From Cryobacterium frigoriphilum (GTDB lineage: Bacteria; Actinomycetota; Actinomycetes; Actinomycetales; Microbacteriaceae), in NCBI RefSeq assembly GCF_004403305.1, contig NZ_SOHE01000041.1:62001-126000 (forward strand): a stretch of 64,000 bases of DNA, read 5' to 3'. Shown here one piece after another: positions 1 to 64,000 of the stretch (position 1 is the stretch's first letter; every line of letters begins with the position of its first letter). Position numbers and translations under genes: made by a program. The notes under the pieces are model-generated. The model made no database searches, was not told the DNA's origin, and worked only from the letters and a program-made list of their open reading frames with translations.

Positions 1-105
1 ACCGTGCAGTCTGACACCGCGCAGTCCGACACCGGGCAGTCCCACAACACCGCGCAGTCCAGCAACACCGCGCAGTCCCAGAGCGCAGACGAGGTGCACG
101 CATGA
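1..105 (+). CDS. C-terminal tail of a gene cut by the window edge, probably CO dehydrogenase small subunit (CoxS)
   Basis: An open frame runs from base 1 to a TGA at 103-105 and overlaps the coxL start by ATGA. The 34 visible residues are a low-complexity tail of imperfect TAQSD/TAQSN-like pentads to hexads (15-18 bp units) ending in SADEVHA. No catalytic part is visible. The assignment to the 2Fe-2S subunit CoxS rests only on context: in coxMSL operons coxS lies directly upstream of coxL. A repetitive C-terminal tail would be an unusual addition to CoxS. Confidence 0.55.
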   Translation, partial: TVQSDTAQSDTGQSHNTAQSSNTAQSQSADEVHA

Positions 106-2495
106 CCCTCATCGAAGACCACCCGGCCAACCCGGCGGCCGGTGACGAAAGCCGGCCGATCGGCTACGGTCGACTGCAGCGCAAAGAGGACCCCCGCTTC
201 GTGCGCGGCAAGGGCCACTACGTCGATGACATCGTGCTGCCCGGCATGCTGCACGGAGCCATTCTGCGAGCACCCGTGGCCCACGCCCGACTCGTGTCGA
301 TCGACACCAGCGAGGCCCTCGCCCACCCGCACGTGCACGCCGTCATCACCGGAACCGACCTGCAGGCCCTCGGCCTGGCATGGGCACCGACCCTGTCGAT
401 GGACGTGCAGGCCGTGCTCGTGACCGACAAAGTGCGCTTTCAGGGCCAGGAGGTCGCCTTCGTCGTCGCAGATGACCGCTACGCCGCCCGCGACGCGCTC
501 GAACTGATCCGCGTCGAGTATGAGGTGCTGCCCCCGGTGATGGATGCCCGCACCGCCCTCGCTGCGGATGCCCCGGTCATTCGCGACGATCTGGAGGGGC
601 GCACCGACAACCACATCTTCGATTGGGAGGCGGGCGACGCGGCCGAGACCGATGCGGTCTTCGCGTCAGCGGATGTGGTCGTCAGCCAGGAAATCGTCTA
701 CCCCAGGGTGCACCCGGCGCCGATGGAAACCTGTGGCGCCGTCGCCGACTTCGATGCCGTCGACGGCCGCCTCACGCTCTACGAGACGACGCAGGCCCCG
801 CACGCCCACCGCACCCTGTTCGCCATGGTCGCCGGCATCCCCGAACACAAGATTCGGGTGGTCTCCCCCGACATCGGCGGCGGTTTTGGAAACAAGGTCG
901 GCATCTACCCGGGGTACATCCTCGCGGTCGTCGGCTCGATCGTCACCGGCAAACCGGTCAAGTGGGTCGAAGACCGCTCCGAGAACCTCATGTCCACCTC
1001 GTTCGCTCGGGATTACATCATGCAGGGCGAGATTGCCGCCACGAAGGACGGCACGATTCTCGGCCTGCGCACGACCGTGCTCGCCGACCACGGCGCCTTC
1101 AATGCGACCGCGCAGCCCACCAAGTACCCGGCCGGCTTCTTCCACATCTTCACCGGCAGTTACGACCTCAAGGCCGCACACTGCAAGGTGACCGGCGTCT
1201 ACACGAACAAGGCCCCGGGTGGCGTCGCCTATGCGTGCTCATTCCGGGTGACGGAGGCCGTGTACCTCGTCGAGCGGATGGTCGACATCCTCGCCGCGAA
1301 ACTGGGCATGGACCCGGCGGAGCTGCGCCTGAAGAACTTCATCAAGCCCGAACAGTTTCCCTACGCGAACAAGACCGGGTGGGAGTACGACTCGGGCAAC
1401 TACGAACCCACCATGCGTCTGTCGATGCAGATGGCGGGCTACGACGAGCTGCGCCGAGAACAGAAGGAGAAGCGCGAACGCGGCGAGCTCATGGGCATCG
1501 GCATCTCGTTCTTCACCGAGACGGTTGGCGCCGGGCCCCGTAAACACATGGACATTCTCGGCCTCGGCATGAATGACGGTGCCGAGTTACGCGTGCACCC
1601 CACCGGCAAGGCGGTGGTGCGCATCTCGGTGCAGAGCCAGGGCCAGGGTCACGAGACGACGTTCGCCCAGATCGTGGCCGAGGAGCTCGGCATCCCGCCG
1701 GAGGACATCGACGTCGTGCACGGCGACACGGACCAGACCCCGTTCGGCCTGGGCACCTACGGTAGTCGCTCGACGCCCGTGAGCGGCGGCGCCGTGGCGC
1801 TCGTGGCCCGCAAGGTGCGCGAGAAGGCGAAGTTCATTGCCGCGGCGATGCTCGAAACCCGCCCGGAAGACCTTGAGTGGGAGAAGGGCCGCTGGTTTGT
1901 CAAGGGCGACCCGAGCGTGGGCAAGACCATCGCGGAGATCGCGATGGGTGCCCACGGCACGGTCGCCCTGCCGGAGGGCATCGACGGCAACCTCGACGCC
2001 GAGGTCACCTACGATCCGCCGAACCTCACGTTTCCGTTCGGCGCCTACATCTGCGTCGTCGACATCGATCCCGGCACCGGGCGCGTTGTGGTGCGCCGCT
2101 TCATCGCGGTCGATGATTGCGGCACCCGCATCAACCCGATGATCATCGAGGGGCAGGTGCACGGCGGCCTGACGGATGGCGTGGGCATGGCCCTGATGGA
2201 GATCATCGAATTCGACAAGGAGGGTAACTGCCTGGGTGGATCGTTCATGGACTACCTCATCCCCACCGCGATGGAGGTTCCCGACTGGGAGACCGGCTAC
2301 ACGGTGACCCCCTCACCGCACCACCCGATCGGTGCGAAGGGCATCGGAGAATCCGCCACGGTCGGTTCCCCGCCGGCCATCGTCAATGCGGTCGTCGATG
2401 CGCTCGCCCCCTACGGGATCACCCATATGGACATGCCGTGCACGCCCGCCCGGGTCTGGGAGGCCATGCAGGGTCGCCCGCGCCCGCCCATTTAG
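102..2495 (+). CDS. coxL: Aerobic carbon monoxide dehydrogenase large (molybdopterin) subunit, form I
   Basis: 797 residues, the usual CoxL length. It oxidises CO to CO2 at a Mo-Cu centre and passes electrons through CoxS and CoxM to the respiratory chain. The loop AYACSFR at residues 376-382 is the form I signature; Cys379 would be the copper ligand. This separates true CO dehydrogenase from form II and aldehyde-oxidase paralogues. Other xanthine-oxidase-family motifs are GGGFGNK near residues 258-265 and the GIGES stretch, with the probable catalytic Glu at 750. The start overlaps the preceding stop by ATGA, showing translational coupling, and coxF-, coxD-, coxE-, coxG- and coxI-like genes follow on the same strand. 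Everything visible argues for a functional enzyme; coxM and most of coxS lie outside the window. Confidence 0.95.
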   Translation: MTLIEDHPANPAAGDESRPIGYGRLQRKEDPRFVRGKGHYVDDIVLPGMLHGAILRAPVAHARLVSIDTSEALAHPHVHAVITGTDLQALGLAWAPTLSMDVQAVLVTDKVRFQGQEVAFVVADDRYAARDALELIRVEYEVLPPVMDARTALAADAPVIRDDLEGRTDNHIFDWEAGDAAETDAVFASADVVVSQEIVYPRVHPAPMETCGAVADFDAVDGRLTLYETTQAPHAHRTLFAMVAGIPEHKIRVVSPDIGGGFGNKVGIYPGYILAVVGSIVTGKPVKWVEDRSENLMSTSFARDYIMQGEIAATKDGTILGLRTTVLADHGAFNATAQPTKYPAGFFHIFTGSYDLKAAHCKVTGVYTNKAPGGVAYACSFRVTEAVYLVERMVDILAAKLGMDPAELRLKNFIKPEQFPYANKTGWEYDSGNYEPTMRLSMQMAGYDELRREQKEKRERGELMGIGISFFTETVGAGPRKHMDILGLGMNDGAELRVHPTGKAVVRISVQSQGQGHETTFAQIVAEELGIPPEDIDVVHGDTDQTPFGLGTYGSRSTPVSGGAVALVARKVREKAKFIAAAMLETRPEDLEWEKGRWFVKGDPSVGKTIAEIAMGAHGTVALPEGIDGNLDAEVTYDPPNLTFPFGAYICVVDIDPGTGRVVVRRFIAVDDCGTRINPMIIEGQVHGGLTDGVGMALMEIIEFDKEGNCLGGSFMDYLIPTAMEVPDWETGYTVTPSPHHPIGAKGIGESATVGSPPAIVNAVVDALAPYGITHMDMPCTPARVWEAMQGRPRPPI

Positions 2496-2503
2496 GCCGC
2501 CTG

Positions 2504-3622
2504 ATGTCGTCGACCCAGCACGCCGAGCAGCGCACCGCCCAACTCACCGCGCAACTCACCGCGCAACTCGCCGCGCAGCTCGCAGAGCGCCGCGAGCCGT
2601 TCGTGCGGGCGACCGTCGTGCGCGCGCAACGCCCCACGAGCGCGCACGCCGGGGACACGGCCCTCGTGCTGGCCACGGGGGTCATCGAGGGTTTTGTCGG
2701 CGGCGCCTGCGTCGAATCCTCGGTGCGCACCTACGGACTGCGCGCGCTGGCGGCACGGGAGCCGCTGCTGCTGCGCGTTGTTTCTGGTCACGACGGCACT
2801 GCTCTTAACGGCACTGCTCCTAACGGCACTGCTCCTAACGGCACCGCTCCTAACGGCACCGCTCCCGCCGAGTCCGGCGCGCCCCAGGAGGAAGGCGCGG
2901 TGCAGGAGGAAGGCGCGGTGCAGGTCACGAATCCCTGCCTGAGCGGCGGCACGATCGAAATCTTCCTCGAACCCTGTATTCCCCTTTTGCGCATCGTCAT
3001 CGTCGGCGCTACCCCCATCGCCCAGGCCCTTGCCGCCCTGGGTTCAGCGTTGGCGTTCGATGTGGTTCTGGTCGAGGGCGGCGAGGCCACCCCGCTCGGC
3101 GACGACGCCGCACTCATCGTCGCCTCCCACGGCCGGGAGGAGGAACCCGCCCTCACCGCGGCCCTCACCGCCGGCGTGCCCTACGTCGCGCTGATCGCCA
3201 GCCGCACCCGTGGCCGCGCCGTCGTGGACTCCCTCGAGGTGACCAACGAGCAGCGTGCCCGGATCGTGAGCCCCGCCGGCCTCGATCTGGGGGCTCGCAC
3301 GCCGGCCGAGATCGCGCTCTCGGTGTTCGCGCAGCTCGTGCAGTTGCGCGCCGCCGCTCGCGCGCAGGATCACGCGGGCTCGGCGATACCCGGCGCGACA
3401 CCCGACACAACGCCCGACGCAACGCCCGAACCGACCGGGTCAGAACAGGCGAGGCCGCATCCGTCGCCGGCGTTCGCGATCGACCCGATCTGTGGCATGT
3501 CCGTCGCCGCGGTACCGGCGTCTCTGCACGTCGATATCGACGGCGGCACGGTCTATTTCTGCTCCAACGGATGCCGCACCGCCCACCGCACCCGTACGGC
3601 AGCGCTCGAGCGGGCCACATGA
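2504..3622 (+). CDS. XdhC/CoxI-family maturation protein fused to a C-terminal YHS domain (CoxF-like)
   Basis: The ATG at 2504 lies 8 bp after the coxL stop and gives 372 residues. An XdhC_CoxI-like region (VIEGFVGGACVESSVRTYGL, about residues 60-80) is followed by a disordered linker, then a Rossmann-like XdhC C-terminal domain (RIVIVGATPIAQALAALG) from about residue 164. The C-terminus is a YHS domain: DPICGM near residue 327 and FCSNGC near residue 352. XdhC-family proteins help insert or sulfurate the molybdenum cofactor; YHS domains are small metal-associated modules. The linker holds five NGTAP pentads and two EEGAVQ hexads encoded by exact tandem DNA repeats. The role in Mo-Cu-S centre assembly is inferred from position between coxL and coxD. 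The stop overlaps the next start (ATGA). Confidence 0.85.
   Translation: MSSTQHAEQRTAQLTAQLTAQLAAQLAERREPFVRATVVRAQRPTSAHAGDTALVLATGVIEGFVGGACVESSVRTYGLRALAAREPLLLRVVSGHDGTALNGTAPNGTAPNGTAPNGTAPAESGAPQEEGAVQEEGAVQVTNPCLSGGTIEIFLEPCIPLLRIVIVGATPIAQALAALGSALAFDVVLVEGGEATPLGDDAALIVASHGREEEPALTAALTAGVPYVALIASRTRGRAVVDSLEVTNEQRARIVSPAGLDLGARTPAEIALSVFAQLVQLRAAARAQDHAGSAIPGATPDTTPDATPEPTGSEQARPHPSPAFAIDPICGMSVAAVPASLHVDIDGGTVYFCSNGCRTAHRTRTAALERAT
2792..2866. repeat. Tandem repeat, 5 x 15 bp, coding
   Basis: Five units of aacggcactgctcct with one or two substitutions each. They encode D/N-G-T-A-P/L pentads in the linker of the XdhC-YHS protein. A second array of two exact 18-bp units (encoding QEEGAV) follows at 2885-2920. 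Confidence 0.9.
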
Positions 3623-4701
3623 GCGGTTCTGGGCACGGCAGTTCTGGGCACAGCAGTTCTGGGCACACCGGTTCTGGGCACAGCAGTTCTGGGCACGGTA
3701 GTTCTGGGCACACCGGTTCTGGGCACGGTGCTCCGCGTCGCGGCGCCGGTGCCGAGGTGCGTCGCCTGCTGCCCGACGTCGACGCGGTGCAGAGCGCCTT
3801 CGACTCCGAGGACTATCTCGCCGACGAGGGTCTGGCGACCGCTGTGTTTCTCGCCGTGACCCTGGCGCAGCCGCTGCTGCTCGAGGGCGAACCCGGTGTC
3901 GGCAAGACCGAGGTCGCCAAGACGCTGGCTCGAGTGCTCGGCACTCCCCTGTTTCGGCTGCAGTGCTACGAGGGAATCGACGCCGGCGAGGCCCTCTACG
4001 AGTGGAACTACCCCCGCCAGCTGTTGGGTATCCGACTGGCCGAGGCGCGCAGCGACACCCTCACCGAGCATGAACTGTTCAGCGCCGACTACCTGCTGCG
4101 GCGCCCGATGCTGCAGGCGATCGAACACGCCGGGCCGCTCCCGGCGGTGCTGCTGCTCGACGAAATCGACCGGGCCGACGCCGAGTTCGAGGCCTTCACC
4201 TTCGAGCTTCTGGCCGAGGCCGCAATCACGATTCCCGAACTCGGAACCGTGCGCGCTGCGCATCCGCCGATCGTCATACTCACCTCCAACCGCACCCGTG
4301 ACCTGCACGATGCCCTCACCCGGCGATGCCTGTACCACTGGATCGACTATCCGGCACCGGAGCGGATCGCCGCCATCGTGCGCCGCCGGGTGCCCGCCAG
4401 TTCCGCGCCGCTCGCGCTCGAGGCCGCCGCCGCGATCACGAAGCTGCGCTCGCTCGATCTCGTAAAACCGCCCGGCATCGCCGAGGCCATCGATTGGGTC
4501 TCGGCGCTCGCCGTGCTCGGCGTCGACCGTCTCGCCCCGCGGCAGGTCGAGCAGACCTGGGGCACGGTGCTGAAGAATCGCGACGACCTCGAACTCGCCG
4601 GTGCGCGCGGGGCGGCCTGGCTCGTGGCCGACTCAGCCGGTACCGATTCCCCCGGCGTGCATTCCCCCGGTGTGCATTCCCCGGGCGGCAGCCATGGTTG
4701 A
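3619..4701 (+). CDS. coxD: MoxR-type AAA+ ATPase CoxD with a histidine-rich repeat N-terminus
   Basis: 360 residues from the ATG at 3619, which overlaps the previous stop by ATGA. Walker A is GEPGVGKTE near residues 91-98 and Walker B is LLLDEIDRAD near 177-186, typical of MoxR chaperones. In the best-studied carboxydotroph CoxD is needed to install sulfur and copper in the CoxL centre, and it works with a VWA partner, here encoded next door. The first 37 residues are odd: a Gly/Ser/His pentad repeat with His at 6, 11, 16, 21, 26, 31 and 36. Such evenly spaced histidines could bind Cu or Ni, but this is inference, because simple repeats are common in this genome. The C-terminus carries two copies of a PGVHS motif. 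Confidence 0.9.
   Translation: MSGSGHGSSGHSSSGHTGSGHSSSGHGSSGHTGSGHGAPRRGAGAEVRRLLPDVDAVQSAFDSEDYLADEGLATAVFLAVTLAQPLLLEGEPGVGKTEVAKTLARVLGTPLFRLQCYEGIDAGEALYEWNYPRQLLGIRLAEARSDTLTEHELFSADYLLRRPMLQAIEHAGPLPAVLLLDEIDRADAEFEAFTFELLAEAAITIPELGTVRAAHPPIVILTSNRTRDLHDALTRRCLYHWIDYPAPERIAAIVRRRVPASSAPLALEAAAAITKLRSLDLVKPPGIAEAIDWVSALAVLGVDRLAPRQVEQTWGTVLKNRDDLELAGARGAAWLVADSAGTDSPGVHSPGVHSPGGSHG
3622..3731. repeat. Tandem repeat, about 7 x 15 bp, coding for the His-rich CoxD N-terminus
   Basis: About seven units of gttctgggcacggca with variants. They encode S/T-G-H-G/S-S pentads and begin immediately after the start codon of coxD. Confidence 0.9.
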
Positions 4702-6037
4702 TCGAGCCGCACTGCCTGTTCGAGCCGCACTGGCTGACCGAGCCGCACTGGCTGCGGGATTGACGACGGCGCTGCGGCGGGCGGGCCTGCCGACGAGTCC
4801 CGATCGCGCTGCCCGCCTCGCGGAGGCCCTCGGCCAGGTCCCCCCGATCGCTCGAGGCCCGCTGTACTGGACCTGCCGAATCGTGCTGGTGTCCGCCCGC
4901 ACCCAGCTGCCGGTCTTCGACGCCGTGTTCTCGGCCGTGTTCGACGGTGTGCTCGATCCCGCAGACAGTCGCGGCGACCCGGCGGCACCGCCCGCCGTCG
5001 GCGCAGAGGCCCGCACCCGGCCGACCCCGCCGGACGCGCGGCCGAGTGCCCCACCCCCGACCGACGCAGAATCCCCCGAGCCGCGCCCCGCGGCATCCGT
5101 GCCCCCGACCGATGACGACGCTGACGACGACGCTGACGACGACGGGGCGGATGCGACGGAACGGGACACCTTGCTCATGGTCGCCTCCCCGGATGAGCGG
5201 CTGCACACGACCTCGTTCGCCGAGCTGCTGCCCGGTGAACTCGAGCAGTTGCGGCATCTCGTGCGTCGTCTCGTGCTCCGCTTACCCACCCGCAGGAGTC
5301 GTCGAACCCGCCCGTCGCGACGCGCCGGCGGCCGCCTGTCGATTAGGCACACCGTGCGGGCGGCGCAGCGCACCGGCGGCGATTCCACCCGACTGATCTA
5401 CGCCGCCCGTCGGCCGACGCCCCGGCGTCTGGTCTTTCTGTGCGACGTGTCAGGGTCGATGGAGCCGTACACCCGGGTGTACCTGTCGCTGTTGCAGGGC
5501 GCCGTGGCCACGGCACGCGCCGAAGCCTTCGTCTTCTCCACCCGCCTCACCCGCGTGACCCGCATGCTCGCGGCCCCGCAGCCCGACCTGGCCCTGGCCG
5601 CGGCCGCGGCGAGCACCTCGGACTGGGCCGGCGGCACCCGGCTCGCGGGCAGCATCCGCCTGTTCATCGACAACTTCGGGCGGCGGGGCCTCGCCCGCGG
5701 CGCAATCGTCGTCATCGTCTCCGACGGCTGGGCGACCGACGATCCGGCCCTCGTCGCCGCCCAGATGGCACGGCTGCGGCGCCTCGCCTGTCGGATCATC
5801 TGGGTCAACCCGCGTAAGGCCGCAACCGGCTACCAGCCGCTCGTGGGGGGAATGCAGGCGGCCCTGCCCTTCTGCGACGCCTTCGTCAGCGGCCACAGCT
5901 ACGCGGCACTGCACGAACTCGCCGCCGTGATCTCGACCGCAGGCACAGCTCCATCCACAGGCACAGCTCCATCCACAGGCACAGCTCCATCCACACACAC
6001 AACCAACCCACACCTAGGGGAATCTCATGCAACTTGA
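4694..6037 (+). CDS. coxE: VWA-domain protein CoxE
   Basis: 447 residues from the ATG at 4694, which overlaps the coxD stop by 8 bp. An upstream ATG at 4601 lies deep inside coxD and is less likely. The C-terminal half is a CoxE-type von Willebrand A domain: RRLVFLCDVSGSM with the MIDAS motif DVSGS at 251-255, then GTRLAGS and IVVIVSDGW. The middle has an acidic DDDADDDADDD stretch and a basic RRSRRTRPSRRAG stretch. CoxE proteins pair with the MoxR ATPase CoxD during copper insertion into CO dehydrogenase. The C-terminus ends in a GTAPST repeat encoded by three 18-bp units. The stop overlaps the coxG start region. Confidence 0.88.
   Translation: MVDRAALPVRAALADRAALAAGLTTALRRAGLPTSPDRAARLAEALGQVPPIARGPLYWTCRIVLVSARTQLPVFDAVFSAVFDGVLDPADSRGDPAAPPAVGAEARTRPTPPDARPSAPPPTDAESPEPRPAASVPPTDDDADDDADDDGADATERDTLLMVASPDERLHTTSFAELLPGELEQLRHLVRRLVLRLPTRRSRRTRPSRRAGGRLSIRHTVRAAQRTGGDSTRLIYAARRPTPRRLVFLCDVSGSMEPYTRVYLSLLQGAVATARAEAFVFSTRLTRVTRMLAAPQPDLALAAAAASTSDWAGGTRLAGSIRLFIDNFGRRGLARGAIVVIVSDGWATDDPALVAAQMARLRRLACRIIWVNPRKAATGYQPLVGGMQAALPFCDAFVSGHSYAALHELAAVISTAGTAPSTGTAPSTGTAPSTHTTNPHLGESHAT
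5939..5994. repeat. Tandem repeat, 3 x 18 bp, end of coxE
   Basis: Three units of acaggcacagctccatcc, encoding TGTAPS at the CoxE C-terminus just before coxG. Confidence 0.9.
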
Positions 6038-6896
6038 CAGCACCTTCACCGTCGTCGCACCGGTCGACACCGTCTGGGCGACGCTCATGGATTTCGAGCG
6101 CGTCGCCGGCTGTGTGCCGGGAGCACAGATTCTCAATCGACTCTCCGATGATGCCTATCAGGTCGGCATGAAGGTCAAACTTGGCCCCGTCACGATGGCG
6201 TACCGGGGCCAGATGAACGTGCTCGAGCGCGATGCGGCCGCGCACCGGGCCGTCTTTGACGGCAAGGCGCAGGAGACCCGCGGTCAGGGCACGGCATCGG
6301 CGACCGTGACGCTCGTGCTCGTCGAAACCGACGGCACGACTCAGGGCACGGTGAGCGCAGACCTCGCCCTCTCCGGCAAAGCAGCCGCCATGGGCAAGGG
6401 CGTCATCGGAAGCGTCACCGACCAGATGATGGCCCTGTTCGCGAGCAACCTGCAGCAACTGATCGAGCAACCGGCGACGGATGCCGCGGGCACCGATACC
6501 GGCGAGACTCCGGTCGGCGCCCACCTGCAGGAGCCCACCGAGCACACCCAGGAGTCCGACCGGGCGGTCGCCGAGATGGCCGATATCCCGCCCGGCGAGG
6601 CCTATGCCGCCGACCGGCTCACGGCGGTCACGCCGGGGCCCGGCGAGCCGCGTCTTGACCCGCGCCGAAACGCACCCGGCGGGGTCAGTGCGGCTGGCGC
6701 GGCTGGCGCGGCCGGCGCACACCGTCCACTGCCGCACCATTCCCCGCCCGTGCCGCCCGAGACCAGTCTCAATGCCATGGACCTCGTGAAGGGTGTCGTC
6801 GCCGATCAGCTCAGCAACCCCGCCAAGCTGCTCGGGGTGATCGTCGGCGTCGCCTTTGTCGCGTACCGTATTGGGCGGCGCCGTTCCGGCCGCTAG
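6027..6896 (+). CDS. coxG: CO dehydrogenase subunit G (SRPBCC fold) with C-terminal membrane anchor
   Basis: 289 residues, with the ATG at 6027 inside the last codons of coxE and an aggggaa ribosome-binding site. Residues 1-150 match the CoxG/SRPBCC family: a hydrophobic-ligand-binding fold starting MQLDSTFTVVAPVDTVWATLMD, then VPGAQI and TVSADLALSGKAA. A disordered Pro/Gly/Ala-rich linker follows, and the last 25 residues (LLGVIVGVAFVAYRIGRRR) form a membrane helix with a positive tail. CoxG proteins recruit the CO dehydrogenase complex to the membrane, and a mycobacterial homologue has been reported to carry menaquinone. The architecture fits tethering the enzyme near the quinone pool. The linker contains a GAA/AGA micro-repeat. 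Confidence 0.9.
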   Translation: MQLDSTFTVVAPVDTVWATLMDFERVAGCVPGAQILNRLSDDAYQVGMKVKLGPVTMAYRGQMNVLERDAAAHRAVFDGKAQETRGQGTASATVTLVLVETDGTTQGTVSADLALSGKAAAMGKGVIGSVTDQMMALFASNLQQLIEQPATDAAGTDTGETPVGAHLQEPTEHTQESDRAVAEMADIPPGEAYAADRLTAVTPGPGEPRLDPRRNAPGGVSAAGAAGAAGAHRPLPHHSPPVPPETSLNAMDLVKGVVADQLSNPAKLLGVIVGVAFVAYRIGRRRSGR

Positions 6897-6913
6897 TCTT
6901 CACCTCGATCACT

Positions 6914-6965
6914 AGATCAGCTCGACAGATCAGCTCGACAGATCAGCTCGACAGATCAGCTCGAC
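6914..6965. repeat. Intergenic tandem repeat, 4 x 13 bp
   Basis: Four perfect copies of agatcagctcgac sit between coxG and coxI and end just before the coxI ribosome-binding site (ggagg at 6972-6976). The unit length is not a multiple of three, in line with a non-coding position. Confidence 0.95.
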
Positions 6966-6978
6966 AGTAACGGAGGAC

Positions 6979-8172
6979 ATGATGCGGCAGATTCTGAGTT
7001 CCGTGCTGGCCGGTTGGCGCACGGGCGAGCGCGCGGGGCTCGCCACCGTGGTGCGCACCTTCGAGTCGGCGCCCATGCCGGTCGGCTCATCGATGCTCGT
7101 GACCGCTGGTGGTCAGGCCGTCGGCTCGGTCTCCGGCGGGTGTGTCGAAGGCGCCGTCTACGAGCTCGGCACGCAGGTGGCCCTCGACGGGCAGCCGGTG
7201 CTCGTGCGCTACGGGGTGAGCGACGACGACGCCTTCGCCGTGGGGCTGTCCTGCGGCGGCATCATCGATGTCTTCGTTGAGGCCGTATCCCGCCAGACCT
7301 ACCCGCAGCTGGAGTCAGTGCAGGCCGACATCGACGCCGGTCGCCCGGTCGGCGTCGCCACCATCATCGAGCATCCCGATCCCAGCCGGGTCGGCCGTCA
7401 CCTGGTCGTGCGGCAGGGCGGCACCGACGGAAACCTCGGCTCGCCGCGGGCCAACCAGGCCGTCGGCGACGACACCCTCGGCCTGCTCGCCACCGGCCGC
7501 ACCGACACCCTCAGTTATGGTCCAGAGGGGCAGCGACTCGGAGTGGGCATGCGGGTGTTCTTCGCGAGTTTCACGCCGCCACCGCGCCTGCTCGTGTTCG
7601 GGGCAATCGATCTTGCCGCCGCCCTGGCCAGAGCGGGCAGTTTTCTGGGCTTCCGGGTCACTGTCTGCGACGCCCGCGCCGTCTTCGCGACCCCAGCCCG
7701 GTTTGCGGGCGCCGACGAGGTCGTCGTCGCGTGGCCGCACCGTTACCTGTCAGAGCAGTTCGCCGCCGGTCTCGTCGATGAACGCACCGTCGTGTGCGTG
7801 CTCACACACGACCCGAAGTTCGACGTGCCCCTGCTCGAGGTGGCCCTGCGCGGGCCACGCCTGGCCTATATCGGTGCAATGGGGTCACGGCGCACCCACG
7901 ATGACCGCATGCGACGGCTGCGCGAGGCCGGGGTGGGCGAGGCAGAACTCGCCCGTGTGCACAGCCCGCTCGGCCTCGACCTCGGTTCCCGCACCCCGGA
8001 AGAGACCGCCGTGTCGATCGTGGCCGAGATCATCGCCGAACGGTGGGGCGGTACCGGCGAGCCGCTTGGCACGCTGGGCCGCCGCATCCACCCGGAAGTT
8101 AGGCCCTCGCCTCCGCGTCCGCCAGCGACGACGGATGCCGCTCCCGAGCCACACCCCAGCCGCGTGGGTTAA
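6979..8172 (+). CDS. coxI: XdhC/CoxI family protein
   Basis: 397 residues. Two adjacent ATGs (6979, 6982) follow a good ggagg site; 6982 has the better 5-nt spacing. The N-terminal XdhC_CoxI region has FESAPMPVGSSMLV and SVSGGCVEGAVYEL near residues 25-60 and the LSCGGIIDVFVE motif near residue 90. The C-terminal XdhC Rossmann domain has LLVFGAIDLAAALARAG, then LAYIGAMGSRRTHDDR and LGLDLGSRTPEETAVSI. These proteins bind or deliver mature molybdenum cofactor for xanthine-oxidase-type enzymes. This is the canonical two-domain form, without the YHS addition of the paralogue at 2504-3622. It is the last gene of the CO dehydrogenase cluster; its TAA stop overlaps a likely -10 element of the next gene. 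Confidence 0.9.
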   Translation: MMRQILSSVLAGWRTGERAGLATVVRTFESAPMPVGSSMLVTAGGQAVGSVSGGCVEGAVYELGTQVALDGQPVLVRYGVSDDDAFAVGLSCGGIIDVFVEAVSRQTYPQLESVQADIDAGRPVGVATIIEHPDPSRVGRHLVVRQGGTDGNLGSPRANQAVGDDTLGLLATGRTDTLSYGPEGQRLGVGMRVFFASFTPPPRLLVFGAIDLAAALARAGSFLGFRVTVCDARAVFATPARFAGADEVVVAWPHRYLSEQFAAGLVDERTVVCVLTHDPKFDVPLLEVALRGPRLAYIGAMGSRRTHDDRMRRLREAGVGEAELARVHSPLGLDLGSRTPEETAVSIVAEIIAERWGGTGEPLGTLGRRIHPEVRPSPPRPPATTDAAPEPHPSRVG

Positions 8173-8175
8173 GAT
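8170..8175 (+). promoter_or_regulatory. Candidate -10 element for a leaderless transcript of the MshA-like gene
   Basis: TAAGAT lies 6 nt before the GTG start at 8182, with no Shine-Dalgarno sequence between. It shares its TAA with the coxI stop codon. Confidence 0.45.
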
Positions 8176-8181
8176 TTTGGG

Positions 8182-9459
8182 GTGCCCCATGTTTTGACGC
8201 CCCTCCACATCGCCCTCGTCTGTCTGCACACCTCGCCCGGAGACGAACCGGGCTCCGGCGACGCCGGCGGCATGAACGTCGTCGTGCGGCACCAGGCCGA
8301 AGCGCTGGCCGCACTCGGGCACACCGTCGACATCCTCACCCGGCGCAGCTCCGCCACCCTGCCGGACTTCGTCGATCTCGCCCCGGGGGTCACCCTCCGG
8401 TTTCTCGACGCCGGCCCGGCCGAGCCCGTCGCGAAAGGTGACCACGAGTCGTTCGTCGATGAATTTCGCGCCCGCATGAGCGCCCTCGGACCCTGGGACG
8501 TCATCCACTCGCACCACTGGTTCTCGGGCATGGCCGCCCTGCCGCTCGCCCGGTTGACCGGCACCCCGCACGTGCAAAGCTTTCACAGTATCGCGGCGCC
8601 CGAGAGCTCACCGCTGTCCTGGGGCGAACGGCCAGAGTCCCCCGGTCGCCTCGCCGGTGAGGCGTGGCTTGCCCAACAGTCCGACGCGGTCATCGCGATC
8701 AGCGAGGCCGAGGCCGACACCGTGCTCGAACGCCTCGGTGGTTCGGCCGACCGTCTGGCCATCGTGCCGCCCGGTGTCGACGGAACCCTGTTTCGTCCGA
8801 GCGTCTCGCCACCGTCCAGCCCGGGCCAGTCCCACCCGCTCGAGTCGGGACCGCGCGAGTCTGGACCACGCGGCTATGCGATCGTCGCCGCACGCCTGCA
8901 GCCCCTGAAGGGGCTCGACCTCGCGATCGAGGCCGTCGCGGCCGTCGCCGAGGACCTGCGCCCCGACCTCATCATCGCGGGCGATGCGTCGAGCGACTTC
9001 GATGGCTACGTCGACGAGCTGCGCGAGCTGGCGGCCGCTCGCGGCATCGCCGACGGCGTTCGATTCGTGGGACCTCAGTCCCGCGAAGACTTGGCGACGC
9101 TGCTGAGCGGCGCACAAGTCGTGCTCGTGCCGTCACATTCCGAGACCTACGGACTCGTGGCCCTCGAAGGCGCCGCGAGCGGAGTTCCCGTTGTCGCGGC
9201 GGCGGCCGGAGGTCTGCGTGAGGCGGTCATCGACAGCGAAACCGGCTTGGTAATGCAGTCGCGCGACCCCGCCCTCTGGGCCGCCGCGATCGCGCGCATA
9301 GTCTCCGACCCGGCGTTCGCCGATCGATTGTCGCATGCCGGTCGCGAACGTGCCGAACTTCTCAGCTGGGAGCGCTCCGCCGCCGGCCTCGCCGCCGTCT
9401 ACCGCGCGCTGCTGCACCCGGATGCTGCCGGGCGCCACCAGGAGCTCGCAATCGCGTGA
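8182..9459 (+). CDS. Glycosyltransferase family 4, MshA-like
   Basis: 425 residues from GTG. The N-terminal motif HTSPGDEPGSGDAGGMNVVV closely resembles that of MshA, the D-inositol-3-phosphate glycosyltransferase that starts mycothiol synthesis. HSHHWFSG follows near residue 113. The C-terminal GT-B domain has ARLQPLKGLDLAIEAV and the E-x7-E nucleotide-sugar motif in SETYGLVALEGA near residue 323. The next gene is an MshB-like deacetylase overlapping by 4 bp, which strengthens a mycothiol reading, since MshB acts on the deacetylation step of the same pathway. A generic sugar transferase remains possible. A PLESGPRESGPR micro-repeat sits in the linker near residue 220. Confidence 0.8.
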   Translation: MPHVLTPLHIALVCLHTSPGDEPGSGDAGGMNVVVRHQAEALAALGHTVDILTRRSSATLPDFVDLAPGVTLRFLDAGPAEPVAKGDHESFVDEFRARMSALGPWDVIHSHHWFSGMAALPLARLTGTPHVQSFHSIAAPESSPLSWGERPESPGRLAGEAWLAQQSDAVIAISEAEADTVLERLGGSADRLAIVPPGVDGTLFRPSVSPPSSPGQSHPLESGPRESGPRGYAIVAARLQPLKGLDLAIEAVAAVAEDLRPDLIIAGDASSDFDGYVDELRELAAARGIADGVRFVGPQSREDLATLLSGAQVVLVPSHSETYGLVALEGAASGVPVVAAAAGGLREAVIDSETGLVMQSRDPALWAAAIARIVSDPAFADRLSHAGRERAELLSWERSAAGLAAVYRALLHPDAAGRHQELAIA

Positions 9460-10214
9460 CACCGCGACCAACGAGTCTGCTCGACGGATGCCACACGGTT
9501 ATGTTCGTGCACGCACACCCCGATGACGAGACCATCACAACCGGTGCCCTCATCGCCGAACTTGTGGCACGCGGCATCCGCGTCTGCCTGCTGACGGCGA
9601 CCCGCGGTGAACGCGGCGAGGTCGTCGCCGGCACGCTCACGGGGCTCGAGGGCACGGCCGAGCTCGCCGCCGAGCGCGAGCGCGAGCTGCAACGGGCGAC
9701 GGATGCCCTGGGCATCTCGCAGCGCTTCTGGCTCGGCGAGGCGCCGGCCCTGGCCGACCCACTGAGCGCCCGACGGTACCGCGATTCGGGAATGGAATGG
9801 ATTCGCCCTGGCCTCGCCGGGCCGGCCGGCGACGTGCACGACGATGCATTGGTTCGGGCACCGCTGACCGCGGTCGTGGCCGATGTGGCGGCGCTGCTGC
9901 GCCACATCAGGCCCTCACTCGTGGTCAGCTACGACAACGACGGCGGGTACGGGCATCCGGATCACGTGCGCGTGGCCGAGGCAACCCTGCGGGCCGGCCG
10001 GGCGTGCGGCATCCGCTTCGCCGAAATCGTCGCGACGCCCGGTGTCGACGTGGAATGGTTCGACCTCGAGAGCCGTCGCAACACGGTGACGGATGCTCTG
10101 CGCCAGCATGCAAGCCAGCTCACGGTCGACGGCACCGATATCGTGCACTCGGGCGGCCAGCGCGAAGCCATCACGACCTCGATCGGCCTGCGTGTGACTC
10201 AGAACAGCGTGTAA
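9456..10214 (+). CDS. PIG-L/LmbE family deacetylase, MshB-like
   Basis: 252 residues from a GTG that overlaps the previous stop (GTGA). The zinc-site motif HAHPDDE lies at residues 19-25 and the second metal motif GHPDH near 166-170. RYRDSGME and SYDNDGGYGHPDH are close to the MshB/Mca subgroup, which removes acetyl from GlcNAc-inositol or cleaves mycothiol conjugates. At 252 residues it is a little shorter than typical MshB. Coupling to the MshA-like gene supports a thiol-synthesis role; the substrate cannot be read from the sequence. Confidence 0.8.
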   Translation: MTPRPTSLLDGCHTVMFVHAHPDDETITTGALIAELVARGIRVCLLTATRGERGEVVAGTLTGLEGTAELAAERERELQRATDALGISQRFWLGEAPALADPLSARRYRDSGMEWIRPGLAGPAGDVHDDALVRAPLTAVVADVAALLRHIRPSLVVSYDNDGGYGHPDHVRVAEATLRAGRACGIRFAEIVATPGVDVEWFDLESRRNTVTDALRQHASQLTVDGTDIVHSGGQREAITTSIGLRVTQNSV

Positions 10215-10226
10215 CAACGAACCCGA

Positions 10227-10600
10227 TGGTGGAGATGCGGGGAATTGAACCCCGGTCCACTGCTGTGGTCATATGCCTTCTACGGGTGTATCCAGTGAAA
10301 TCGCTTTCTCGGCCCCGGAATTTGCCACTGGCATCTACTCCGACAGGCCCAGCCTTCGTTTAAGTCCCTCTACACCCCGTGGCTCAATGTAGAAGCAATC
10401 TCTCTAAATGGCGTCAGGATCCGGGTAGAGAGCATTCCCGGTCTGGCGGACTTCTTAGTGCTTTCGCTTAGGCAGCGAGAGCGAAGTCGATGCGCTTAGA
10501 ATCGGCATCTATTTTTTTGCAGAGATCGTTAACGAGATAACCCTGCATCCTCGACCCGCTTCTCACAATTGCGCAAACAATGTCGAAACCGATCATCCCC
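10227..10600 (-). ncRNA. ssrA: Transfer-messenger RNA (tmRNA)
   Basis: On the minus strand the 5' end GGGGATG pairs with CATCTCC before the encoded ACCA at 10227-10230 (one G-U pair). The tRNA-like domain shows GGTTTCGAC at the 5' side and the T-arm GGTTCAATTCC near the 3' end. The tag frame lies at 10468-10506 and reads ADSKRIDFALAA followed by TAA, a typical actinobacterial tag. Total length is 374 nt. tmRNA rescues ribosomes stalled on broken mRNAs with SmpB, whose gene lies 2 kb upstream in transcription direction. Only 12 bp separate the 3' end from the stop of the convergent PIG-L gene, and no terminator hairpin is obvious. Confidence 0.97.
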
Positions 10601-10631
10601 CTGGTGGGGTCGTTGTCACACGCTGTTGAGT

Positions 10632-10637
10632 TGTCAA
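10632..10637 (-). promoter_or_regulatory. Candidate -35 element of the tmRNA promoter
   Basis: A perfect TTGACA on the minus strand about 32 nt upstream of the tmRNA 5' end. The matching -10 region is weak (AACGAC around 10609-10614). Confidence 0.4.
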
Positions 10638-10745
10638 TCTGCACCGCCACCGAGTGGATTTGGTGCAGCCCCCAATACTACATCCCGGCTCAGGACGGGT
10701 CAAGGCGAATCAGTGCGGGTCAAGACGGAAGAACCGAGGGAGCGC

Positions 10746-12281
10746 CTAACTCACGGCGCGGTTGGCGCGGTGGTTTTGGGCGGGCCGCCACGTTTGGCTG
10801 GGGTCTATCCAGGCCGGGCCGAGTACTTCGGGCCGTCCGTGGGTCATGCGGATCTGCCAGCCCGAGGTGTCGATGGCGTGGTGATGTCGGTAGCAGAGGC
10901 AGACTCCGTTGGCGACTTCGGTTTTGCCGCCCTGGGCGTAGCTTTTCACGTGGTGCAGTTCGGTCCAGTACGCCGGGATGTCGCAACCCGGGATGATGCA
11001 GCCGCCGTCGCGAGACATGATGGCTTTGGTCATCGCCGGGGAGAACGCCCGCCGCTTATCGCCAACACGCAGCACCTCGTTATTCGGACCGAACAAGATG
11101 GGGATGAACCCGCCGCTGCAGAGGGCCTGGTCGACGGTCTTCAAGGAGACCGGGGCGTCGACCCCGTCGATCCAGCCGACGCCGCGCCCGGCGTTGAGGT
11201 CAACCGCGTTCACGTGCACCGTGACGGTGGGGGCGGAGCCGCCCATCACCCCAGCTTTCGGGTCGCGGGCGGCTTCACGGACCATGTCACGCAGAATATC
11301 GGCCCGCTTCTCGCCGGCGGGGCGACGGTCGATGTCGACGACGTCGGTGTCGGGCACGACCTCGGCCCCCTCGGACCCGTCGGCCCCCTCGGACCCGTCG
11401 GACCCGTCGGCCCCCTCGTGCCCGTCGGCCCCGTCGGCCCCGTTCAGCTCGGTCTGTCCGGCGGTGGGTAGAAACTTCACCGTCGCCCGCGCCGACAGCC
11501 GGGACGCGAAATACGTCTCGAACTCGCCCCGCAGGTCGGGCGTGACGCCGCCGAAGATCCGGTACAGGCCCCGTTCGAACGAGCCGAAACTGATGCTGCT
11601 CTTGGCCTCCCGAGCCTCTTCCTGAGGTGCGATACCGTCGGGGTCGAGGCGGGCCTGCCACTCATGTACCAACACCCGCATCCGATCAGCCGGCAACGCG
11701 ATACCGGCGCCGGGGAGACCCTCGGTGTCGTCGTTGAGTGCGCCCGTCGCGTTGGCTACCAAGACTCGTTCGGCGAGGTGCAGGTCCGAGGGGTCGGCCT
11801 GCCGGATGACCTCCTGCAGGCCTTTCACGATGATCTCGGCCGAGTCCACGCCAATCTCCCCGGCGGCCAGTGCCGCACTCACGGTGGGAAACACCGCCGG
11901 TCGCAGCGGACCCACCCCGGATCGCACGCTGGTCAGCGCCCCCAGGCTGATGCGTCGGCTCACTTCCCGCACGGACACGTGGGTGACGCTCGTGATCAGG
12001 TCGAGCTTGCCGGTGCAGCCCATGCGCTTGGAGAGGCTGGGCGTGCCGCCGAAGAGCTCGACGTCGGCGCGGCGGGCAACCTCCGCTGTTGATGCAACGC
12101 GGGCACCATCGACGCGGCGGCCGAGCTGCTCAAGACCATCGAGAAGCGCGAGCGACTCGGCATCTTCTTGCAGCGCGTAGGTCAGCCCGGTCAGGGCCTT
12201 GGCGAGCAGCTCGTTGATGTGGGCGAGCTGGTCTACCGGATTGTGGTCGGCATCTGTGTCCGACGGGAGTGTCTGTGACAT
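10746..12281 (-). CDS. DUF222 / HNH endonuclease domain protein
   Basis: 511 residues. The N-terminal two thirds look like the DUF222 (13E12-repeat-type) region common in multicopy actinobacterial proteins. The C-terminus is an HNH nuclease domain: [18 protein letters not shown], then [14 protein letters not shown] near residues 427-475, with paired cysteines and His residues in place. Between them is a run of [10 protein letters not shown] units encoded by 9-bp repeats (about 11363-11448). TAAACT six nt before the ATG suggests a leaderless transcript. The gene is inserted between ssrA and smpB, where these two are usually close. The biological role of this family is unknown; no partner methylase is nearby. 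Confidence 0.85.
11363..11448. repeat. Imperfect 9-bp tandem repeat, coding
   Basis: Units related to gacccgtcg and gccccctcg alternate about nine times, encoding an acidic Gly/Asp/Glu/Ser linker of the HNH protein. Confidence 0.75.
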
Positions 12282-12644
12282 ATTCTCAGTTTACTCCCGA
12301 ATGAAGACAAATACCAGAGATTCTTCAAAACTTTTTCTGAGTCTGGTATTTATCGACGCCCCGAGTAGCGGCCTGTTCGGCCGGTTGATCGTGCTGCACC
12401 AGCTCCCGCTGTCGGAGTCTGAAACGCATCCTTTCAACCCGAGCCTCTCACCACCCACCGACACTCCACCCTCCGCGCCCCGGCGGCTCGCGCCGAGGCC
12501 CAAACGCGCGTTTCGGCAGCGCCAACGAGCACCGGTTACGGCGTCGAATGCGCGCTCGGTGGTTGAGCCTGCCGAAACACCGGTTTGCATCCTGCCAAAC
12601 GCGCAGCACGGCGCGCGGCACGGGAGGGGGCGAGTGCCGCCGGC
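12282..12644. other. Gene-free interval between the HNH gene and smpB
   Basis: The first 80 bases are AT-richer, with the HNH promoter (-10 TAAACT, minus strand, 12288-12293). Further along, gtttcggcag near 12510 and ctgccgaaac near 12575 form a spaced inverted repeat. The second arm is part of a GGTTGAGCCTGCCGAAAC stretch resembling short dispersed palindromic elements of actinobacterial intergenic DNA (from memory, not checked). No convincing gene is seen. Confidence 0.5.
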
Positions 12645-13121
12645 CTAGTCGCCGAGGTTGCGGCGGGCCGCCATGGCCCGGTCGGACTCCCGCTTGTCCT
12701 GGCGTTCGCGCAGGGTCTGTCGCTTGTCGTATTCCTTCTTGCCCTTGGCGACGGCGATTTCGACCTTGGCCCGGCCGTCGAGAAAGTAGATCCGCAGCGG
12801 AACCAGGGTGTAGCCGCCCTCTTTGGTCTTCTGGTGGATCTTCAGAATCTCCTGCTTGTGCAGCAGCAGCTTGCGCTTGCGGCGCGGCGGGTGGTTGGTC
12901 CAGGTTCCCGCCGTGTACTCGGGAATGTGCACGGCATCGAGCCAGGCCTCCCCGCCGTCGATGAAGGCGTATCCGTCGATAAGAGACGCTCGCCCGGCGC
13001 GCAGGGACTTCACCTCGGTGCCGCTCAAGACCATTCCGGCCTCGTAGGTGTCGCCGATGGAATAGTCGTGCCGCGCCTTGCGATTGCTGGCTACGACCTT
13101 TTCGCCACGTTCCCTGGGCAC
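12645..13121 (-). CDS. smpB: SsrA-binding protein SmpB
   Basis: 158 residues from a GTG preceded by a strong AAGGAGG at 13127-13133. Family motifs are [36 protein letters not shown]-like [14 protein letters not shown] and the basic tail KREYDKRQ-type [13 protein letters not shown]. SmpB binds the tRNA-like domain of tmRNA and places it in the A site of stalled ribosomes; the C-terminal basic tail occupies the empty mRNA channel. Length is normal. It lies downstream of ftsX on the same strand, with a 69-bp gap. Confidence 0.97.
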
Positions 13122-13176
13122 GGTCCCCTCCTTGAAAGTATGTGTGAGCCCGGTTGAAGCCGAGCAGCCCTCCAGT

Positions 13177-13202
13177 CTAGACCTTGAGGCCTAGACCTTG
13201 AG
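13177..13202. repeat. Duplication of the ftsX 3' end
   Basis: ctagaccttgag occurs at 13177-13188 and 13191-13202, so the ftsX stop codon and three preceding codons are present twice. Confidence 0.85.
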
Positions 13203-14105
13203 ATACCGGGTGATGGCGAAGTTGGCCGAGAACGCGGCGAGCACCGCACCGACGACCAGCAGAATCGGAACCACAATCAGTGCGTCATCGAGGCCGACCA
13301 GGGCAAACCCGGTAAGGCGTTGCCCCAGATAGCCCTGCACGAAGAAGTTCACCAGAGCCACGATCGCGCCTCCCGCCAGCAGCGATCCGAGCAGCGCCGC
13401 AAACACACCCTCCAGAATGAAGGGGGTTTGAATGAACCGGTTTGATGCCCCCACCAGCCGCATGATGCCGAGTTCCCGGCGCCGCGAGAATGCAGACAAA
13501 CGGATGGTCGTGGCTATCAGCAGGGCCGCCGCGACGAGCATCAGCCCGGCAATTCCGATCGCCGTGTAGCTGGCCACGTTGAGCACGGAGAAGATCTGGT
13601 CCAGATACTTACGTTGATCGGCGACGTTCTCGACCCCGGCAACGCCGGACAGGCTCTCGACGAGCACATCCGACTGTGACGGATCGTTGAGGTTCACCCA
13701 GAACGTCTGGTTGAGCTGGTCGGCCGTCACATAGTCGGCCACCGGGTTGCCGGCGAACTGCTTCTGAAAGTTCTCGAACGCCTGCTCGTGCGTTTCGAAG
13801 TAGTACTGGTCCACGAACTCGGTGAGGGTCGGTGACTCAAGCTGGGCTTCGACCGCCGCGATCTGTTCAGCGGATGCCTCACCCGCCGTGCAGGTATCAC
13901 CGGGCGAGATCGCCGTGCACATGTAGATACCCACCTGCGCCTTGTCGTACCAGAAGCTTTTCATCTGGCCGATCTGCATCTGCATGAGCACCGCTGCCCC
14001 CACGAAGGTGAGCGAGATGAAGGTGACGAGTACGACGGACACGACCATCGATGCGTTGCGGCGCAACCCGTTGGCGGCCTCGGAAAGTACCAATCCCAGT
14101 CTCAT
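13191..14105 (-). CDS. ftsX: Cell division ABC transporter permease FtsX
   Basis: 304 residues with four membrane segments (about 21-43, 172-198, 222-250 and 272-297) and a large extracellular loop after the first, the FtsX plan. Near residue 205 is RRRELGIMRLVGAS, the conserved cytoplasmic coupling motif of the MacB/FtsX family. With FtsE it transmits ATP-driven movement to peptidoglycan hydrolases (RipC-type in Actinobacteria). The start overlaps the ftsE stop by 4 bp. The last 12 coding bases (CTCAAGGTCTAG) are repeated exactly after a 2-bp spacer just downstream, a small fresh-looking duplication at the gene end. Confidence 0.95.
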   Translation of the reverse strand: MRLGLVLSEAANGLRRNASMVVSVVLVTFISLTFVGAAVLMQMQIGQMKSFWYDKAQVGIYMCTAISPGDTCTAGEASAEQIAAVEAQLESPTLTEFVDQYYFETHEQAFENFQKQFAGNPVADYVTADQLNQTFWVNLNDPSQSDVLVESLSGVAGVENVADQRKYLDQIFSVLNVASYTAIGIAGLMLVAAALLIATTIRLSAFSRRRELGIMRLVGASNRFIQTPFILEGVFAALLGSLLAGGAIVALVNFFVQGYLGQRLTGFALVGLDDALIVVPILLVVGAVLAAFSANFAITRYLKV

Positions 14106-15421
14106 CGGGTGGGTCCTACATTCTGTTCGCCGGTCTGGTCGGGTTTTTCGCCTGGCGCTCTCAGGCCGAGTTTCTCGGCGAGGGTCAGCTGGTCGGCGGC
14201 ATCGTGTGCGGCTGCGGGTACGACAGGGCGAGCCATGACAGGTGCAGAATCTGCGGCAGCGCCCGCAGATGCGGGTTCGGGCGCGGCATCGGCCGTGAGG
14301 TCGGATGCGGTGTGCGGTGTGGTTTCCGGTGCGGCTTCGCCAACCGGCGCAGCGGCGGGGGCCACCGTCTCCGGCACGACCGGCGCCGGCTGGGCCGCAC
14401 GAACCGGTGCGAACCGGGTGACCGGCATCCCGGAGTCGGGGGCCGTGACGACCACCGGCTGCGGATCAGACTCGGCGGCCGAAACGGCAACCGGTTCCGC
14501 AGCGGGCATCCGTTCGGCGCCCGCAGGCGCGGCGGCAGCCGCCGCAGCAGAAGCGGGCACAGAGTGGGCGGCGATGGGGACAGAGGGAAAGGTGAGCGGC
14601 TGGTCGGCGGCTCCGGCGCCCACCCGCACCGGATGGGCCACGGGTTCGGCCACACCAGCCGGCACCTCGGCCTGACGGGCCGCGGCTTCGAGGCGCGTGG
14701 CGTTGGTCTGCGCGGCAGCGGTGACGGTGGGGATCGCCGCGGTGGCGTAGCCGCCCTGGCGCTCATCACGCACGATCTCGCCGTTGACCAGCTCAATCAC
14801 GCGGCGCTGCATCTCATCGACGATTCCGGCTTCGTGGGTGGCCATGATCACGGTCGTACCACCGGCGTTGATGCTGGCGAGCAGCGCCATGATGCCGGCG
14901 CTCGTGGTCGGGTCGAGGTTTCCGGTGGGCTCGTCGGCGAGCAGAATCTGCGGCTTGTTGACGATGGCCCGGGCAATGGCCACGCGCTGCTGCTCACCAC
15001 CGGATAGTTCGTGGGGAAAACGCTGAGCCTTCTCGGCCAGCCCGACCATCTTCAGGGTGTCGGGCACGGCTTCCTGAATGAAGCCGCGCGACTTGCCGAT
15101 GACCTGCAGGCTGAACGCCACGTTATCGAAGACGGTTTTGTTGGGCAGCAGCCGAAAGTCCTGAAAGACGACCCCGAGGTTGCGGCGAAAGTAGGGCACC
15201 TTGCGGTTCGAGATCGACCGCAGGTCCTGGCCGAGCACGTGGATGCTGCCGCTGGTGGGCTTCTCTTCCTTGAGCACGAGGCGCAGGCAACTTGACTTTC
15301 CCGAGCCGGACGCACCGACCAAGAAGACGAATTCACCACGCAGAATTTCGACGTCAATCGAGTTCAGCGCCGGTCGGGTCGTACCGGGATACTTCTTGGA
15401 TATGTGATCAAATCGGATCAT
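14102..15421 (-). CDS. ftsE: Cell division ATP-binding protein FtsE with a long C-terminal tail
   Basis: 439 residues; ordinary FtsE is near 229. The first about 220 residues are a complete ABC ATPase: Walker [10 protein letters not shown] near residue 36, signature [14 protein letters not shown] and Walker [13 protein letters not shown], plus the H-loop in VIMATHEAG. The rest is an Ala/Pro/Val-rich disordered tail of about 210 residues ending in an amphipathic stretch, [18 protein letters not shown]. It partners FtsX, whose start overlaps the stop. TAGGCT nine nt before the ATG is a possible leaderless -10. The tail is in frame and uninterrupted, so it is probably translated; its function is unknown. 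Confidence 0.95.
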
Positions 15422-15521
15422 GGCAAGTCGAGCCTAGGCACGCAGCGGCTGAATATCGACTTGCGACTCGCCCCACCCACCGAATGCCAAGCTTGGAAAG
15501 CTCCGGCGGGGCTGCCGAAAG

Positions 15522-16634
15522 CTACTCCGCGGGTGTCTTCTTGCGCCAGCGGATGCCGGCGGAGATAAAACCGTCGAGGTCGCCGTTGAACACGTTGGTC
15601 GGGTTGTTGACCTCGTGGTTCGTGCGCAGGTCCTTGACCATCTGGTACGGAGCGAGCACGTAGCTGCGCATCTGGTCGCCCCAGCTCGCCGTGATGTTGC
15701 CGGCGAGTTCCTTCTTCGTCGCGGCCTCCTTCTCGCGCTCGAGCAGCAGCAGGCGCGATTGCAGAACGCGCATCGCTGCCGCGCGGTTCTGAATCTGGCT
15801 CTTCTCGTTCTGACAGCTCACGACAGTGCCGGTCGGCAGGTGGGTGATGCGCACGGCGGAGTCGGTCGTGTTCACCGATTGGCCGCCGGGGCCGCTCGAC
15901 CGAAAAACGTCGACGCGAATATCGCCGTCGGGAACGTCGATGGACTCGGTCTGTTCGATCAGGGGCACAACCTCGACCGCCGCGAACGAGGTCTGGCGTT
16001 TGCCGGCCGAGTTGAAGGGACTCATGCGCACCAGCCGGTGGGTACCGGCCTCGACGCTCAGCGTGCCGAAGGCGTACGGCGCGTCGACCTCGACGATGGC
16101 CGACTTGATACCGGCCTCCTCGGCATAGCTGATGTCGAGCACGCTCGTGCGGTAATCGTGCTGTTCGGCCCAGCGCAGGTACATGCGCAGCAGCATCTCG
16201 GCGAAGTCCGCGGCGTCCACGCCACCGGCACCGGCGCGAATGGTGATGACGGCGTTGCGCTCGTCGAATTCGCCGTTCAGCAGGGTCTGCACCTCGAGCT
16301 CGCCGAGCAGTTTCTGCAGGCTCGCCAGCTCGATCGTGGCCTCGTCGGCGGAATCTTGGTCGCCGTGACCCTCATTGGCCATCTCCACGAGCAGCTCGAG
16401 GTCGTCGAGACGAGACTCGATGCTCTCCATCCGGGCGAGGGCACTCTGTCGGTGGCTGAGATCACTCGTCACCTTCTGGGCATGCTCGGTGTCGTTCCAC
16501 AGGTCGGGCTCCCCCGCCTGCTCGCTCAGCTCGGCAATGTCGGCCCGCAGCCGCTCAACATCGACCACCGCACGAATATCGCCAAAGGTGGTCCGCAGTG
16601 CGGCGATCTGCTCCGAAAAATCCAGGTCAATCAT
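15522..16634 (-). CDS. prfB: Peptide chain release factor 2
   Basis: 370 residues starting [10 protein letters not shown]. The GGQ motif is at 250-252 in [15 protein letters not shown], and the RF2-specific SPF tripeptide is in [12 protein letters not shown], so it reads UGA and UAA. The frame is continuous from the start: the autoregulatory +1 frameshift site with internal UGA seen in many bacteria is absent. The start at 16634 is chosen over an upstream ATG at 16682 because the protein then begins at the usual family N-terminus and TAGGCT lies 8 nt upstream. It is the first gene of the prfB-ftsE-ftsX-smpB set. Confidence 0.96.
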
Positions 16635-16642
16635 GTCGACCC

Positions 16643-16648
16643 AGCCTA
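16643..16648 (-). promoter_or_regulatory. Candidate -10 for prfB (leaderless)
   Basis: TAGGCT on the minus strand, 8 nt before the prfB ATG, with no Shine-Dalgarno sequence. Confidence 0.4.
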
Positions 16649-16713
16649 CCGGCCCAGACCCCTCACACGTGCGGGCCCGCACGCCCGGTCGCAGTGGATA
16701 CGGGCAGCTGGCG

Positions 16714-16719
16714 TAGCAT
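16714..16719 (+). promoter_or_regulatory. Candidate -10 for the MFS gene (leaderless)
   Basis: TAGCAT on the plus strand, 8 nt before the ATG at 16728. Confidence 0.35.
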
Positions 16720-16727
16720 CGAAATCT

Positions 16728-17984
16728 ATGAGTAGTCCGGAGCGCCCCTTCAGCCTGCGATCGGTCGCCCTTGTCGCTTTTCTGCCGACCCTGCTGTTTT
16801 CGATCGGTGAGGGCGCCATCATTCCGTTGATCCCGCTCGTGGCCGATGATCTCGGCGCCACCCTCGCCCTGGCCGGTTTCATCGCCGCCATGATCATGTT
16901 CGGCGAACTGATCGGGGATATCCCGAGCGGCTGGGTCGTATCCCGCATCGGCGAGCGCAATGCCATGATCTGGTCATCCGCGCTGACCATCGGAGCCGTG
17001 CTGATCTGCCTGAGCGCGCCCAACCCCTGGGTGCTGGGTATCGGCATCTTTCTGGTCGGAGTCGCCACGGCCGTCTTCTCGCTCGCTCGGCACGCCTTCA
17101 TGACGACCTATGTGCCGCTCGTCTATCGGGCCAGAGCCCTCTCGACCCTCGGCGGCGTCTTTCGGGCCGGCTGGTTCATCGGGCCGCTGCTCTCGGCCGG
17201 TCTCATCTACCTCACCGGCAGCACGCAGTCGGTGTTCTGGATGTTCATCGTGTGCAGCCTCGCCGCTGCCACGGTTCTGCTTCTGCTGCCCGACCCGTCG
17301 AGCACCTTCGCCCGCCCCGGCCGCCCCGATTCCAGCCGGTCGGCAGCGCAGCCCGCCTCGCAGCCGCAGGCACCGCCGGTCGTCGGCCTGTTCCAGACGA
17401 TCTGGAGCCATCGTGGTGTGCTCACCCGGCTGGGCACCGGGGCCGCTCTGGTCGGCGCAATGCGGGCCAGCCGCACCGTCATCCTGCCGCTCTGGGCGGT
17501 CAGCATCGGCATCAGCGCGCCCGAGACCGCCCTCATCATCGGCATCGCCGGGGGAATCGACTTCGCCCTGTTTTACGCGAGCGGCCAGATCATGGACCGT
17601 TTTGGCCGCATCTGGACCGCGGTTCCCTCGCTGATCGGACTCGGAGTCGGCCACCTCGTACTCGCCACCACCCACGACCTGCCGAGCAACGTCGAGTGGT
17701 TCATCGCCGTCGCCATGTTCCTGGCCCTCGCCAACGGAATCGGAAGCGGCCTGATCATGACGCTCGGCGCCGATCTGGCCCCGAGACACGACCCGGCCCA
17801 GTTTCTGGGCGCGTGGCGATTCACGGCCGACTTCGGCAGCGCCATGGCCCCGCTGGGCGTCGCCGGCATCACCGCGCTCGCCTCGCTCTCGCTGGCCAGC
17901 GGCGTCATGGGCGTGCTGGGCCTGTGCGGGGCGATCCTGCTCGGCCGCTATATTCCGCGATACGCGCCGCACCCGCGCCGATGA
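16728..17984 (+). CDS. Major facilitator superfamily transporter
   Basis: 418 residues with about twelve hydrophobic segments. The start [23 protein letters not shown] is chosen because upstream in-frame sequence is the antisense of prfB. The loop after segment 2 reads [18 protein letters not shown], the MFS signature region; the second half has the matching [15 protein letters not shown] Pro/Ser/Gln-rich cytoplasmic loop separates the halves near residue 205. Probably a drug or metabolite exporter; the substrate is not readable. Divergent from prfB. Confidence 0.85.
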
Positions 17985-18020
17985 GGCCGCTGGCCGCGAG
18001 CATCCGGGAATAGTCAGCCC

Positions 18021-18512
18021 GTGCCGGTGGTTCTGGGTTGTATGCCCCTCATCGGAGAATACGAAGCCAGCACATCCCAGTGGGTGCGCGACCAGGTCGA
18101 ACTCTACGAAGGGTCAGGCGGCACAGAGGGCACCACGATGCGCGACATGCCCGTGATCGTGCTCACGACCCTCGGCGCCAAGAGTGGCAAGCTGCGCAAG
18201 GCTCCGCTCATGCGCGTCGAACACGAGGGCGCCTACGCCGCTGTTGCGTCCCTCGGCGGCGCCCCGAAAAACCCGGTGTGGTACGCGAACGTGATCGCGC
18301 ATCCGCTCGTGGAGCTGCAGGACGGCACCCGTAAGTGGGACATGCGTGCCCGCGAAGTCACCGGCGCCGAGAAGGCGCTCTGGTGGGAGCGTTCCGTGGC
18401 CGCGTTCCCCGACTACGCCGATTACCAGGTGAAAACCGATCGCGAAATTCCCGTGTTCGTGCTCGAACCGGTGGCCGAGCTGACCGTCGCCCCGACCACG
18501 CCCGCCGTTTAG
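18021..18512 (+). CDS. Nitroreductase / deazaflavin-dependent oxidoreductase family protein (DUF385, Ddn-like)
   Basis: 163 residues from GTG 18021, or 156 from ATG 18042 ([10 protein letters not shown], the usual family start). AATAGT 6 nt before the GTG slightly favours the longer form as a leaderless start. Family motifs are [41 protein letters not shown] and [23 protein letters not shown]. Proteins of this split-beta-barrel family bind F420 or related cofactors; some reduce nitroimidazoles or quinones. F420 use is inferred from the family. A pentapeptide-repeat gene follows after 2 bp. Confidence 0.85.
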
Positions 18513-18514
18513 GC

Positions 18515-19183
18515 GTGGCCCGCCCGCGCCAGACGGCCGGCACTCGCTCACCACTGATCGACACGGTCAGGCTCGAGGGCCTCACCGACCACGACGGCAC
18601 CGCCCTGCGACGCGGCGACGGATGCGAGGCGCAGCGCTTCACCGGCATCGACCTGGGCGGCCAGGATCTCACCGGTGCGACCTTCGAGGAGTGTGAATTC
18701 GTCGGGGTCGACCTGAATGAGGCAACCCTGCGCGGGATGACCGTGTCGGAGAGCCTCTTCACCGACCTGCACGCGCCGGTCTTCAGCGCGCCCCGATCCA
18801 CCTGGCGTGACGTGCGCATCGACCACGCCCGCATCGGGTCGATGGAAGCCTACGAGGCGACCATGCGGTCTGTGCACATCGACGGGTCCAAGCTCGACTT
18901 CGTCAACCTGCGCAACGCGACGCTCACCGATGTGCTGCTGTCCAACTGCATCATCGATGAACTCGATCTGGGCAGCGCGACACTGCAGCGGGTCGAGCTG
19001 CAGAACTGCCGGATCGGCACGCTCGACGTCACCGGTTCGCGCAGCACCGACGTCGATCTGCGCTCGAGCGACTTCGGTGCCATCCACGGCCTCGACGGTC
19101 TGCGCGGCACCACGATCGACGACGTGCAGCTGTCGCTGCTCGCTCCCCTACTGGCCGCTCACCTCGGAATTCGCGTCGAATAG
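18515..19183 (+). CDS. Pentapeptide-repeat protein
   Basis: 222 residues from a GTG 2 bp after the previous stop. From about residue 45 the sequence follows an A(D/N)LxX-type five-residue period (DLGGQDLTGATFEECEFVG, then DLNEATLRGMTVSESLF), giving a right-handed beta-helix. Some such proteins mimic DNA and protect gyrase from quinolones, but most have no known role, and nothing here settles it. Likely co-transcribed with the deazaflavin-type gene. Confidence 0.8.
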   Translation: MARPRQTAGTRSPLIDTVRLEGLTDHDGTALRRGDGCEAQRFTGIDLGGQDLTGATFEECEFVGVDLNEATLRGMTVSESLFTDLHAPVFSAPRSTWRDVRIDHARIGSMEAYEATMRSVHIDGSKLDFVNLRNATLTDVLLSNCIIDELDLGSATLQRVELQNCRIGTLDVTGSRSTDVDLRSSDFGAIHGLDGLRGTTIDDVQLSLLAPLLAAHLGIRVE

Positions 19184-19186
19184 CGG

Positions 19187-19459
19187 TTACGGGTTGTCAA
19201 GCGGAATGAACCGATACTCGCTCGTCAGGTGCTCACGTTCGCACACCCCGCAATAGAGAACGCCGGAACTCTGCATCGCGGCGACCCGAGGCGAGCACTG
19301 GATGACTTTGGGACCACAGCACGGGGAGATCACCATAAAGCCCCCAGACTCGGCTGGCACATGCCCGCTGAGTCCGCGGTCGTGGTGCACCCCCTCGCAG
19401 GGAAGCACAGATTCAAAATCAAGCAGCGAGACGCTGCGCATGTCCAGGATTACGTCCAT
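19187..19459 (-). CDS. Small cysteine-rich hypothetical protein
   Basis: 90 residues from ATG 19459; GTG 19468 and TTG 19474 are alternatives. Not recognised. Cysteines fall as LPCEGVHH, SPCCGPKVIQC and LYCGVCEREH, so the chain could bind zinc, though it is not a textbook ribbon. Codon use is less GC-biased than the neighbours, which may mean recent transfer. The stop is 3 bp from the stop of the convergent pentapeptide gene. Coding status is likely but not certain. Confidence 0.55.
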   Translation of the reverse strand: MDVILDMRSVSLLDFESVLPCEGVHHDRGLSGHVPAESGGFMVISPCCGPKVIQCSPRVAAMQSSGVLYCGVCEREHLTSEYRFIPLDNP

Positions 19460-19767
19460 GAGTATCACGGTCAATCACAATGGGTGAAACAGTGCCGCGA
19501 AAAAACTGGGGCACACGGTGGCGGCCACACCGTATGGACAGGTTCCCAAACCGAACCACGTTCGATCCAATTCACAATTCCTGACAAGCCCGACCCGGGT
19601 AGGGGCCGAGCCGTGTAATAAAAAATGCCCCCTACAAGGTAGGAGGCTTCCTTTGTCGACTACGAGTTGGGGTTAGTCTACACGCAATTTTGATTAATGC
19701 TCAAAAGATGACGGGACTTGTGGAAAGTTTCCGCATCGCCTCCAATGGCCGTCGTCGTCGGCTGCCG
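19460..19767. other. AT-richer gene-free interval
   Basis: This interval between the small Cys-rich gene and the end of the Tad operon is lower in GC than its surroundings. It contains the terminator hairpin at 19627-19647. No other gene is convincing. Confidence 0.5.
19627..19647 (-). terminator. Terminator of the Tad operon
   Basis: Arms gccccctac and gtaggaggc (one mismatch) with an AAG loop. On the minus strand a T-rich run (ATTTTTTATTA) follows, as in intrinsic terminators. It lies 120 bp beyond the last Tad gene. Confidence 0.65.
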
Positions 19768-20226
19768 TCACCGGCCGCCGAACGCCGACCGGGCGTCAGC
19801 AGTGACCTCGAGCGGAATGCCGGTCGGCAGAACCAGGTTCAGCACCGGCGGCCGCCAGTAGGCGATCAGCGTCACGCTCGCACCGATGTCGTCCACGGCG
19901 ACGGCCCGACGAACACCCAGGCCCTCAAAGCCGTCGTGCAGCGCGACGGCCAAAAATCGTTCAACAGCCTCTGACACCGCCACGGAACTCAGGTGCGGAG
20001 CGGCCGTGCCCGAGGAGGTATCGAGGGTGAACGCCTCCGACGCCGCCAAGGCCGCGCCGTCGGCGAGGGTAAACAGGCGCTTGCGCTCGAGATACAGTGA
20101 CGTCGCCGCCACGACCACGAGAATCAGGCTCGTCGCCAGCATCCCGTAGAAGATCGTCAGCAACAGGGTTGAGCCCTGCTCGCCGCTCCCTCGCCTGCTC
20201 GTTCGGCGGCGCCCGACCGTGTTCAC
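19768..20226 (-). CDS. Tad pilus-associated pseudopilin-like protein (Rv3660c-type/TadG-like N-terminus)
   Basis: 152 residues from a GTG overlapping the previous stop (GTGA). The N-terminus is basic, then GSTLLLTIFYGMLATSLILVVVAA forms one membrane helix. It is followed by YLERKRLFTLADGAALAASEAF, a stretch typical of the helicase/secretion-neighbourhood TadE- or TadG-like proteins of Actinobacteria. The remainder is a small extracytoplasmic domain. Last gene of the operon; probably a minor pilin or surface component, inferred from position and topology. Confidence 0.75.
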   Translation of the reverse strand: MNTVGRRRTSRRGSGEQGSTLLLTIFYGMLATSLILVVVAATSLYLERKRLFTLADGAALAASEAFTLDTSSGTAAPHLSSVAVSEAVERFLAVALHDGFEGLGVRRAVAVDDIGASVTLIAYWRPPVLNLVLPTGIPLEVTADARSAFGGR

Positions 20227-20882
20227 TGTGTTTCCTGAAGGCGCGGTGTTTCCTGAAGGCGCGGTGTTTCCTGAAGGCGCGGTGTTTCCTGAAGGCGCGG
20301 TGTTTCCTGAAGACGCGGTGATTCCTGAAGGCGCCGGGATTCCTGAAGGCGCGGCACATCCCGAAACCGCGACACAATCTGGGTAGCGGAGCCGCGCAGC
20401 GGGATGCTCGCGGCGCTTTTCAGCGACAGGACATCGGGTACCAGCGGAAGCACGATGTTCAGGCCCACGGTCACCGTGACGGCCGCCTCGCGGGTGAGAC
20501 AGCCCTCGCCGCCACCGCTACAGGTAACCCGCACCGTGGCCTCGTCGGCGTTGAGCCCGTAGTCGGCCAGCGCAAATTGAACCGCCAGAGCGGCCCGCCG
20601 GGCGGCGACCTGTTCGGTGGGAGCCTGCACGTAGACCCGCGCGGCCTGCCGGGCGGCCCCTTCGACCGCAAGAGCTCCGGCCTGCACCACCGAGAGTGTC
20701 ACGACGAGGTAGACCAGCGGCACCAATAACAAGAACCCGGCCGTGAGAAACTCGAGCGACGCCGAACCGGACTCGTGTACTGGTCTGGCCGAGCCTGCCC
20801 GTCTGGTCTCGCGAACCTGTCTGCCCGAGCTAATCGCACCGACCCAGCGAAACGCGCTAGCCGAGCGTTTCGAGAGCCCCAT
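20223..20882 (-). CDS. TadE-like minor pilin with a seven-copy C-terminal hexapeptide repeat
   Basis: 219 residues from ATG 20882, overlapping the upstream tadE gene by 26 bp; starts further in (before SGSASLEFLTAG) are possible. SGSASLEFLTAGFLLLVPLVYLVVTLSVVQ is the TadE-type signal: a Glu at +5 of a hydrophobic helix. AVEGAARQAARVYV follows. Two cysteines (CSGGGEGC) may form a disulfide. The C-terminus is seven copies of PRLQET/S encoded by 18-bp repeats and runs to the stop. If exported, the tail would be a flexible charged extension of the pseudopilin. Confidence 0.8.
   Translation of the reverse strand: MGLSKRSASAFRWVGAISSGRQVRETRRAGSARPVHESGSASLEFLTAGFLLLVPLVYLVVTLSVVQAGALAVEGAARQAARVYVQAPTEQVAARRAALAVQFALADYGLNADEATVRVTCSGGGEGCLTREAAVTVTVGLNIVLPLVPDVLSLKSAASIPLRGSATQIVSRFRDVPRLQESRRLQESPRLQETPRLQETPRLQETPRLQETPRLQETQ
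20228..20353. repeat. Tandem repeat, 7 x 18 bp, coding
   Basis: Units of gtgtttcctgaaggcgcg, four of them identical, encode the PRLQET tail of the TadE-like protein on the minus strand. The array ends at the stop codon and the start of the next gene. Confidence 0.95.
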
Positions 20883-21303
20883 GCCCGGTCACCTCGAGCC
20901 CGTCCTGAGGGCCGAGCAGCCCGAGAATCGGCAACGGAGCGCGTACCCGCACCGCCACGGTCGAGACCCCGCTCACGGTCTCAATGCTCGCGGTGACGTC
21001 GGCGGCGAAGCGATCTCCCAGCGCGGCGCTGATGAGATCACGGGTACGCAGGCTGCCGTCCGCCGGCACGTGGCCGGCGAGCGCGGCATACCGGGCACCC
21101 TCGGCCGCCGCATCCAGCACGGTGTTGCGAATGTGCAGGGCCAGGGCAAGCTGCATCACCGACAGGGTGAGCAGCGTCAACAGGGAGACCACCATGACGA
21201 ACTCGGCGACGGCCGAACCGCTGTCGGCTGCACGGCCGCAGCGTAGCCGTTGCACCCGGGCGCGGGCGGACATCCGTCGCGAGACCATCGTCTTAGAAGG
21301 CAC
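20857..21303 (-). CDS. TadE family pseudopilin
   Basis: 148 residues. A basic N-terminus leads into SGSAVAEFVMVVSLLTLLTLSVMQLALALHIRN, the TadE signature with Glu at +5, then AAAEGARYAALAG. TadE proteins are processed by the prepilin peptidase TadV (not in this window) and are needed for Flp pilus assembly. The start overlaps the end of the Flp-like gene by 11 bp and the stop overlaps the next gene. Confidence 0.85.
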   Translation of the reverse strand: MPSKTMVSRRMSARARVQRLRCGRAADSGSAVAEFVMVVSLLTLLTLSVMQLALALHIRNTVLDAAAEGARYAALAGHVPADGSLRTRDLISAALGDRFAADVTASIETVSGVSTVAVRVRAPLPILGLLGPQDGLEVTGHGALETLG

Positions 21304-21508
21304 TCACGCGGTCGATCGCCTGTTGAAAGACACCGCTCAGCGCGGGGCCGGCCAGCCCCCAGATTATCAGCACGAGGCCCGCGGTCATCAGGGTGATCAA
21401 CACCCAGCCGGGCACGTCACCGCGTTCCTCGGCCCAGCGCGGTGCACGCCGACTCCACTGCAGCCGGGATGTGATCGAGAAGAAGTACCGGGTCAGAAAG
21501 GTGAACAT
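21293..21508 (-). CDS. Small Flp-pilin-like membrane protein of the Tad operon
   Basis: 71 residues. ERGDVPGWVLITLMTAGLVLIIWGLAGPALSGVF contains one membrane helix after a Glu/Asp-containing stretch, as in actinobacterial Flp-like proteins (DUF4244-like). Its place between tadC and tadE is where the pilin gene is usually found. It is probably the major structural subunit, inferred from size and position. Confidence 0.7.
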   Translation of the reverse strand: MFTFLTRYFFSITSRLQWSRRAPRWAEERGDVPGWVLITLMTAGLVLIIWGLAGPALSGVFQQAIDRVSAF

Positions 21509-21550
21509 TGCGTACCTGCTTTCGTGTCGGGCCGAGAGTGCTCGTGAAAA

Positions 21551-22498
21551 CTAGAAGCCGGTCTGCAAGACGACGAGACCGGGGAAAATTGCGAAGAGGA
21601 TGGTCATCGGAAGAATCAGAAATACCACCGGAACCAACATGGCCACCTCCTTCTTGCCGGCCGTCTCGAGCAGGCCGCGCTTGGCCTGCTCGCGGGCGTC
21701 CTGAGCCTGTGCGCGCAGCACCTCGGCGAGTGGCGACCCTCGGTCGAGGGCACCGGTGACTTGGTCGGCAAACCGGTTCACCTCGGGCAGGTCCAATCGG
21801 CGGGCCATCGAAGCGAGGGCCGACGCGAGCGGCAGGCCCGTGTGCACCTCGGTCACGACTCCACCCAATTCGCGGGAGAGTTCACCAGAGCTCGACGCCG
21901 AAACGCGTCGAATCGAGTCGAGGATTCCCTCGCCCGCCGAGAGCGAGAGTGTGAGAAATTCGAGCACGGTGGGCAGCTCGCTGCTCATCCGCGCCAGCCG
22001 ACGCACGGCCGCCCGCTGCAGGAGGGCGTCCCGGCAGAGCGCTCCGCCGAGCCCCGCGAGCAGCGGCGCCATCAGCTGAAGGGCAACGGGCAGCGAGCGG
22101 GCGGCCGGGGCGACGAGAACGAACACCGCGCCGGCGGCGAGCGCTGCCAGCGCCCAGACCAACTGTCGAAACCGAAACTCGTAGACCGTATGCGTCAGCC
22201 CGGCCTGCCGCAGCCGACGTTCGACGGCCTCTGCTCCGCCCAGAACGCGGGCCAGCAGTTGGGTGAGGGTTCCCAGCATCGGGGCTGCGAGGCTGCCGAG
22301 AACAGGGATCGGGTCGACGGTTTTGCGCCCGACAAACGCCCGAGCGGCGCTCGACACATCAAGAATGTAGGGCGCTACCCGGTCGATGAGTCGGGGGCGG
22401 CTGAGCCGGGGCGTCAGGCTCACGAGTGACCACAGGCCGACGCCGAGGCCCGTGCCGCAGAGCACGGCCCATCCGAGCGCAGAGGTTACCGCGGTCAT
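21551..22498 (-). CDS. tadC: Type II/Tad secretion membrane protein TadC
   Basis: 315 residues from ATG 22498, which overlaps the tadB stop (ATGA). The T2SSF domain is visible: ELPTVLEFLTLSLSAGEGILDSIRRVSA, then LPLASALASMARRLDLPEVNRFADQVTGALDRGSPLAEVLRAQA, and a final pair of membrane segments ending VFLILPMTILFAIFPGLVVLQTGF. It forms the inner-membrane platform of the Flp pilus with TadB. Confidence 0.9.
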   Translation of the reverse strand: MTAVTSALGWAVLCGTGLGVGLWSLVSLTPRLSRPRLIDRVAPYILDVSSAARAFVGRKTVDPIPVLGSLAAPMLGTLTQLLARVLGGAEAVERRLRQAGLTHTVYEFRFRQLVWALAALAAGAVFVLVAPAARSLPVALQLMAPLLAGLGGALCRDALLQRAAVRRLARMSSELPTVLEFLTLSLSAGEGILDSIRRVSASSSGELSRELGGVVTEVHTGLPLASALASMARRLDLPEVNRFADQVTGALDRGSPLAEVLRAQAQDAREQAKRGLLETAGKKEVAMLVPVVFLILPMTILFAIFPGLVVLQTGF

Positions 22499-23379
22499 CG
22501 AAACCACCGCCGTTCCTCTGGCAGCCGGCCGAGGGCGATCATGAACCGGTAGGCCAGGATCGAGACGAGGAGCCCCCCGGCAATCACGACGCTCCCCGTC
22601 GGAGTGTTGTAGGCGAATGCCGCTTCGGGCCGGGAGGCCAGCAGCACCAGGATGATCCACGGGGCCGCGACCCCGAGTCGAGCCGCGTTGACGATCCACG
22701 ACTGACGCCCCTCGACCTCGGATCGAATCGCCGCATCCTGGCGCAGCCAGGCGGCCAGACTCCGCAGCACCACCGTCAGGTCACTGCCGCCGACTTCGCG
22801 AGCCATGCGCAGTGTTTCGAGGATACGGTCTGCGATCGGGTCGGCGAGTTGTTCCTTGAGGTGCGCCGCGCACTGCGCGAAGTTTCCCGTGGCCCGATAC
22901 TCACGCTCGAAAGCGGCAAATGCGGCGCGGGTCGTGAGCGGGCCGGTGTGGGCAAGGCTGCTCACGCCGTCGGGCAGGGCGAGACCCGAACGAAGTGCCG
23001 ATACCAGATGATCGACGACATCGGGCCACACCGTGCGATTCGCCCGGCGCCGGGTGCGGGCCCGCCACGCCACGACGAGCAGCGGTGCGGCGGCGCTGCC
23101 CAGACCCCCGATCGTAGTGAGTGCGGCCACGCTCAGCAGCCCCTGGGCCAGCCCGGCGCCGGCAAGGCCCAGAACCGCAGAAACCGCGACGAATCCCGTG
23201 ACCGGAACGGTGCCGAGGCCGGCCTGAGCCAGCAGGGTGCGCATCCGCTGTCCGGCACCGCGCCTGGTCGGTTCGGCGGCGACCCGAGCCGGCCAGAGCA
23301 CGGGGGCGAGCACGAGCACCAGGCCGGCACCCAACACCCCGCCGAGGGCTGCCCCGGCCAGAAGCACGCCGCCGGTCAT
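22495..23379 (-). CDS. tadB: Type II/Tad secretion membrane protein TadB
   Basis: 294 residues from ATG 23379 (MTGGVLLAGAALGGVLG), overlapping the tadA stop (ATGA). The T2SSF domain begins WPDVVDHLVSALRSGLALPDGVSSLA and continues to SDLTVVLRSLAAWLRQDAAIRSEVEGRQSWIVNAARLGVAAPW, followed by C-terminal membrane helices. Second half of the pilus platform. Confidence 0.9.
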   Translation of the reverse strand: MTGGVLLAGAALGGVLGAGLVLVLAPVLWPARVAAEPTRRGAGQRMRTLLAQAGLGTVPVTGFVAVSAVLGLAGAGLAQGLLSVAALTTIGGLGSAAAPLLVVAWRARTRRRANRTVWPDVVDHLVSALRSGLALPDGVSSLAHTGPLTTRAAFAAFEREYRATGNFAQCAAHLKEQLADPIADRILETLRMAREVGGSDLTVVLRSLAAWLRQDAAIRSEVEGRQSWIVNAARLGVAAPWIILVLLASRPEAAFAYNTPTGSVVIAGGLLVSILAYRFMIALGRLPEERRWFR

Positions 23380-24626
23380 GCGGCACCCGGCCCGAGCACG
23401 ATCGCCGGGTCGAGCCCGGCCGCCCGAAACTTGGCGAGCTTCGTGGGATACCCGCCGGTCGCGGTGAGTCGCCCGTCCGGCGACAGAAAGATCGGGCTCG
23501 CCTCGATGAGAGAGCCGCTCAGCTGACCGCTCGGAGCGATGATCTCCGAGACCCGACGAAACCCCTGGCGGTCGAGTTCGCAGTGCACGACCAGGTCGAT
23601 GCACCCGGCGACGGTGGGCAGCACGAAGGCCGAGTCGATGTTGCGACCGGCCAGCAACGGCAGCGTCGACAGCTTGGCCAGAGCGTCCCTGGCGCTGTTG
23701 GCGTGAATCGAACACATCCCCGGAAGCCCGCTGTTGAGCGCGATGAGCAGGTCGAGGCTTTCGGCCTCGCGCACCTCTCCCACGATCAGGCGATCGGGGC
23801 GCATGCGCAGCGCCTCTTTGATCAGGCGACGCAGGGTGATCTCGCCCGTGCCTTCGAGGCTCGGTTGGCGGCACTGCATGGCGACAACGTCGCGGGCAGT
23901 GAGGTCGAGCTCAAAGGTTTCCTCCACGGTGACGATGCGGTCCCTGGCTCGGGTTGCCGACAGCAGGGCGTTCAGCAGGGTGGTCTTTCCGGTCTGGGTG
24001 GCACCGGATACAAGAATGTTCTGCCCGGCCAGCACGCACATCCGCAGAAATTCTGAGGCCTGCGGGGTCAGCGACCCCAGCTCCACGAGCTGGTTCAGAT
24101 CACGGATGCGACGGGTGAACTTGCGAATGTTCACCGCCACATTGTGCTTCGTTATATCCGGAATGAACACGTGCAATCGAGAGCCGTCGGGCAGGGTGGC
24201 ATCCACGAACGGTGACGACAGGTCAACCCGGCGGCCGGAGGCCTGCAGCATGCGCTCGACGAGGTCACGCATCTCCTGCTCGGTGAACGTCATCGAGGTC
24301 AGTTCGGACACCCCGTCGCGTGCGACAAAGACTCGATCGGGTCCGTTGATCCAAATCTCCTCGATCTCGGGGTCGTCCAGCAGCGGCTGCAAGGGCCCGA
24401 AGCCGGTCAGCGAGGCGACGATCTCCCGGGCGGCCTGATGCTCGTCCCGAATCAGCGAACCATGGCCGCCGAGGGCTCGTTCGCTGTAGCGGCGCAGTTC
24501 GTCGCGCACATACTGCTCTGCAAGACCCCGATCTGCTGCCAGATCAACGCCCTCGCGGCGCACGCGCAGGCGGACTTGCTCGGTTATTTCGCGCACGGCC
24601 TCGGTCATGTCTGCATGATGCAGCAT
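23376..24626 (-). CDS. tadA: Tad pilus assembly ATPase TadA/CpaF
   Basis: 416 residues from ATG 24626 (24608 is an alternative). Walker A GATQTGKTT lies near residues 208-216; the Asp box is in RIVTVEETFELDL, Walker B in RPDRLIVGEVREAESLDLL, and the His box in CSIHANSARDAL. These are the four boxes of GspE/CpaF secretion ATPases. It powers pilin assembly on the TadB/TadC platform. It is the first gene of the operon here: a TadZ/CpaE-like localisation gene and a TadV peptidase are not adjacent and may lie elsewhere. Confidence 0.93.
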   Translation of the reverse strand: MLHHADMTEAVREITEQVRLRVRREGVDLAADRGLAEQYVRDELRRYSERALGGHGSLIRDEHQAAREIVASLTGFGPLQPLLDDPEIEEIWINGPDRVFVARDGVSELTSMTFTEQEMRDLVERMLQASGRRVDLSSPFVDATLPDGSRLHVFIPDITKHNVAVNIRKFTRRIRDLNQLVELGSLTPQASEFLRMCVLAGQNILVSGATQTGKTTLLNALLSATRARDRIVTVEETFELDLTARDVVAMQCRQPSLEGTGEITLRRLIKEALRMRPDRLIVGEVREAESLDLLIALNSGLPGMCSIHANSARDALAKLSTLPLLAGRNIDSAFVLPTVAGCIDLVVHCELDRQGFRRVSEIIAPSGQLSGSLIEASPIFLSPDGRLTATGGYPTKLAKFRAAGLDPAIVLGPGAA

Positions 24627-24646
24627 TCCGGCCCTCAGTGGGAATG

Positions 24647-24655
24647 TTATCCACA
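24647..24655 (+). promoter_or_regulatory. Perfect DnaA-box sequence upstream of tadA
   Basis: TTATCCACA, flanked by the inverted pair GGAAT / ATTCC (24641-24645 and 24661-24666 region). A single box, 21 bp upstream of the tadA start. It may be chance or a DnaA- or other regulator-binding site. Confidence 0.35.
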
Positions 24656-24752
24656 GGCAATATTCCGGCGCTGCATATTTGACAGCGCGCCAAGCAAGGG
24701 TGATTTGCCTGCGGCCAGTCGGTTTTCCGCCACTCTGGCTGAGGCACTCGGG

Positions 24753-25595
24753 TCACTGGTCTGCGAACGAGTCCGTTACGGTGTACGACGCGAGCAGGGC
24801 GAGTTTGTCGGCACTGTCGGTGCCAGAGTCGGGATGATAGATCGCCAAAACGAGAGCCTGAGTGGTGTCGCCGATCACGAGCTTCTCGCGATTGAGGGTG
24901 AGCTCGCCGACGAGGGGGTGAGCGATCGTGACGGGCCAGCTCTGTCGCGCCTGCACGTCCTGTTGCGCCCAAAGCACACGGAACCGATCACTCATGAGTG
25001 AGAGCTCTCCAACGAGCTCGATAAATCTGGCGTCGTTGGTGTCTGTGCCCACGGAGCGGCGAAAGCCCGCGACCAGTCGGGCGGTGGTGTCGTTCCAGTC
25101 GGGGTAGAGGGCTCGTTCGTCGGGATCGAGGAAGACCGCGAGCAGTCGATTTTCGCCCGGACGGAGTCGGGGAGAAATGGCGGTGGCGAGCGGATTGGCG
25201 GCAAGCACGTCGAAGTAGCGGCCCTCGACGAATGCGGGCAGTTGCAGGGCCGAGAGCAACTTGCTGATGCCTTCGGGAACGGTTTCACGGTGCGGCCGTC
25301 GGCGCCGCCGCAGGGGCGATTGCTCGGTGAGCGAGAGCAGGTAGGCGGTTCCGATGGGGTCCAGCCCGTAGACGCGGGCGAGGGCCTCGAGAATCTGCGC
25401 GGACGGATGTCGGTCACGCCCCTGTTCGAGGCGGAGGTAGTAGTCCGCGCTGATATCGGCGAGAAGAGCGACTTCGGAACGTCGGAGACCCGGCACGCGC
25501 CGGTTGCGTCCCGCGGGCAGCCCCACCTGCGCTGGACGTACACGTGCGCGCTGGGCGCTGAGATACTCGCCGAGCAGGTTTTCTCCAGGTGTCAT
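24753..25595 (-). CDS. XRE-family regulator with MmyB-like ligand-binding domain
   Basis: 280 residues from ATG 25595; TACGAT exactly 6 nt upstream supports this leaderless start. The N-terminal HTH reads LGEYLSAQRARVRPAQVGLP, then VPGLRRSEVALLADISADYYLRLEQGRD. The C-terminal MmyB-type domain (VEGRYFDVLAANPLATAISP, YPDWNDTTARLVAGFR, HPLVGELTLNREKL) probably binds a small hydrophobic ligand. Such regulators commonly control a divergently transcribed SDR gene, and one starts 187 bp away. Confidence 0.9.
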   Translation of the reverse strand: MTPGENLLGEYLSAQRARVRPAQVGLPAGRNRRVPGLRRSEVALLADISADYYLRLEQGRDRHPSAQILEALARVYGLDPIGTAYLLSLTEQSPLRRRRRPHRETVPEGISKLLSALQLPAFVEGRYFDVLAANPLATAISPRLRPGENRLLAVFLDPDERALYPDWNDTTARLVAGFRRSVGTDTNDARFIELVGELSLMSDRFRVLWAQQDVQARQSWPVTIAHPLVGELTLNREKLVIGDTTQALVLAIYHPDSGTDSADKLALLASYTVTDSFADQ

Positions 25596-25601
25596 CACCG
25601 A

Positions 25602-25607
25602 ATCGTA
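25602..25607 (-). promoter_or_regulatory. Candidate -10 of the XRE regulator (leaderless)
   Basis: TACGAT on the minus strand, 6 nt before the ATG at 25595. The 186-bp divergent interval to the SDR gene probably also holds the operator. Confidence 0.45.
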
Positions 25608-25781
25608 CGTCGTCGAAGGGGTCCTGGTCGTAGCCCTGTGAAGACCACTGTCACCGGGGCATACCCACGGCAGAGACGCCCGCACCAGTATCGAAAGAAC
25701 ACAAGCGCATCCGGGTTCTCACGCAGAACGGGTGGGCATCGCCAGTGCCGCGATTGCGGCAGACGAATGATGGAGAGAACC

Positions 25782-26561
25782 ATGAACGGGTTGGCTGTAG
25801 TAACGGGGGCGTCATCGGGCATTGGCCGCGAATACGCGCGTCGTCTGGCGTCGCGGGGCGTTGACTTGATCGCGGTCGGGCGGCGACAGGAGCGCCTGAA
25901 CGAGCTCGCGACGGAGTTTCCCGGAGTCACCGTGCAGACCGTGATCGCGGACCTGTCCACGCAGGAGGGCATCGACAAGGTCATCGCCGCCGTCGGGGCA
26001 CAGCCGGTGACGCTGCTGATCAACAACGCCGGAGTCGCGCACTACAAGCCGTTCACCGAGCTGCCGCGGCAGCAAGCGGTGGAGCTCGTCGGGGTGAAGG
26101 TGCTCGCACCAACGCTGCTGGCCGGTGCGATCGCCCCGGGGATGGTCGCGCGCGGCACCGGGCAGATCGTCAACGTGGCGGGAATGATTGCCTTCAGCGC
26201 ACCCGCAACGCTTGAGCAGGTACCGCTGCGGCGCGCCGTCTATGCCTCGAGTCTGGCCTACGCGGTTGCCCTGTCGCAGACCCTGCAGGCGGAGCTGTCC
26301 CCGCACGGCGTGCACGTGCAGGCGCTGCTCCCCGGTGTCGTCGCGACCGAGTTTCATGAGCGCCAGGGCTTGGACCTCAGTGCGGTGCCCCGGATGAGCG
26401 CTGCCGACGTCGTGACGGCGAGCCTGCGCGGCCTGGAACTGGGCGAAACCGTCACTGCTCCCGGAGTCGAGCACAACGAACTGCTGCAGAACGTATTCAC
26501 CGCGGACCTCGCAGCGTTCGGCGCCCAGTCACCGCAGCTGGCGGCCCGTTACCGGTCCTGA
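25782..26561 (+). CDS. Short-chain dehydrogenase-like protein lacking the catalytic Lys and Ser
   Basis: 259 residues from ATG 25782 (gagag site upstream). The nucleotide-binding motif TGASSGIG and the structural NNAG are intact. The active site is not: the YxxxK motif reads YASSL (Lys replaced by Leu), and the usual Ser before it is missing (VNVAGM instead of VNVSS). The Tyr is present. It may be an atypical reductase or a non-catalytic member. Divergent from the MmyB-like regulator, which probably controls it. Confidence 0.85.
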   Translation: MNGLAVVTGASSGIGREYARRLASRGVDLIAVGRRQERLNELATEFPGVTVQTVIADLSTQEGIDKVIAAVGAQPVTLLINNAGVAHYKPFTELPRQQAVELVGVKVLAPTLLAGAIAPGMVARGTGQIVNVAGMIAFSAPATLEQVPLRRAVYASSLAYAVALSQTLQAELSPHGVHVQALLPGVVATEFHERQGLDLSAVPRMSAADVVTASLRGLELGETVTAPGVEHNELLQNVFTADLAAFGAQSPQLAARYRS

Positions 26562-26601
26562 CCGGCACGCCGCCCCCGCAGAGCGGAGGGCGGCGTGCCG
26601 G
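26562..26601. terminator. Bidirectional terminator hairpin
   Basis: Perfect 14-bp arms (ccggcacgccgccc / gggcggcgtgccgg) around a 12-nt loop, directly after the SDR stop and before the convergent dehydrogenase stop. GC-rich with only a short T-run. Confidence 0.7.
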
Positions 26602-26633
26602 GGATTTCTGGAGCAGGCGACGGATGCAGCGGG

Positions 26634-27452
26634 TCAGCGGGCGGACCAGCCGCCATCCATCGTGTAGCTCGACCCGGTGACCATCGCGGCCTCGGTCGAC
26701 GCCAGCCAGGCCACGAGCGAGCCAACCTCGGCGGGTTCCACGAGTCGCTTGATCGCGCTTTCGGTGAGCATGATGCGGCTGAGCACCTCGGACTCGGGGA
26801 TGCCGTGCGCGGCGGCCTGATCGGCGATCTGCTTCTCGACGAGGGGCGTGCGCACGTATCCGGGACTCACACAGTTGCTCGTGACTCCGTGGGCGCCGCC
26901 CTCGAGGGCGGTGACCTTCGACAGCCCCTCGAGCCCGTGCTTGGCCGCGACATACGCGCTCTTGAACGGCGAAGCCCGCAGTCCGTGCACCGATGACACG
27001 TTGATGATGCGCCCGAAACCGGCCGTGTACATCTGTGGCAGCACGGCACGAATGAGCAGAAACGGCACCTCGAGCATGAGGTTGATGATGCGGTGAAAGT
27101 CGTCCGGCGCGAAATTCTGGATCGGATTGATGCGCTGGATTCCGGCATTGTTCACGAGGATGTCGACGCCGTCGAGCGCCTCGGCGAGCGCTGCGTCGGT
27201 CACCGCCTGCGGGTCGAGCAGGTTGACGGGCCAGCTCGACCCGTCGACCTCCTCGGCGAGCGACGAGGCTCCGTGGTCGTCCATGTCGGCGACGATCACG
27301 TGGGCGCCGCGCTCGGCGAGGGAGCGTACGATGGCCGCTCCGATACCACTGGCTCCCCCGGTCACGACCGCACGACGGCCGGTCAGCGAGCCCGACGGCA
27401 GCGCGAGCTCGGCCCTCGGGGCGGCGGCCTCACGGTGCATCAGGTCACTCAT
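26634..27452 (-). CDS. SDR family dehydrogenase, 3-hydroxybutyrate dehydrogenase-like
   Basis: 272 residues. TGGASGIG binds NAD(P); NNAG, NVSSVHG and YVAAKHG give the full Asn-Ser-Tyr-Lys tetrad. AGIQRINPIQNF, INVSSVHGLRASPFKSAYVAAKHG and SNCVSPGYVRTPLVEKQIADQA are very close to 3-hydroxybutyrate dehydrogenase, which converts D-3-hydroxybutyrate to acetoacetate. It overlaps the stop of the upstream MHS symporter gene by 8 bp, so the pair would import and oxidise a hydroxy acid. Confidence 0.85.
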   Translation of the reverse strand: MSDLMHREAAAPRAELALPSGSLTGRRAVVTGGASGIGAAIVRSLAERGAHVIVADMDDHGASSLAEEVDGSSWPVNLLDPQAVTDAALAEALDGVDILVNNAGIQRINPIQNFAPDDFHRIINLMLEVPFLLIRAVLPQMYTAGFGRIINVSSVHGLRASPFKSAYVAAKHGLEGLSKVTALEGGAHGVTSNCVSPGYVRTPLVEKQIADQAAAHGIPESEVLSRIMLTESAIKRLVEPAEVGSLVAWLASTEAAMVTGSSYTMDGGWSAR

Positions 27453-28854
27453 GGAGCGCGGCTGCCGGGGTCAGGCCGTGCTTGTGGGCATCGACCGCGT
27501 CGATCTCACGCAGCGAGGCCCCGCGGGTTTCCTTGAGCGTGACCACGGCAACGACCGTGATCGCGCAGGCGATCATGAGGTAGACGGCGACCGGCACCCA
27601 CGACTCGAAGCGCTGCAGCAGGGCCGAAGCGATGATCGGGGCGAGCGAGCCGGCGAGGATCGACGTGACCTGGTAGCCGAGCGAGACCCCCGAGTACCGC
27701 ATGCGGGTCGGGAACATCTCGGCCATGATGGCCGGCTGGCCGGCGTACATGAGCGCGTGGAAGCACAGTCCGATGGTGATGGCGGCCACGATGAGAACCG
27801 GGTTGAGCGTGTCGAACATGGGAAAGGCGAAGAAGGCCCAGGTCGATCCGAGCACCGCGCCGGCGAGGTAGACGGGCTTGCGGCCGAGCCGGTCAGACAG
27901 GCGGCCGACCTGCGGAATCACGAGGAAGTGCACGACGTGCGCGATCAGCAGCGCGAGCAGCAGCTGGCTGGTGTCGTACTGGTGCACGGTCACGAGGTAC
28001 ACGATCGAGAAACTCACGATGATGTAGTACAGAATATTCTCAGCGAAGCGCAGGCCCATGGCACCGAGGATGCCCTTCGGGTACTTGCGAACGACCTCGA
28101 GCACGCCGTAGCTGATGGCCTTCTCGGCCTCGACCTGCGCGCGGGCTTCGAGAAAGATCGGGGCTTCGCTGACGTGGGTGCGAATGTAGTAGCCGATGAC
28201 GACGATGACGGCCGAGAGCCAGAACGCGACACGCCAACCCCAGCTGAGGAACTGGTCGGCGGGCAGGATCCAGGTCATGGTCAGCAGCACGAGAGTTGCC
28301 AGCAGGTTACCGACCGGCACGGCGGCCTGCGGCCAGCTCGACCAGAACCCGCGGGACTTGTTGGGGCTGTGCTCGGCGACGAGCAGAACGGCGCCGCCCC
28401 ACTCACCGCCCACGGCGAAGCCCTGAATGAAGCGGAGGGCGACGAGCAGTGCCGGGGCCCAGTAGCCGATGGTGTCAAACCCGGGCAGGCAGCCCATCAG
28501 GAACGTCGCGACACCAACCATGATGATGGTGACCTGCAGGGTGTGCTTGCGGCCGAGCTTGTCGCCGATCTGACCGAACACGATGCCACCCAGTGGCCGG
28601 GCGATAAAGCCAACGGCATAGGTCAGGAACGCGGCGATGATGCCGTCGAGTTCACTGCCGGCGTTGGGAAAGAACACCTTGCCGAAGACCAGGCTCGCGG
28701 CGGTGGCGTAGAGAAAGAACTCGTACCACTCGACGACGGTTCCGACCATCGAGGCCGCGACAATCTTTTTCAAGCCCGACTTCTCTGTGTCCGGCACACG
28801 CTGCCCGGCCGATTTACTCGACCCGCCGGCTTCCAGACGCTCATTGACGCTCAT
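27445..28854 (-). CDS. MHS-family (metabolite:H+ symporter) MFS transporter
   Basis: 469 residues from ATG 28854 with a GGAG site (aaggagacagcc). SMVGTVVEWYEFFLYATAASLVFGKVFFP, GGIVFGQIGDKLGRKHTLQVTI and RFIQGFAVGGEWGGAVLLVAEHSP are hallmarks of the MHS family (KgtP, ShiA, ProP relatives), which import organic acids or osmolytes with protons. Twelve membrane segments. Coupled to the 3-hydroxybutyrate-type dehydrogenase; the divergent LysR gene probably regulates both. Confidence 0.9.
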   Translation of the reverse strand: MSVNERLEAGGSSKSAGQRVPDTEKSGLKKIVAASMVGTVVEWYEFFLYATAASLVFGKVFFPNAGSELDGIIAAFLTYAVGFIARPLGGIVFGQIGDKLGRKHTLQVTIIMVGVATFLMGCLPGFDTIGYWAPALLVALRFIQGFAVGGEWGGAVLLVAEHSPNKSRGFWSSWPQAAVPVGNLLATLVLLTMTWILPADQFLSWGWRVAFWLSAVIVVIGYYIRTHVSEAPIFLEARAQVEAEKAISYGVLEVVRKYPKGILGAMGLRFAENILYYIIVSFSIVYLVTVHQYDTSQLLLALLIAHVVHFLVIPQVGRLSDRLGRKPVYLAGAVLGSTWAFFAFPMFDTLNPVLIVAAITIGLCFHALMYAGQPAIMAEMFPTRMRYSGVSLGYQVTSILAGSLAPIIASALLQRFESWVPVAVYLMIACAITVVAVVTLKETRGASLREIDAVDAHKHGLTPAAALHE

Positions 28855-28982
28855 GGCTGTCTCCTTCACTGTCGTCTCTGACAGGTGGTGGGGTGAGGGA
28901 TGGCTGGCTCGGTGAGCCGCCTGTACCGAGTATTCCTGCAGGCCTTGAGTGCAACAAGAACCACTTCGACACAGGCCGTGTG

Positions 28983-28988
28983 CATAAT
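28983..28988 (+). promoter_or_regulatory. Candidate -10 of the LysR gene (leaderless)
   Basis: CATAAT, 7 nt before the ATG at 28996, inside TGCATAATTGCA, where two TGCA blocks flank the core. It could also be part of a LysR-type operator in this 141-bp divergent interval. Confidence 0.35.
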
Positions 28989-28995
28989 TGCAGAC

Positions 28996-29934
28996 ATGAC
29001 GTTCCCCCACGTGCCCGCGACACCTCCCAACCCCGATGATCTGCTCGTCTTGCTCACCGTGGCGCGCACGGGGCGTTTTACCAGCGCGGCGGACAGCCTG
29101 GGCCTCAACCACACGACCATTTCGCGTCGCATCACGAGTCTCGAGAAGGCCCTCGGCGGGCGGGTGCTGTCCCGTACGACGGGCGGCTGGGAGGTCACCG
29201 ACCTCGGCAGCCGCGCGGTGGAGGCGGCCGAACGCATCGAGGCCGCCGTCGGTGTTCTGCAGGCTCCGATGGATGCCCCGGCGCAGCTCACGGGGGTCGT
29301 GCGCATGTCGGCGACGGATGGCTTCAGCGCCTACATCGCGGCGCCCGCCGTCGCCGAGCTGCGGCGCTCACACCCTCAGTTGCGGGTGGAAATCGTGACG
29401 GTGACCCGGCGTGCCCTGCAGCACCGTTCCGGCCTCGATATCGAGATCGTCGTCGGGGAGCCACAGGTGCACCGCGCCGAGGCCTTTCGGCTGGGCTTCT
29501 ATATGTTGGGCATGTATGCCTCCCGCGGTTACCTGGCCGAGCACGGGACTCCCGCCACCGTGAATGAGCTGACCCGACATCCACTCGTCTACTTCGTGGA
29601 CTCGATGCTGCAGGTTGACGACCTCGACGCACCCCGCCGACTGGTGCCGACCATGATCGACTCGGTCAGCTCCACGAACGTCTTTGTGCACGTCGAGGCG
29701 ACCCGCGCCGGCGCCGGCATCGGCTTTCTGCCCTGTTTCATGGCGGACCGGCACCCCGACCTGATCCGGCTGCTGCCGGAAGACTTTCACGAACAGCTCC
29801 CCTATTGGATGGTGCTGCGCCCCGAGTCCCTGCGGCAGCCATCGGTGGCCGCCGTGGTCGCGGCCCTGCGGTCGCGCACCATCGCCGTGCAGCGGGAGTT
29901 GCTCGGCGGGAACCGGGCGGACAAAGTAGACTGA
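28996..29934 (+). CDS. LysR-family transcriptional regulator
   Basis: 312 residues. N-terminal winged HTH: NPDDLLVLLTVARTGRFTSAADSLGLNHTTISRRITSLEKALGGRVLSR, then the LysR substrate-binding fold to the end. Divergent from the MHS symporter and 3-hydroxybutyrate-type dehydrogenase genes, its likely targets. The start is chosen at the usual family N-terminus; an upstream in-frame ATG at 28900 would add 32 non-family residues. Confidence 0.9.
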   Translation: MTFPHVPATPPNPDDLLVLLTVARTGRFTSAADSLGLNHTTISRRITSLEKALGGRVLSRTTGGWEVTDLGSRAVEAAERIEAAVGVLQAPMDAPAQLTGVVRMSATDGFSAYIAAPAVAELRRSHPQLRVEIVTVTRRALQHRSGLDIEIVVGEPQVHRAEAFRLGFYMLGMYASRGYLAEHGTPATVNELTRHPLVYFVDSMLQVDDLDAPRRLVPTMIDSVSSTNVFVHVEATRAGAGIGFLPCFMADRHPDLIRLLPEDFHEQLPYWMVLRPESLRQPSVAAVVAALRSRTIAVQRELLGGNRADKVD

Positions 29935-29944
29935 TCGGGTCGCT

Positions 29945-30029
29945 GCGGGAGTGGTGGAATTGGCAGACACGCAGGATTTAGGTTCCTGTGCTTTCGAGCG
30001 TGGGGGTTCAAGTCCCCTCTCCCGCACCA
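29945..30029 (+). tRNA. tRNA-Leu (UAG anticodon)
   Basis: 85 nt. Acceptor gcgggag pairs with ctcccgc, the anticodon loop TTTAGGT gives UAG, there is a long variable arm as in class II tRNAs, the T-arm is GGGGGTTCAAGTCCCCT, and CCA is encoded. Confidence 0.97.
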
Positions 30030-30056
30030 GCAACATCGCCGCCAGAAGGGGTTCTC

Positions 30057-30740
30057 GTGCTGCCTGCCGCCGCGCTCGATCAACAGCTCGGCGACCTGCT
30101 CGGCGCAACCGGGATCGTGCTCTTCTACCTCATCGTGTGGGGCCTGGTCTTCGCCGGAACCGCGCTCTTTCTCGGAGTCTTCATTCCGTTCGTCACCGGG
30201 GACTCGTTGCTCTTCGGGTCGGGCCTGGTCGCGAGCGCGAGCGGGGACCTCAATATCGTGCTGCTCGTCGTCGGCACCGGCGTCGCGGCTTTTCTCGGCG
30301 ATCAGGTCGGCTTTCTGCTCGGTCGGCGTTATGGACGCGGCTATCTCGAGCGCCGCGGCGGCCGCCGCACCCTCGTCGCAATCGCGCGCACCGAATCCTT
30401 CTACCGCAAATTCGGCTGGTGGGCGGTCGTCATCGCCCGTTTCATGCCCTGGGCTCGGGTCTTCGTGCCGGTGATCGCCGGTGTCGGCCGCATGAACTAC
30501 GTCAAGTTTCTGACCAGCAACCTGCTCGGAGCAGTGGCCTGGGGGGTCGGCCTGACGCTCACGGGGTATTACGCCGCCTCCATCCCGGGGGTCAAGAACG
30601 CGGCCTACGTGATCGCCGCGGTGTTCATCGCCGCGTCGATCGTGTTTGGCTACCGCACCTGGCGGGCGGACCGCCGTGCCGGCAGCGAGGCTGCGACCAC
30701 GGCCGAGTTTCCCGGTCAGAGGCACACCCGAGACCGGTGA
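30057..30740 (+). CDS. DedA family membrane protein
   Basis: 227 residues from GTG 30057 after an agaagggg site; an upstream ATG lies inside tRNA-Leu and is rejected. FIPFVTGDSLLFGSGLVA, FLGDQVGFLLGRRYGRGY and FMPWARVFVPVIAGVGRMNYVKFLTSNLLGAVAWG are conserved DedA/VTT motifs (the E/D-F-x3-R region and the reentrant-loop arginines). DedA proteins are membrane transporters or scramblases, some for undecaprenyl phosphate or phospholipids. It is followed by a second DedA gene. Confidence 0.9.
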   Translation: MLPAAALDQQLGDLLGATGIVLFYLIVWGLVFAGTALFLGVFIPFVTGDSLLFGSGLVASASGDLNIVLLVVGTGVAAFLGDQVGFLLGRRYGRGYLERRGGRRTLVAIARTESFYRKFGWWAVVIARFMPWARVFVPVIAGVGRMNYVKFLTSNLLGAVAWGVGLTLTGYYAASIPGVKNAAYVIAAVFIAASIVFGYRTWRADRRAGSEAATTAEFPGQRHTRDR

Positions 30741-30851
30741 GGAAGCCCCCAATTTCACGGCGCATTTTCGCCTTAACGCGGTAACCTGTCGTCAGTATCC
30801 GCGCTCACCACCCCTTGCCCCCGTGGCCGCCCGCCGACTGGAGTTTTCTCT

Positions 30852-31580
30852 GTGAATCACACCGCCCTGATACCGTGGCTTGACCCGGAAGTGCTCATCG
30901 CCGGGTTTGGCCCGTGGGCTCTGCTCGGAGTCTGTGCCATCGTGTTCGCGGAGACCGGGCTGCTGATCGGATTCCTGCTTCCGGGCGACACCCTTCTCGT
31001 GATCACCGGGCTGCTCACCTTCGCCGGGGTCATCACCATTGACATTTGGTGGGTGGCCCTCGCCATCGGGCTCGCGGCCTTTCTGGGCGGCGAGGTCGGC
31101 TACCTGATCGGCCACCGCTTTGGCCCGCGCATCTTTGAGCGCAAGGAATCGGGCATTTTCAGCATCAAGAACGTCGAGCGCACCAACGCCTTCTTTGTGC
31201 GCTTCGGTGGCCTGGCCGTCATCGTCGCCCGCTTCGTTCCCATCGTGCGTACCTTCGCCCCGGTCGCCGCCGGCGTCGGCCACATGGACTACCGCAAGTA
31301 CACCTTTTACAACCTGATCGGCGCCCTGATCTGGGGCGCCGGCCTGACGTTCGGCGGTTTTCTGCTGGGGTTCATCCCGCCCGTCGCCGAATTCGTGCAG
31401 AGCTACATCGACGTCATCCTGATCGCGGCCGTCGTGCTCACGCTCGTTCCCACCGCCTTCCACTACGCCCAGTCGGTGCGCAAAGCCCGCCGCCTGAACC
31501 AGCGCCCGGCGACCACCGAAAGTCTGGTGCTCGACCCGCACACCTTCAATACCGCCCACGACGGCCGCCACGAAGCCTGA
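30852..31580 (+). CDS. DedA family membrane protein
   Basis: 242 residues from GTG. VFAETGLLIGFLLPGDTLLVITGLL, FLGGEVGYLIGHRFGPRIF and ARFVPIVRTFAPVAAGVGHMDYRKYTFYNLIGALIWG match the VTT domain better than its neighbour: the acidic ETG and PGD motifs are both present. Two tandem paralogues may divide specificity or form heteromers; this is inference. Confidence 0.92.
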   Translation: MNHTALIPWLDPEVLIAGFGPWALLGVCAIVFAETGLLIGFLLPGDTLLVITGLLTFAGVITIDIWWVALAIGLAAFLGGEVGYLIGHRFGPRIFERKESGIFSIKNVERTNAFFVRFGGLAVIVARFVPIVRTFAPVAAGVGHMDYRKYTFYNLIGALIWGAGLTFGGFLLGFIPPVAEFVQSYIDVILIAAVVLTLVPTAFHYAQSVRKARRLNQRPATTESLVLDPHTFNTAHDGRHEA

Positions 31581-31585
31581 GCTTT

Positions 31586-31615
31586 CCCGTACGAACCCGT
31601 ACGAACCCGTACGAC
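31586..31615. repeat. Tandem repeat, about 2.5 x 10 bp, intergenic
   Basis: acgaacccgt at 31591-31600 and 31601-31610, plus partial copies on both sides, between the DedA and CDF stop codons. Confidence 0.7.
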
Positions 31616-31627
31616 CATCGATCACCG

Positions 31628-32548
31628 CTATCGGTGGTGGTGCTCCTCGTGGGCAGCGTGCTCGGCGGGCTCCAGCTGAAAGGTTGAGTGTGCCACATCG
31701 AAGTGGTGAGCCAGACACTCGGACAGTTCGTCGAGAAGCGCGCCGGTCGTTCCGGCGGCCAGGACCTGCGGATCCACCACGATGTGTGCGCTGAACACGT
31801 GGGCTCCGCTCGTGATCGCCCAGACGTGCACGTCGTGCACCGCGAGCACACCCGGCGTCGAAACGAGGTGGCGACGAATCTCCGCCACATCGGTGTCGGC
31901 CGGCGTGGATTCGCTGAACACACGCACCACGTCACGCAGCAGAACGAAGGCCCGCGGCAAGATCATGGCCGCGATCAGCAGGGAGGCGATCGCATCCGCC
32001 TGCTCGAAACCGGTGAACAGAATCACGATCGCGGCCACAATCACGGCGACCGAGCCAAGGGCGTCACCGAGCACCTCGAGGTAGGCGCCCCGCATATTGA
32101 TCGAACTGGCCTGCGCCGGGCGCAGCAGCAGCAGCCCGGCCACGTTGGCGAGCAGGCCAATGACGGCCACGAGCAGCATGCCGCCGCCGAGCACGTGACC
32201 GGTGCCCGGATCGAGCAGCCGACCGACGGCACCCATCACCACGGCCACCGCGACACCGACCAGGATCAGTCCGTTCAGCAGCGCACCGAAAACCTCGGCC
32301 CGCTGGTAGCCGAAGGTCTGCCGGTCGGTGGCCGGCCGAGCAGCCACGACGGTCGCCGCGAGGGCGATCGTGAGTCCGGCCAGGTCGGAAAACATGTGGC
32401 CGGCATCGGCGAGCAGGGCCAGAGATCCGGTGATCCAGGCACCGATCACCTCGACGACCAGCACCGTCGCCACAATCACGATCGTGAGCGTCAGCCGGGT
32501 GCGGTTCGACGCGGCGGCGTCGTGAGAATGCCCGTGCGAGTGCGCCAT
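31628..32548 (-). CDS. Cation diffusion facilitator family metal exporter (CzcD-like)
   Basis: 306 residues. The N-terminus is His-rich (MAHSHGHSHD) and the C-terminus also (AEHAAHEEHHH). Membrane helix II carries SLALLADAGHMFSDLAGL with the HxxxD metal site, and helix V LEVLGDALGSVAVI gives the second HxxxD-type pair as D-x3-S/D. Exchanges Zn2+ or related ions for protons. TAGTTT lies 6 nt before the ATG, so the transcript is probably leaderless. Confidence 0.92.
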   Translation of the reverse strand: MAHSHGHSHDAAASNRTRLTLTIVIVATVLVVEVIGAWITGSLALLADAGHMFSDLAGLTIALAATVVAARPATDRQTFGYQRAEVFGALLNGLILVGVAVAVVMGAVGRLLDPGTGHVLGGGMLLVAVIGLLANVAGLLLLRPAQASSINMRGAYLEVLGDALGSVAVIVAAIVILFTGFEQADAIASLLIAAMILPRAFVLLRDVVRVFSESTPADTDVAEIRRHLVSTPGVLAVHDVHVWAITSGAHVFSAHIVVDPQVLAAGTTGALLDELSECLAHHFDVAHSTFQLEPAEHAAHEEHHHR

Positions 32549-32554
32549 ACCCTC

Positions 32555-32560
32555 AAACTA
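32555..32560 (-). promoter_or_regulatory. Candidate -10 of the CDF gene (leaderless)
   Basis: TAGTTT on the minus strand, 6 nt before the ATG at 32548. Confidence 0.4.
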
Positions 32561-32650
32561 GAACCGCGACCGGGTAATTACCAGCCGGTGCGGCAGTTGG
32601 GAATGAGTGCCATTCTCAGCCGCTCAGACAGATTAGCCAGCCGCACGACC

Positions 32651-33238
32651 TCAGCCGAGCAGCGCGCGCAGTTCCGGCACGATGGCCTCGAAGGCGAGCG
32701 CCCGGTGGCTGATCTGATTCTTGACGGATGCCGTGAGCTCGGCCGCCGAGATCGCGTAGCCGTCGGGCAGAAAGATCGGGTCGTAGCCGAAGCCGTTGGC
32801 TCCGGCCGCTTCGGCGAGCACCTGGCCCGGCCATTCCCCGCTACCTACCCGCTCGGTGCCGTCGGGCAGGGCGAGCGCCACCACACAGGTGAAGTGGGCC
32901 GTGCGGTGCTCGGCCGACATATCGGCGAGCTGCCAGAGCAACAGCTCCAGGTTTGCGACGGCGTCTTTCGCCGGGCCGGCCCAGCGCGCGGAGAAGATGC
33001 CGGGTGACCCTCCCAACACATCGACGCAGATGCCCGAGTCGTCGGCGATCGCCGGCAGACCGGTAAAGGCCGCGGCCGCGCGGGCCTTGATCAGGGCGTT
33101 CTCGGCGAAGCTCGAGCCGTCTTCGATCGGTTCCGGCCCGTCGTAGGCGAGTACCTCGATTCCGGGCAGAGCCGGTGCGAGAATGCGGCGGAGCTCCTCA
33201 ACCTTGTGTGGGTTGTGGGTGGCGAGAACGACCTTCAC
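32651..33238 (-). CDS. rdgB: Non-canonical purine NTP pyrophosphatase (RdgB/HAM1)
   Basis: 195 residues. VLATHNPHKVEELRRIL, SFAENALIKARAAAAFTGLPAIADDSGICVDVLGGSPGIFSARW and GFGYDPIFLP are the family motifs. Hydrolyses ITP, dITP and XTP to monophosphates and keeps deaminated purines out of nucleic acids. Starts 2 nt after the rph stop; together with murI it forms the common actinobacterial murI-rph-rdgB operon. Confidence 0.96.
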   Translation of the reverse strand: MKVVLATHNPHKVEELRRILAPALPGIEVLAYDGPEPIEDGSSFAENALIKARAAAAFTGLPAIADDSGICVDVLGGSPGIFSARWAGPAKDAVANLELLLWQLADMSAEHRTAHFTCVVALALPDGTERVGSGEWPGQVLAEAAGANGFGYDPIFLPDGYAISAAELTASVKNQISHRALAFEAIVPELRALLG

Positions 33239-33240
33239 GG

Positions 33241-34020
33241 TCAGCGCCCCTGCACGGATGCGGGCGCGGCCTCGGCGAGGGCGCTCTTCTGAAACCCGGT
33301 GAGCGACACGGCACCGCTGAGGGCCAGGTCGAGGAGGGAATTCAGCTCGGTGCGATCGAAGGGGGCTGCCTCGGCGGTGCCCTGAACCTCAACGAACAGT
33401 CCGCGGCCGGTGACGACCACGTTCATGTCGGTGTCGGCCCGCACGTCCTCGGTGTAGGCGAGGTCGAGCATCGGCACTCCCCCGATGATGCCGACCGAGA
33501 CGGCGGAGACGCTGTCGATGAGCGGCTGCGCCTTCGCCGAGATGAACTTCTTCGCACGACCCCACTCGAGCGCGTCGGCCAGCGCCACGTAGGCGCCGGT
33601 GATCGCGGCCGTCCGGGTGCCGCCATCGGCTTGCAGCACATCGCAGTCGAGAACGAGGGTGTTTTCGCCGAGGGCCTTCATGTCGACGACGGCGCGCAGG
33701 CTGCGGCCGATCAGACGACTGATCTCGTGCGTGCGGCCGCCGATCTTGCCTTTGACCGACTCGCGGTCCATGCGGGAATTGGTCGAGCGGGGCAGCATCG
33801 AATACTCGGCCGTGACCCAGCCCTTGCCCTTGCCGCTCATCCAGCGCGGAACGCCGTTGGTGAATGAGGCGGTGCACAGCACCCGGGTGTTGCCGAACGA
33901 GATCAACGCCGAGCCCTCGGCCTGCTTGCTCCAGCCGCGTTCGATGGTGATGGGGCGCAGCTGGTCGTTGGTGCGGCCGTCAACGCGCAAGGCTGCGGTC
34001 GGGGTGGCGGGGATGGTCAC
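33241..34020 (-). CDS. rph: Ribonuclease PH
   Basis: 259 residues. [47 protein letters not shown] and [18 protein letters not shown] are RNase PH signatures. Trims tRNA 3' ends with phosphate and takes part in rRNA decay. It overlaps the murI stop by 4 bp. Confidence 0.96.
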
Positions 34021-34880
34021 GGGTTCTCCTTGAGGTAGCGGGACTGAGCGGCGAAGGCCTCGATCGATCCGAGGCTGAGAGCCCCGGTCTCGATCAGGTC
34101 GACGCGTGAAATCTGGGGGCCGAGCAGGCGGTGGGCGAGCGCGAGAAAGTCCTCGGCGCTGTCGCCGGTCGCTTCGTAGCGGTAGCTCGGCGCGCTCGTC
34201 TGCTCGCGAGCGAGGCCCTGGCTCACGAGGGTGCGGTAGACGTCGTTGGCCGTCTCGGTATCGCTCGAGACGAGGGTCACGTCGTCGCCCATGACGTACG
34301 AAATCGCGCCGCGCAGAAACGGGTAGTGCGTGCAGCCCAGCACGAGCGTGTCCACGTTCTGCTCGCGCAACGGCGCGAGGTACTCCTCGGCGACGTCGAA
34401 CAGCTCCTGCCCCGTGGTCACGCCGGCCTCGACGAACTCGACGAAGCGCGGGCAGGCCTGCGTGAACAACCGAATATGGGTGGCCGCGGCGAACGCGTCG
34501 TCGTAGGCAAGCGAGTTGACCGTGCCGACGGTGCCGATGACACCGACGCGCTGGTTGCGCGTGGTGATCACCGCACGCCTCACGGCCGGCTGGATCACCT
34601 CGATCACGGGCACGCTGTAGCGTTCGCGGGCATCACGCAGCATGGCTGCGGATGCCGTGTTGCACGCGATCACGAGCATCTTCACGTCTTGCGCCACGAG
34701 TTCGTCGAGCACTTCGAGGGCGTAACCGCGCACATCGGCTATCTTCTTCGGCCCGTAGGGCGAATGCGCCGTGTCGCCAATATAGAGGATGGACTCGTTG
34801 GGAAGCTGGTCTTTAATGGCCCGGGCGACGGTCAGGCCGCCGACTCCCGAGTCAAAGATGCCGATCGGTGCGTCTGTCAC
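34017..34880 (-). CDS. murI: Glutamate racemase
   Basis: 287 residues from GTG 34880, chosen because TAAGCT lies 7 nt upstream and the family N-terminus [15 protein letters not shown] follows. Catalytic cysteines: [12 protein letters not shown] near residue 73 and [11 protein letters not shown] near 184. Makes D-glutamate for peptidoglycan. A longer reading would translate the 9-bp repeat upstream as PDPPDPSDP and is not believed. Confidence 0.95.
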
Positions 34881-34887
34881 TGGATCA

Positions 34888-34893
34888 AGCTTA
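34888..34893 (-). promoter_or_regulatory. Candidate -10 of the murI operon (leaderless)
   Basis: TAAGCT on the minus strand, 7 nt before the GTG at 34880. Confidence 0.4.
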
Positions 34894-34906
34894 GTCGCGA
34901 CGGATC

Positions 34907-35003
34907 GGTCAGGCGGGTCAGGCGGGTCAGGCGGGTCGGCCGGGTCAGGCGGGTCAGACGGGTCAGACGGGTCAGACGGGTCAGGCGGGTCGGCCGGGCA
35001 GGG
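34907..35003. repeat. Tandem repeat, about 10-11 x 9 bp, intergenic
   Basis: Units of ggtcaggcg with cagac and cggcc variants fill the divergent interval between murI and pncB, upstream of both likely -10 elements. Confidence 0.9.
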
Positions 35004-35019
35004 CGGGCCGATGGGCGGA

Positions 35020-35025
35020 TAGGCT
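35020..35025 (+). promoter_or_regulatory. Candidate -10 of pncB (leaderless)
   Basis: TAGGCT, 6 nt before the GTG at 35032. The murI/pncB repeat array ends just upstream, where a -35 would lie. Confidence 0.45.
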
Positions 35026-35031
35026 GGCGAG

Positions 35032-36351
35032 GTGATCCCGACCCCCGCATTCCGCACCGACCGCTACGAGCTCACGATGGTCGACGCCGCCATTTCGAGC
35101 GGAACCGCCGACCGCGAGTGCATGTTCGAGGCCTTCGCCCGCCGCCTGCCGCCGGGCCGCCGCTACGGCATCCTCGCCGGCACCGGCCGCCTGCTCGAGC
35201 TCGTACGGGCATTTCGGTTCACGGATGCCGAGATCGGCTGGCTCGAAGAGAACGCGGTCGTGCGCCGCCCGACCCTCGACTGGCTCGCCAACTACGCGTT
35301 CAGCGGCAGCATCTGGGGCTACCAGGAGGGCGAAGCATACTTTCCGGGCTCTCCCCTGCTCAATGTGCAGAGCACCTTCGCCGAGGGCGTGTTGCTCGAA
35401 ACCCTGATTCTCAGCGTACTCAACTACGACACCTCGGTCGCGAGCGCGGCCGCGCGCATGGTCTCGGTCAGCCTCGGCCGCCCACTCGCCGAGATGGGAT
35501 CGCGCCGCACCGGCGAATACTCGGCCGTGGCCGCCGCGCGAGCGGCATACATCGCCGGCTTCTCGTCGACCAGCAACCTCGAGGCCGGGCGAAGCTGGGG
35601 AATCCCGACGATGGGCACCGCCGCCCACTCCTTCATGCTGCTGCACGATACCGAAGAGGATGCCTTTCGGGCGCAGGTCGCGGCCTTCGGTGTCGGCACG
35701 ACCCTGCTCGTGGACACCTACGACGTGCCCACCGGCATCGCTCTCGCCGTCGCCGTGGCCGGCCCCGCCCTGGGGTCGATCCGTATCGACTCGGGCGACC
35801 TGCCGACCGTTGTCGCGGCGGCTCGTGCCCAGCTCGACGCCCTCGGCGCCGTGCAGACCCGCATCACGGTCACGAGCGACCTCGATGAGCATGCGATCGC
35901 CGCGCTCTCGGCGTCGCCGGTGGATGCGTTCGGCGTGGGGACATCCGTCGTCACCGGCTCGGGCGAACCCGCCGCCGGCATGGTCTACAAGCTCGTTGCC
36001 CACAAGAACGACTCCGGCCAGTGGACGAGCGTCGCGAAGACCTCAACGGCCAAGCTCTCCGTCGGCGGACGCAAGACCGCGCTGCGCCGACTCGACTCCG
36101 CCGGCATTGCCCGCGAAGAGATTGTGCAGCTCGGCGACGGCCCCGAGGGCGCAGCTCCGGCCCCGCACGGCGGGCTGGAACGCGAGTTGCTCGTGCCTTT
36201 GGTGCAGGGCGGAGTCGTCGACGAGCGCTACGTCGGAGTGGCCGGTACCCAGCGGGCCCGCCAGCATCACGCGGCGGTCATGCAGGAGCTTCCGATCGAA
36301 GCGTTCCGCCTCGGCCGTGGCGACGCGGTCATTCCCACGTCATACCGGTAA
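35032..36351 (+). CDS. pncB: Nicotinate phosphoribosyltransferase
   Basis: 439 residues from [16 protein letters not shown] at the N-terminus, [11 protein letters not shown]-like [26 protein letters not shown] and [11 protein letters not shown] are family motifs; [10 protein letters not shown] binds the phosphoribosyl moiety. Converts nicotinate and PRPP to nicotinate mononucleotide in the Preiss-Handler salvage route. The window also has the full de novo route at 57267-62198, so this strain can use both. Confidence 0.95.
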
Positions 36352-36372
36352 CCGACCCAACCCCGTCGAGGC

Positions 36373-36666
36373 CTAGCTGGCCTTCATCTTCTCGTAGATG
36401 GCCTTGCAGGTCGGGCAGACCGGAAACTTCTCCGGATCGCGACCCGGCAGCCACTTCTTGCCGCATAGCGCCTTCACCGGCTTGCCGGACAGCGCCGATT
36501 CGAGAATCTTGTCCTTGGGAACATAGTGCGAGAACCGCTCGTGGTCGCCGGGCTCGATCTGCTCCTGCTCGATGAGTTCTTCGAGTTCGCGGTCGAGAGT
36601 CGACGTACCGCCGCCGGCGCCGGGCTGGCCTGGTTCTGCGATGCTTGCGCGAATGTCCTGAGTCAT
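36373..36666 (-). CDS. DUF3039 domain protein
   Basis: 97 residues. STLDRELEELIEQEQIEPGDHERFSHYVPKDKI and ALCGKKWLPGRDPEKFPVCPTCKAIYEKM define the actinobacterial DUF3039 family. CGKxW and CPTC form a likely zinc site. Function unknown. TAGACT lies 6 nt before the ATG. Confidence 0.9.
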   Translation of the reverse strand: MTQDIRASIAEPGQPGAGGGTSTLDRELEELIEQEQIEPGDHERFSHYVPKDKILESALSGKPVKALCGKKWLPGRDPEKFPVCPTCKAIYEKMKAS

Positions 36667-36672
36667 GGCCCA

Positions 36673-36678
36673 AGTCTA
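36673..36678 (-). promoter_or_regulatory. Candidate -10 of the DUF3039 gene (leaderless)
   Basis: TAGACT on the minus strand, 6 nt before the ATG at 36666. Confidence 0.4.
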
Positions 36679-36694
36679 AGCGGGCGGGTACACG

Positions 36695-38269
36695 CTATGC
36701 ACGCAGCGCTGAGGCGAGTATTTCGGGCCCGCGGCGTTCGAAGGCTCGCGCTCCGCGCCAGACCCCGACCACGAGAACGAACAGGCCCATGGCCACGCCG
36801 TAATAGAGGGCCGGCATAAACCAGTACGGGTCGACGAAGATGCCCAGCAGCAGCCCCAGCAGGGCCGGGCTCGACAGCACGATCGCACCGGTGAAGGTGA
36901 GCGATTGCACGATCGCGGAGGCCGTGTCGGATGCCTGCGGCTGCGCGAACGGGCTGTCACCGGGTTTGGTTGCCGGATAGGGGAAGCGAGCAGAGGTGTA
37001 GCTCGAGAAGCCGAGGCCGGTGAGAAAGATCGACGTGCTCACGCCGAGCATCGCGGGCAGCGGGCCCCAGTCGCCGTAGAAGAAGACGCTGAGCGCCGAA
37101 CCGAGACCGATGAGGGGGATGCCCACGACCAGGGTCGGCACCAGACGACCGATGCGGTCGGCCACGCCGCGGGTTCCAGACGCGACGTGCAGCCAAATCG
37201 CGGTGCTGTCGTAGGCGACGTCGTTGTGGATCGTCCAGCCGAGAAACAGGCACATGAGCGGCACCGGAAGCAGGGTGAGGTAATGCTCGGGCACTCCCGC
37301 GATCGTGAGGGGGATGTACACCAGAACCGGCACGACCGGGATCATGATCAGTGACACCCAGTACCGTGAGTCTCTGCCCCAGGAGGTGATGCTGCGCGCG
37401 GCAATCGCCCCGGCGGGAGTGTGCGGCAGGCGGTCAAACCAGCTCAGGCCGCCATACTGCCTGGCCGCGGCTTCCCGCCCCGGCGTCACCAGCATGCGGG
37501 CCACGAGTGCGACCCAGGCCAGCCAGAGCAGCCCGGCGGTTGCGAGCGCCACGAGGAGTTTGAGCAGAGCGGTCGCCCACTCGCCGGTCGCGGCGTCACC
37601 GGGAACGGCCCAGGCCGCGCCCATCGGCGTCCATCCCAGAATGGCGGCCAGGCCGCCCACGAGATCGAGCCCGTATCGGCTCCACTCCACGTTGAGCAGC
37701 AACACCCCGATCGGAGCACAGATGATGAGCACGAGCACTCCGGCCGCGCCGGTGAACTCTCGTGACCGCCGGGTCGACAACAGAAGGGAGGCCAGCGAGG
37801 TGCTCACGCGGGTGGCCAGCATGCAGGTGACGAACAGTGCTCCCGCCGCGATCAGTGCCAGCAGTGTCTCTGGAATGCCGCGGGACCAGGTGATCACCGT
37901 GGCGAGCAGCGCGAGACCGAGCACGATGGCGGGAACCCCGAGAAAGGAAGACACGAGCAGTCCGCCGGCCAGAGAACGCGTCGGCACCCCGAACAGGGCG
38001 AAGTTGCGCGGATCCATGGTGTCATCGATGCCTACCAACAGGGGCATCACGAAGAAGCCCAGCACGACAAGCGCCCCGCCAACCGTGCACGCGTCACGAA
38101 TCAGGGTGACGTCATCCACAAACCGGGCGCCGACCAGAACGGTGACGAGAACGGCGGCGATGGCGAGACCGTAGGCCAGGCCGACGAGAACACCGACTAT
38201 TTGCCAGGGACTGCGCCGAAAGGCGTTTCCGAGCAGACGAACCTTCAGTCGGAGAAGCTGTGCAACCAT
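36695..38269 (-). CDS. ABC transporter permease, large single-subunit type
   Basis: 524 residues with about twelve hydrophobic segments and no soluble domain of note. It overlaps the preceding ABC ATPase gene by 25 bp, so the two form an exporter or membrane-remodelling pair. Similar two-gene ABC-2 units occur widely in Actinobacteria without a known substrate. Conserved blocks include MDPRNFALFGVPTRSLAGGL and WTIHNDVAYDSTAIWLHVASGTRGVADRIGRL. Confidence 0.85.
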   Translation of the reverse strand: MVAQLLRLKVRLLGNAFRRSPWQIVGVLVGLAYGLAIAAVLVTVLVGARFVDDVTLIRDACTVGGALVVLGFFVMPLLVGIDDTMDPRNFALFGVPTRSLAGGLLVSSFLGVPAIVLGLALLATVITWSRGIPETLLALIAAGALFVTCMLATRVSTSLASLLLSTRRSREFTGAAGVLVLIICAPIGVLLLNVEWSRYGLDLVGGLAAILGWTPMGAAWAVPGDAATGEWATALLKLLVALATAGLLWLAWVALVARMLVTPGREAAARQYGGLSWFDRLPHTPAGAIAARSITSWGRDSRYWVSLIMIPVVPVLVYIPLTIAGVPEHYLTLLPVPLMCLFLGWTIHNDVAYDSTAIWLHVASGTRGVADRIGRLVPTLVVGIPLIGLGSALSVFFYGDWGPLPAMLGVSTSIFLTGLGFSSYTSARFPYPATKPGDSPFAQPQASDTASAIVQSLTFTGAIVLSSPALLGLLLGIFVDPYWFMPALYYGVAMGLFVLVVGVWRGARAFERRGPEILASALRA

Positions 38270-39816
38270 TCCATGCCCTCCGCGACCTTGCGCCCGCCGG
38301 CCAGTTCGATGAAACGCTCTTCGAGCGTGGCCGAACCGCGCACCTCGGCAATCGTGCCGGAGGCCAGAACGGTACCCTGCACGATGATCGCGACGTGGTC
38401 ACAGACACGCTGGATGAGGTCCATCCCGTGGCTGCTGAGCAATACCGTGCCACCGCTCGCGACGTACTTCTGCAAAATCTCGGTGACATTGACGGCCGAA
38501 ACCGGGTCGACGGATTCGAACGGTTCGTCGAGCACGAGCACCCGCGGCGAGTGGATCATGGCACAGGCCAAGGCGATCTTTTTCGTCATTCCGGCCGAAT
38601 AGTCGGCGACGAGTCGATTGAGGGCATCCTCGAGCCCGAAGGCTGCGGCCAGGTCGGCGCTGCGTTCTCGCACCGCGCGGTTGTCGAGTCCGCGCAGGGT
38701 GCCGGAGTAGTAGAGCAGCTGGGCGCCCGTGAGGCGATCGAAAAGTCGCAGACGATCGGGAAGAACGCCGATCAGTCGCTTCGCCTGCACGGGCTTGGCC
38801 CAGACGTCGATTCCGTGAACGTGGATGGAACCGGCGTTCGGCCGCAGGAGACCCGTGATCATCGAGAGCGTCGTGGTCTTGCCTGCCCCATTGGGGCCGA
38901 CAATTCCATAGAACGATCCGGCGCGTACCTCCAGATCGACGCCCGAGACGGCGGTGGTGGGCCCGAAGCGCTTCACCAGACCGGATGCGCGCACAACGAC
39001 GGGCGCGAGCGGATCGGCCAGTTCGACGGTGGCGCGCTCGATGACGGCCACGGGCTTGCGCTTCTTGGGCCGCGGGGCCGCAGCAGGCCGGTCGGGCGTC
39101 ACGCTGGGCAGCGCTGTGGGCAGCACCGCGGTCACGAGAGCCTCAGCGGTCAGCTTCGACTCAGCGGTCAGCTTCGCCTCGGCAGCCGATCTCGCCTCCG
39201 AAGCCAGTCTCGCCTCCGAAGCCAGCGCTGCCTCACGGGTTTCTGCGGCGAGCGTCTGGGCTGCGAGCGTCTGGGCTGCGAGCGTCTGGGCTGCGAGCGT
39301 CTCGGCCCGGGCTGCTGCCGCCTCTGCCTTGCGGGCAGCTTCGGCGCGCGCAGCTACGGCACGGGCGGCCGCGGCGGTACTCGCGGCCGTCTTTGCCGCG
39401 CTCGACCGCGCCGCGCCGGGCCGCGCCGCGGACGACGAGGCTGACGAAGCAACTGCCGTGCGGGCCTGGCTGCGTGCAGCGGCAGCCGACTTGGCAGGTG
39501 AGGGTCTCGCAGGTGAGGGTCTCGCAGGTGAGGATTTCGCGGGTGAGGACTTCGCGGGTGAGGACTTCGCCGGTGATTCGGAGATCGTGCCGGGGCGGGC
39601 CTGTTGGGGGGGCGCGGGCTTGAGGGCGAAAGGTTTCGGCGCTGCCGACTTCGCTGCGGTGGTGCGCGGTCGAGCCGGCTTGGGGCGACCGGAGGCCGGC
39701 CGCGACGCGGTCACGGGTGCGACCGGGTCCGCCTCCGCTGCTGTGTTTCTCGAGGGATCTGAGGGTCTCGAAGACTCGCCCCTCGGGGGTTCGGCTCTCG
39801 GGGCTTCAGGGGTCAC
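38245..39816 (-). CDS. ABC transporter ATP-binding protein with a 265-residue basic, repetitive N-terminal tail
   Basis: 523 residues. The ABC domain occupies about residues 270-505: Walker A GPNGAGKTT near 306, signature YSAGMTKKIALA and Walker B VLVLDEPFESVD. The N-terminal half is low complexity: Pro/Lys/Arg-rich, then SPAKS/SPARP pentads, Ala/Ser/Arg stretches, LAAQT pentads and Ala/Glu heptad-like EAKLTAES segments (possible coiled coil), then RPKKRKP before the domain. TAAGTT lies 6 nt before GTG 39816, so the long form appears to be the real product. SPAK pentads resemble histone-H1-like tails; binding to DNA, lipid or RNA is speculation. Confidence 0.88.
   Translation of the reverse strand: MTPEAPRAEPPRGESSRPSDPSRNTAAEADPVAPVTASRPASGRPKPARPRTTAAKSAAPKPFALKPAPPQQARPGTISESPAKSSPAKSSPAKSSPARPSPARPSPAKSAAAARSQARTAVASSASSSAARPGAARSSAAKTAASTAAAARAVAARAEAARKAEAAAARAETLAAQTLAAQTLAAQTLAAETREAALASEARLASEARSAAEAKLTAESKLTAEALVTAVLPTALPSVTPDRPAAAPRPKKRKPVAVIERATVELADPLAPVVVRASGLVKRFGPTTAVSGVDLEVRAGSFYGIVGPNGAGKTTTLSMITGLLRPNAGSIHVHGIDVWAKPVQAKRLIGVLPDRLRLFDRLTGAQLLYYSGTLRGLDNRAVRERSADLAAAFGLEDALNRLVADYSAGMTKKIALACAMIHSPRVLVLDEPFESVDPVSAVNVTEILQKYVASGGTVLLSSHGMDLIQRVCDHVAIIVQGTVLASGTIAEVRGSATLEERFIELAGGRKVAEGMEWLHSFSD
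39249..39305. repeat. Tandem repeat, about 4 x 15 bp, coding
   Basis: Units of gctgcgagcgtctgg encode LAAQT pentads in the N-terminal tail of the ABC ATPase. Confidence 0.85.
39490..39575. repeat. Tandem repeat, about 6 x 15 bp, coding
   Basis: Units of gcaggtgagggtctc and gcgggtgaggacttc encode the SPAKS/SPARP pentads in the N-terminal tail of the ABC ATPase. Confidence 0.85.
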
Positions 39817-39822
39817 CCCGCT

Positions 39823-39828
39823 AACTTA
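39823..39828 (-). promoter_or_regulatory. Candidate -10 of the ABC ATPase gene (leaderless)
   Basis: TAAGTT on the minus strand, 6 nt before the GTG at 39816. It supports translation of the long N-terminal tail. Confidence 0.4.
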
Positions 39829-40083
39829 CCAACCGCACCCTGACACCCAGATGTGGGTCGGCAGCTGCGGGCCGCCCGCCACGGTCGTCGTGTGGTCACA
39901 GCTTGGGCACGGAATCTGCCCATACTTGGCCTCATTCTACTAAAAGTGTATGGTTATAGTGGCATAACGATGTGTCTTTGTGTGAACCAGTGGGTAAACC
40001 TTGGGCAAACTCTGACTTATTCAATCCCTGAGAAGTCGAGTGGTTCCTGAGGCTGCGCCCAAACCATTCTTGAGGAGATAATC

Positions 40084-40776
40084 GTGACCACCCAGGTAGT
40101 CATTCTCGCGGCGGGCATGGGCAGCCGTCTCGGCCGCTCACTTCCGAAGCCGCTCACCGAGCTCAGCGACGGCCGCACCATCATGCAGCAGCAGTTCGAC
40201 AACATCGCTCACGCCTTCGGCACGGTCGCCAAGGTCACCATCGTTGTCGGCTACAAGCTCGAGCACATCATTGAGGCCTTCCCCCAGGCATCCTTCGTGT
40301 ACAACGAGCAGTACGACCAGACGAACACCTCGAAGAGTCTGCTGCGCGCGCTTCAGGCGTCCGCTCCCGGCGGTGTGCTCTGGATGAATGGCGACGTGGT
40401 CTTCGACCCGGCCATCCTCGATCGTGCAGCGGCCATGATGGCCCGCGACCAGTCCTTCGTCATGGTCAACACCGACAAGGTGTCCGATGAAGAGGTCAAG
40501 TACACGATGAGCACTGAGGGCTACATCAAGGAGCTCTCGAAGACCGTCAAGGGCGGCCTCGGCGAGGCCGTCGGCATCAACTACGTGTCGGCCGCCGACA
40601 AGGCGCTGCTCATTCGGCACCTGATCAAGGTCGACGCGCAGGACTATTTCGAGCGCGGCATTGAACTCGCGATCGAAAAGAACCGCATGCTGGTCGAACC
40701 GATCAATATCTCGGACTTCTACGCCGTCGAAGTCGACTTCGCCGAAGACCTCGAGCGGGCCAACCTCTTCGTCTGA
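40084..40776 (+). CDS. MobA-like nucleotidyltransferase of the cell-wall glycopolymer locus
   Basis: 230 residues from GTG after a gaggaga site. ILAAGMGSRLGRSLPKPL is the NTP-transferase signature; GDVVFDP holds the metal-binding Asp. The sequence resembles LicC/phosphocholine- or sugar-nucleotidyltransferases, which make CDP- or NDP-activated building blocks. The TagG/TagH-like exporter follows, so it probably activates a substituent of an exported polymer. An AT-rich 150-bp region with TATAGT near 39954 precedes it and may hold the promoter. Confidence 0.8.
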   Translation: MTTQVVILAAGMGSRLGRSLPKPLTELSDGRTIMQQQFDNIAHAFGTVAKVTIVVGYKLEHIIEAFPQASFVYNEQYDQTNTSKSLLRALQASAPGGVLWMNGDVVFDPAILDRAAAMMARDQSFVMVNTDKVSDEEVKYTMSTEGYIKELSKTVKGGLGEAVGINYVSAADKALLIRHLIKVDAQDYFERGIELAIEKNRMLVEPINISDFYAVEVDFAEDLERANLFV

Positions 40777-40844
40777 TCCGTCACGGGCGAGCGCGGGCGG
40801 GCATCCGCCCGCGCAGACACACGCGCGTGCCCGCCCACGGCCCG

Positions 40845-40908
40845 CGCTCACCTACGCCCGCGCTCACCTACGCCCGCGCTCACCTACGCCCGCATTCACC
40901 TACGATAG
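40845..40908. repeat. Tandem repeat, 4 x 16 bp, intergenic
   Basis: Three exact units of cgctcacctacgcccg plus a diverged fourth in which TACGCC has become TACGAT (40901-40906), the likely -10 of the following transcript. Confidence 0.9.
40901..40906 (+). promoter_or_regulatory. Candidate -10 for the ABC exporter transcript
   Basis: TACGAT, 7 nt before a GTG at 40914 that opens a 13-codon leader ORF ending in TGA at 40953-40955. This overlaps the GTG 40952 start of the permease gene. Confidence 0.4.
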
Positions 40909-40910
40909 AG

Positions 40911-40948
40911 CGCGTGAACAGATACGGTGCGCGTGAACAGATACGGTG
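40911..40948. repeat. Exact duplication, 2 x 19 bp, over the start region of the permease gene
   Basis: cgcgtgaacagatacggtg occurs twice in tandem, followed by a partial third copy (cgcgtgag). The duplication alters the frame of upstream GTG codons. Confidence 0.9.
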
Positions 40949-40951
40949 CGC

Positions 40952-41752
40952 GTGAGTAGTTTTGCCGAGGTACGCCCGCAGCAGCGCACCGCCTTCGCCC
41001 GTTACCGACACTCCCTGTGGCTGCTGACTCAGCGGGACCTGCGGGTGCGCTATTCAACGTCGGTGCTCGGATATTTCTGGTCGATTCTCGACCCGCTCGT
41101 CATGGCCGGCATCTACTGGTTCGTCTTCACCCAGGTTTTTCAACGCCCGGTCGGCGACGAGCCGTACATCGTGTTTCTGCTGGCGGCACTGCTGCCGTGG
41201 ATGTGGTTCAACGGTGCCGTCTCCGACTGCACGCGAGCGTTTCTGCGTGAGGCGAAGCTCATCCGCTCGACGCGCATCCCGCGCACCATCTGGGTGAACC
41301 GGCTCGTGCTGTCGAAGGGTATCGAGTTTCTGGCAGCGATCCCGGTTCTCATTCTCTTCGCGATCGTTTACCGCGCAGAGCTCAACGTCGACGCGGTGCT
41401 GTTTCCCCTCGCGATCGTGCTGCAGACCGCGCTCACTGCGGGAGTCGGCCTGCTGGTCGCTCCCCTGGTTGTCTTTTTCCGCGACCTTGAGCGCGCCGTG
41501 AAGCTGATTCTGCGCTTTCTGTTCTACGCCTCCCCCATCATCTACGGCACGAGCAACCTGCCGCCGGAATTGCAGTTCTGGGCCGCGTTCAACCCCCTCA
41601 CCGGGATTTTCAGCCTGTACCGGGCCGCGTTCTTTCCCGACCAGCTTGATTGGTTCGCGGTGGCCGTCAGCGCGGCCATGTCGCTGGCCTTTCTGGGACT
41701 CGGTCTGCTCGTCTTCAGCCGGGCCGAACGCGCCGTTCTGAAGGAGATCTGA
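40952..41752 (+). CDS. ABC-2 type polysaccharide/teichoic acid export permease (TagG/Wzm-like)
   Basis: 266 residues from GTG 40952 (GTG 40946 would add two). YRHSLWLLTQRDLRVRYSTSVLGYFWSILDPLVMAGIYWFVF begins the family, and six membrane helices follow. With the next gene, which overlaps by one base, it forms an exporter for lipid-linked wall polymers. The start overlaps the stop of a short leader ORF (see findings). Confidence 0.88.
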   Translation: MSSFAEVRPQQRTAFARYRHSLWLLTQRDLRVRYSTSVLGYFWSILDPLVMAGIYWFVFTQVFQRPVGDEPYIVFLLAALLPWMWFNGAVSDCTRAFLREAKLIRSTRIPRTIWVNRLVLSKGIEFLAAIPVLILFAIVYRAELNVDAVLFPLAIVLQTALTAGVGLLVAPLVVFFRDLERAVKLILRFLFYASPIIYGTSNLPPELQFWAAFNPLTGIFSLYRAAFFPDQLDWFAVAVSAAMSLAFLGLGLLVFSRAERAVLKEI

Positions 41753-42540
41753 TGTCGAATCCGACCGTTGCTTCACCGGGAACGACACCCCAGGCGCCCG
41801 TAATTGCACTGACGGATGTCGGCATCCGCTTTCGCCGTAATCGGCGTGGTCGGCGCTCGTTCAAGGATCTGTTCTCGAGCCGCAGCCGCCGTAGTCGACC
41901 GAATGAGTTCTGGGCCCTGCAGCACGTCAATTTCACGGTGCAGCGCGGCGAGGCGATCGGGGTGGTGGGCCGTAACGGCCAGGGCAAGTCCACCCTGCTG
42001 AAACTCGTGACCGGCGTGGTGTTGGCCGATGAGGGGCGCGTGCACGTCACCGAGGGGGTTGCTCCGCTCATTGAAATCACGGGCGGTTTTGTCGATGATC
42101 TCACGGTGCGCGACAACGTCTATCTGACCGCCGGGCTGCACGGCATGACCCGCAAGCAAATCGATTCTCGATTCGATGACATCATCTCGTTTGCAGAGAT
42201 CGCCGATTTCATCGATACGCCCTACAAACACCTGTCGAGCGGCATGAAGGTGCGCATCGCCTTCGCCGTTATTTCGCGGCTCGAGGAGCCAATTCTGCTG
42301 GTCGACGAGGTGCTCGCCGTCGGCGACAAGGCCTTTCGGGAGAAGTGCTACCGCCGCATCGAGGAACTCCTCGCGGGCGGGCGCACCCTCTTCTTTGTCT
42401 CACACAATGAGCGGGATCTGCGTCGGTTCTGCACCCGTGGGCTGTACCTCGACAAGGGCGCCCTCGTGCTCGACGCCCCCATCGCCGAGGTGCTCGGCCG
42501 ATACAACGCCGACTACGGTATCAAACCGGCCAAGCCGTAA
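41752..42540 (+). CDS. ABC exporter ATP-binding protein (TagH/Wzt-like)
   Basis: 262 residues. Walker A VVGRNGQGKST near residue 75, a degenerate signature LSSGMKVRIAFA as is usual in TagH/Wzt, and Walker B PILLVDEVLAVGD. It lacks the C-terminal carbohydrate-binding extension of some Wzt proteins. ALQHVNFTVQRGEAIGVVGRN and IEITGGFVDDLTVRDNV are typical. Partner of the permease just upstream. Confidence 0.92.
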   Translation: MSNPTVASPGTTPQAPVIALTDVGIRFRRNRRGRRSFKDLFSSRSRRSRPNEFWALQHVNFTVQRGEAIGVVGRNGQGKSTLLKLVTGVVLADEGRVHVTEGVAPLIEITGGFVDDLTVRDNVYLTAGLHGMTRKQIDSRFDDIISFAEIADFIDTPYKHLSSGMKVRIAFAVISRLEEPILLVDEVLAVGDKAFREKCYRRIEELLAGGRTLFFVSHNERDLRRFCTRGLYLDKGALVLDAPIAEVLGRYNADYGIKPAKP

Positions 42541-42542
42541 CT

Positions 42543-42620
42543 CGGCGCTGCTCTTAACGGCGGCGCTGTACTCAGCGGCGCTGTACTTAGCGGCGCTGTA
42601 CTTAGCGGCGCTGTACGGCG
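42543..42620. repeat. Tandem repeat, about 5 x 15 bp
   Basis: Units of cggcgctgtacttag follow the TagH-like stop. The stop codon and last codons of the convergent XRE gene (ends 42602) lie inside the array. Confidence 0.9.
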
Positions 42621-42913
42621 TGTGCCTCCTGTTCACGGCGAAAGTCCAGAGCGGTGTAGCTGTCGCGGGTCGGCGGCAGGTGAGCCGTCGTGAAACCGAT
42701 CAGCAGTTCACTGGGTTCCATCCCGAGCACTGTCGCCAGGCGGATGAGGGTATGGAAGGTGGGATTGCCGTGTCCGCGGTCGATTCGGGCGTAATTCGAC
42801 ACGTTGAGTCCGGCTAGATGGGCGACGGTCTCTTGATTCAGAGAGAGCGCCAGACGGCGTTCGCGCAAGCGACCACCCAAGATTCGGGACGCTTCAGATT
42901 TAGGCTCAGGCAT
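42602..42913 (-). CDS. XRE-family helix-turn-helix protein
   Basis: 103 residues. LGGRLRERRLALSLNQETVAHLAGLNVSNYARIDRGHGNPTFHTLIRLATVLGMEPSELL is a complete Cro/CI-type HTH. TAGAAC lies 6 nt before the ATG. The C-terminus (AVQRR) is encoded in a 15-bp repeat array, which also supplies the stop. Target unknown; it may regulate the wall-polymer genes around it. Confidence 0.85.
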   Translation of the reverse strand: MPEPKSEASRILGGRLRERRLALSLNQETVAHLAGLNVSNYARIDRGHGNPTFHTLIRLATVLGMEPSELLIGFTTAHLPPTRDSYTALDFRREQEAHAVQRR

Positions 42914-43060
42914 GTCTCAGTTCTACTCTTACAGGGGATATGGCACCAGTGGTTTTGAGGCTCGCGGTACCCCCACTTTCGGCATCAGACCAGCACTGGG
43001 GTCATCCCGTCAACTCGCGTAAACTGACCGCGGCAGGCACTGCAGAGGTTTCCAGCCACA

Positions 43061-43100
43061 CACGGCCATACACCGCCATACACCGCCACACACCGCCACA
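43061..43100. repeat. Tandem repeat, 4 x 10 bp, intergenic
   Basis: Units of caccgccata or caccgccaca end 6 bp before the GAGGAGG site of the next gene. Confidence 0.85.
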
Positions 43101-43115
43101 CGAGGAGGCGCCACG

Positions 43116-43919
43116 ATGTCCACGCAGCCCACACCCATCCTGTCTTCGACCGGCGGCACTCCCGAGGGCGGCCAGCTGCCGACCGGTGTCGTCAAGGGCT
43201 TCGATCGAATCATGTCGATCCACCGACCGGTGGTGCTCGCGCACATCCGCGGCATCCGCCGCCGCCACCCGGATGCGACGCCGTCCGAATTGGTGCGCAT
43301 TCTCGAACGCCGGTATCTGGCCGCCGTCACGACGGGCGGGGCCGCTGTCGGCGCGACGGCCGTTATTCCCGGCATTGGTACCGGCGTGACGCTCGCCCTC
43401 TCCGGGGTCGAGACGGCCGGTTTTCTCGAGGCGACCGCCCTGTTCGCTCAGTCGGTGAGCGAGGTGCACGGTATCGCCGTCGACGAGCCGGACCGCGCGC
43501 GCGCCCTCGTCATGACGATGATGCTCGGGCACGAGGGCACCGACCTGGTTCGGCAGCTGGCCGGGCAGTTCACCGGCAGCGGAGCCGCTCGCGGCGCCTA
43601 CTGGGGTGAACTGGTCACCAACAGCATTCCGCGGGCCATAGTGGGGCCCCTGACGGATCGGCTGAGGTCGGCCTTCATCCGCCAGTTCGCGGCCCGCGGG
43701 GGCGCGAGCCTCGTGGGCAAGGCACTGCCGTTCGGCGTCGGAGCCATCATCGGCGGTGCCGGAAACCACATTCTCGGCAAGCGGGTCATGCAGACCTCGA
43801 GGCTCGCCTTTGGACCGGCTCCCGACGGATTCCGACCGGAGCTTGATCCTCAGCTGCGCGAGATCACCCTTCGTCCGTCGCGACCGTCCCGTCTGTGGAG
43901 CGTTCGGCGTAAGGGCTGA
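43116..43919 (+). CDS. Hypothetical membrane-associated protein, possibly EcsC-like
   Basis: 267 residues from ATG after GAGGAGG. Not confidently recognised. Residues 30-70 are basic (IRGIRRRHPDATPSELVRILERRY), followed by Gly/Ala-rich hydrophobic segments near 72-105 and 195-225 (GKALPFGVGAIIGGAGNHILGKRV). The final glycine-rich hairpin plus helix resembles EcsC-family proteins. Its last 56 bp overlap the convergent TagF-like gene in antisense. Confidence 0.7.
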   Translation: MSTQPTPILSSTGGTPEGGQLPTGVVKGFDRIMSIHRPVVLAHIRGIRRRHPDATPSELVRILERRYLAAVTTGGAAVGATAVIPGIGTGVTLALSGVETAGFLEATALFAQSVSEVHGIAVDEPDRARALVMTMMLGHEGTDLVRQLAGQFTGSGAARGAYWGELVTNSIPRAIVGPLTDRLRSAFIRQFAARGGASLVGKALPFGVGAIIGGAGNHILGKRVMQTSRLAFGPAPDGFRPELDPQLREITLRPSRPSRLWSVRRKG

Positions 43920-45156
43920 GCGCGTCATCGCCCGCGTGCAGGGCCGCGAATCGGTCCCACTCCGCGAGCAGCCGGGCAATCGCAGCGTGAAACCGGGCGG
44001 TGGCGCTGCCGGGCGTGGTGTCGCCGAAGTAGCGGGTGACCCAGGAGGTCAGGCGCGCCCTGGCCGGACCGTCGACCGCGAGGGCATCCAGGGCTTCGAT
44101 GATGTCGCCGGTCTGTACGGCGTAGAGCCATTCACAGTCGGAGAGGTATCCGCTCGTGTCGATCTCGGCCGCTGGATCGACCGGGCGGGTCACCATGAGC
44201 GGTTTTCCGGTCGCCAGACGGTCATAGACCATGGCTGAGATGTCGACAATGGCAACGTCGGCCGCGACCAGCTGCCAGCCGAGGTCCGGACCATCGTCGT
44301 AGACGTGTTGGGCCGTGGCATCCCGCGCGTTGGCCGCGGCAATCGCGGCGATGATGCGCCGGTTCGCGGCTCCGTACTCGGGGTCGGCGACCCCGCTGCG
44401 CGGGTGTGGACGATAGATCACCCGGTGTCGACCGCTCGCGAGCAGCGCCGTCACCAGAGCGACACCGTGGGTGGCGACGGAACCGTACGACGCCGACGGG
44501 CGGTCCCCCTCCCAGGTGGGCGCGTAGAGCACCACCGTGCGGTCGTCGGGGGTATAGGGTACATCGCGGGAGAAGTGGTCGGCCTGCGGGCGCCCAATGG
44601 GCAGGGCACGCTTGTCGAAGTCGTAGTCCCACAGCACCCGGTTCAGGCGCGCGAGGGCGGCATCGCCCGCAACGAAGGCGTAGTCGTAGGCCTTGAACTG
44701 ATTGGTCAGCATGTACATCTTGTCGCTCTCACCGTGGTTGATGAAAACATGCCAGCGCCGTCCGTAGCGCATCATCTGAAAGTTGCGCGGGTTCTGGTTG
44801 ACGTACAAGACAATACGGATGTCCTGTTCCTCGATGATGTGCTCGAGGTCGGATACCTTGCGCACGTAGGCAACCGGTACCGGCGACTCTTCCATGAGCA
44901 TGACCGTGCCGCCGGCGGTGCGGCTCAACACGACGACCGGCCAGGTCTCGGCGAGGACGGCGAGCGGCTTGTACCACTGACGCATCTGGTACATGTTGAC
45001 GGGGCCGTCGGCGAAGTAAACCGCGACCTTGAACCGCTTGGGTTCAAAGGGGGTTCGCGCGTTCATGCGCCCGGAGAGCCGGCGATCTGCGATGCGCGAG
45101 TGCACGGCATCCCGAACGAGTTTTACCGCGAGGCGGGCGTCCTTCTGAATATCCAC
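43864..45156 (-). CDS. CDP-glycerol glycerophosphotransferase family protein (TagF/TagB-like)
   Basis: 430 residues. GTG 45156 is chosen over TTG 45159 because TAGGCT lies exactly 6 nt upstream. FINHGESDKMYM is the first His motif of the family, and VVLYAPTWEGDRPSASYGS plus VIYRPHPRSG is the second. DVAIVDISAMVYDRLATGKPLMV matches the usual DxSSxxFD region with a changed Asp-Ile-Ser. It transfers polyol-phosphate units to a wall polymer. The 3' end overlaps the convergent EcsC-like gene by 56 bp. Confidence 0.88.
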   Translation of the reverse strand: MDIQKDARLAVKLVRDAVHSRIADRRLSGRMNARTPFEPKRFKVAVYFADGPVNMYQMRQWYKPLAVLAETWPVVVLSRTAGGTVMLMEESPVPVAYVRKVSDLEHIIEEQDIRIVLYVNQNPRNFQMMRYGRRWHVFINHGESDKMYMLTNQFKAYDYAFVAGDAALARLNRVLWDYDFDKRALPIGRPQADHFSRDVPYTPDDRTVVLYAPTWEGDRPSASYGSVATHGVALVTALLASGRHRVIYRPHPRSGVADPEYGAANRRIIAAIAAANARDATAQHVYDDGPDLGWQLVAADVAIVDISAMVYDRLATGKPLMVTRPVDPAAEIDTSGYLSDCEWLYAVQTGDIIEALDALAVDGPARARLTSWVTRYFGDTTPGSATARFHAAIARLLAEWDRFAALHAGDDALSPYAERSTDGTVATDEG

Positions 45157-45162
45157 CAATTG

Positions 45163-45168
45163 AGCCTA
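45163..45168 (-). promoter_or_regulatory. Candidate -10 of the TagF-like gene (leaderless)
   Basis: TAGGCT on the minus strand, 6 nt before GTG 45156. Confidence 0.45.
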
Positions 45169-45187
45169 CCGTCCGGTTCGTCTGCGC

Positions 45188-45262
45188 GATCGGCGCCCAG
45201 ACCATCGGTGCCCAGTCGATCGGTGCCCAGTCGATCGGTGCCCAGTCGATCGATGCTCAGAC
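45188..45262. repeat. Tandem repeat, 5 x 15 bp
   Basis: Units of gatcggtgcccagtc lie between the TagF-like gene and the next glycosyltransferase. The stop codon of the latter (45257-45259) is within the array. Confidence 0.9.
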
Positions 45263-46156
45263 GATCGGCAGCCGTCCGGCGCGGGTCATGCGCCAGACCG
45301 TGCGCATCGAGAGTGGCCGCCGCGGGCCGGGATCGCTGCGCCACCCCTCACTCCAGCCGCCGAACCAGGCACGCAGGGCGGTGGGGTTGCGTGCCCAGCG
45401 CAGTGCCTGAATCGCCGTCCACGCTCCGACGTACAGCGGAACGAACGGCAGCGGCAGGTTGCGGCGAGCCAGCCAAACCCGGTTTCGGGCGTTGAGCCGG
45501 TAGTAGTCGGCGTGCCGGGTTTGTTGGATGACCGGGTGATTGGCCTCGAGATCGCCCGCGTACCAGACCCGCAGGCCCTGATCCCAGACTCGCCAGGCCA
45601 GTTCGATGCCCTCGTGAGCGTAGAAGAACGGCTCGGCCCAGCCATCCGTTTTCAGAAAAACCGCGCGGGGCAGCAGCACGGCTCCCTCCCAGACCGAGAA
45701 CACCGGCCCGGACTCGGTCGCGAGTCCCTTGCGAATTCGCGGAATCCAGCGCCGCGGCGACGCGATGCCGGTGGGGTCGGTGACCCGAGGCTGCAGCAGC
45801 CCGATGCTCGGATCCGCCCGCAGCGTGTTAATGGCGCTGAGCAGAAATGCGGGGTCGGGAATGCTGGCATCGTCGTCGAGAAAGAACAGGTACTCCCCGG
45901 CTACGAGCGGCACGCCCCGGTTGCGGCCGGCCGGAATTCCGAGGTTCTCAGCCAGGCCGAGCGCCCGCACACCGTGCGGGAGGCCGGCGGGCTGCCATCC
46001 GTTTCCCACACAGACCACGTCGAGCTGCACGCCCTGCTGCGCCAGAATGCTGCGGATGCCGCGCTCCAGGTCCCGGGGACGGGTGCCCTGGGTGAGCACC
46101 ACGACCCCGACCGTCGGCAGCGGCGGGGCCGTGGGTGCGGTCTCAGGAACGAACAC
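45257..46156 (-). CDS. Glycosyltransferase family 2
   Basis: 299 residues. VGVVVLTQGTRPRDLERGIRSILAQ and GEYLFFLDDDASIPDPAFL (DDD metal motif near residue 96) show a GT-A fold. HEGIELAWRVWDQGLRVWYAGDLEANHP is the acceptor-site region of rhamnosyl-type GT2 enzymes. It overlaps the CDP-alcohol phosphatidyltransferase gene by 14 bp and belongs to the wall-polymer operon. The sugar is unknown. Confidence 0.88.
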   Translation of the reverse strand: MFVPETAPTAPPLPTVGVVVLTQGTRPRDLERGIRSILAQQGVQLDVVCVGNGWQPAGLPHGVRALGLAENLGIPAGRNRGVPLVAGEYLFFLDDDASIPDPAFLLSAINTLRADPSIGLLQPRVTDPTGIASPRRWIPRIRKGLATESGPVFSVWEGAVLLPRAVFLKTDGWAEPFFYAHEGIELAWRVWDQGLRVWYAGDLEANHPVIQQTRHADYYRLNARNRVWLARRNLPLPFVPLYVGAWTAIQALRWARNPTALRAWFGGWSEGWRSDPGPRRPLSMRTVWRMTRAGRLPIV

Positions 46157-46970
46157 GCTTCGACGCCATAATCGCCACGAAATGACCGATCAGCGACAGA
46201 AAAGCCAGAGGCACGATGGCGAACAGCACGACCCGGTCGACAATCGGCTGGCCGAAGATCAGGCCGACGACGGCTGCGGCGAAGATGACCATGGTCAGCT
46301 CAACGGAGTGGTACAGGCGGTGAAAGGGCAGGAACCGCGCGAACTTGCGAGCCCTGGCCAGCAGGCTCGAGGTCGGCGTCTTCTCGCCATGGGTGTCGGC
46401 GAGTTTTGTCAGTCCCGCGTTGGCACGGGCCACGTGCACCATGTCGTTGAGTGCCTTGTTCAGCACGATGATCAACGCGAGCATCAGGCCGAGCGTGGTG
46501 AAGAGATAGTCCGCGGGCGCTTCGAAGGGGTATGCGGCGGCCCGAATGCCGAGGGCGATGGGAATCAGGGCCTCGGTCGAGTAATGCCCGACCTTGTCCA
46601 GAAACACCCCGGCCGGGGAGGACGTGCGGCGCCACCGGGCGACCTCGCCATCGCAGCAGTCGATGAGCATCTGCAGCTGCCCCAGCACGAGGGCCAGCAG
46701 GGCGCCCCCGATGCCCGGAATCAACAGCGCGGCGGCGGTCGACCAGCCGACCAGAATCATGAGCGCGGTCACGCCGTTGGCCGAAATGCGGGTCTTGAGC
46801 AGCATCCAGGTCACGTACGGCGACAGGTCGCGCAGGTACAGCGAGGCGGTCCAGTGCTCGGCGTTCGCGCGCAGGCGAACCTCGGGCGGCTGCGCCACGC
46901 GGCGCAGCTCGGCGATGGACGACGGCCGGTCGGAGTGAGGGCGAGCGGATGCGGGTGAACCGGGTGTCAT
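46143..46970 (-). CDS. CDP-alcohol phosphatidyltransferase family protein
   Basis: 275 residues from ATG 46970. The signature D-G-x2-A-R-x8-G-x3-D-x3-D is present as DGEVARWRRTSSPAGVFLDKVGH, with the last Asp replaced by His. Several membrane helices surround it. It transfers a phospho-alcohol from a CDP-alcohol to an acceptor lipid or sugar alcohol, perhaps the lipid anchor of the polymer. Operon with the flanking GT2 genes. Confidence 0.85.
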   Translation of the reverse strand: MTPGSPASARPHSDRPSSIAELRRVAQPPEVRLRANAEHWTASLYLRDLSPYVTWMLLKTRISANGVTALMILVGWSTAAALLIPGIGGALLALVLGQLQMLIDCCDGEVARWRRTSSPAGVFLDKVGHYSTEALIPIALGIRAAAYPFEAPADYLFTTLGLMLALIIVLNKALNDMVHVARANAGLTKLADTHGEKTPTSSLLARARKFARFLPFHRLYHSVELTMVIFAAAVVGLIFGQPIVDRVVLFAIVPLAFLSLIGHFVAIMASKRVRS

Positions 46971-46972
46971 GG

Positions 46973-48031
46973 TCACCTTCCGGTGTGAGCGCTGATGTTG
47001 CGGGTGAAGGTCAGGTAGCCGAGCACGAAACCGATCCCCCAGCAGAAGTGGATGCAGGGCAAGACTACGAGGAACCGCAGGGCAGTGCGAAATTCGTCTC
47101 GTCGCGACGCCGTGGCCGCCAACACGATTGCGAGGTATCCGAGTGGGGGAACCCACCCAAGAAGCAGCCAGGGGGTGTGCGCGAGCGCGAGCTGCACGAG
47201 GCCACCGAGTCCGGCCACCGTGCCGAGGAACACCGCGAGCACCATGGCGGGCGGAATGAAGTAGCGGATGCCGTTGGCTTCGGGAAACCGTCTGGCCAGT
47301 TCGCCGCGCCACAGCCCCGTCGAGAGCATTTGACGCGCCAGCCGGGAGACGCTCGGTCGCGGCCGGTAGAGCACCTTCAGGCGGGGTGTGAACCAGACCG
47401 ACCCACCGGTCTCACGCAGGCGCCGGTTCAGCTCCCAGTCCTGGCCGCGCTTGATGTTCTCGTCGAAGAGTCCGACCCGAAACAGGCTCTCGGTTCTGAA
47501 ACATCCGAGGTAGACCGTTTCGGCTTCACCCTCTGGGCCCCCCACGTGCAGCGGGGTACCGCCCAGACCGATGCGGGTGCCGTAGGCGCGGGCGACGGCC
47601 TTCTCGAAGGGGCTCACGCCCTGCGCGTCCATGATGCCACCGACGTTGTCGGCTCCGGTGCGCTCGAGGGTCTCGACCGCGATGCGGGCGTAGTCGGCAG
47701 GAAGCACCGAGTGAGCGTCGACGCGAATGATGATGGGGTACTGCGAGGCGCGGATGGCGGTGTTCAGGCCAGCGGGGGTCGAGCCGACCTCGTTGGCCAC
47801 CACACGAATACGGGAATCAACCGCGGCCATCTCTTCGACCAGTTCGGTGGTGCCGTCGATGCTCGGGCCGAGGGCCAGGGTGACCTCGAAGGGACCGGCG
47901 TAGTCCTGGGTGAGCAGACTTGCCACGGCGTCGCGCACGTGACTGGCCTCGTTGAGCACCGGCATGACGTACGACACACCGGGCAGCTCGGGCGCGCTCC
48001 CTGTTCGGTCACTCCCCTGTCGGTCATGCAC
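46973..48031 (-). CDS. Glycosyltransferase family 2 with C-terminal membrane helices
   Basis: 352 residues. SYVMPVLNEASHVRDAVASLLTQ, IIIRVDAHSVLPADY (DxH instead of DxD) and the GQDWELNRRLRETGGSVWFTPRLKVLYRPR block place it with ExoA-like GT2 enzymes. Two C-terminal hydrophobic segments near 265-345 anchor it. First gene of the operon 48031-45257, 2 bp before the next start. The start MHDRQGSD is a plausible ATG. Confidence 0.88.
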   Translation of the reverse strand: MHDRQGSDRTGSAPELPGVSYVMPVLNEASHVRDAVASLLTQDYAGPFEVTLALGPSIDGTTELVEEMAAVDSRIRVVANEVGSTPAGLNTAIRASQYPIIIRVDAHSVLPADYARIAVETLERTGADNVGGIMDAQGVSPFEKAVARAYGTRIGLGGTPLHVGGPEGEAETVYLGCFRTESLFRVGLFDENIKRGQDWELNRRLRETGGSVWFTPRLKVLYRPRPSVSRLARQMLSTGLWRGELARRFPEANGIRYFIPPAMVLAVFLGTVAGLGGLVQLALAHTPWLLLGWVPPLGYLAIVLAATASRRDEFRTALRFLVVLPCIHFCWGIGFVLGYLTFTRNISAHTGR

Positions 48032-48125
48032 CTGGCTGGCCAGCTTTCCGGTTGAGGGGTAGGACGATAGAGCCTATCAGTCGGTCTCCCGCACGCATGC
48101 TCACACCCGCGGCCGCACGCACACA

Positions 48126-48160
48126 CAGCTGCGCCGCCGGGGTGACCGGCGGCGCAGCTG
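48126..48160 (-). terminator. Terminator downstream of the HtrA-type protease gene
   Basis: Perfect 15-bp arms (cagctgcgccgccgg / ccggcggcgcagctg) with a GGTGA loop, 39 bp beyond the stop. GC-rich with no T-run. Confidence 0.6.
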
Positions 48161-48198
48161 GCGGGAGCCAGGAAGGATTGGCCCGTGGAGCCGGGTGC

Positions 48199-49890
48199 TT
48201 AGCTTGCGAGCTCCCCCACGGTGACAGACACGGTAACCGATTTGCCATCGCGTACATACGTGAGGTCTGCGGTGCCGCCCGCCGGAAGCACCCGCACCTG
48301 AGCGGTGAGGTCGTTTGAATCGGTGATCGGTACGCCGTTGAAGTTGGTGACGATGTCGCCCTTCTCCAGTCCGGCCTTCTCGGCTGCTCCGCCCGAGCTG
48401 ACCTCGCTGATCAGCGCGCCGACGGTCGTGCTGCTCGCATCACTCGAAGCGGTCGTCACGCTTGCGCCCAGCAGGCCGTGGGTGGCGACGCCGTCGCTGA
48501 TCAGTTCCTCGGAGATGCGCTTGGCAAAGTTCGAGGGAATGGAGAAGCCCACGCCGATGCTGCCGGCGGCGGTGGATGAGCTGCCGCCCGCGTTGGCGAT
48601 CGCCACGTTGATCCCGATCAGCTCGCCCTGTCCGTTGAGCAGGGCACCGCCGGAGTTGCCGGGGTTGATCGCGGCATCCGTCTGAATCACCGGCAGCGAG
48701 ATGCTGCTGTTGGCGGTGGGCGCCTGAGTGGATTCGGAGCCGTCAGGGTTGGGAATATCGAAATTCCAGAAATCGAAGGGGCTCTGGCCGCTGTCATCGG
48801 GAACGGTTTCATCGGGCGTCGCGGGGGCCGCCGAGGAGGCGACCGTGATGCTGCGGTTGAGGGCGCTCACGATTCCGTTGGTGACGGTACCCGAGAGGCC
48901 CAGCGGAGCACCGATGGCGATGGCGGTGTCGCCGACGTTGAGCTTGCTCGAATCGGCAAAGTCAATCGGGGTGAGTCCGCTGGCGTTGTCGAGTTTGATC
49001 ACGGCAAGGTCTGAAATCGGATCGGTGCCCACCACGGTCGCGCTGTAGAGCTTGCCGTCGTCGGCCTTGACCTGAACGGCGACGTCGGAGACGGCACCGT
49101 CGAGGGTGACCACGTGGGTATTGGTGAGCACGTAGCCGTCGGCGCTGAGGATGACGCCGGAACCGGTGCCGCCCTCCTGGCCGCTCGCGACCTCGATCGT
49201 CACGACGCTCGGCGACGCCTTGGCTGCCACGGCGGTGATCTGGTTGACGCTCTCGGTATTGTTGACGACCACATTGCTCGGGCCGGTGGCGTCGCTCACT
49301 TCGATGCCGTTGCCGCGGCCGGAGTCGGCGAGCGCGTAGATGCCGGCACCGGAGACTCCTCCGACGAGGGCGCCAATGGCGAGCGCGGCGATCAGCGCGA
49401 CGCTGTTCTTGCGTCGTGCGGGGTCTTTCGGCCCGGGGCCGCTCGGCTGGCCGGTCTCGGTCGCGTATCCCTGCTGCGCGAGGTACGGCGGGTAAGCGAG
49501 GGTCTCGGCACCGGCGGGAGCAACGGCGATCGGGCGGCCGAAAGCGTCTCGCGGGTAATCGACCGCAGAGCCGCCGGCAGGCAGTGCGGCGGTCGGGTAG
49601 GCCACGGTGTCCGCGGTGCGGTCGACGGATGCGCCCGCACCGGTCTCGTGGTCCGGCTGCGGGTTCTGCTGCTGCGGGTTCTGCTGCTGCGGGTTCTGCT
49701 GCGGAGCTGCTTCTACGGGGTGAACCGGCTGAAACGGCTGCACGGGGGCTGCCTCAACCTGGTTGGCCTCAGCCTGCTGGTTGGCCTCAGCCTGCTGGTT
49801 GGCCTCAGCCTGCTGGTTGGCCTCAGTGGGGTTGGCCTCAGTCGGGATCGGTTCAGGAATGTTGCCCGGTTCCTTGGTGCTGTCAGTCAT
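48199..49890 (-). CDS. HtrA/DegP-type membrane-anchored serine protease
   Basis: 563 residues from ATG 49890 (AAGGAG site). The N-terminal cytoplasmic 155 residues are Gln/Glu/Ala/Pro-rich with three or four NQQAEA repeats and QNPQQ repeats. One membrane helix follows (SVALIAALAIGALVGGVSGAG, about 159-180). The trypsin-like domain has TNTHVV (His near 259), SDLAVIKL (Asp) and INPGNSGGAL (Ser near 411). A C-terminal PDZ domain starts near residue 470. It degrades or senses misfolded proteins outside the membrane. Confidence 0.92.
   Translation of the reverse strand: MTDSTKEPGNIPEPIPTEANPTEANQQAEANQQAEANQQAEANQVEAAPVQPFQPVHPVEAAPQQNPQQQNPQQQNPQPDHETGAGASVDRTADTVAYPTAALPAGGSAVDYPRDAFGRPIAVAPAGAETLAYPPYLAQQGYATETGQPSGPGPKDPARRKNSVALIAALAIGALVGGVSGAGIYALADSGRGNGIEVSDATGPSNVVVNNTESVNQITAVAAKASPSVVTIEVASGQEGGTGSGVILSADGYVLTNTHVVTLDGAVSDVAVQVKADDGKLYSATVVGTDPISDLAVIKLDNASGLTPIDFADSSKLNVGDTAIAIGAPLGLSGTVTNGIVSALNRSITVASSAAPATPDETVPDDSGQSPFDFWNFDIPNPDGSESTQAPTANSSISLPVIQTDAAINPGNSGGALLNGQGELIGINVAIANAGGSSSTAAGSIGVGFSIPSNFAKRISEELISDGVATHGLLGASVTTASSDASSTTVGALISEVSSGGAAEKAGLEKGDIVTNFNGVPITDSNDLTAQVRVLPAGGTADLTYVRDGKSVTVSVTVGELAS
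49763..49840. repeat. Tandem repeat, about 4 x 18 bp, coding
   Basis: Units of ttggcctcagcctgctgg encode NQQAEA near the N-terminus of the protease. A second 15-bp array at about 49668-49705 encodes QNPQQ. Confidence 0.9.
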
Positions 49891-49960
49891 GGGGTGCTCC
49901 TTCCAAGCTGTGCCAGCCTTGCGCCTCAACCTGAGCGTTTGGTATGCGCAAACTGGGAGC

Positions 49961-50040
49961 ATTCAATGTCGACACCGTGCATTCAATGTCGACACCGTGC
50001 ATTCAATGTCGACACCGTGCATTCAATGTCGACGCCGTGA
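49961..50040. repeat. Tandem repeat, 4 x 20 bp, in the divergent promoter region
   Basis: Three exact copies of attcaatgtcgacaccgtgc and a fourth with two changes. Each has a GTCGAC palindrome, so the sites recur every 20 bp, close to two helical turns. The array lies between the protease and aminotransferase genes. Confidence 0.95.
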
Positions 50041-50084
50041 CGTTGCGCAGTGCTCGTTCACTCATAGTGCCACGGGGAATGTCA

Positions 50085-50090
50085 TAGGTT
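50085..50090 (+). promoter_or_regulatory. Candidate -10 of the aminotransferase transcript
   Basis: TAGGTT, 6 nt before an ATG at 50097 that opens a 12-codon leader ORF. Confidence 0.4.
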
Positions 50091-50096
50091 GGAAGG

Positions 50097-50135
50097 ATGC
50101 TGATTCTCATGAGATCCGTCGGGCCTGGCGCATGA
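50097..50135 (+). CDS. Putative 12-residue leader peptide
   Basis: ATG 50097 opens MLILMRSVGPGA and stops at TGA 50133-50135, which overlaps the aminotransferase ATG (50132). The -10-like TAGGTT 6 nt upstream fits a leaderless start. No regulatory codon bias is seen. Coding is inferred from position only. Confidence 0.35.
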   Translation: MLILMRSVGPGA

Positions 50136-51331
50136 CAGTTTCGGGCGCGTGGCGCCGAACGGCCAGGGGCGCCGGACTACTTGCCGACGACGGCAGCGTC
50201 GCGGCCAGTATCTTCGCCGAAATGAGTGCCCTCGCGGTGCGCACGGGAGCGCTCAACCTGGGCCAGGGTTTCCCCGATGAGGATGGCCCGCCTGAGGTAC
50301 TCGAGGCCGCGCAGCGCGCCATCCGCGACGGCATGAACCAGTACCCGCCGGGACGCGGCCTGCCGGTTCTGCGCGACGCGATAGCGCGGCACCAGAAGCG
50401 CTTCTACGGGCTCGATCTCGATGCCGACCGGCAGATCCTCGTGACGGCCGGCGCCACCGAGGCGCTCGCGGCGACAATTCTGGCGCTGCTCGAGCCCGGC
50501 GACGAGGTGGTCACCTTCGAGCCGTTCTACGATGCCTACGGTGGCCTGATAGCCCTGGGCGGCGGCATCCATCGCACGGTCCCGCTGCGGGCGCCGCACT
50601 TTCAACCCGACCTCGACGAGTTGCGGGCGGCCGTCACCGACAAGACGCGGCTCATCCTGATCAACGATCCGCACAACCCGACCGGTGCCGTCTTCTCTGC
50701 CGAGACCCGTGCCCTGATTGTGGAACTGGCCCACCGGCACGACGCCCTGATCGTGACGGACGAGGTGTATGAGCACCTCACCTTCGGTGCGGCACACGTG
50801 CCGATCAGCACGCTGCCGGGCGCGTGGGAGCGTACCATTACGATCTCCTCGGGTGGCAAGACGTTCAGCACCACCGGCTGGAAGGTCGGCTGGCTGAGCG
50901 CACCGGCGCATCTCGTGACCGCCATTCTCGCGGTCAAACAGTTTCTCACCTACGTCAACGGGGCTCCCTTTCAGCCCGCGATGGCGGTGGGGCTCGACCT
51001 GCCGGACAGCTATTTCACCGGTATCGCCGACGTGCTGCGCTCCAAGCGTGACACGCTCGCCGAGGGGCTGATCCGAGCCGGATTCACGATCAGCGTGCCG
51101 CAGGGTTCCTATTTCATCGTCGCGGATGCCCGGCCGCTCGGCTACGCGCACGGCGCCGACTTCTGCCGAGCCCTGCCCGGCCTTGCCGGTGTCGTTGCGG
51201 TGCCGATCTCGGCGTTCTGCTCCCCCGCACACCGTCACGAGTACGCCTCGCTCGTGCGCTTCGCCTATTGCAAGACAACGGATGTGCTCACCCAGGCCAC
51301 CCGCAACCTCGCCGCCCTCGCCCCCGCGTAG
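50132..51331 (+). CDS. Pyridoxal-phosphate aminotransferase, class I/II
   Basis: 399 residues from ATG 50132, which overlaps the leader ORF stop. PLP lysine is in ISSGGKTFSTTGWKVGWL near residue 240; the N-terminal LNLGQGFPDEDGPPEV and the NDPHNPTGAVF block are family hallmarks. Close to the YbdL/DapC/kynurenine aminotransferase subgroup. N-succinyl-DAP aminotransferase, methionine or kynurenine transaminase activity cannot be separated by eye. No recognised pathway partner is adjacent. Confidence 0.85.
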   Translation: MTVSGAWRRTARGAGLLADDGSVAASIFAEMSALAVRTGALNLGQGFPDEDGPPEVLEAAQRAIRDGMNQYPPGRGLPVLRDAIARHQKRFYGLDLDADRQILVTAGATEALAATILALLEPGDEVVTFEPFYDAYGGLIALGGGIHRTVPLRAPHFQPDLDELRAAVTDKTRLILINDPHNPTGAVFSAETRALIVELAHRHDALIVTDEVYEHLTFGAAHVPISTLPGAWERTITISSGGKTFSTTGWKVGWLSAPAHLVTAILAVKQFLTYVNGAPFQPAMAVGLDLPDSYFTGIADVLRSKRDTLAEGLIRAGFTISVPQGSYFIVADARPLGYAHGADFCRALPGLAGVVAVPISAFCSPAHRHEYASLVRFAYCKTTDVLTQATRNLAALAPA

Positions 51332-51367
51332 CGCCTAACCCGACCCGACCCGAGCCAGTTTTCCTGC

Positions 51368-51428
51368 CGCGAGAGCGGGTGAATCGTCGGTGAGACTGGG
51401 TCTGACCGACGATTCACCCGCTTTCGCG
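51368..51428. terminator. Long inverted repeat between convergent genes
   Basis: 24-bp arms with one G-U-compatible mismatch (51368-51391 and 51405-51428), and the 13-nt loop itself contains AGAC/GTCT. No T-run follows on either strand. It may be a bidirectional terminator or a dispersed palindromic element. Confidence 0.6.
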
Positions 51429-51458
51429 AGAAGGGCGGGGCGTGGGTGCCGAGGAGGG

Positions 51459-52532
51459 TTAGGAGGCCAGGGCGGGGTAGTCGGTGTAGCCGACGGCTCC
51501 GTCGCCGTAGAAGGTCGCCGCGTTCGGAGCGTTGACCGGCAGGTCCTCGCGCCAGCGGCGCACCAGGTCGGGGTTGGCGATCGCGGGCCGACCAACGACG
51601 ACGGCGTCGGCGTGGCCGTCGCGCACGATGCTCAGGGCCTCGTCACGGCTCGTCACCTCGCCGAAGCCGCTGTTGACGATGAAGGTTCCGTCGAAGCGGG
51701 TGCGCAGCTCCTGCACGAGCGCGCCGGTCGGGTCGGCGTGCAGCACGCTCAGGTAGGCGAGTCCGAGCGGGGCAAGGGCGTCAACGAGTGCGCCGTAGGT
51801 GGCAAGCACGTCGGCGGCGTCGGTCTCGAGCGCGTCCTGGATGTTGTGGGCCGGTGAGATGCGGATGCCGACCTTGCCGGCGCCGATCGCCGCGGCGACC
51901 GCGGTGGTCACCTCAACCACGAAACGGGCACGGTTGGCGGGGGAACCGCCGTAGTTGTCGTCTCGCACGTTAGAGGCCGGCGACAGGAACTCGTGCAGCA
52001 GGTAGCCGTTGGCGCCGTGAATCTCGACTCCGTCGAAGCCGGCGGCGATGGCATCCGTCGACGCCGTGACGAACTCGGCGAGAACGCCGGGCAGTTCGTC
52101 GGGCGTGATGGCGTGCGGCACCGGGTAGGGCTGCTTGCCCGTGCTGGTGCGGGTGTCACCGACGATGGCGATGGCACTCGGTGCCACGACCTCGTAACCG
52201 CCGTTGGTGTCGGAGTGACTGACCCGGCCGGCGTGCATGACCTGGGCGAAGATGCGTCCGCCGGCGGCGTGTACGGAGTCGGTGACGCTCTTCCAGCCGG
52301 CCAGCTGCTCGGGGGTCACGAGACCGGGCTGGCCCGCATAGCCCTGACCGGCGTGGCTCGGGTAGGTCCCCTCTGAGACGATGAGTCCCAGGGTGGCGCG
52401 CTGGGTGTAGTGCTCCACGACGAGCGGGCCGGGAATGCCGAGCGCGCCCGAGCGGGTGCGGGTCAGCGGGGCCATGATCACGCGGTTGGGCAATTCGATG
52501 TCGCCGAGGTTCAGGGGGGAGAAAAGTTTCAC
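51459..52532 (-). CDS. Old Yellow Enzyme family NADH:flavin oxidoreductase
   Basis: 357 residues from GTG 52532 (MKLFSPLNLGDIELPNRVIMAPLTR). QVMHAGRVSH, FDGVEIHGANGYLLHEFLSPASNVRDDNYGGSPANRARF (His/Asn catalytic pair HGAN) and VVVGRPAIANPDLVRRW are OYE signatures. Binds FMN and reduces activated alkenes with NAD(P)H. Resembles N-ethylmaleimide/xenobiotic reductases. Confidence 0.93.
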   Translation of the reverse strand: MKLFSPLNLGDIELPNRVIMAPLTRTRSGALGIPGPLVVEHYTQRATLGLIVSEGTYPSHAGQGYAGQPGLVTPEQLAGWKSVTDSVHAAGGRIFAQVMHAGRVSHSDTNGGYEVVAPSAIAIVGDTRTSTGKQPYPVPHAITPDELPGVLAEFVTASTDAIAAGFDGVEIHGANGYLLHEFLSPASNVRDDNYGGSPANRARFVVEVTTAVAAAIGAGKVGIRISPAHNIQDALETDAADVLATYGALVDALAPLGLAYLSVLHADPTGALVQELRTRFDGTFIVNSGFGEVTSRDEALSIVRDGHADAVVVGRPAIANPDLVRRWREDLPVNAPNAATFYGDGAVGYTDYPALAS

Positions 52533-52784
52533 GAGCCACTCATTCTGTTGATCATGCCATCTGTTGATACGCCGCTGCCTGTTGCTATGCCACTGGCCGT
52601 TGATAAGCAGTTGGGGCCGCAACGGCGAACCCGGCGCACTGGTCGACAACGGCCGCACGGGCGCCCGTATTCCACTCGCGGTACTTCATCAGGCATTTCA
52701 TCAGCCGCTTCTCAGGCACTCCGTGAAGTGGTTCCCGGCGTCGGTCGCTCCAATCCACCGGGGCGTCCGCGACGAACCTGTTAC

Positions 52785-53855
52785 ATGAGCACCACGATGA
52801 CCCGGGCCACGCGCATCGATGCGTCGCGGGCACCGGAGGGGCGGCGTGCCGCCGATCCTCTCGGCACCGGCATGCTCAGCACGGAAGCAATCGGCGCCGG
52901 CTACTGTCCGTTTCCGATCAGCACCGATCCGCGGCAGTTCGGCCTCACGACGAGCACCATGCGCCTCGCGCACGGCGTGGTCGTGGTGCGCCACGGCCGC
53001 CGAACCCTGGGCGACACGGCCACCATCCTGCTGCACGGAGCCGCCGGATCCTGGACGACGTGGACACCGCTGCTCGCGGCGGCTGCCTCCGGCACCCCCG
53101 CTTCGCAGCGCCACGCCGAGACGGATGCCGCCACCCTGCCGCTGACGGACCTCATCGTTGCGGATCTGCCCGGCTGGGGCGAGAGCGCGCTCGCCGCCGA
53201 CCCGGCCGACCGCACGGTGGAGGCGCTCGCGGCCACGGTCGCCGAGGTCGCGCGCGCCCTCGGCTACCGCCGCTGGGTCGTGCTCGGGCATTCGATGGGC
53301 GGGTTCGTTGCCCTGCAGCTCGCCGCCTCGGAACCGGAATCCACCGTGAGCGTTGCCCTCATCTCCCCCACGACCTTTTCGGTCATCGACAGCGTGCGTC
53401 ACCCGGTCACGCGAGGTGCGGCCCTGCCCGCGTACACGGCCCTCCTGATGATGATGCGCCTGCTCGCCGGGCTCGGCCGGGTCGGAGAAGCGCTCATCGC
53501 CGGTGTCGCCCGACTGTCCCTGCTGCGCCTGCTCGTCTCTCCCCTCTTCGATCGGGCCGCCCGAATGGATGCGACCGTCATCGCCGCTCTCGCTTCAGAG
53601 GTTCGCCCCGTCGGCTTCACCGTCGCATCCGCTCAGGCCGGGGGATATGACGCTGCCGAGCGATGGTCGCGGATCGTGTGCCCGGTGCGTTCGGTCACCG
53701 GCGACTCCGACGTGTTCATCGCCGCGAGCGATGCCGAGCGGCTGCGGGGCGTCATCGCGAACTTCGAGACCGTGATCATGGCCGGCGCGGGACACTTTGC
53801 GCACATCGAGCGACCGTTCACGGTGCTGACAGCCCTGAACGCTCATGAGGGTTGA
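52785..53855 (+). CDS. Alpha/beta hydrolase
   Basis: 356 residues from ATG 52785. HGAAGSWTTW oxyanion loop, nucleophile GHSMGG near residue 168, GDSDVF with the acid, and GHFAHIERP with the catalytic His. The N-terminal 60 residues are an unusual extension (MSTTMTRATRIDASRAP...). Substrate unknown. No operon partner. Confidence 0.85.
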   Translation: MSTTMTRATRIDASRAPEGRRAADPLGTGMLSTEAIGAGYCPFPISTDPRQFGLTTSTMRLAHGVVVVRHGRRTLGDTATILLHGAAGSWTTWTPLLAAAASGTPASQRHAETDAATLPLTDLIVADLPGWGESALAADPADRTVEALAATVAEVARALGYRRWVVLGHSMGGFVALQLAASEPESTVSVALISPTTFSVIDSVRHPVTRGAALPAYTALLMMMRLLAGLGRVGEALIAGVARLSLLRLLVSPLFDRAARMDATVIAALASEVRPVGFTVASAQAGGYDAAERWSRIVCPVRSVTGDSDVFIAASDAERLRGVIANFETVIMAGAGHFAHIERPFTVLTALNAHEG

Positions 53856-54044
53856 CCCCCAATGCTTGGCACGTCTCTTGTGGCGGCCGCGCAAAAGGAG
53901 CAGAGTGAGTAGAGCAGCACAGTGAGTAAAGCTCCGGTTCATTTGCACAGTCGGTTCTCTTACGCAGTCGGTTCACTTGCACTGTGGAAAGCACCGCTTT
54001 CGCCGGCCCCTGCACCTCGCGCGACCGATCGAAAGTGACACACC

Positions 54045-54431
54045 ATGGGTTCTCTCACCTACGACCGAGTTGTGGTCGAATTCGACGACCGAATTCTGGC
54101 CCACCTTCAGGTCGTCATCATTCAAAAGTTGCGCCGCGGCGAGAGCTTTCTGCTCTCCTGGCGCGATGCGGCGGTGGTCGGCGACGGCCGCAGTTCGGCG
54201 TGGCTGCATCCCGCCATTCCCCTGTATTTCAAGTTCGCCGGTGGTCGGGCTCCGATCATCAATCCGCAGTGGCTGGCTCAACTGACCCGGTCGGCCAACA
54301 GCTCACAGGGCCTCGTCGTGACCGGCGAGGAGAGTTCCATGGTCGAGCGCGACCCGGCCGCCCGTTCCGAAGTGGCGTTCAGCATTCGGCCGGCCGCCAC
54401 CACCCGCGCCACGAAGGCCACCGAAAGCTAG
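54045..54431 (+). CDS. Small Microbacteriaceae-type conserved protein (DUF7882-like)
   Basis: 128 residues. MGSLTYDRVVVEFDDRILAHLQVVIIQKLRRGESFLLSW, then WLHPAIPLYFKFAG and LTRSANSSQGLVV match a family widespread in Microbacteriaceae and often labelled ATP-dependent DNA ligase; it has no ligase motifs. Function unknown. Its stop overlaps the convergent nitrilase stop by 4 bp. Confidence 0.75.
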   Translation: MGSLTYDRVVVEFDDRILAHLQVVIIQKLRRGESFLLSWRDAAVVGDGRSSAWLHPAIPLYFKFAGGRAPIINPQWLAQLTRSANSSQGLVVTGEESSMVERDPAARSEVAFSIRPAATTRATKATES

Positions 54432-55240
54432 CGCTCCACGACTCGAAAACGACGCAGGTGAAGCGCAGGGTTCCGGGCACGCACCGCGCGCAGCCGCTCC
54501 GCCGACAGCCAGGCGACCGCGACGTCGGTGGTCTCCCCGATCGTGACCAGTTCGACCCCCATGGGGTCGAGCACCAGGCTGTTTCCGACGCCGATCGGCG
54601 GGGCATGATCGGCGGCCGCGACGTAGACGGTGTTTTCCAGCGCCCGGGCGGTCAGCAGCGTGCGCCAGTGGTGCTCCTTCAGGGGCCCCCGCACCCATTC
54701 CGCCGGCACGAGCACCAGGTCGGCGCCAGCGTCAACGAGTCGGCGGGTGACTTCGGGAAAGCGGATGTCGTAACAGGTCTGCATTCCAACGGTCAGGTCG
54801 CCAACCCGAAAGGTCTGCGGCGCCTCGATCGGGCCCGGCAGCACCCAGTCGGATTCGCGTTCGCCGAAAGCGTCGTAGAGGTGCAGCTTGCGGTAGCTGG
54901 CGACGAGCTGTCTACCGGGATCCACCGCGATCAGGGTGTTACTGAACCGGCCAGGATCGGCTGTCGTTTCCACCATTCCGGCCACGACATACACGCCCAG
55001 TTCGGCCGCGAGGTCGGCGAGCGCCGTGACGAATGGTCCGTCGAGCGGTTGCGCCGCGGCCAGCCAGGTCGGGCCGAGAACCGGCTCGAAGAAGGCGGCG
55101 TATTCGGGAAACACGATCAACTGAGCGCCCCGCGCGGCCGCGGTTCGCGCGAGGGCGGTCATGGCCGCCAGGTTGTGCTGCTCGTTCGCCGTCGGTCGAA
55201 ACTGGGCGACGGCCACCGCGGTGCTCGGGAACTCGTTCAT
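54428..55240 (-). CDS. Carbon-nitrogen hydrolase (nitrilase superfamily)
   Basis: 270 residues. The Glu-Lys-Cys triad is visible: FPEYAAFF (Glu near 46), YRKLHLYD (Lys near 117) and MQTCYDIRFPE (Cys near 151). Deaminated glutathione amidase/Nit-like or omega-amidase relatives. TAGGCT 6 nt before the ATG suggests a leaderless transcript. Confidence 0.9.
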   Translation of the reverse strand: MNEFPSTAVAVAQFRPTANEQHNLAAMTALARTAAARGAQLIVFPEYAAFFEPVLGPTWLAAAQPLDGPFVTALADLAAELGVYVVAGMVETTADPGRFSNTLIAVDPGRQLVASYRKLHLYDAFGERESDWVLPGPIEAPQTFRVGDLTVGMQTCYDIRFPEVTRRLVDAGADLVLVPAEWVRGPLKEHHWRTLLTARALENTVYVAAADHAPPIGVGNSLVLDPMGVELVTIGETTDVAVAWLSAERLRAVRARNPALHLRRFRVVER

Positions 55241-55246
55241 GGCGCC

Positions 55247-55252
55247 AGCCTA
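55247..55252 (-). promoter_or_regulatory. Candidate -10 of the nitrilase gene (leaderless)
   Basis: TAGGCT on the minus strand, 6 nt before the ATG at 55240. Confidence 0.45.
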
Positions 55253-55430
55253 GCCGTGGGACGGGTGGCTGCCCTGGATCGGCGGCCCCCGCACAACCTG
55301 TCGGCGCGCACGCTTGCGGGCATACTCGTGCCTGTTTTTCAGGCGCAACCGGCCGAACCGGCGCCCAACGTTCATCTGGGTGCCCTAGCGTCGTTCTGTA
55401 GCCCGTCCGACGAAATCCTGAGGTAGCCGA

Positions 55431-56186
55431 ATGCCCAACACTCTGGTCATTATTCCCACCTATAACGAGCGCGACAACATCGGGCCGATTGTGGCGCGAG
55501 TGCGGGCGAGCGTTCCGCAGGCCGATATTCTCGTCGTCGACGACGCCAGCCCGGATGGCACGGGCGTGCTGGCCGACGCCCTGGCCGTCGGGGACACGCA
55601 GGTGCACGTTCTGCATCGCCGGGCGAAGGCCGGGCTGGGTGCGGCGTATCTGGAGGCGTTCGGTTGGGGCCTCTCCCGCGGTTACGACCGGCTCGTGCAG
55701 CTTGACGCCGACGGCTCGCACCTGCCCGAGCAGCTGCCCGACCTGCTCGCGGCCGCGAATTCGGCGGACGTCGTCATGGGATCCCGGTGGGTGCCCGGCG
55801 GACAGGTGAAGAATTGGCCGTGGCACCGGCGCGCGCTCTCGCAGGGCGGATCGATCTACTCGCGGGTGATTCTGCGCCTGCGGCAGCGCGATGTGACGGG
55901 CGGCTACCGCGTGTACACGAAATATGCCCTGGAGCGCATGCAACTGTCCAACATCGACAGTTTGGGCTATTGCTTTCAAATCGACATGCTGTTGCACGCG
56001 GTGCAGGCCCGTCTGCTGGTCGTCGAGGTTCCGATCACCTTCGTCGAACGAACGCTCGGCTCGTCGAAGATGAGCGGCCGCATCGTGGCCGAGGCGATGG
56101 GCCGGGTCACGCTCTGGGGGCTCACCGGCATGGGCGCCACACGCTCGACCGTCGCGCGGGCCGCGGCGAGTCCCGGCCGCGGCTAG
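55431..56186 (+). CDS. Polyprenol monophosphomannose synthase (DPM1/Ppm1 catalytic domain)
   Basis: 251 residues. TLVIIPTYNERDNIGPIVARV, DILVVDDASPDGTGVLAD and LVQLDADGSHLPEQLP (DAD motif) then SRWVPGGQVKNWPWHRRALSQGGS are diagnostic of dolichol/polyprenol-phosphate mannosyltransferases. The product, polyprenyl-phosphomannose, feeds lipoglycan and O-mannosylation pathways. This is the soluble type; no membrane domain is fused to it. Confidence 0.9.
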   Translation: MPNTLVIIPTYNERDNIGPIVARVRASVPQADILVVDDASPDGTGVLADALAVGDTQVHVLHRRAKAGLGAAYLEAFGWGLSRGYDRLVQLDADGSHLPEQLPDLLAAANSADVVMGSRWVPGGQVKNWPWHRRALSQGGSIYSRVILRLRQRDVTGGYRVYTKYALERMQLSNIDSLGYCFQIDMLLHAVQARLLVVEVPITFVERTLGSSKMSGRIVAEAMGRVTLWGLTGMGATRSTVARAAASPGRG

Positions 56187-56205
56187 CCCCGACCAGGCCT
56201 GGACC

Positions 56206-56295
56206 GCCTCAGTCTGAACAAACTCAGTCTGAACAAACTCAGTCTGAACAAACTCAGTCTGAACAAACTCAGTCTGAACAAACTCAGTCTGAACC
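56206..56295. repeat. Tandem repeat, 6 x 15 bp, intergenic
   Basis: Units of aactcagtctgaaca (four exact) lie between the mannosyltransferase gene and the NAD operon. Confidence 0.95.
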
Positions 56296-56375
56296 AACTC
56301 GTCCGGCCACCTGCCATGAGGGTGGCCGGGTCCCTCACCGGACCTATATGATGGCTTCAACAGTTAGAGTCCCCG

Positions 56376-56413
56376 TGACCTTTACCTGATGGAATGACCT
56401 TTACCTGATGGAA
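56376..56413. repeat. Exact duplication, 2 x 19 bp, before the Nudix-type regulator gene
   Basis: tgacctttacctgatggaa occurs twice in tandem and includes an ATG in each copy (56389 and 56408). The first opens only a 2-codon ORF; the second is an alternative regulator start. Confidence 0.9.
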
Positions 56414-56434
56414 GCCACCCTTCATGAAGCTGCG

Positions 56435-57286
56435 ATGACAAGTCCCCGAGTGAACACGCTGGCCGTGTCGACGGTGATCTTTGCGCTGCGCCCCCGCGGC
56501 GATACCGGTGCGACCATGATCGGCACTCAGCTGCCCGACACTGCGCTGCCCGACACTGCGCTGCCCGGCACTCAGCTGCCCGGCAACCAATTGCTCTGGG
56601 TGCCGCTTGTACGCCGCACCCGCGATCCGTTCCTGGGGCTGTGGGCGCTGCCCGGCGGCTGGCTCTCGGCCGAGGAAGAACTGGCCGTCGCGGCCTCCCG
56701 CACGCTGCACGAGACGACCGGGCTCGCCCCGAAGTTTCTCGAGCAGCTCTTCACCTTTGGCGACCTCGACCGCTCCCCCGGTGACCGCGTCGTGTCGATC
56801 GTCTACTGGGCTCTCGTGCAGTCGACCGAGGCCGATCGTGCCACCGTCGACGACAACGTGCAGTGGTTCGCTGCCGATCGGCTGCCGCCGCTGGCCTTCG
56901 ACCACAACCGCATCGTCGAATACGCCCTGTGGCGACTGCGCACGAAGATGGAATACTCCCGGATCGCGCAGGCCTTCCTGGGGACGACTTTCACACTCGC
57001 GCAGTTGCGCGAGGTGCACGAGGCCGTGCTGTTGCGGCCGCTCGACCCGGCCAATTTTCGGCGTTCGATGGAGACCTCAGGCACGCTCATCGACACGGGC
57101 GAACGGGTCGCGGGGGCCCGCCACAGACCACCCCGCCTGTACCGCTACAGTGCCGGCACCGAACATCCGGAACCCAGCCAACCCGCCGTCCGGCACACCA
57201 TCCAGCCGCCCTTCCAGCCCACCATCCAACCCACCATCCAGCCCAGCCGCCACGAGGAGCACGCCCATGACGATCGCATCCGTTGA
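56435..57286 (+). CDS. NrtR-type Nudix-winged helix regulator of NAD synthesis
   Basis: 283 residues from ATG 56435, or 292 from ATG 56408. The N-terminal Nudix domain reads GGWLSAEEELAVAASRTLHETTGL: the catalytic box REUxEExGU has become RTLHETTGL, so hydrolysis is probably lost and ADP-ribose or an NAD intermediate is sensed. A C-terminal winged helix (about 170-230: FTLAQLREVHEAVLLRPLDPANFRR) should bind DNA. A TALPDTALPG repeat is inserted in the N-terminal domain and IQPTIQP repeats end the protein. It overlaps nadA by 20 bp and is probably the autoregulated operon repressor. Confidence 0.85.
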   Translation: MTSPRVNTLAVSTVIFALRPRGDTGATMIGTQLPDTALPDTALPGTQLPGNQLLWVPLVRRTRDPFLGLWALPGGWLSAEEELAVAASRTLHETTGLAPKFLEQLFTFGDLDRSPGDRVVSIVYWALVQSTEADRATVDDNVQWFAADRLPPLAFDHNRIVEYALWRLRTKMEYSRIAQAFLGTTFTLAQLREVHEAVLLRPLDPANFRRSMETSGTLIDTGERVAGARHRPPRLYRYSAGTEHPEPSQPAVRHTIQPPFQPTIQPTIQPSRHEEHAHDDRIR

Positions 57287-58586
57287 TCGCACCATTGCCC
57301 TGATCAGCACCGCCAGCGCCGAGGGAAGACCTACCGCCGGCAGCACCTGCAGCCCCGATCTTGCGCGCAATCCCTGGGAGTTCGACGCCGAAGCCCCGGG
57401 CTACGGCCCGGGTTCGTCGATGGGCGACGTAATTCCGACCGGGTCGCCCCGGCAGGGCGAGCTGCCGGCGCGCTATCGCACGGCCAGCGCCGACGAGCTG
57501 GCTGAGCGCATCCGCTCGGCCAAGGCCGTTCTGGGCGAACGGGTGGTTATTCTGGGGCACTTCTACCAGCGCGAGGAGGTACTGCGTCACGCCGATTTCA
57601 TCGGTGACTCCTTTCAGCTGGCCCAGGCCACCACGAGTCGCCCCGACGCCGAGGCGATCGTCTTCTGCGGGGTGCACTTCATGGCCGAGACCGCCGATCT
57701 GCTCTCGGGTGCCGATCAGGTCGTCATTCTGCCCAACCTCGCTGCCGGCTGCTCAATGGCGGACATGGCCGACCTCGACTCCGTGACGGAGTGCTGGGAA
57801 CAGCTGGAAGACCTCTACGGCACCGAGCCGGATGCCTCCGGCCGGGTTCCCGTGATCCCGGTCACCTACATGAATTCCTCGGCCGCGCTCAAGGGCTTCT
57901 GCGGTGAACACGGCGGCATCGTCTGCACCTCGTCCAACGCGCAGACGGTACTGGAATGGGCCTTCGAGCGCGGGCAGCGGGTGCTGTTCTTTCCCGACCA
58001 GCACCTCGGCCGCAACACCGCCAAGGCGATGGGGGTACCGCTCGCTCAGATGCCGATGTGGAACCCGCGCCGCCCCCTCGGCGGCAACAGCGACGAGCAG
58101 CTGACCGACGCCCGCGTCATCCTGTGGCACGGATTCTGCAGCGTGCACCGCCGCTTCACGGTCGACCAGATCACGGCCGCCAGGGCCGAACACCCCGGCG
58201 TGCGCGTGATCGTGCACCCGGAATGCCCGATGGAGGTCGTGGACGCCGCCGACGAGAACGGATCGACGGACTACATCGGCAAGGCGATCAGCGCGGCCCC
58301 GGCCGGCTCGACCTTCGCGATCGGCACCGAGATCAACCTCGTGCAGCGCCTCGCCGCGGCGCACCCCGAGCACACCATCTTCTGCCTCGACCCGGTCGTC
58401 TGCCCGTGCTCGACGATGTATCGCATCCACGCCGGTTACCTGGCCTGGGTACTCGACGGGCTGGTCGGCGACGACGAGAACCCGCCGGAGGCCCTCAACC
58501 GCATCGTCGTCGCCGCCGACGTCGCCGACCACGCCAGGGTCGCCCTGGAGCGCATGCTCGCGGCCCGCCCGCCGGTGCCGGCATGA
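57267..58586 (+). CDS. nadA: Quinolinate synthase
   Basis: 439 residues from ATG 57267 (cacgaggagc site). HFYQREEVLRHADFIGDSFQLAQ, FCGVHFMAETADLLSG, FFPDQHLGRN and HPECPMEV are family motifs. The three [4Fe-4S] cysteines are in FCGVHF, GIVCTSSNA and DPVVCPC. Condenses iminoaspartate with dihydroxyacetone phosphate. The first about 70 residues are an actinobacterial N-terminal extension. Confidence 0.96.
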   Translation: MTIASVDRTIALISTASAEGRPTAGSTCSPDLARNPWEFDAEAPGYGPGSSMGDVIPTGSPRQGELPARYRTASADELAERIRSAKAVLGERVVILGHFYQREEVLRHADFIGDSFQLAQATTSRPDAEAIVFCGVHFMAETADLLSGADQVVILPNLAAGCSMADMADLDSVTECWEQLEDLYGTEPDASGRVPVIPVTYMNSSAALKGFCGEHGGIVCTSSNAQTVLEWAFERGQRVLFFPDQHLGRNTAKAMGVPLAQMPMWNPRRPLGGNSDEQLTDARVILWHGFCSVHRRFTVDQITAARAEHPGVRVIVHPECPMEVVDAADENGSTDYIGKAISAAPAGSTFAIGTEINLVQRLAAAHPEHTIFCLDPVVCPCSTMYRIHAGYLAWVLDGLVGDDENPPEALNRIVVAADVADHARVALERMLAARPPVPA

Positions 58587-60211
58587 CCACGCTGTCGGTG
58601 CTCGTGATCGGCAGCGGCCTCGCGGGCCTGGTCGCCGCGGTCCGGGCGACGGATGCCGGCCACCACGTCGTTCTCGTCACCAAGGCCGCCCTGCCCGAGA
58701 GCAACACGCGCTACGCGCAGGGCGGAATCGCGGCCGCGCTGTTTCCCGACGATTCCGTGCGCACGCACATCCGCGATACCCTGCGGGCCGGTTCCGGGCT
58801 CTGTTCCCCGGCCGCGGTGCGCATCCTCTGTTCCGAGGGACCGGCTCGGGTGCGCGACCTGATTCGGTTCGGCGTCGACTTCGATCGGGACGAGTCGGGA
58901 GTGTCACGGGGCCTCGAGGCCGCACACTCCCGCTCGCGGGTCGTGCACGCCGGCGGTGACGCGACCGGTGCCGTCGTCGAAAATGCCCTCGTCGCCACGG
59001 CCAGGCAGCGCGCCGCCCAGCCGAACGCCCGACTGCAGATTCTGGAGCACACCATGCTCACCGATCTCGCGGTGACCGACGGGCGGGTCACCGGCGTGCG
59101 AATCGTGCAGGGCGGCAAGCCCGGCACCCTCGCAGCGGATGTCGTGGTTCTCGCCACCGGCGGCGGCGGCATGCTCTATCGGCACACCACGAACCCGGCC
59201 GTGGCGACCGGTGACGGCCTCGCCGCGGCGTGGCGAGCCGGAGCATCCGTCGCCGATCTCGAGTTCTACCAGTTTCACCCCACCGCACTGGCCGTTCCCG
59301 GCACTCCCCTCGTGTCGGAGGCCGTGCGCGGTGAGGGCGCCGTGCTGCTCACCCGCGCCGGAGACCGATTCATGATCACCGAACACCCCGACGCCGAGCT
59401 CGCCCCGCGCGACGTCGTGGCCCGCGGCATCGCACGGCAGATGGCCGCGCAGAGCGGCGAGCCGGTGGTGCTCGACGCGACCGCTCTGGGGCGCGAGCTG
59501 CTCGAGCGCCGCTTTCCCACGATCACCGCCGCCTGCCGCGCGGCCGGGCTGGACTGGGCCCGGCAGCCCATTCCGGTGGCCCCGGCCGCGCACTACTGGA
59601 TGGGCGGCATCGTCACCGACATCTGGGGGCGCAGCACCCTGCCCGGCCTGTACGCCGTGGGCGAGGTCGCCCGCACCGGCGCGCACGGCGCCAACCGGCT
59701 CGCCTCCAACTCGCTGCTCGAAGCCGCGGTCTTCGCCGACCGGGCCGTGCGAGCGCTGGCCTCGGAGCCGGGCAGAACCGCCGGCACGACGGCCACCCTG
59801 GTTCCGACGCCGACGGCGCCACCGACAGCGCCATCGACAGCGCCATCGGCGAGCGCGGCGACGCCGGGCCTGCGCGGGGCGCTGCAAGACCTCATGTGGC
59901 AGTCGGCCGGCGTGCACCGGTCCGGTGCCGGTCTCGCCACAGCCGTGCAGACCCTCGCCGGGTGGAGCGCCGCCGCAGCGCCCCGCACCGTCGCCGAACA
60001 CGAGGACCGCAACCTGCTCGACCTGGCACGCATCACGGTCGCGGCCGCACTCGAACGCCAGGAATCCCGCGGCGCCCACCACCGGGCAGACTTTCCCGAC
60101 CCGAGAGCGGAACTCGCCGTGTCGTCGGCGTGGACGATCGCCGCCGCAACACCACACCCGCTCCGTCCCGACGATGTCGATTCCGAGGCCCAGGAGGCCA
60201 TTGCATGCTGA
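58583..60211 (+). CDS. nadB: L-aspartate oxidase
   Basis: 542 residues from ATG 58583, overlapping the nadA stop (ATGA). GSGLAGL binds FAD; TRYAQGGIAAAL, RSRVVHAGGDATG, FYQFHPTAL and ARTGAHGANRLASNSLLEA are diagnostic. Oxidises aspartate to iminoaspartate for NadA. A Pro/Thr/Ala linker (TAPPTAPSTAPS) near residue 410 is encoded by a 12-bp repeat. Confidence 0.96.
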   Translation: MTTLSVLVIGSGLAGLVAAVRATDAGHHVVLVTKAALPESNTRYAQGGIAAALFPDDSVRTHIRDTLRAGSGLCSPAAVRILCSEGPARVRDLIRFGVDFDRDESGVSRGLEAAHSRSRVVHAGGDATGAVVENALVATARQRAAQPNARLQILEHTMLTDLAVTDGRVTGVRIVQGGKPGTLAADVVVLATGGGGMLYRHTTNPAVATGDGLAAAWRAGASVADLEFYQFHPTALAVPGTPLVSEAVRGEGAVLLTRAGDRFMITEHPDAELAPRDVVARGIARQMAAQSGEPVVLDATALGRELLERRFPTITAACRAAGLDWARQPIPVAPAAHYWMGGIVTDIWGRSTLPGLYAVGEVARTGAHGANRLASNSLLEAAVFADRAVRALASEPGRTAGTTATLVPTPTAPPTAPSTAPSASAATPGLRGALQDLMWQSAGVHRSGAGLATAVQTLAGWSAAAAPRTVAEHEDRNLLDLARITVAAALERQESRGAHHRADFPDPRAELAVSSAWTIAAATPHPLRPDDVDSEAQEAIAC

Positions 60212-61059
60212 CCGAACGCACGATCGACACCGTGGTGCGCGCCGCCCTCGACGAAGACGCACCGTGGGGCGACCTCACCTCTGAGGTGCTGATCCCGGTC
60301 GACGCGCTGGCTTCGGCCCGTCTGGTGGCACGAGAGCCCGGCGTGTTCAGTGGAGGCGCTGTGTTCGCCGCGGCGTTTCGTCTGATCGATCCCCGCATCA
60401 GCGTCACGCTGAGCCTTGCCGACGGCGAGCCGTTCGGGCGCGGCGACGTGCTCGCCACGGTTGACGGCCCCGCCCGCGGCGTGTTGCAGGCCGAACGCAT
60501 CGGCCTGAACTTCGTGCAGCGCATGAGCGGAATCGCCACGCTCACGGCTCGCTACGTTGCAGAGGTGGCCGGCACCGCCGCCCGCATCGTTGATACGCGC
60601 AAGACGACCCCGGGATTGCGGGCCTTCGAGCGCCAGGCCGTGCGCGACGGCGGCGGTCACAATCACCGCTTCAGCCTGTCCGACACCGTCATGGCCAAGG
60701 ACAACCACCTCGCCGTACTCGCCCAGAGCGGGCTGGGTCTCACCAACGCGCTGCTCGCGGTGCGAGCGACGCTCTCACACACCACCCACCTGGAGGTCGA
60801 GGTGGACCGCATCGACCAGATCGAGGAGGTGCTCGCGGCCGGCATCGACACGATCATGCTCGACAATTTCTCGACCGCGGATCTCGTGACCGGCGTCGCG
60901 CTCGTCGCCGGCCGCGCCCTCGTCGAGGCCAGCGGCGGGGTCTCGCTCGAGACAGTGGGTTCGATTGCCGCCTGCGGCGTCGACATCATCTCGGTCGGCG
61001 CGCTGACGCACAGCGTGCATGCGCTCGACCTCGGCCTCGACGTGCACGTGCGCGTGTGA
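60205..61059 (+). CDS. nadC: Nicotinate-nucleotide pyrophosphorylase (carboxylating)
   Basis: 284 residues from ATG 60205, overlapping nadB by 7 bp. EDAPWGDLTSEVL, NFVQRMSGIAT, DTRKTTPGLRAFERQAVRDGGGHNHR and MLDNFS are the quinolinate phosphoribosyltransferase motifs. Makes nicotinate mononucleotide. Confidence 0.97.
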   Translation: MLTERTIDTVVRAALDEDAPWGDLTSEVLIPVDALASARLVAREPGVFSGGAVFAAAFRLIDPRISVTLSLADGEPFGRGDVLATVDGPARGVLQAERIGLNFVQRMSGIATLTARYVAEVAGTAARIVDTRKTTPGLRAFERQAVRDGGGHNHRFSLSDTVMAKDNHLAVLAQSGLGLTNALLAVRATLSHTTHLEVEVDRIDQIEEVLAAGIDTIMLDNFSTADLVTGVALVAGRALVEASGGVSLETVGSIAACGVDIISVGALTHSVHALDLGLDVHVRV

Positions 61060-62198
61060 TCTACCTCGACCACGCGGCCACGACCCCCGTGCGGCCGGAG
61101 GTGCTCGCCGCCATGTGGCCCTTTCTCACGACCCGCTACGGCAACCCGTCGAGCCACCACCACGTGGGCGAAGCCGCCGCCGCCGCGCTGCTCGAGGCCA
61201 GGCAGACGGTGGCGCAGCTGCTCGGCTGTCGCATCGGTGACATCATCTTCACCGGCGGCGGCACAGAGGCCGACAACCTTGCCATCAAGGGGCTTGCGCT
61301 CGGCGCTCCCCGCGGGCGGCACCTCATCACGACGCCCCTCGAGCACGAGGCGGTGCTCGAGTCCTGTGACTATCTGCACCGGCTGCACGGTTTTGAGGTC
61401 ACCCTGCTGTCGACGGATGCCACGGGCCGGGTCGATCCCGACGAGCTGCGTTGTGCACTGCGCCCCGACACCACCCTCGTCTCGGTGCAGTATGCCAACA
61501 ACGAGGTCGGCACCGTGCAAAACATCGCCGCACTGAGCGCCCTGACCCGGGCAGCGCGGGTTCCCCTGCACAGCGACGCCGTGCAGGCCGCCGGCTGGTT
61601 GCCCCTCGACGTGGCTGCTCTCGCGGTTGATGCCCTGAGCCTGTCCGGTCACAAGCTGGGCGCACCTCCGGGTACCGGGGCGCTCTACCTGCGTGGCCGC
61701 CTGCCAATCGAACCGCTCCTGCACGGCGGCGGGCAGGAACGCGGCAAACGCAGCGGCACCGAGAACGTCGCCGGCGCGGTGGCCTTCGCGACGGCCCTGC
61801 GACTGGCCGAAGCGGAACGACCGGCGGCCGCGGCATCCGTCGCCCGACTGCGCGACGACTTCATCGAGGCCGTACTGCGCGACACCGCCGGCGCGCGACT
61901 CACCGGGCATGCCACCCACCGGCTGGCCGGATCTGCCTCGTTCGTCTTTCCCGGAACGAGCGGAGAGGCCGTGCTGCTCGAACTGGAGTCCCGCGGCGTC
62001 GTGTGCTCCAGCGGCTCCGCCTGCGCCGCCGGAAGCTCGGACCCCTCACACGTGCTCACGGCCCTCGGGGTGAGCGCCGATGAGGCCCACACAGCCGTGC
62101 GCTTCACGCTGTCGACGTCAACGACTGCGGCGCAATTGCAGCAGGCCGCACTCAGCCTGCGTGACTCGGTGATTCAGGTCCGTCGCCTTCAGACCTGA
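61056..62198 (+). CDS. Cysteine desulfurase of the nad operon (NadS/IscS-like)
   Basis: 380 residues from a GTG overlapping the nadC stop (GTGA). PLP lysine in LSGHKLGAPPG near residue 197; active-site Cys in SRGVVCSSGSACAAGS near 316. Position after nadABC indicates it builds or repairs the Fe-S cluster of NadA. Confidence 0.93.
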   Translation: MIYLDHAATTPVRPEVLAAMWPFLTTRYGNPSSHHHVGEAAAAALLEARQTVAQLLGCRIGDIIFTGGGTEADNLAIKGLALGAPRGRHLITTPLEHEAVLESCDYLHRLHGFEVTLLSTDATGRVDPDELRCALRPDTTLVSVQYANNEVGTVQNIAALSALTRAARVPLHSDAVQAAGWLPLDVAALAVDALSLSGHKLGAPPGTGALYLRGRLPIEPLLHGGGQERGKRSGTENVAGAVAFATALRLAEAERPAAAASVARLRDDFIEAVLRDTAGARLTGHATHRLAGSASFVFPGTSGEAVLLELESRGVVCSSGSACAAGSSDPSHVLTALGVSADEAHTAVRFTLSTSTTAAQLQQAALSLRDSVIQVRRLQT

Positions 62199-62227
62199 AC
62201 GGCATCGCGCACCAAAGCACGCACACG

Positions 62228-62258
62228 AAAGGCCCGGAACCACTGGTTCCGGGCCTTT
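62228..62258. terminator. Bidirectional intrinsic terminator
   Basis: Perfect 14-bp arms (aaaggcccggaacc / ggttccgggccttt) with an ACT loop. It ends the nad operon on the plus strand and follows the first initiator tRNA on the minus strand. A gtgtttctg 9-bp tandem repeat follows at 62260-62288. Confidence 0.85.
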
Positions 62259-62259
62259 C

Positions 62260-62288
62260 TGGTGTTTCTGGTGTTTCTGGTGTTTCTC
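62260..62288. repeat. Tandem repeat, about 3 x 9 bp
   Basis: tggtgtttc units between the terminator and the tRNA-fMet 3' end. Confidence 0.85.
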
Positions 62289-62289
62289 G

Positions 62290-62363
62290 TTGCGGGGACA
62301 GGATTTGAACCTGCGACCTCTGGGTTATGAGCCCAGCGAGCTACCGAACTGCTCCACCCCGCG
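62290..62363 (-). tRNA. Initiator tRNA-fMet (CAT anticodon), copy 1
   Basis: 74 nt, minus strand. C1 is unpaired with A72 (initiator hallmark), the anticodon loop is CTCATAA with a GGG/CCC stem, and CCA is not encoded. Confidence 0.93.
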
Positions 62364-62423
62364 CTACTGAACTAACTATACCCCCTGATTCGAGGGCCGC
62401 TGACCACCCGCCGGTGGCAACAG

Positions 62424-62457
62424 AAAAGTCCCGATCTCTTTCGAGACCGGGACTTTT
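62424..62457 (-). terminator. Intrinsic terminator downstream of tRNA-fMet copy 2
   Basis: 15-bp arms aaaagtcccgatctc / gagaccgggactttt (one mismatch) with a TTTC loop and a T-run on the minus strand. Confidence 0.8.
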
Positions 62458-62475
62458 CTACTGCATCTATCTTGG

Positions 62476-62549
62476 TTGCGGGGGCAGGATTTGAACCTAC
62501 GACCTCTGGGTTATGAGCCCAGCGAGCTACCGAACTGCTCCACCCCGCG
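62476..62549 (-). tRNA. Initiator tRNA-fMet (CAT anticodon), copy 2
   Basis: 74 nt, minus strand, nearly identical to copy 1 with changes at the T-stem. C1 is unpaired with A72; no encoded CCA. Confidence 0.93.
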
Positions 62550-62635
62550 CTACAAGATTTAGGTTAGCACACCCCGGTGACCGGGTCGTACCACCGCCGG
62601 TTCGGCGGGGCACGACCCAGCTACCTGTTGAGGTT

Positions 62636-64000
62636 CTACTCGCCGAGCAGGGCGAGCATGCTCGCGATCGTCTCGGTGAGTTTCGCGTCAGCGACACCGA
62701 ACGCGGCGAAGTCACCGGAGCTCAGCGCGGCCTGCTTTTCGGCGAGCGCCGTGTTGGCGACCTCGAGCAGAGCCTTGAGTTCGGCATCCGTCGCCGGGTC
62801 ACCGGTCGAGGTGGCCCCGTCGGTGGCGCCGTCCGTTGCCGTCTCATCGGTCGGGCTCGTGGTCGAGATGTCGTCCTCGGTCACGGGCACCTCGGTGTCA
62901 CCGGCCGCGGCTCCGGAGTCGCCGCCGAAGAGCACGTCGAGAGCGGAGTCGAGGGTGTCCTCGAAGGCGATCTGGTCTCCGAAGGCCACGAGCACCTTCT
63001 GCAGCAGCGGGTAGCTGGTGTCACCCGTGGACTGCACGTAGACCGGCTGCACGTAGAGCAATCCGCCACCGACCGGGAGCGTCAGGAGGTTGCCGTTGAG
63101 CACCGTGGACGATCCCTGTCGCAGCAGGTTGAGCTCGGTGGAGACCGTCGGGTCACCGTTGAACTGGTTCTGTACCTGGCCGGGGCCGGGAACGGTGCCG
63201 TCCTTGGGCAGGGTGAGCAGTCGCAGCGTTCCGTAGTCGTCATCGCGTTCACCGTCGACGGATCCCGCATCCGCGTTCACCGACAGGTAGCCGGTGAGAA
63301 CGTTTCGGCTGCCCTCTCCCGAAGCGTTCGGCTGGAAGGTGGAGTAGAGCGAGTACGACGGCTCGTCCTGGTCGGGCATCTGCATCGTCAGGTAGTACGG
63401 CGGCTGCAGTGTCGGGTTCGCGGCCGGCGACGCCGGGTCGTTGGGCGAGGTCCAGGCGTCGTCCTGCGAGTAGAACGAGCCGGGCTCGGTGACGTGGTAC
63501 TGGCCGAGAATCGCGCGCTGAACCTTGAAGAGATCGGCCGGGTACCGCACGTGGCTCATCAGGTCGCCGGTCATGTCACTCATCGGCTTGACCGTGGAGG
63601 GGAAGATCTTCTGCCAAGTCTGCAGCAGCGGCTCTTCGTCGTCCCAGGCGTAGAGGGTGACCTCGCCGCTGTACGCGTCGACGGTGGCCTTCACCGAGTT
63701 GCGCATGTAGTTCACGCTGTCGAGCGCGAAGGGCTGCGCCGGGGTTTCGGTGTCGGCGATGGCGTCGCTCAGGCTGACCGGCGTCGAGTACGGGTAGCTC
63801 GCCGAGGTCGTGTAGCCGTCGACGATCCACTTGACCCGACCGTCAACGACGGAGGGATAGGCGTCGGAGTCGAGCGTGAGGTACGGCGCAACCTTCTGCA
63901 CGCGCGTGACGGGGTCGCGGTCGTACAGCACCTGCGACTCGTCATTCACGGAGTCGGCCAGGAAGATCTGCTCCGACTGGAACTTGAGCGCGTAGATGAG
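62636..64000 (-). CDS. UPF0182 family membrane protein, 3' part (cut by window end)
   Basis: The open frame runs to the window edge; 454 residues are visible and the start lies beyond. LIYALKFQSEQIFLADSVNDESQVLYDRDPVTRVQKVAPYLTLDSDAYPSVVDGRVKWIVDGYTTSASYPYS is the conserved extracellular region of UPF0182 proteins. The N-terminal seven-helix part is missing here. The C-terminal 100 residues are acidic and Thr-rich. Large integral membrane proteins of unknown function found across Actinobacteria. Confidence 0.92.
   Translation of the reverse strand, partial: LIYALKFQSEQIFLADSVNDESQVLYDRDPVTRVQKVAPYLTLDSDAYPSVVDGRVKWIVDGYTTSASYPYSTPVSLSDAIADTETPAQPFALDSVNYMRNSVKATVDAYSGEVTLYAWDDEEPLLQTWQKIFPSTVKPMSDMTGDLMSHVRYPADLFKVQRAILGQYHVTEPGSFYSQDDAWTSPNDPASPAANPTLQPPYYLTMQMPDQDEPSYSLYSTFQPNASGEGSRNVLTGYLSVNADAGSVDGERDDDYGTLRLLTLPKDGTVPGPGQVQNQFNGDPTVSTELNLLRQGSSTVLNGNLLTLPVGGGLLYVQPVYVQSTGDTSYPLLQKVLVAFGDQIAFEDTLDSALDVLFGGDSGAAAGDTEVPVTEDDISTTSPTDETATDGATDGATSTGDPATDAELKALLEVANTALAEKQAALSSGDFAAFGVADAKLTETIASMLALLGE

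Follow-up and report, generated by a model that had tools for sequence, protein, structure and literature searches.

Probable turnover of unrelated short tandem arrays at a hotspot in a Cryobacterium genome

What fills a single stretch of bacterial DNA with short tandem arrays whose units are unrelated in sequence, and why do the arrays lie where they do? The stretch that raises this question, a window of 64,000 nucleotides from a Cryobacterium genome, had been described in an earlier note as holding more than twenty arrays, with 21 positions listed, and all 21 lie in, or no more than 30 bp from, an array called by Tandem Repeats Finder (TRF) with the listed unit or a multiple of it; at 3622 and 11363 the top-scoring row is three times the listed unit (45 = 3 × 15 and 27 = 3 × 9). 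With overlapping rows merged and periods under 7 or 8 left out, TRF finds 40 arrays in the window at a score of at least 50 and 22 at a score of at least 80, while shuffling the window locally by codon blocks, 20 times over, gives 0–5 and 0, respectively. Several arrays are 97–100% exact, in agreement with the recent look ascribed to them earlier, and the units are indeed unrelated to one another. We consider it very unlikely that these arrays are an assembly artefact or ordinary background. The genome is a draft of 93 contigs and some arrays are present in GC-rich Actinobacteria, but the shuffles come out near zero, the units keep the reading frame, other genera are far lower in density, and an independently assembled sister species has arrays at the same places.

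With gene limits drawn from ORFs, GC3, and Pfam calls rather than from curated annotation, the unit is divisible by three in 23 of the 24 coding arrays and in 7 of the 16 intergenic ones (Fisher p 0.0003), the division between in-gene and between-gene units that had been noticed earlier. The only coding exception is a weak 16-bp array (2.1 copies, 88% match; 56159–56191) at the 3′ end of a GT2 gene, where it overruns the gene end. In the XdhC-like, CoxE-like, ABC ATPase, and HtrA-like proteins, the repeats are placed between Pfam domains or in tails. An XdhC/CoxI-like ORF has a 24-bp unit (2 × 12; 2.8 copies; 2514–2579) in its N-terminal part, a 15-bp unit repeating NGTAP (4.9 copies; 2793–2865) and an 18-bp unit (2.2 copies; 2885–2924) in the linker joining two XdhC domains, and a 12-bp unit (2.4 copies; 3401–3429) in the C-terminal region. 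The gap between this XdhC-like gene and an AAA gene, which falls within the longest ORF of the latter, holds seven copies of a 15-bp unit (also called as 45; 3622–3726), and another 15-bp array (2.8 copies; 4646–4687) marks the AAA gene end. A VWA/CoxE-like ORF has an 18-bp array at its start (3.3 copies; 4695–4754), a 12-bp array in the acidic linker DDDADDDADDD (2.6 copies; 5114–5144), and 3.1 exact copies of an 18-bp unit, repeating STGTAP, in its C-terminal tail (5940–5995). Five arrays crowd the N-terminal linker of an ABC ATPase ORF, with units of 18 (2.2 copies; 39142–39180), 18 (2.9 copies; 39174–39225), 15 (3.9 copies, repeat LAAQT; 39248–39306), 15 (2.4 copies; 39395–39430), and 15 bp (5.5 copies; 39494–39576), and the N-terminal region of an HtrA/DegP-like protein contains 3.1 exact copies of a 15-bp unit encoding QQQNP (49656–49702) and 4.8 copies of an 18-bp unit encoding EANQQA (49759–49841).

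The other arrays in or beside genes lie in a CoxG-like gene (9 bp, 3.2 copies; 6690–6718), a glycosyltransferase gene (15 bp, 2.5 copies; 8836–8872), a DUF222 gene (9 bp, also 27, 9.1 copies; 11360–11443), the 3′ end of the minus-strand ORF 20223–20882 (18 bp, 7.1 copies; 20228–20354), the vicinity of an OYE-like gene start (weak, 18 bp, 2.5 copies; 52561–52605), the ORF 56408–57286 (15 bp, 4.3 copies, 56521–56585; and, in its C-terminal tail, a degenerate 12-bp array of six copies, 57174–57245), and coding sequence at 59811–59848 (12 bp, 3.2 copies). An array of a 36-bp unit (18 × 2; 1.9 copies; 14–80) is intergenic or belongs to the upstream gene's end, and one of a 9-bp unit (11.2 copies; 34907–35007) probably occupies a divergent MurI/NAPRT gap. 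Intergenic arrays, in order, have units of 13 (4.2 exact copies; 6914–6967), 10 (2.9 exact copies; 31586–31614), 16 (4.1 copies; 40840–40904), 19 (2.4 exact copies; 40910–40955), 15 (3.8 copies; 42560–42616), 10 (4.7 copies; 43055–43101), 15 (5.5 copies; 45187–45268), 20 (4.1 copies; 49959–50039), 17 (2.3 copies; 53894–53932), 17 (2.8 copies; 53935–53982), 15 (6.2 copies; 56208–56300), 19 (two exact copies; 56376–56413), and 9 bp (3.6 exact copies; 62256–62287).

In the comparison with the sister species (G003), with one genome per species, 50 of 52 own arrays gave testable sites, and several own arrays share one gap in the sister. The corresponding gap holds an array at 26 of the 50 sites, mostly with unrelated units, and our own unit is recognizable at 11 of the 50. 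For 18 of 53 own arrays, a sister array is no farther than 100 bp away, against a mean of 3.0 and a maximum of 10 in 2,000 shifts. Unit length, too, can differ between the two species at a shared site (18 against 9, 15 against 13, 20 against 18, and 19 against 14): the STGTAP tail corresponds to an unrelated 9-bp array, and the 15-bp array at 42560 to an unrelated 13-bp one. The array at 20228 faces an unrelated array of the same 18-bp length. At 34907, the sister shows a single related copy region but lacks an array. The single-copy state is seen in the sister at 49959, adjoining a different array, and at 56376, adjoining the sister's own 14-bp duplication. Arrays at the same sites with mostly unrelated units fit a picture in which arrays are born and lost locally again and again and selection filters the survivors.

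Is the window then exceptional, or is the whole genome? Exact tandem duplications of 12–20 bp number 3.6 per 10 kb in the window. Elsewhere in the sampled genome the figure is 0.85, and it is 0.29 across nine other Cryobacterium and 0.18 across eight other genera. Counts for the source genome omit one stretch (L215) because it overlaps another (L010), and RNase PH loci were kept out of the rate tests because they include the hot ABC linker and so inflate densities. Perfect arrays (at least three units and at least 50 nt) number 14 in 240 kb on the contig that carries the window (C60), or 58/Mb, and reach 125/Mb in the window; outside this contig there are 5 in 720 kb. The possibility, raised in the earlier note, that array density is normal genome-wide thus receives a divided answer. 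By exact duplications it is not, as the rest of the genome stands 2.9 times above its congeners and the window 4.2 times above that rest, which makes the window a hotspot; by perfect arrays outside the contig it is (6.9/Mb, no higher than the 7.9/Mb of other Cryobacterium). GC-rich Actinobacteria also carry some arrays. Lower coding density was rejected as the cause of the hotspot (0.86–0.91 on the contig, mean 0.91 elsewhere), and neither GC skew nor strand bias, examined in 19 stretches of another genome (G007), gave a clear link to replication-terminus position.

The units are narrowly sized. Exact arrays in 960 kb of the source genome include 122 with units of 12–20 bp and three with units of 21–60 bp, in a band that peaks at 15 and is not a single size. 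Such a band would suit arrays selected for a functional unit length, whether for a protein that polymerizes along DNA, for a small RNA, or as useful linker repeats, and the presence of arrays in the ABC ATPase linker at 17 of 20 syntenic loci examined points the same way. A further point in its favor is that the units are weakly enriched in words of the CAG and GCAC type, a tendency that other Cryobacterium repeat in part; however, the choice of words was made on the same data, most of them show weak replication, and a shared motif was rejected. The band is also common to coding and intergenic arrays, and the sister swaps unit length at the same site, so that selection on unit length seems to us a rather doubtful explanation.

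We instead regard the arrays as the product of an ongoing mutational process and not as a conserved element, most likely microhomology-assisted slippage, a reading to which we give about an even chance and which leaves the step size, near 15–19 bp, unexplained. A short stretch, mostly of 12–20 bp, would first be duplicated in place, often aided by 3–10 bases of end homology, as in strand misalignment at replication or gap repair. Among 34 clean two-copy duplications, 19 have junction homology of at least 3 nt, against 8.5% expected for blunt random duplication; neighbors at least 50% identical were excluded from this count, which decayed third copies could still inflate. The earlier suggestion of slippage is therefore reasonable. 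Once two copies are present, slippage would gain or lose whole units. The pattern shows selection purging arrays that disrupt a reading frame or a folded domain, so that survivors lie between genes, near gene ends, or in the linkers of proteins, with steps in multiples of three in coding sequence. The comparison shows arrays decaying and being replaced, so that sister species carry, at the same tolerant sites, arrays whose units are unrelated. Plain slippage predicts neither the limit on step size nor the regional hotspot. The duplications with little junction homology (below) and the unraised density of perfect arrays outside the contig also count against this reading.

Loss of mismatch repair, which the earlier note had guessed might turn slippage into a mutator, is a poor candidate and in our view highly improbable. 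MutS_V is absent from the source genome, but Corynebacterium glutamicum in our control list lacks it as well. The alternative repair nuclease NucS occurs in all of the genomes searched (30 of 30), the source genome among them, along with sparse ones and congeners at one third the density, so that a lack of MutS does not suffice as the cause. MutS repair is not known to act on loops of 12–20 nt. Loss of the PolA flap nuclease gene was likewise rejected, as the domain 5_3_exonuc_N is present in 30 of 30 genomes (in an 898-aa frame in the source genome); a residue comparison of NucS and PolA drew on questionable ORFs (for NucS, the identity was only 61%) and carries no weight here. Y-family polymerases (IMS matches) number three in the source genome and in the sister and one or two in several close relatives, with no clear correlate, as G007 (three) is sparse and G004 (five) was sampled in one stretch only.

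Breaks offer another route, in which paired nicks or a stalled topoisomerase I leave overhangs of 12–20 nt that are filled in and joined, and the spacing at which two nicks come apart would set the largest size. Fifteen of the 34 clean duplications have 0–2 nt of homology, and some of these, such as the 19-bp one at 56376 with none, would be hard to make by misalignment. The portions of Bachar et al. (PMC6954433) drawn on here describe de novo head-to-tail duplications of 2–19 bp in E. coli topA R168C, independent of existing repeats and with hotspots; the 20-bp ceiling and the hotspot here resemble these, whereas that allele is a laboratory one and junction homology is common in our duplications. 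TopA, found in 30 of 30 genomes, sparse ones included, is unchanged in the source genome and the sister at every column shared by at least 90% of 28 other proteins (E. coli R168 was not mapped in this test), which led us to reject an altered TopA allele. Ku is present in the source genome and in 16 of 19 Cryobacterium searched; the three congeners that lack it are lower, but not significantly so (8 duplications in 420 kb vs 29 in 840 kb, p 0.16). With junction homology well above the blunt expectation, we see this route as unlikely. We put forward as similarly tentative a size-tuned process, in which an enzyme with a reach of about 12–20 nt, as at paired nicks, a small gap or flap, a topoisomerase that has stalled, or a primase restart, copies its own footprint, with one region especially exposed in this Cryobacterium lineage.

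Similar patterns are known elsewhere. VNTR or minisatellite loci used in strain typing resemble the window region in being short arrays with presumed slippage, but density is far higher here. The statement in the earlier note that no named system makes such arrays was too strong, as close parallels have been published, the closest known being the tandem repeats of Borgs and the size-constant repeats that Subirana and Messeguer described in bacteria. As far as the material drawn on from Schoelmerich et al. (2023; PMC9879509) extends, Borg repeats are, like the arrays of this contig, pervasive, near-perfect, and unrelated, of recent independent origin (as the rarity of our own units in the sister suggests here), in multiples of three in ORFs and mixed between genes, often flanked by partial repeats, and found in disordered protein segments; by the Borg rule for perfect arrays, the densities of the contig and the window compare with a Borg average of about 56/Mb (their Table 1). 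Unlike that archaeal extrachromosomal element, the contig is of chromosomal type, with SmpB, FtsX, NadA, and other housekeeping genes and no Borg element, the unit band is tighter, the density falls steeply outside the contig, and A is not enriched (17.5% in units vs 16.2% in flanks). The excerpted accounts of Subirana and Messeguer (PMC8161180, PMC6749651) report, as here, species-specific abundance, unrelated sequences, and turnover between strains or species, along with a preferred unit size, and propose a functional unit length for repeats of 20–21 and 52 nt; here, in contrast, 15 dominates within a spread of 12–20, and instead of families with shared words, our units are mostly unique with weak word sharing. 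In the literature searched, we found no report of tandem repeats in Cryobacterium, the one match being concerned with Acinetobacter plasmids.

The first origin of tandem repeats from non-repeated DNA is described as an open question in the part of Bachar et al. (PMC6954433) consulted. A culturable bacterial genus that offers plenty of recent two-copy duplications of narrowly limited size, along with dense and sparse relatives and relatives that have or lack Ku, would make it testable. Should the arrays be neutral, caution is due before repeats in linkers or upstream of genes are read as functional elements. If the size-tuned process were true, the linkers and promoters of the exposed region would be rewritten continually.

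Short tandem duplications in this Cryobacterium are real, regionally concentrated and subject to quick turnover. TRF returned 61 raw rows at a score of at least 40 in the window, and merging left 40 arrays at a score of at least 50 and 22 at a score of at least 80, whereas shuffles of the window that preserve local codon content gave 0–5 and 0, respectively (n = 20). All 21 array positions listed in the earlier note coincide with TRF arrays.

Density was measured both as exact tandem duplications with 12–20 bp units and as perfect arrays of at least 3 units and at least 50 nt. The window spans bases 62001–126000 of its contig (C60, 241 kb of a 4.38-Mb draft genome, G000). By the first measure, there are 23 in the 64 kb of the window and 38 in the other 176 kb of C60. 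A further 36 stretches of this genome yield 61 over 720 kb, against 37 over 1,260 kb in nine other Cryobacterium and 7 over 400 kb in eight genera elsewhere in the order. The window exceeds the genome elsewhere 4.2-fold (p = 1.7e-7) and C60 does so 3.0-fold (p = 3e-9), while the genome elsewhere is 2.9-fold denser than the nine congeners (p = 2.5e-7), whose own 1.7-fold lead over other genera is not significant (p = 0.29). On RNase PH, Cryobacterium are the best named relatives. The closest genome among those sampled, from a sister species, has a contig of 111,996 bp collinear with C60, in aligned blocks mostly 80–90% identical. It carries 15 such duplications in 112 kb, 4.6 times the density of other Cryobacterium (p = 1e-5), with no significant contrast to four other stretches of its own genome (4 in 76 kb, p = 0.1). 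No hotspot was found in a 60-kb stretch around the same gene in another genome, G007 (4 arrays at a score of at least 80). Perfect arrays reach 125/Mb in the window and 58/Mb in C60, with none in 400 kb of other genera. The regional hotspot is therefore firm; since this second measure gives 6.9/Mb for the genome elsewhere versus 7.9/Mb for other Cryobacterium, an excess across the genome is limited to short exact duplications.

Exact arrays in this genome number 122 with 12–20 bp units versus 3 with 21–60 bp units. The raw spectrum over 660 kb, which counts some arrays twice as split pieces, is 19, 4, 3, 48, 6, 3, 12, 9 and 1 for units of 12 through 20 bp. Longer periods, partly multiples of 15 or 18, appear when mismatches are tolerated, and the upper edge of the band is somewhat exaggerated because long units lose perfection sooner.

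In the window, the unit is a multiple of three in 23 of 24 coding arrays versus 7 of 16 intergenic ones. When translated, the repeats fall in protein linkers or tails. An XdhC-like protein carries NGTAP, a CoxE-like protein has STGTAP at its C-terminal end, an ABC ATPase carries LAAQT, and an HtrA-like protein carries both EANQQA and QQQNP; in all four, the Pfam domains fall outside the repeats. The ABC ATPase (38245–39816, minus strand; loci L025–L041 and L049) has a long low-complexity N-terminal linker with arrays of a 15/30/45-bp type. Of 20 syntenic loci from Cryobacterium and neighbouring genera, 17 carry an array there, at approximate positions, and two of the three without one lie on short contigs; this is a recurrent hot linker. 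Elsewhere in the window, an FtsE-like ORF (14102–15421, minus strand, 439 aa) has its ABC domain at residues 19–166, and an MFS ORF (15615–17984, plus strand) has about 390 residues ahead of the transporter domain, both from predicted starts.

Of 53 arrays mapped onto the sister contig, 18 have one of its arrays no more than 100 bp away (mean 3.0, maximum 10 in 2000 shifts), mostly with a different unit sequence and often a different unit length. At 50 testable sites, the sister gap holds an array in 26, is shorter in 38, and contains a recognisable unit in 11. The intergenic array at 56376 has two exact 19-bp copies versus one in the sister, which has its own adjoining 14-bp duplication, and that at 49959 has four 20-bp copies versus one.

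Among 34 clean two-copy duplications (20 from this genome, 4 from the sister and 10 from other Cryobacterium), 19 show junction homology of at least 3 bases, against 8.5% expected from simulated blunt duplications, which favours misalignment between short repeats as the origin of at least half. The remainder, with 0–2 bases of homology, leave room for fill-in joining. Ku matches occur in 23 of 30 genomes searched, and G015, G016 and G017, the 3 of 19 Cryobacterium searched that are without one, offer a natural contrast for end joining; their density is lower, though not significantly so. NucS_C, 5_3_exonuc_N and TopA are each present in all 30 genomes, TopA shows no change at conserved columns, and MutS_V has no match in this genome. 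None of these states of NucS, PolA (5_3_exonuc_N), TopA, MutS_V or Ku accounts for the excess. Two Y-family polymerase matches beyond the main one (G000:C57:225241 and G000:C61:100205) are seen here and likewise in the sister. CAG and GCAC words are mildly over-represented in the array units (for example CAGT, 27 observed versus 9.2 expected by its complement ACTG), an enrichment that weakened on retest.

The literature describes three parallels: species-specific tandem repeats of preferred size (20–21 and 52 nt) and variable sequence (Subirana and Messeguer; PMC8161180, PMC6749651); Borg repeats, recent and independent under a 3n frame rule (Schoelmerich et al.; PMC9879509), all three traits being shared with the Cryobacterium arrays; and tandem duplications of 2–19 bp in an E. 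coli topA point mutant (Bachar et al.; PMC6954433). The Cryobacterium arrays resemble each of these cases and are a full member of none. G007 also has 45–55 bp tandem arrays (L130, L134, L141 and L142) on a dispersed palindrome, GGTCTCGAC..GCTCGACCA, with 16 exact pattern matches in 6 of its 19 stretches and 0 in C60. Mutation filtered by selection is the best reading of the overall pattern, and the features that merit pursuit are its size band and the regional hotspot.
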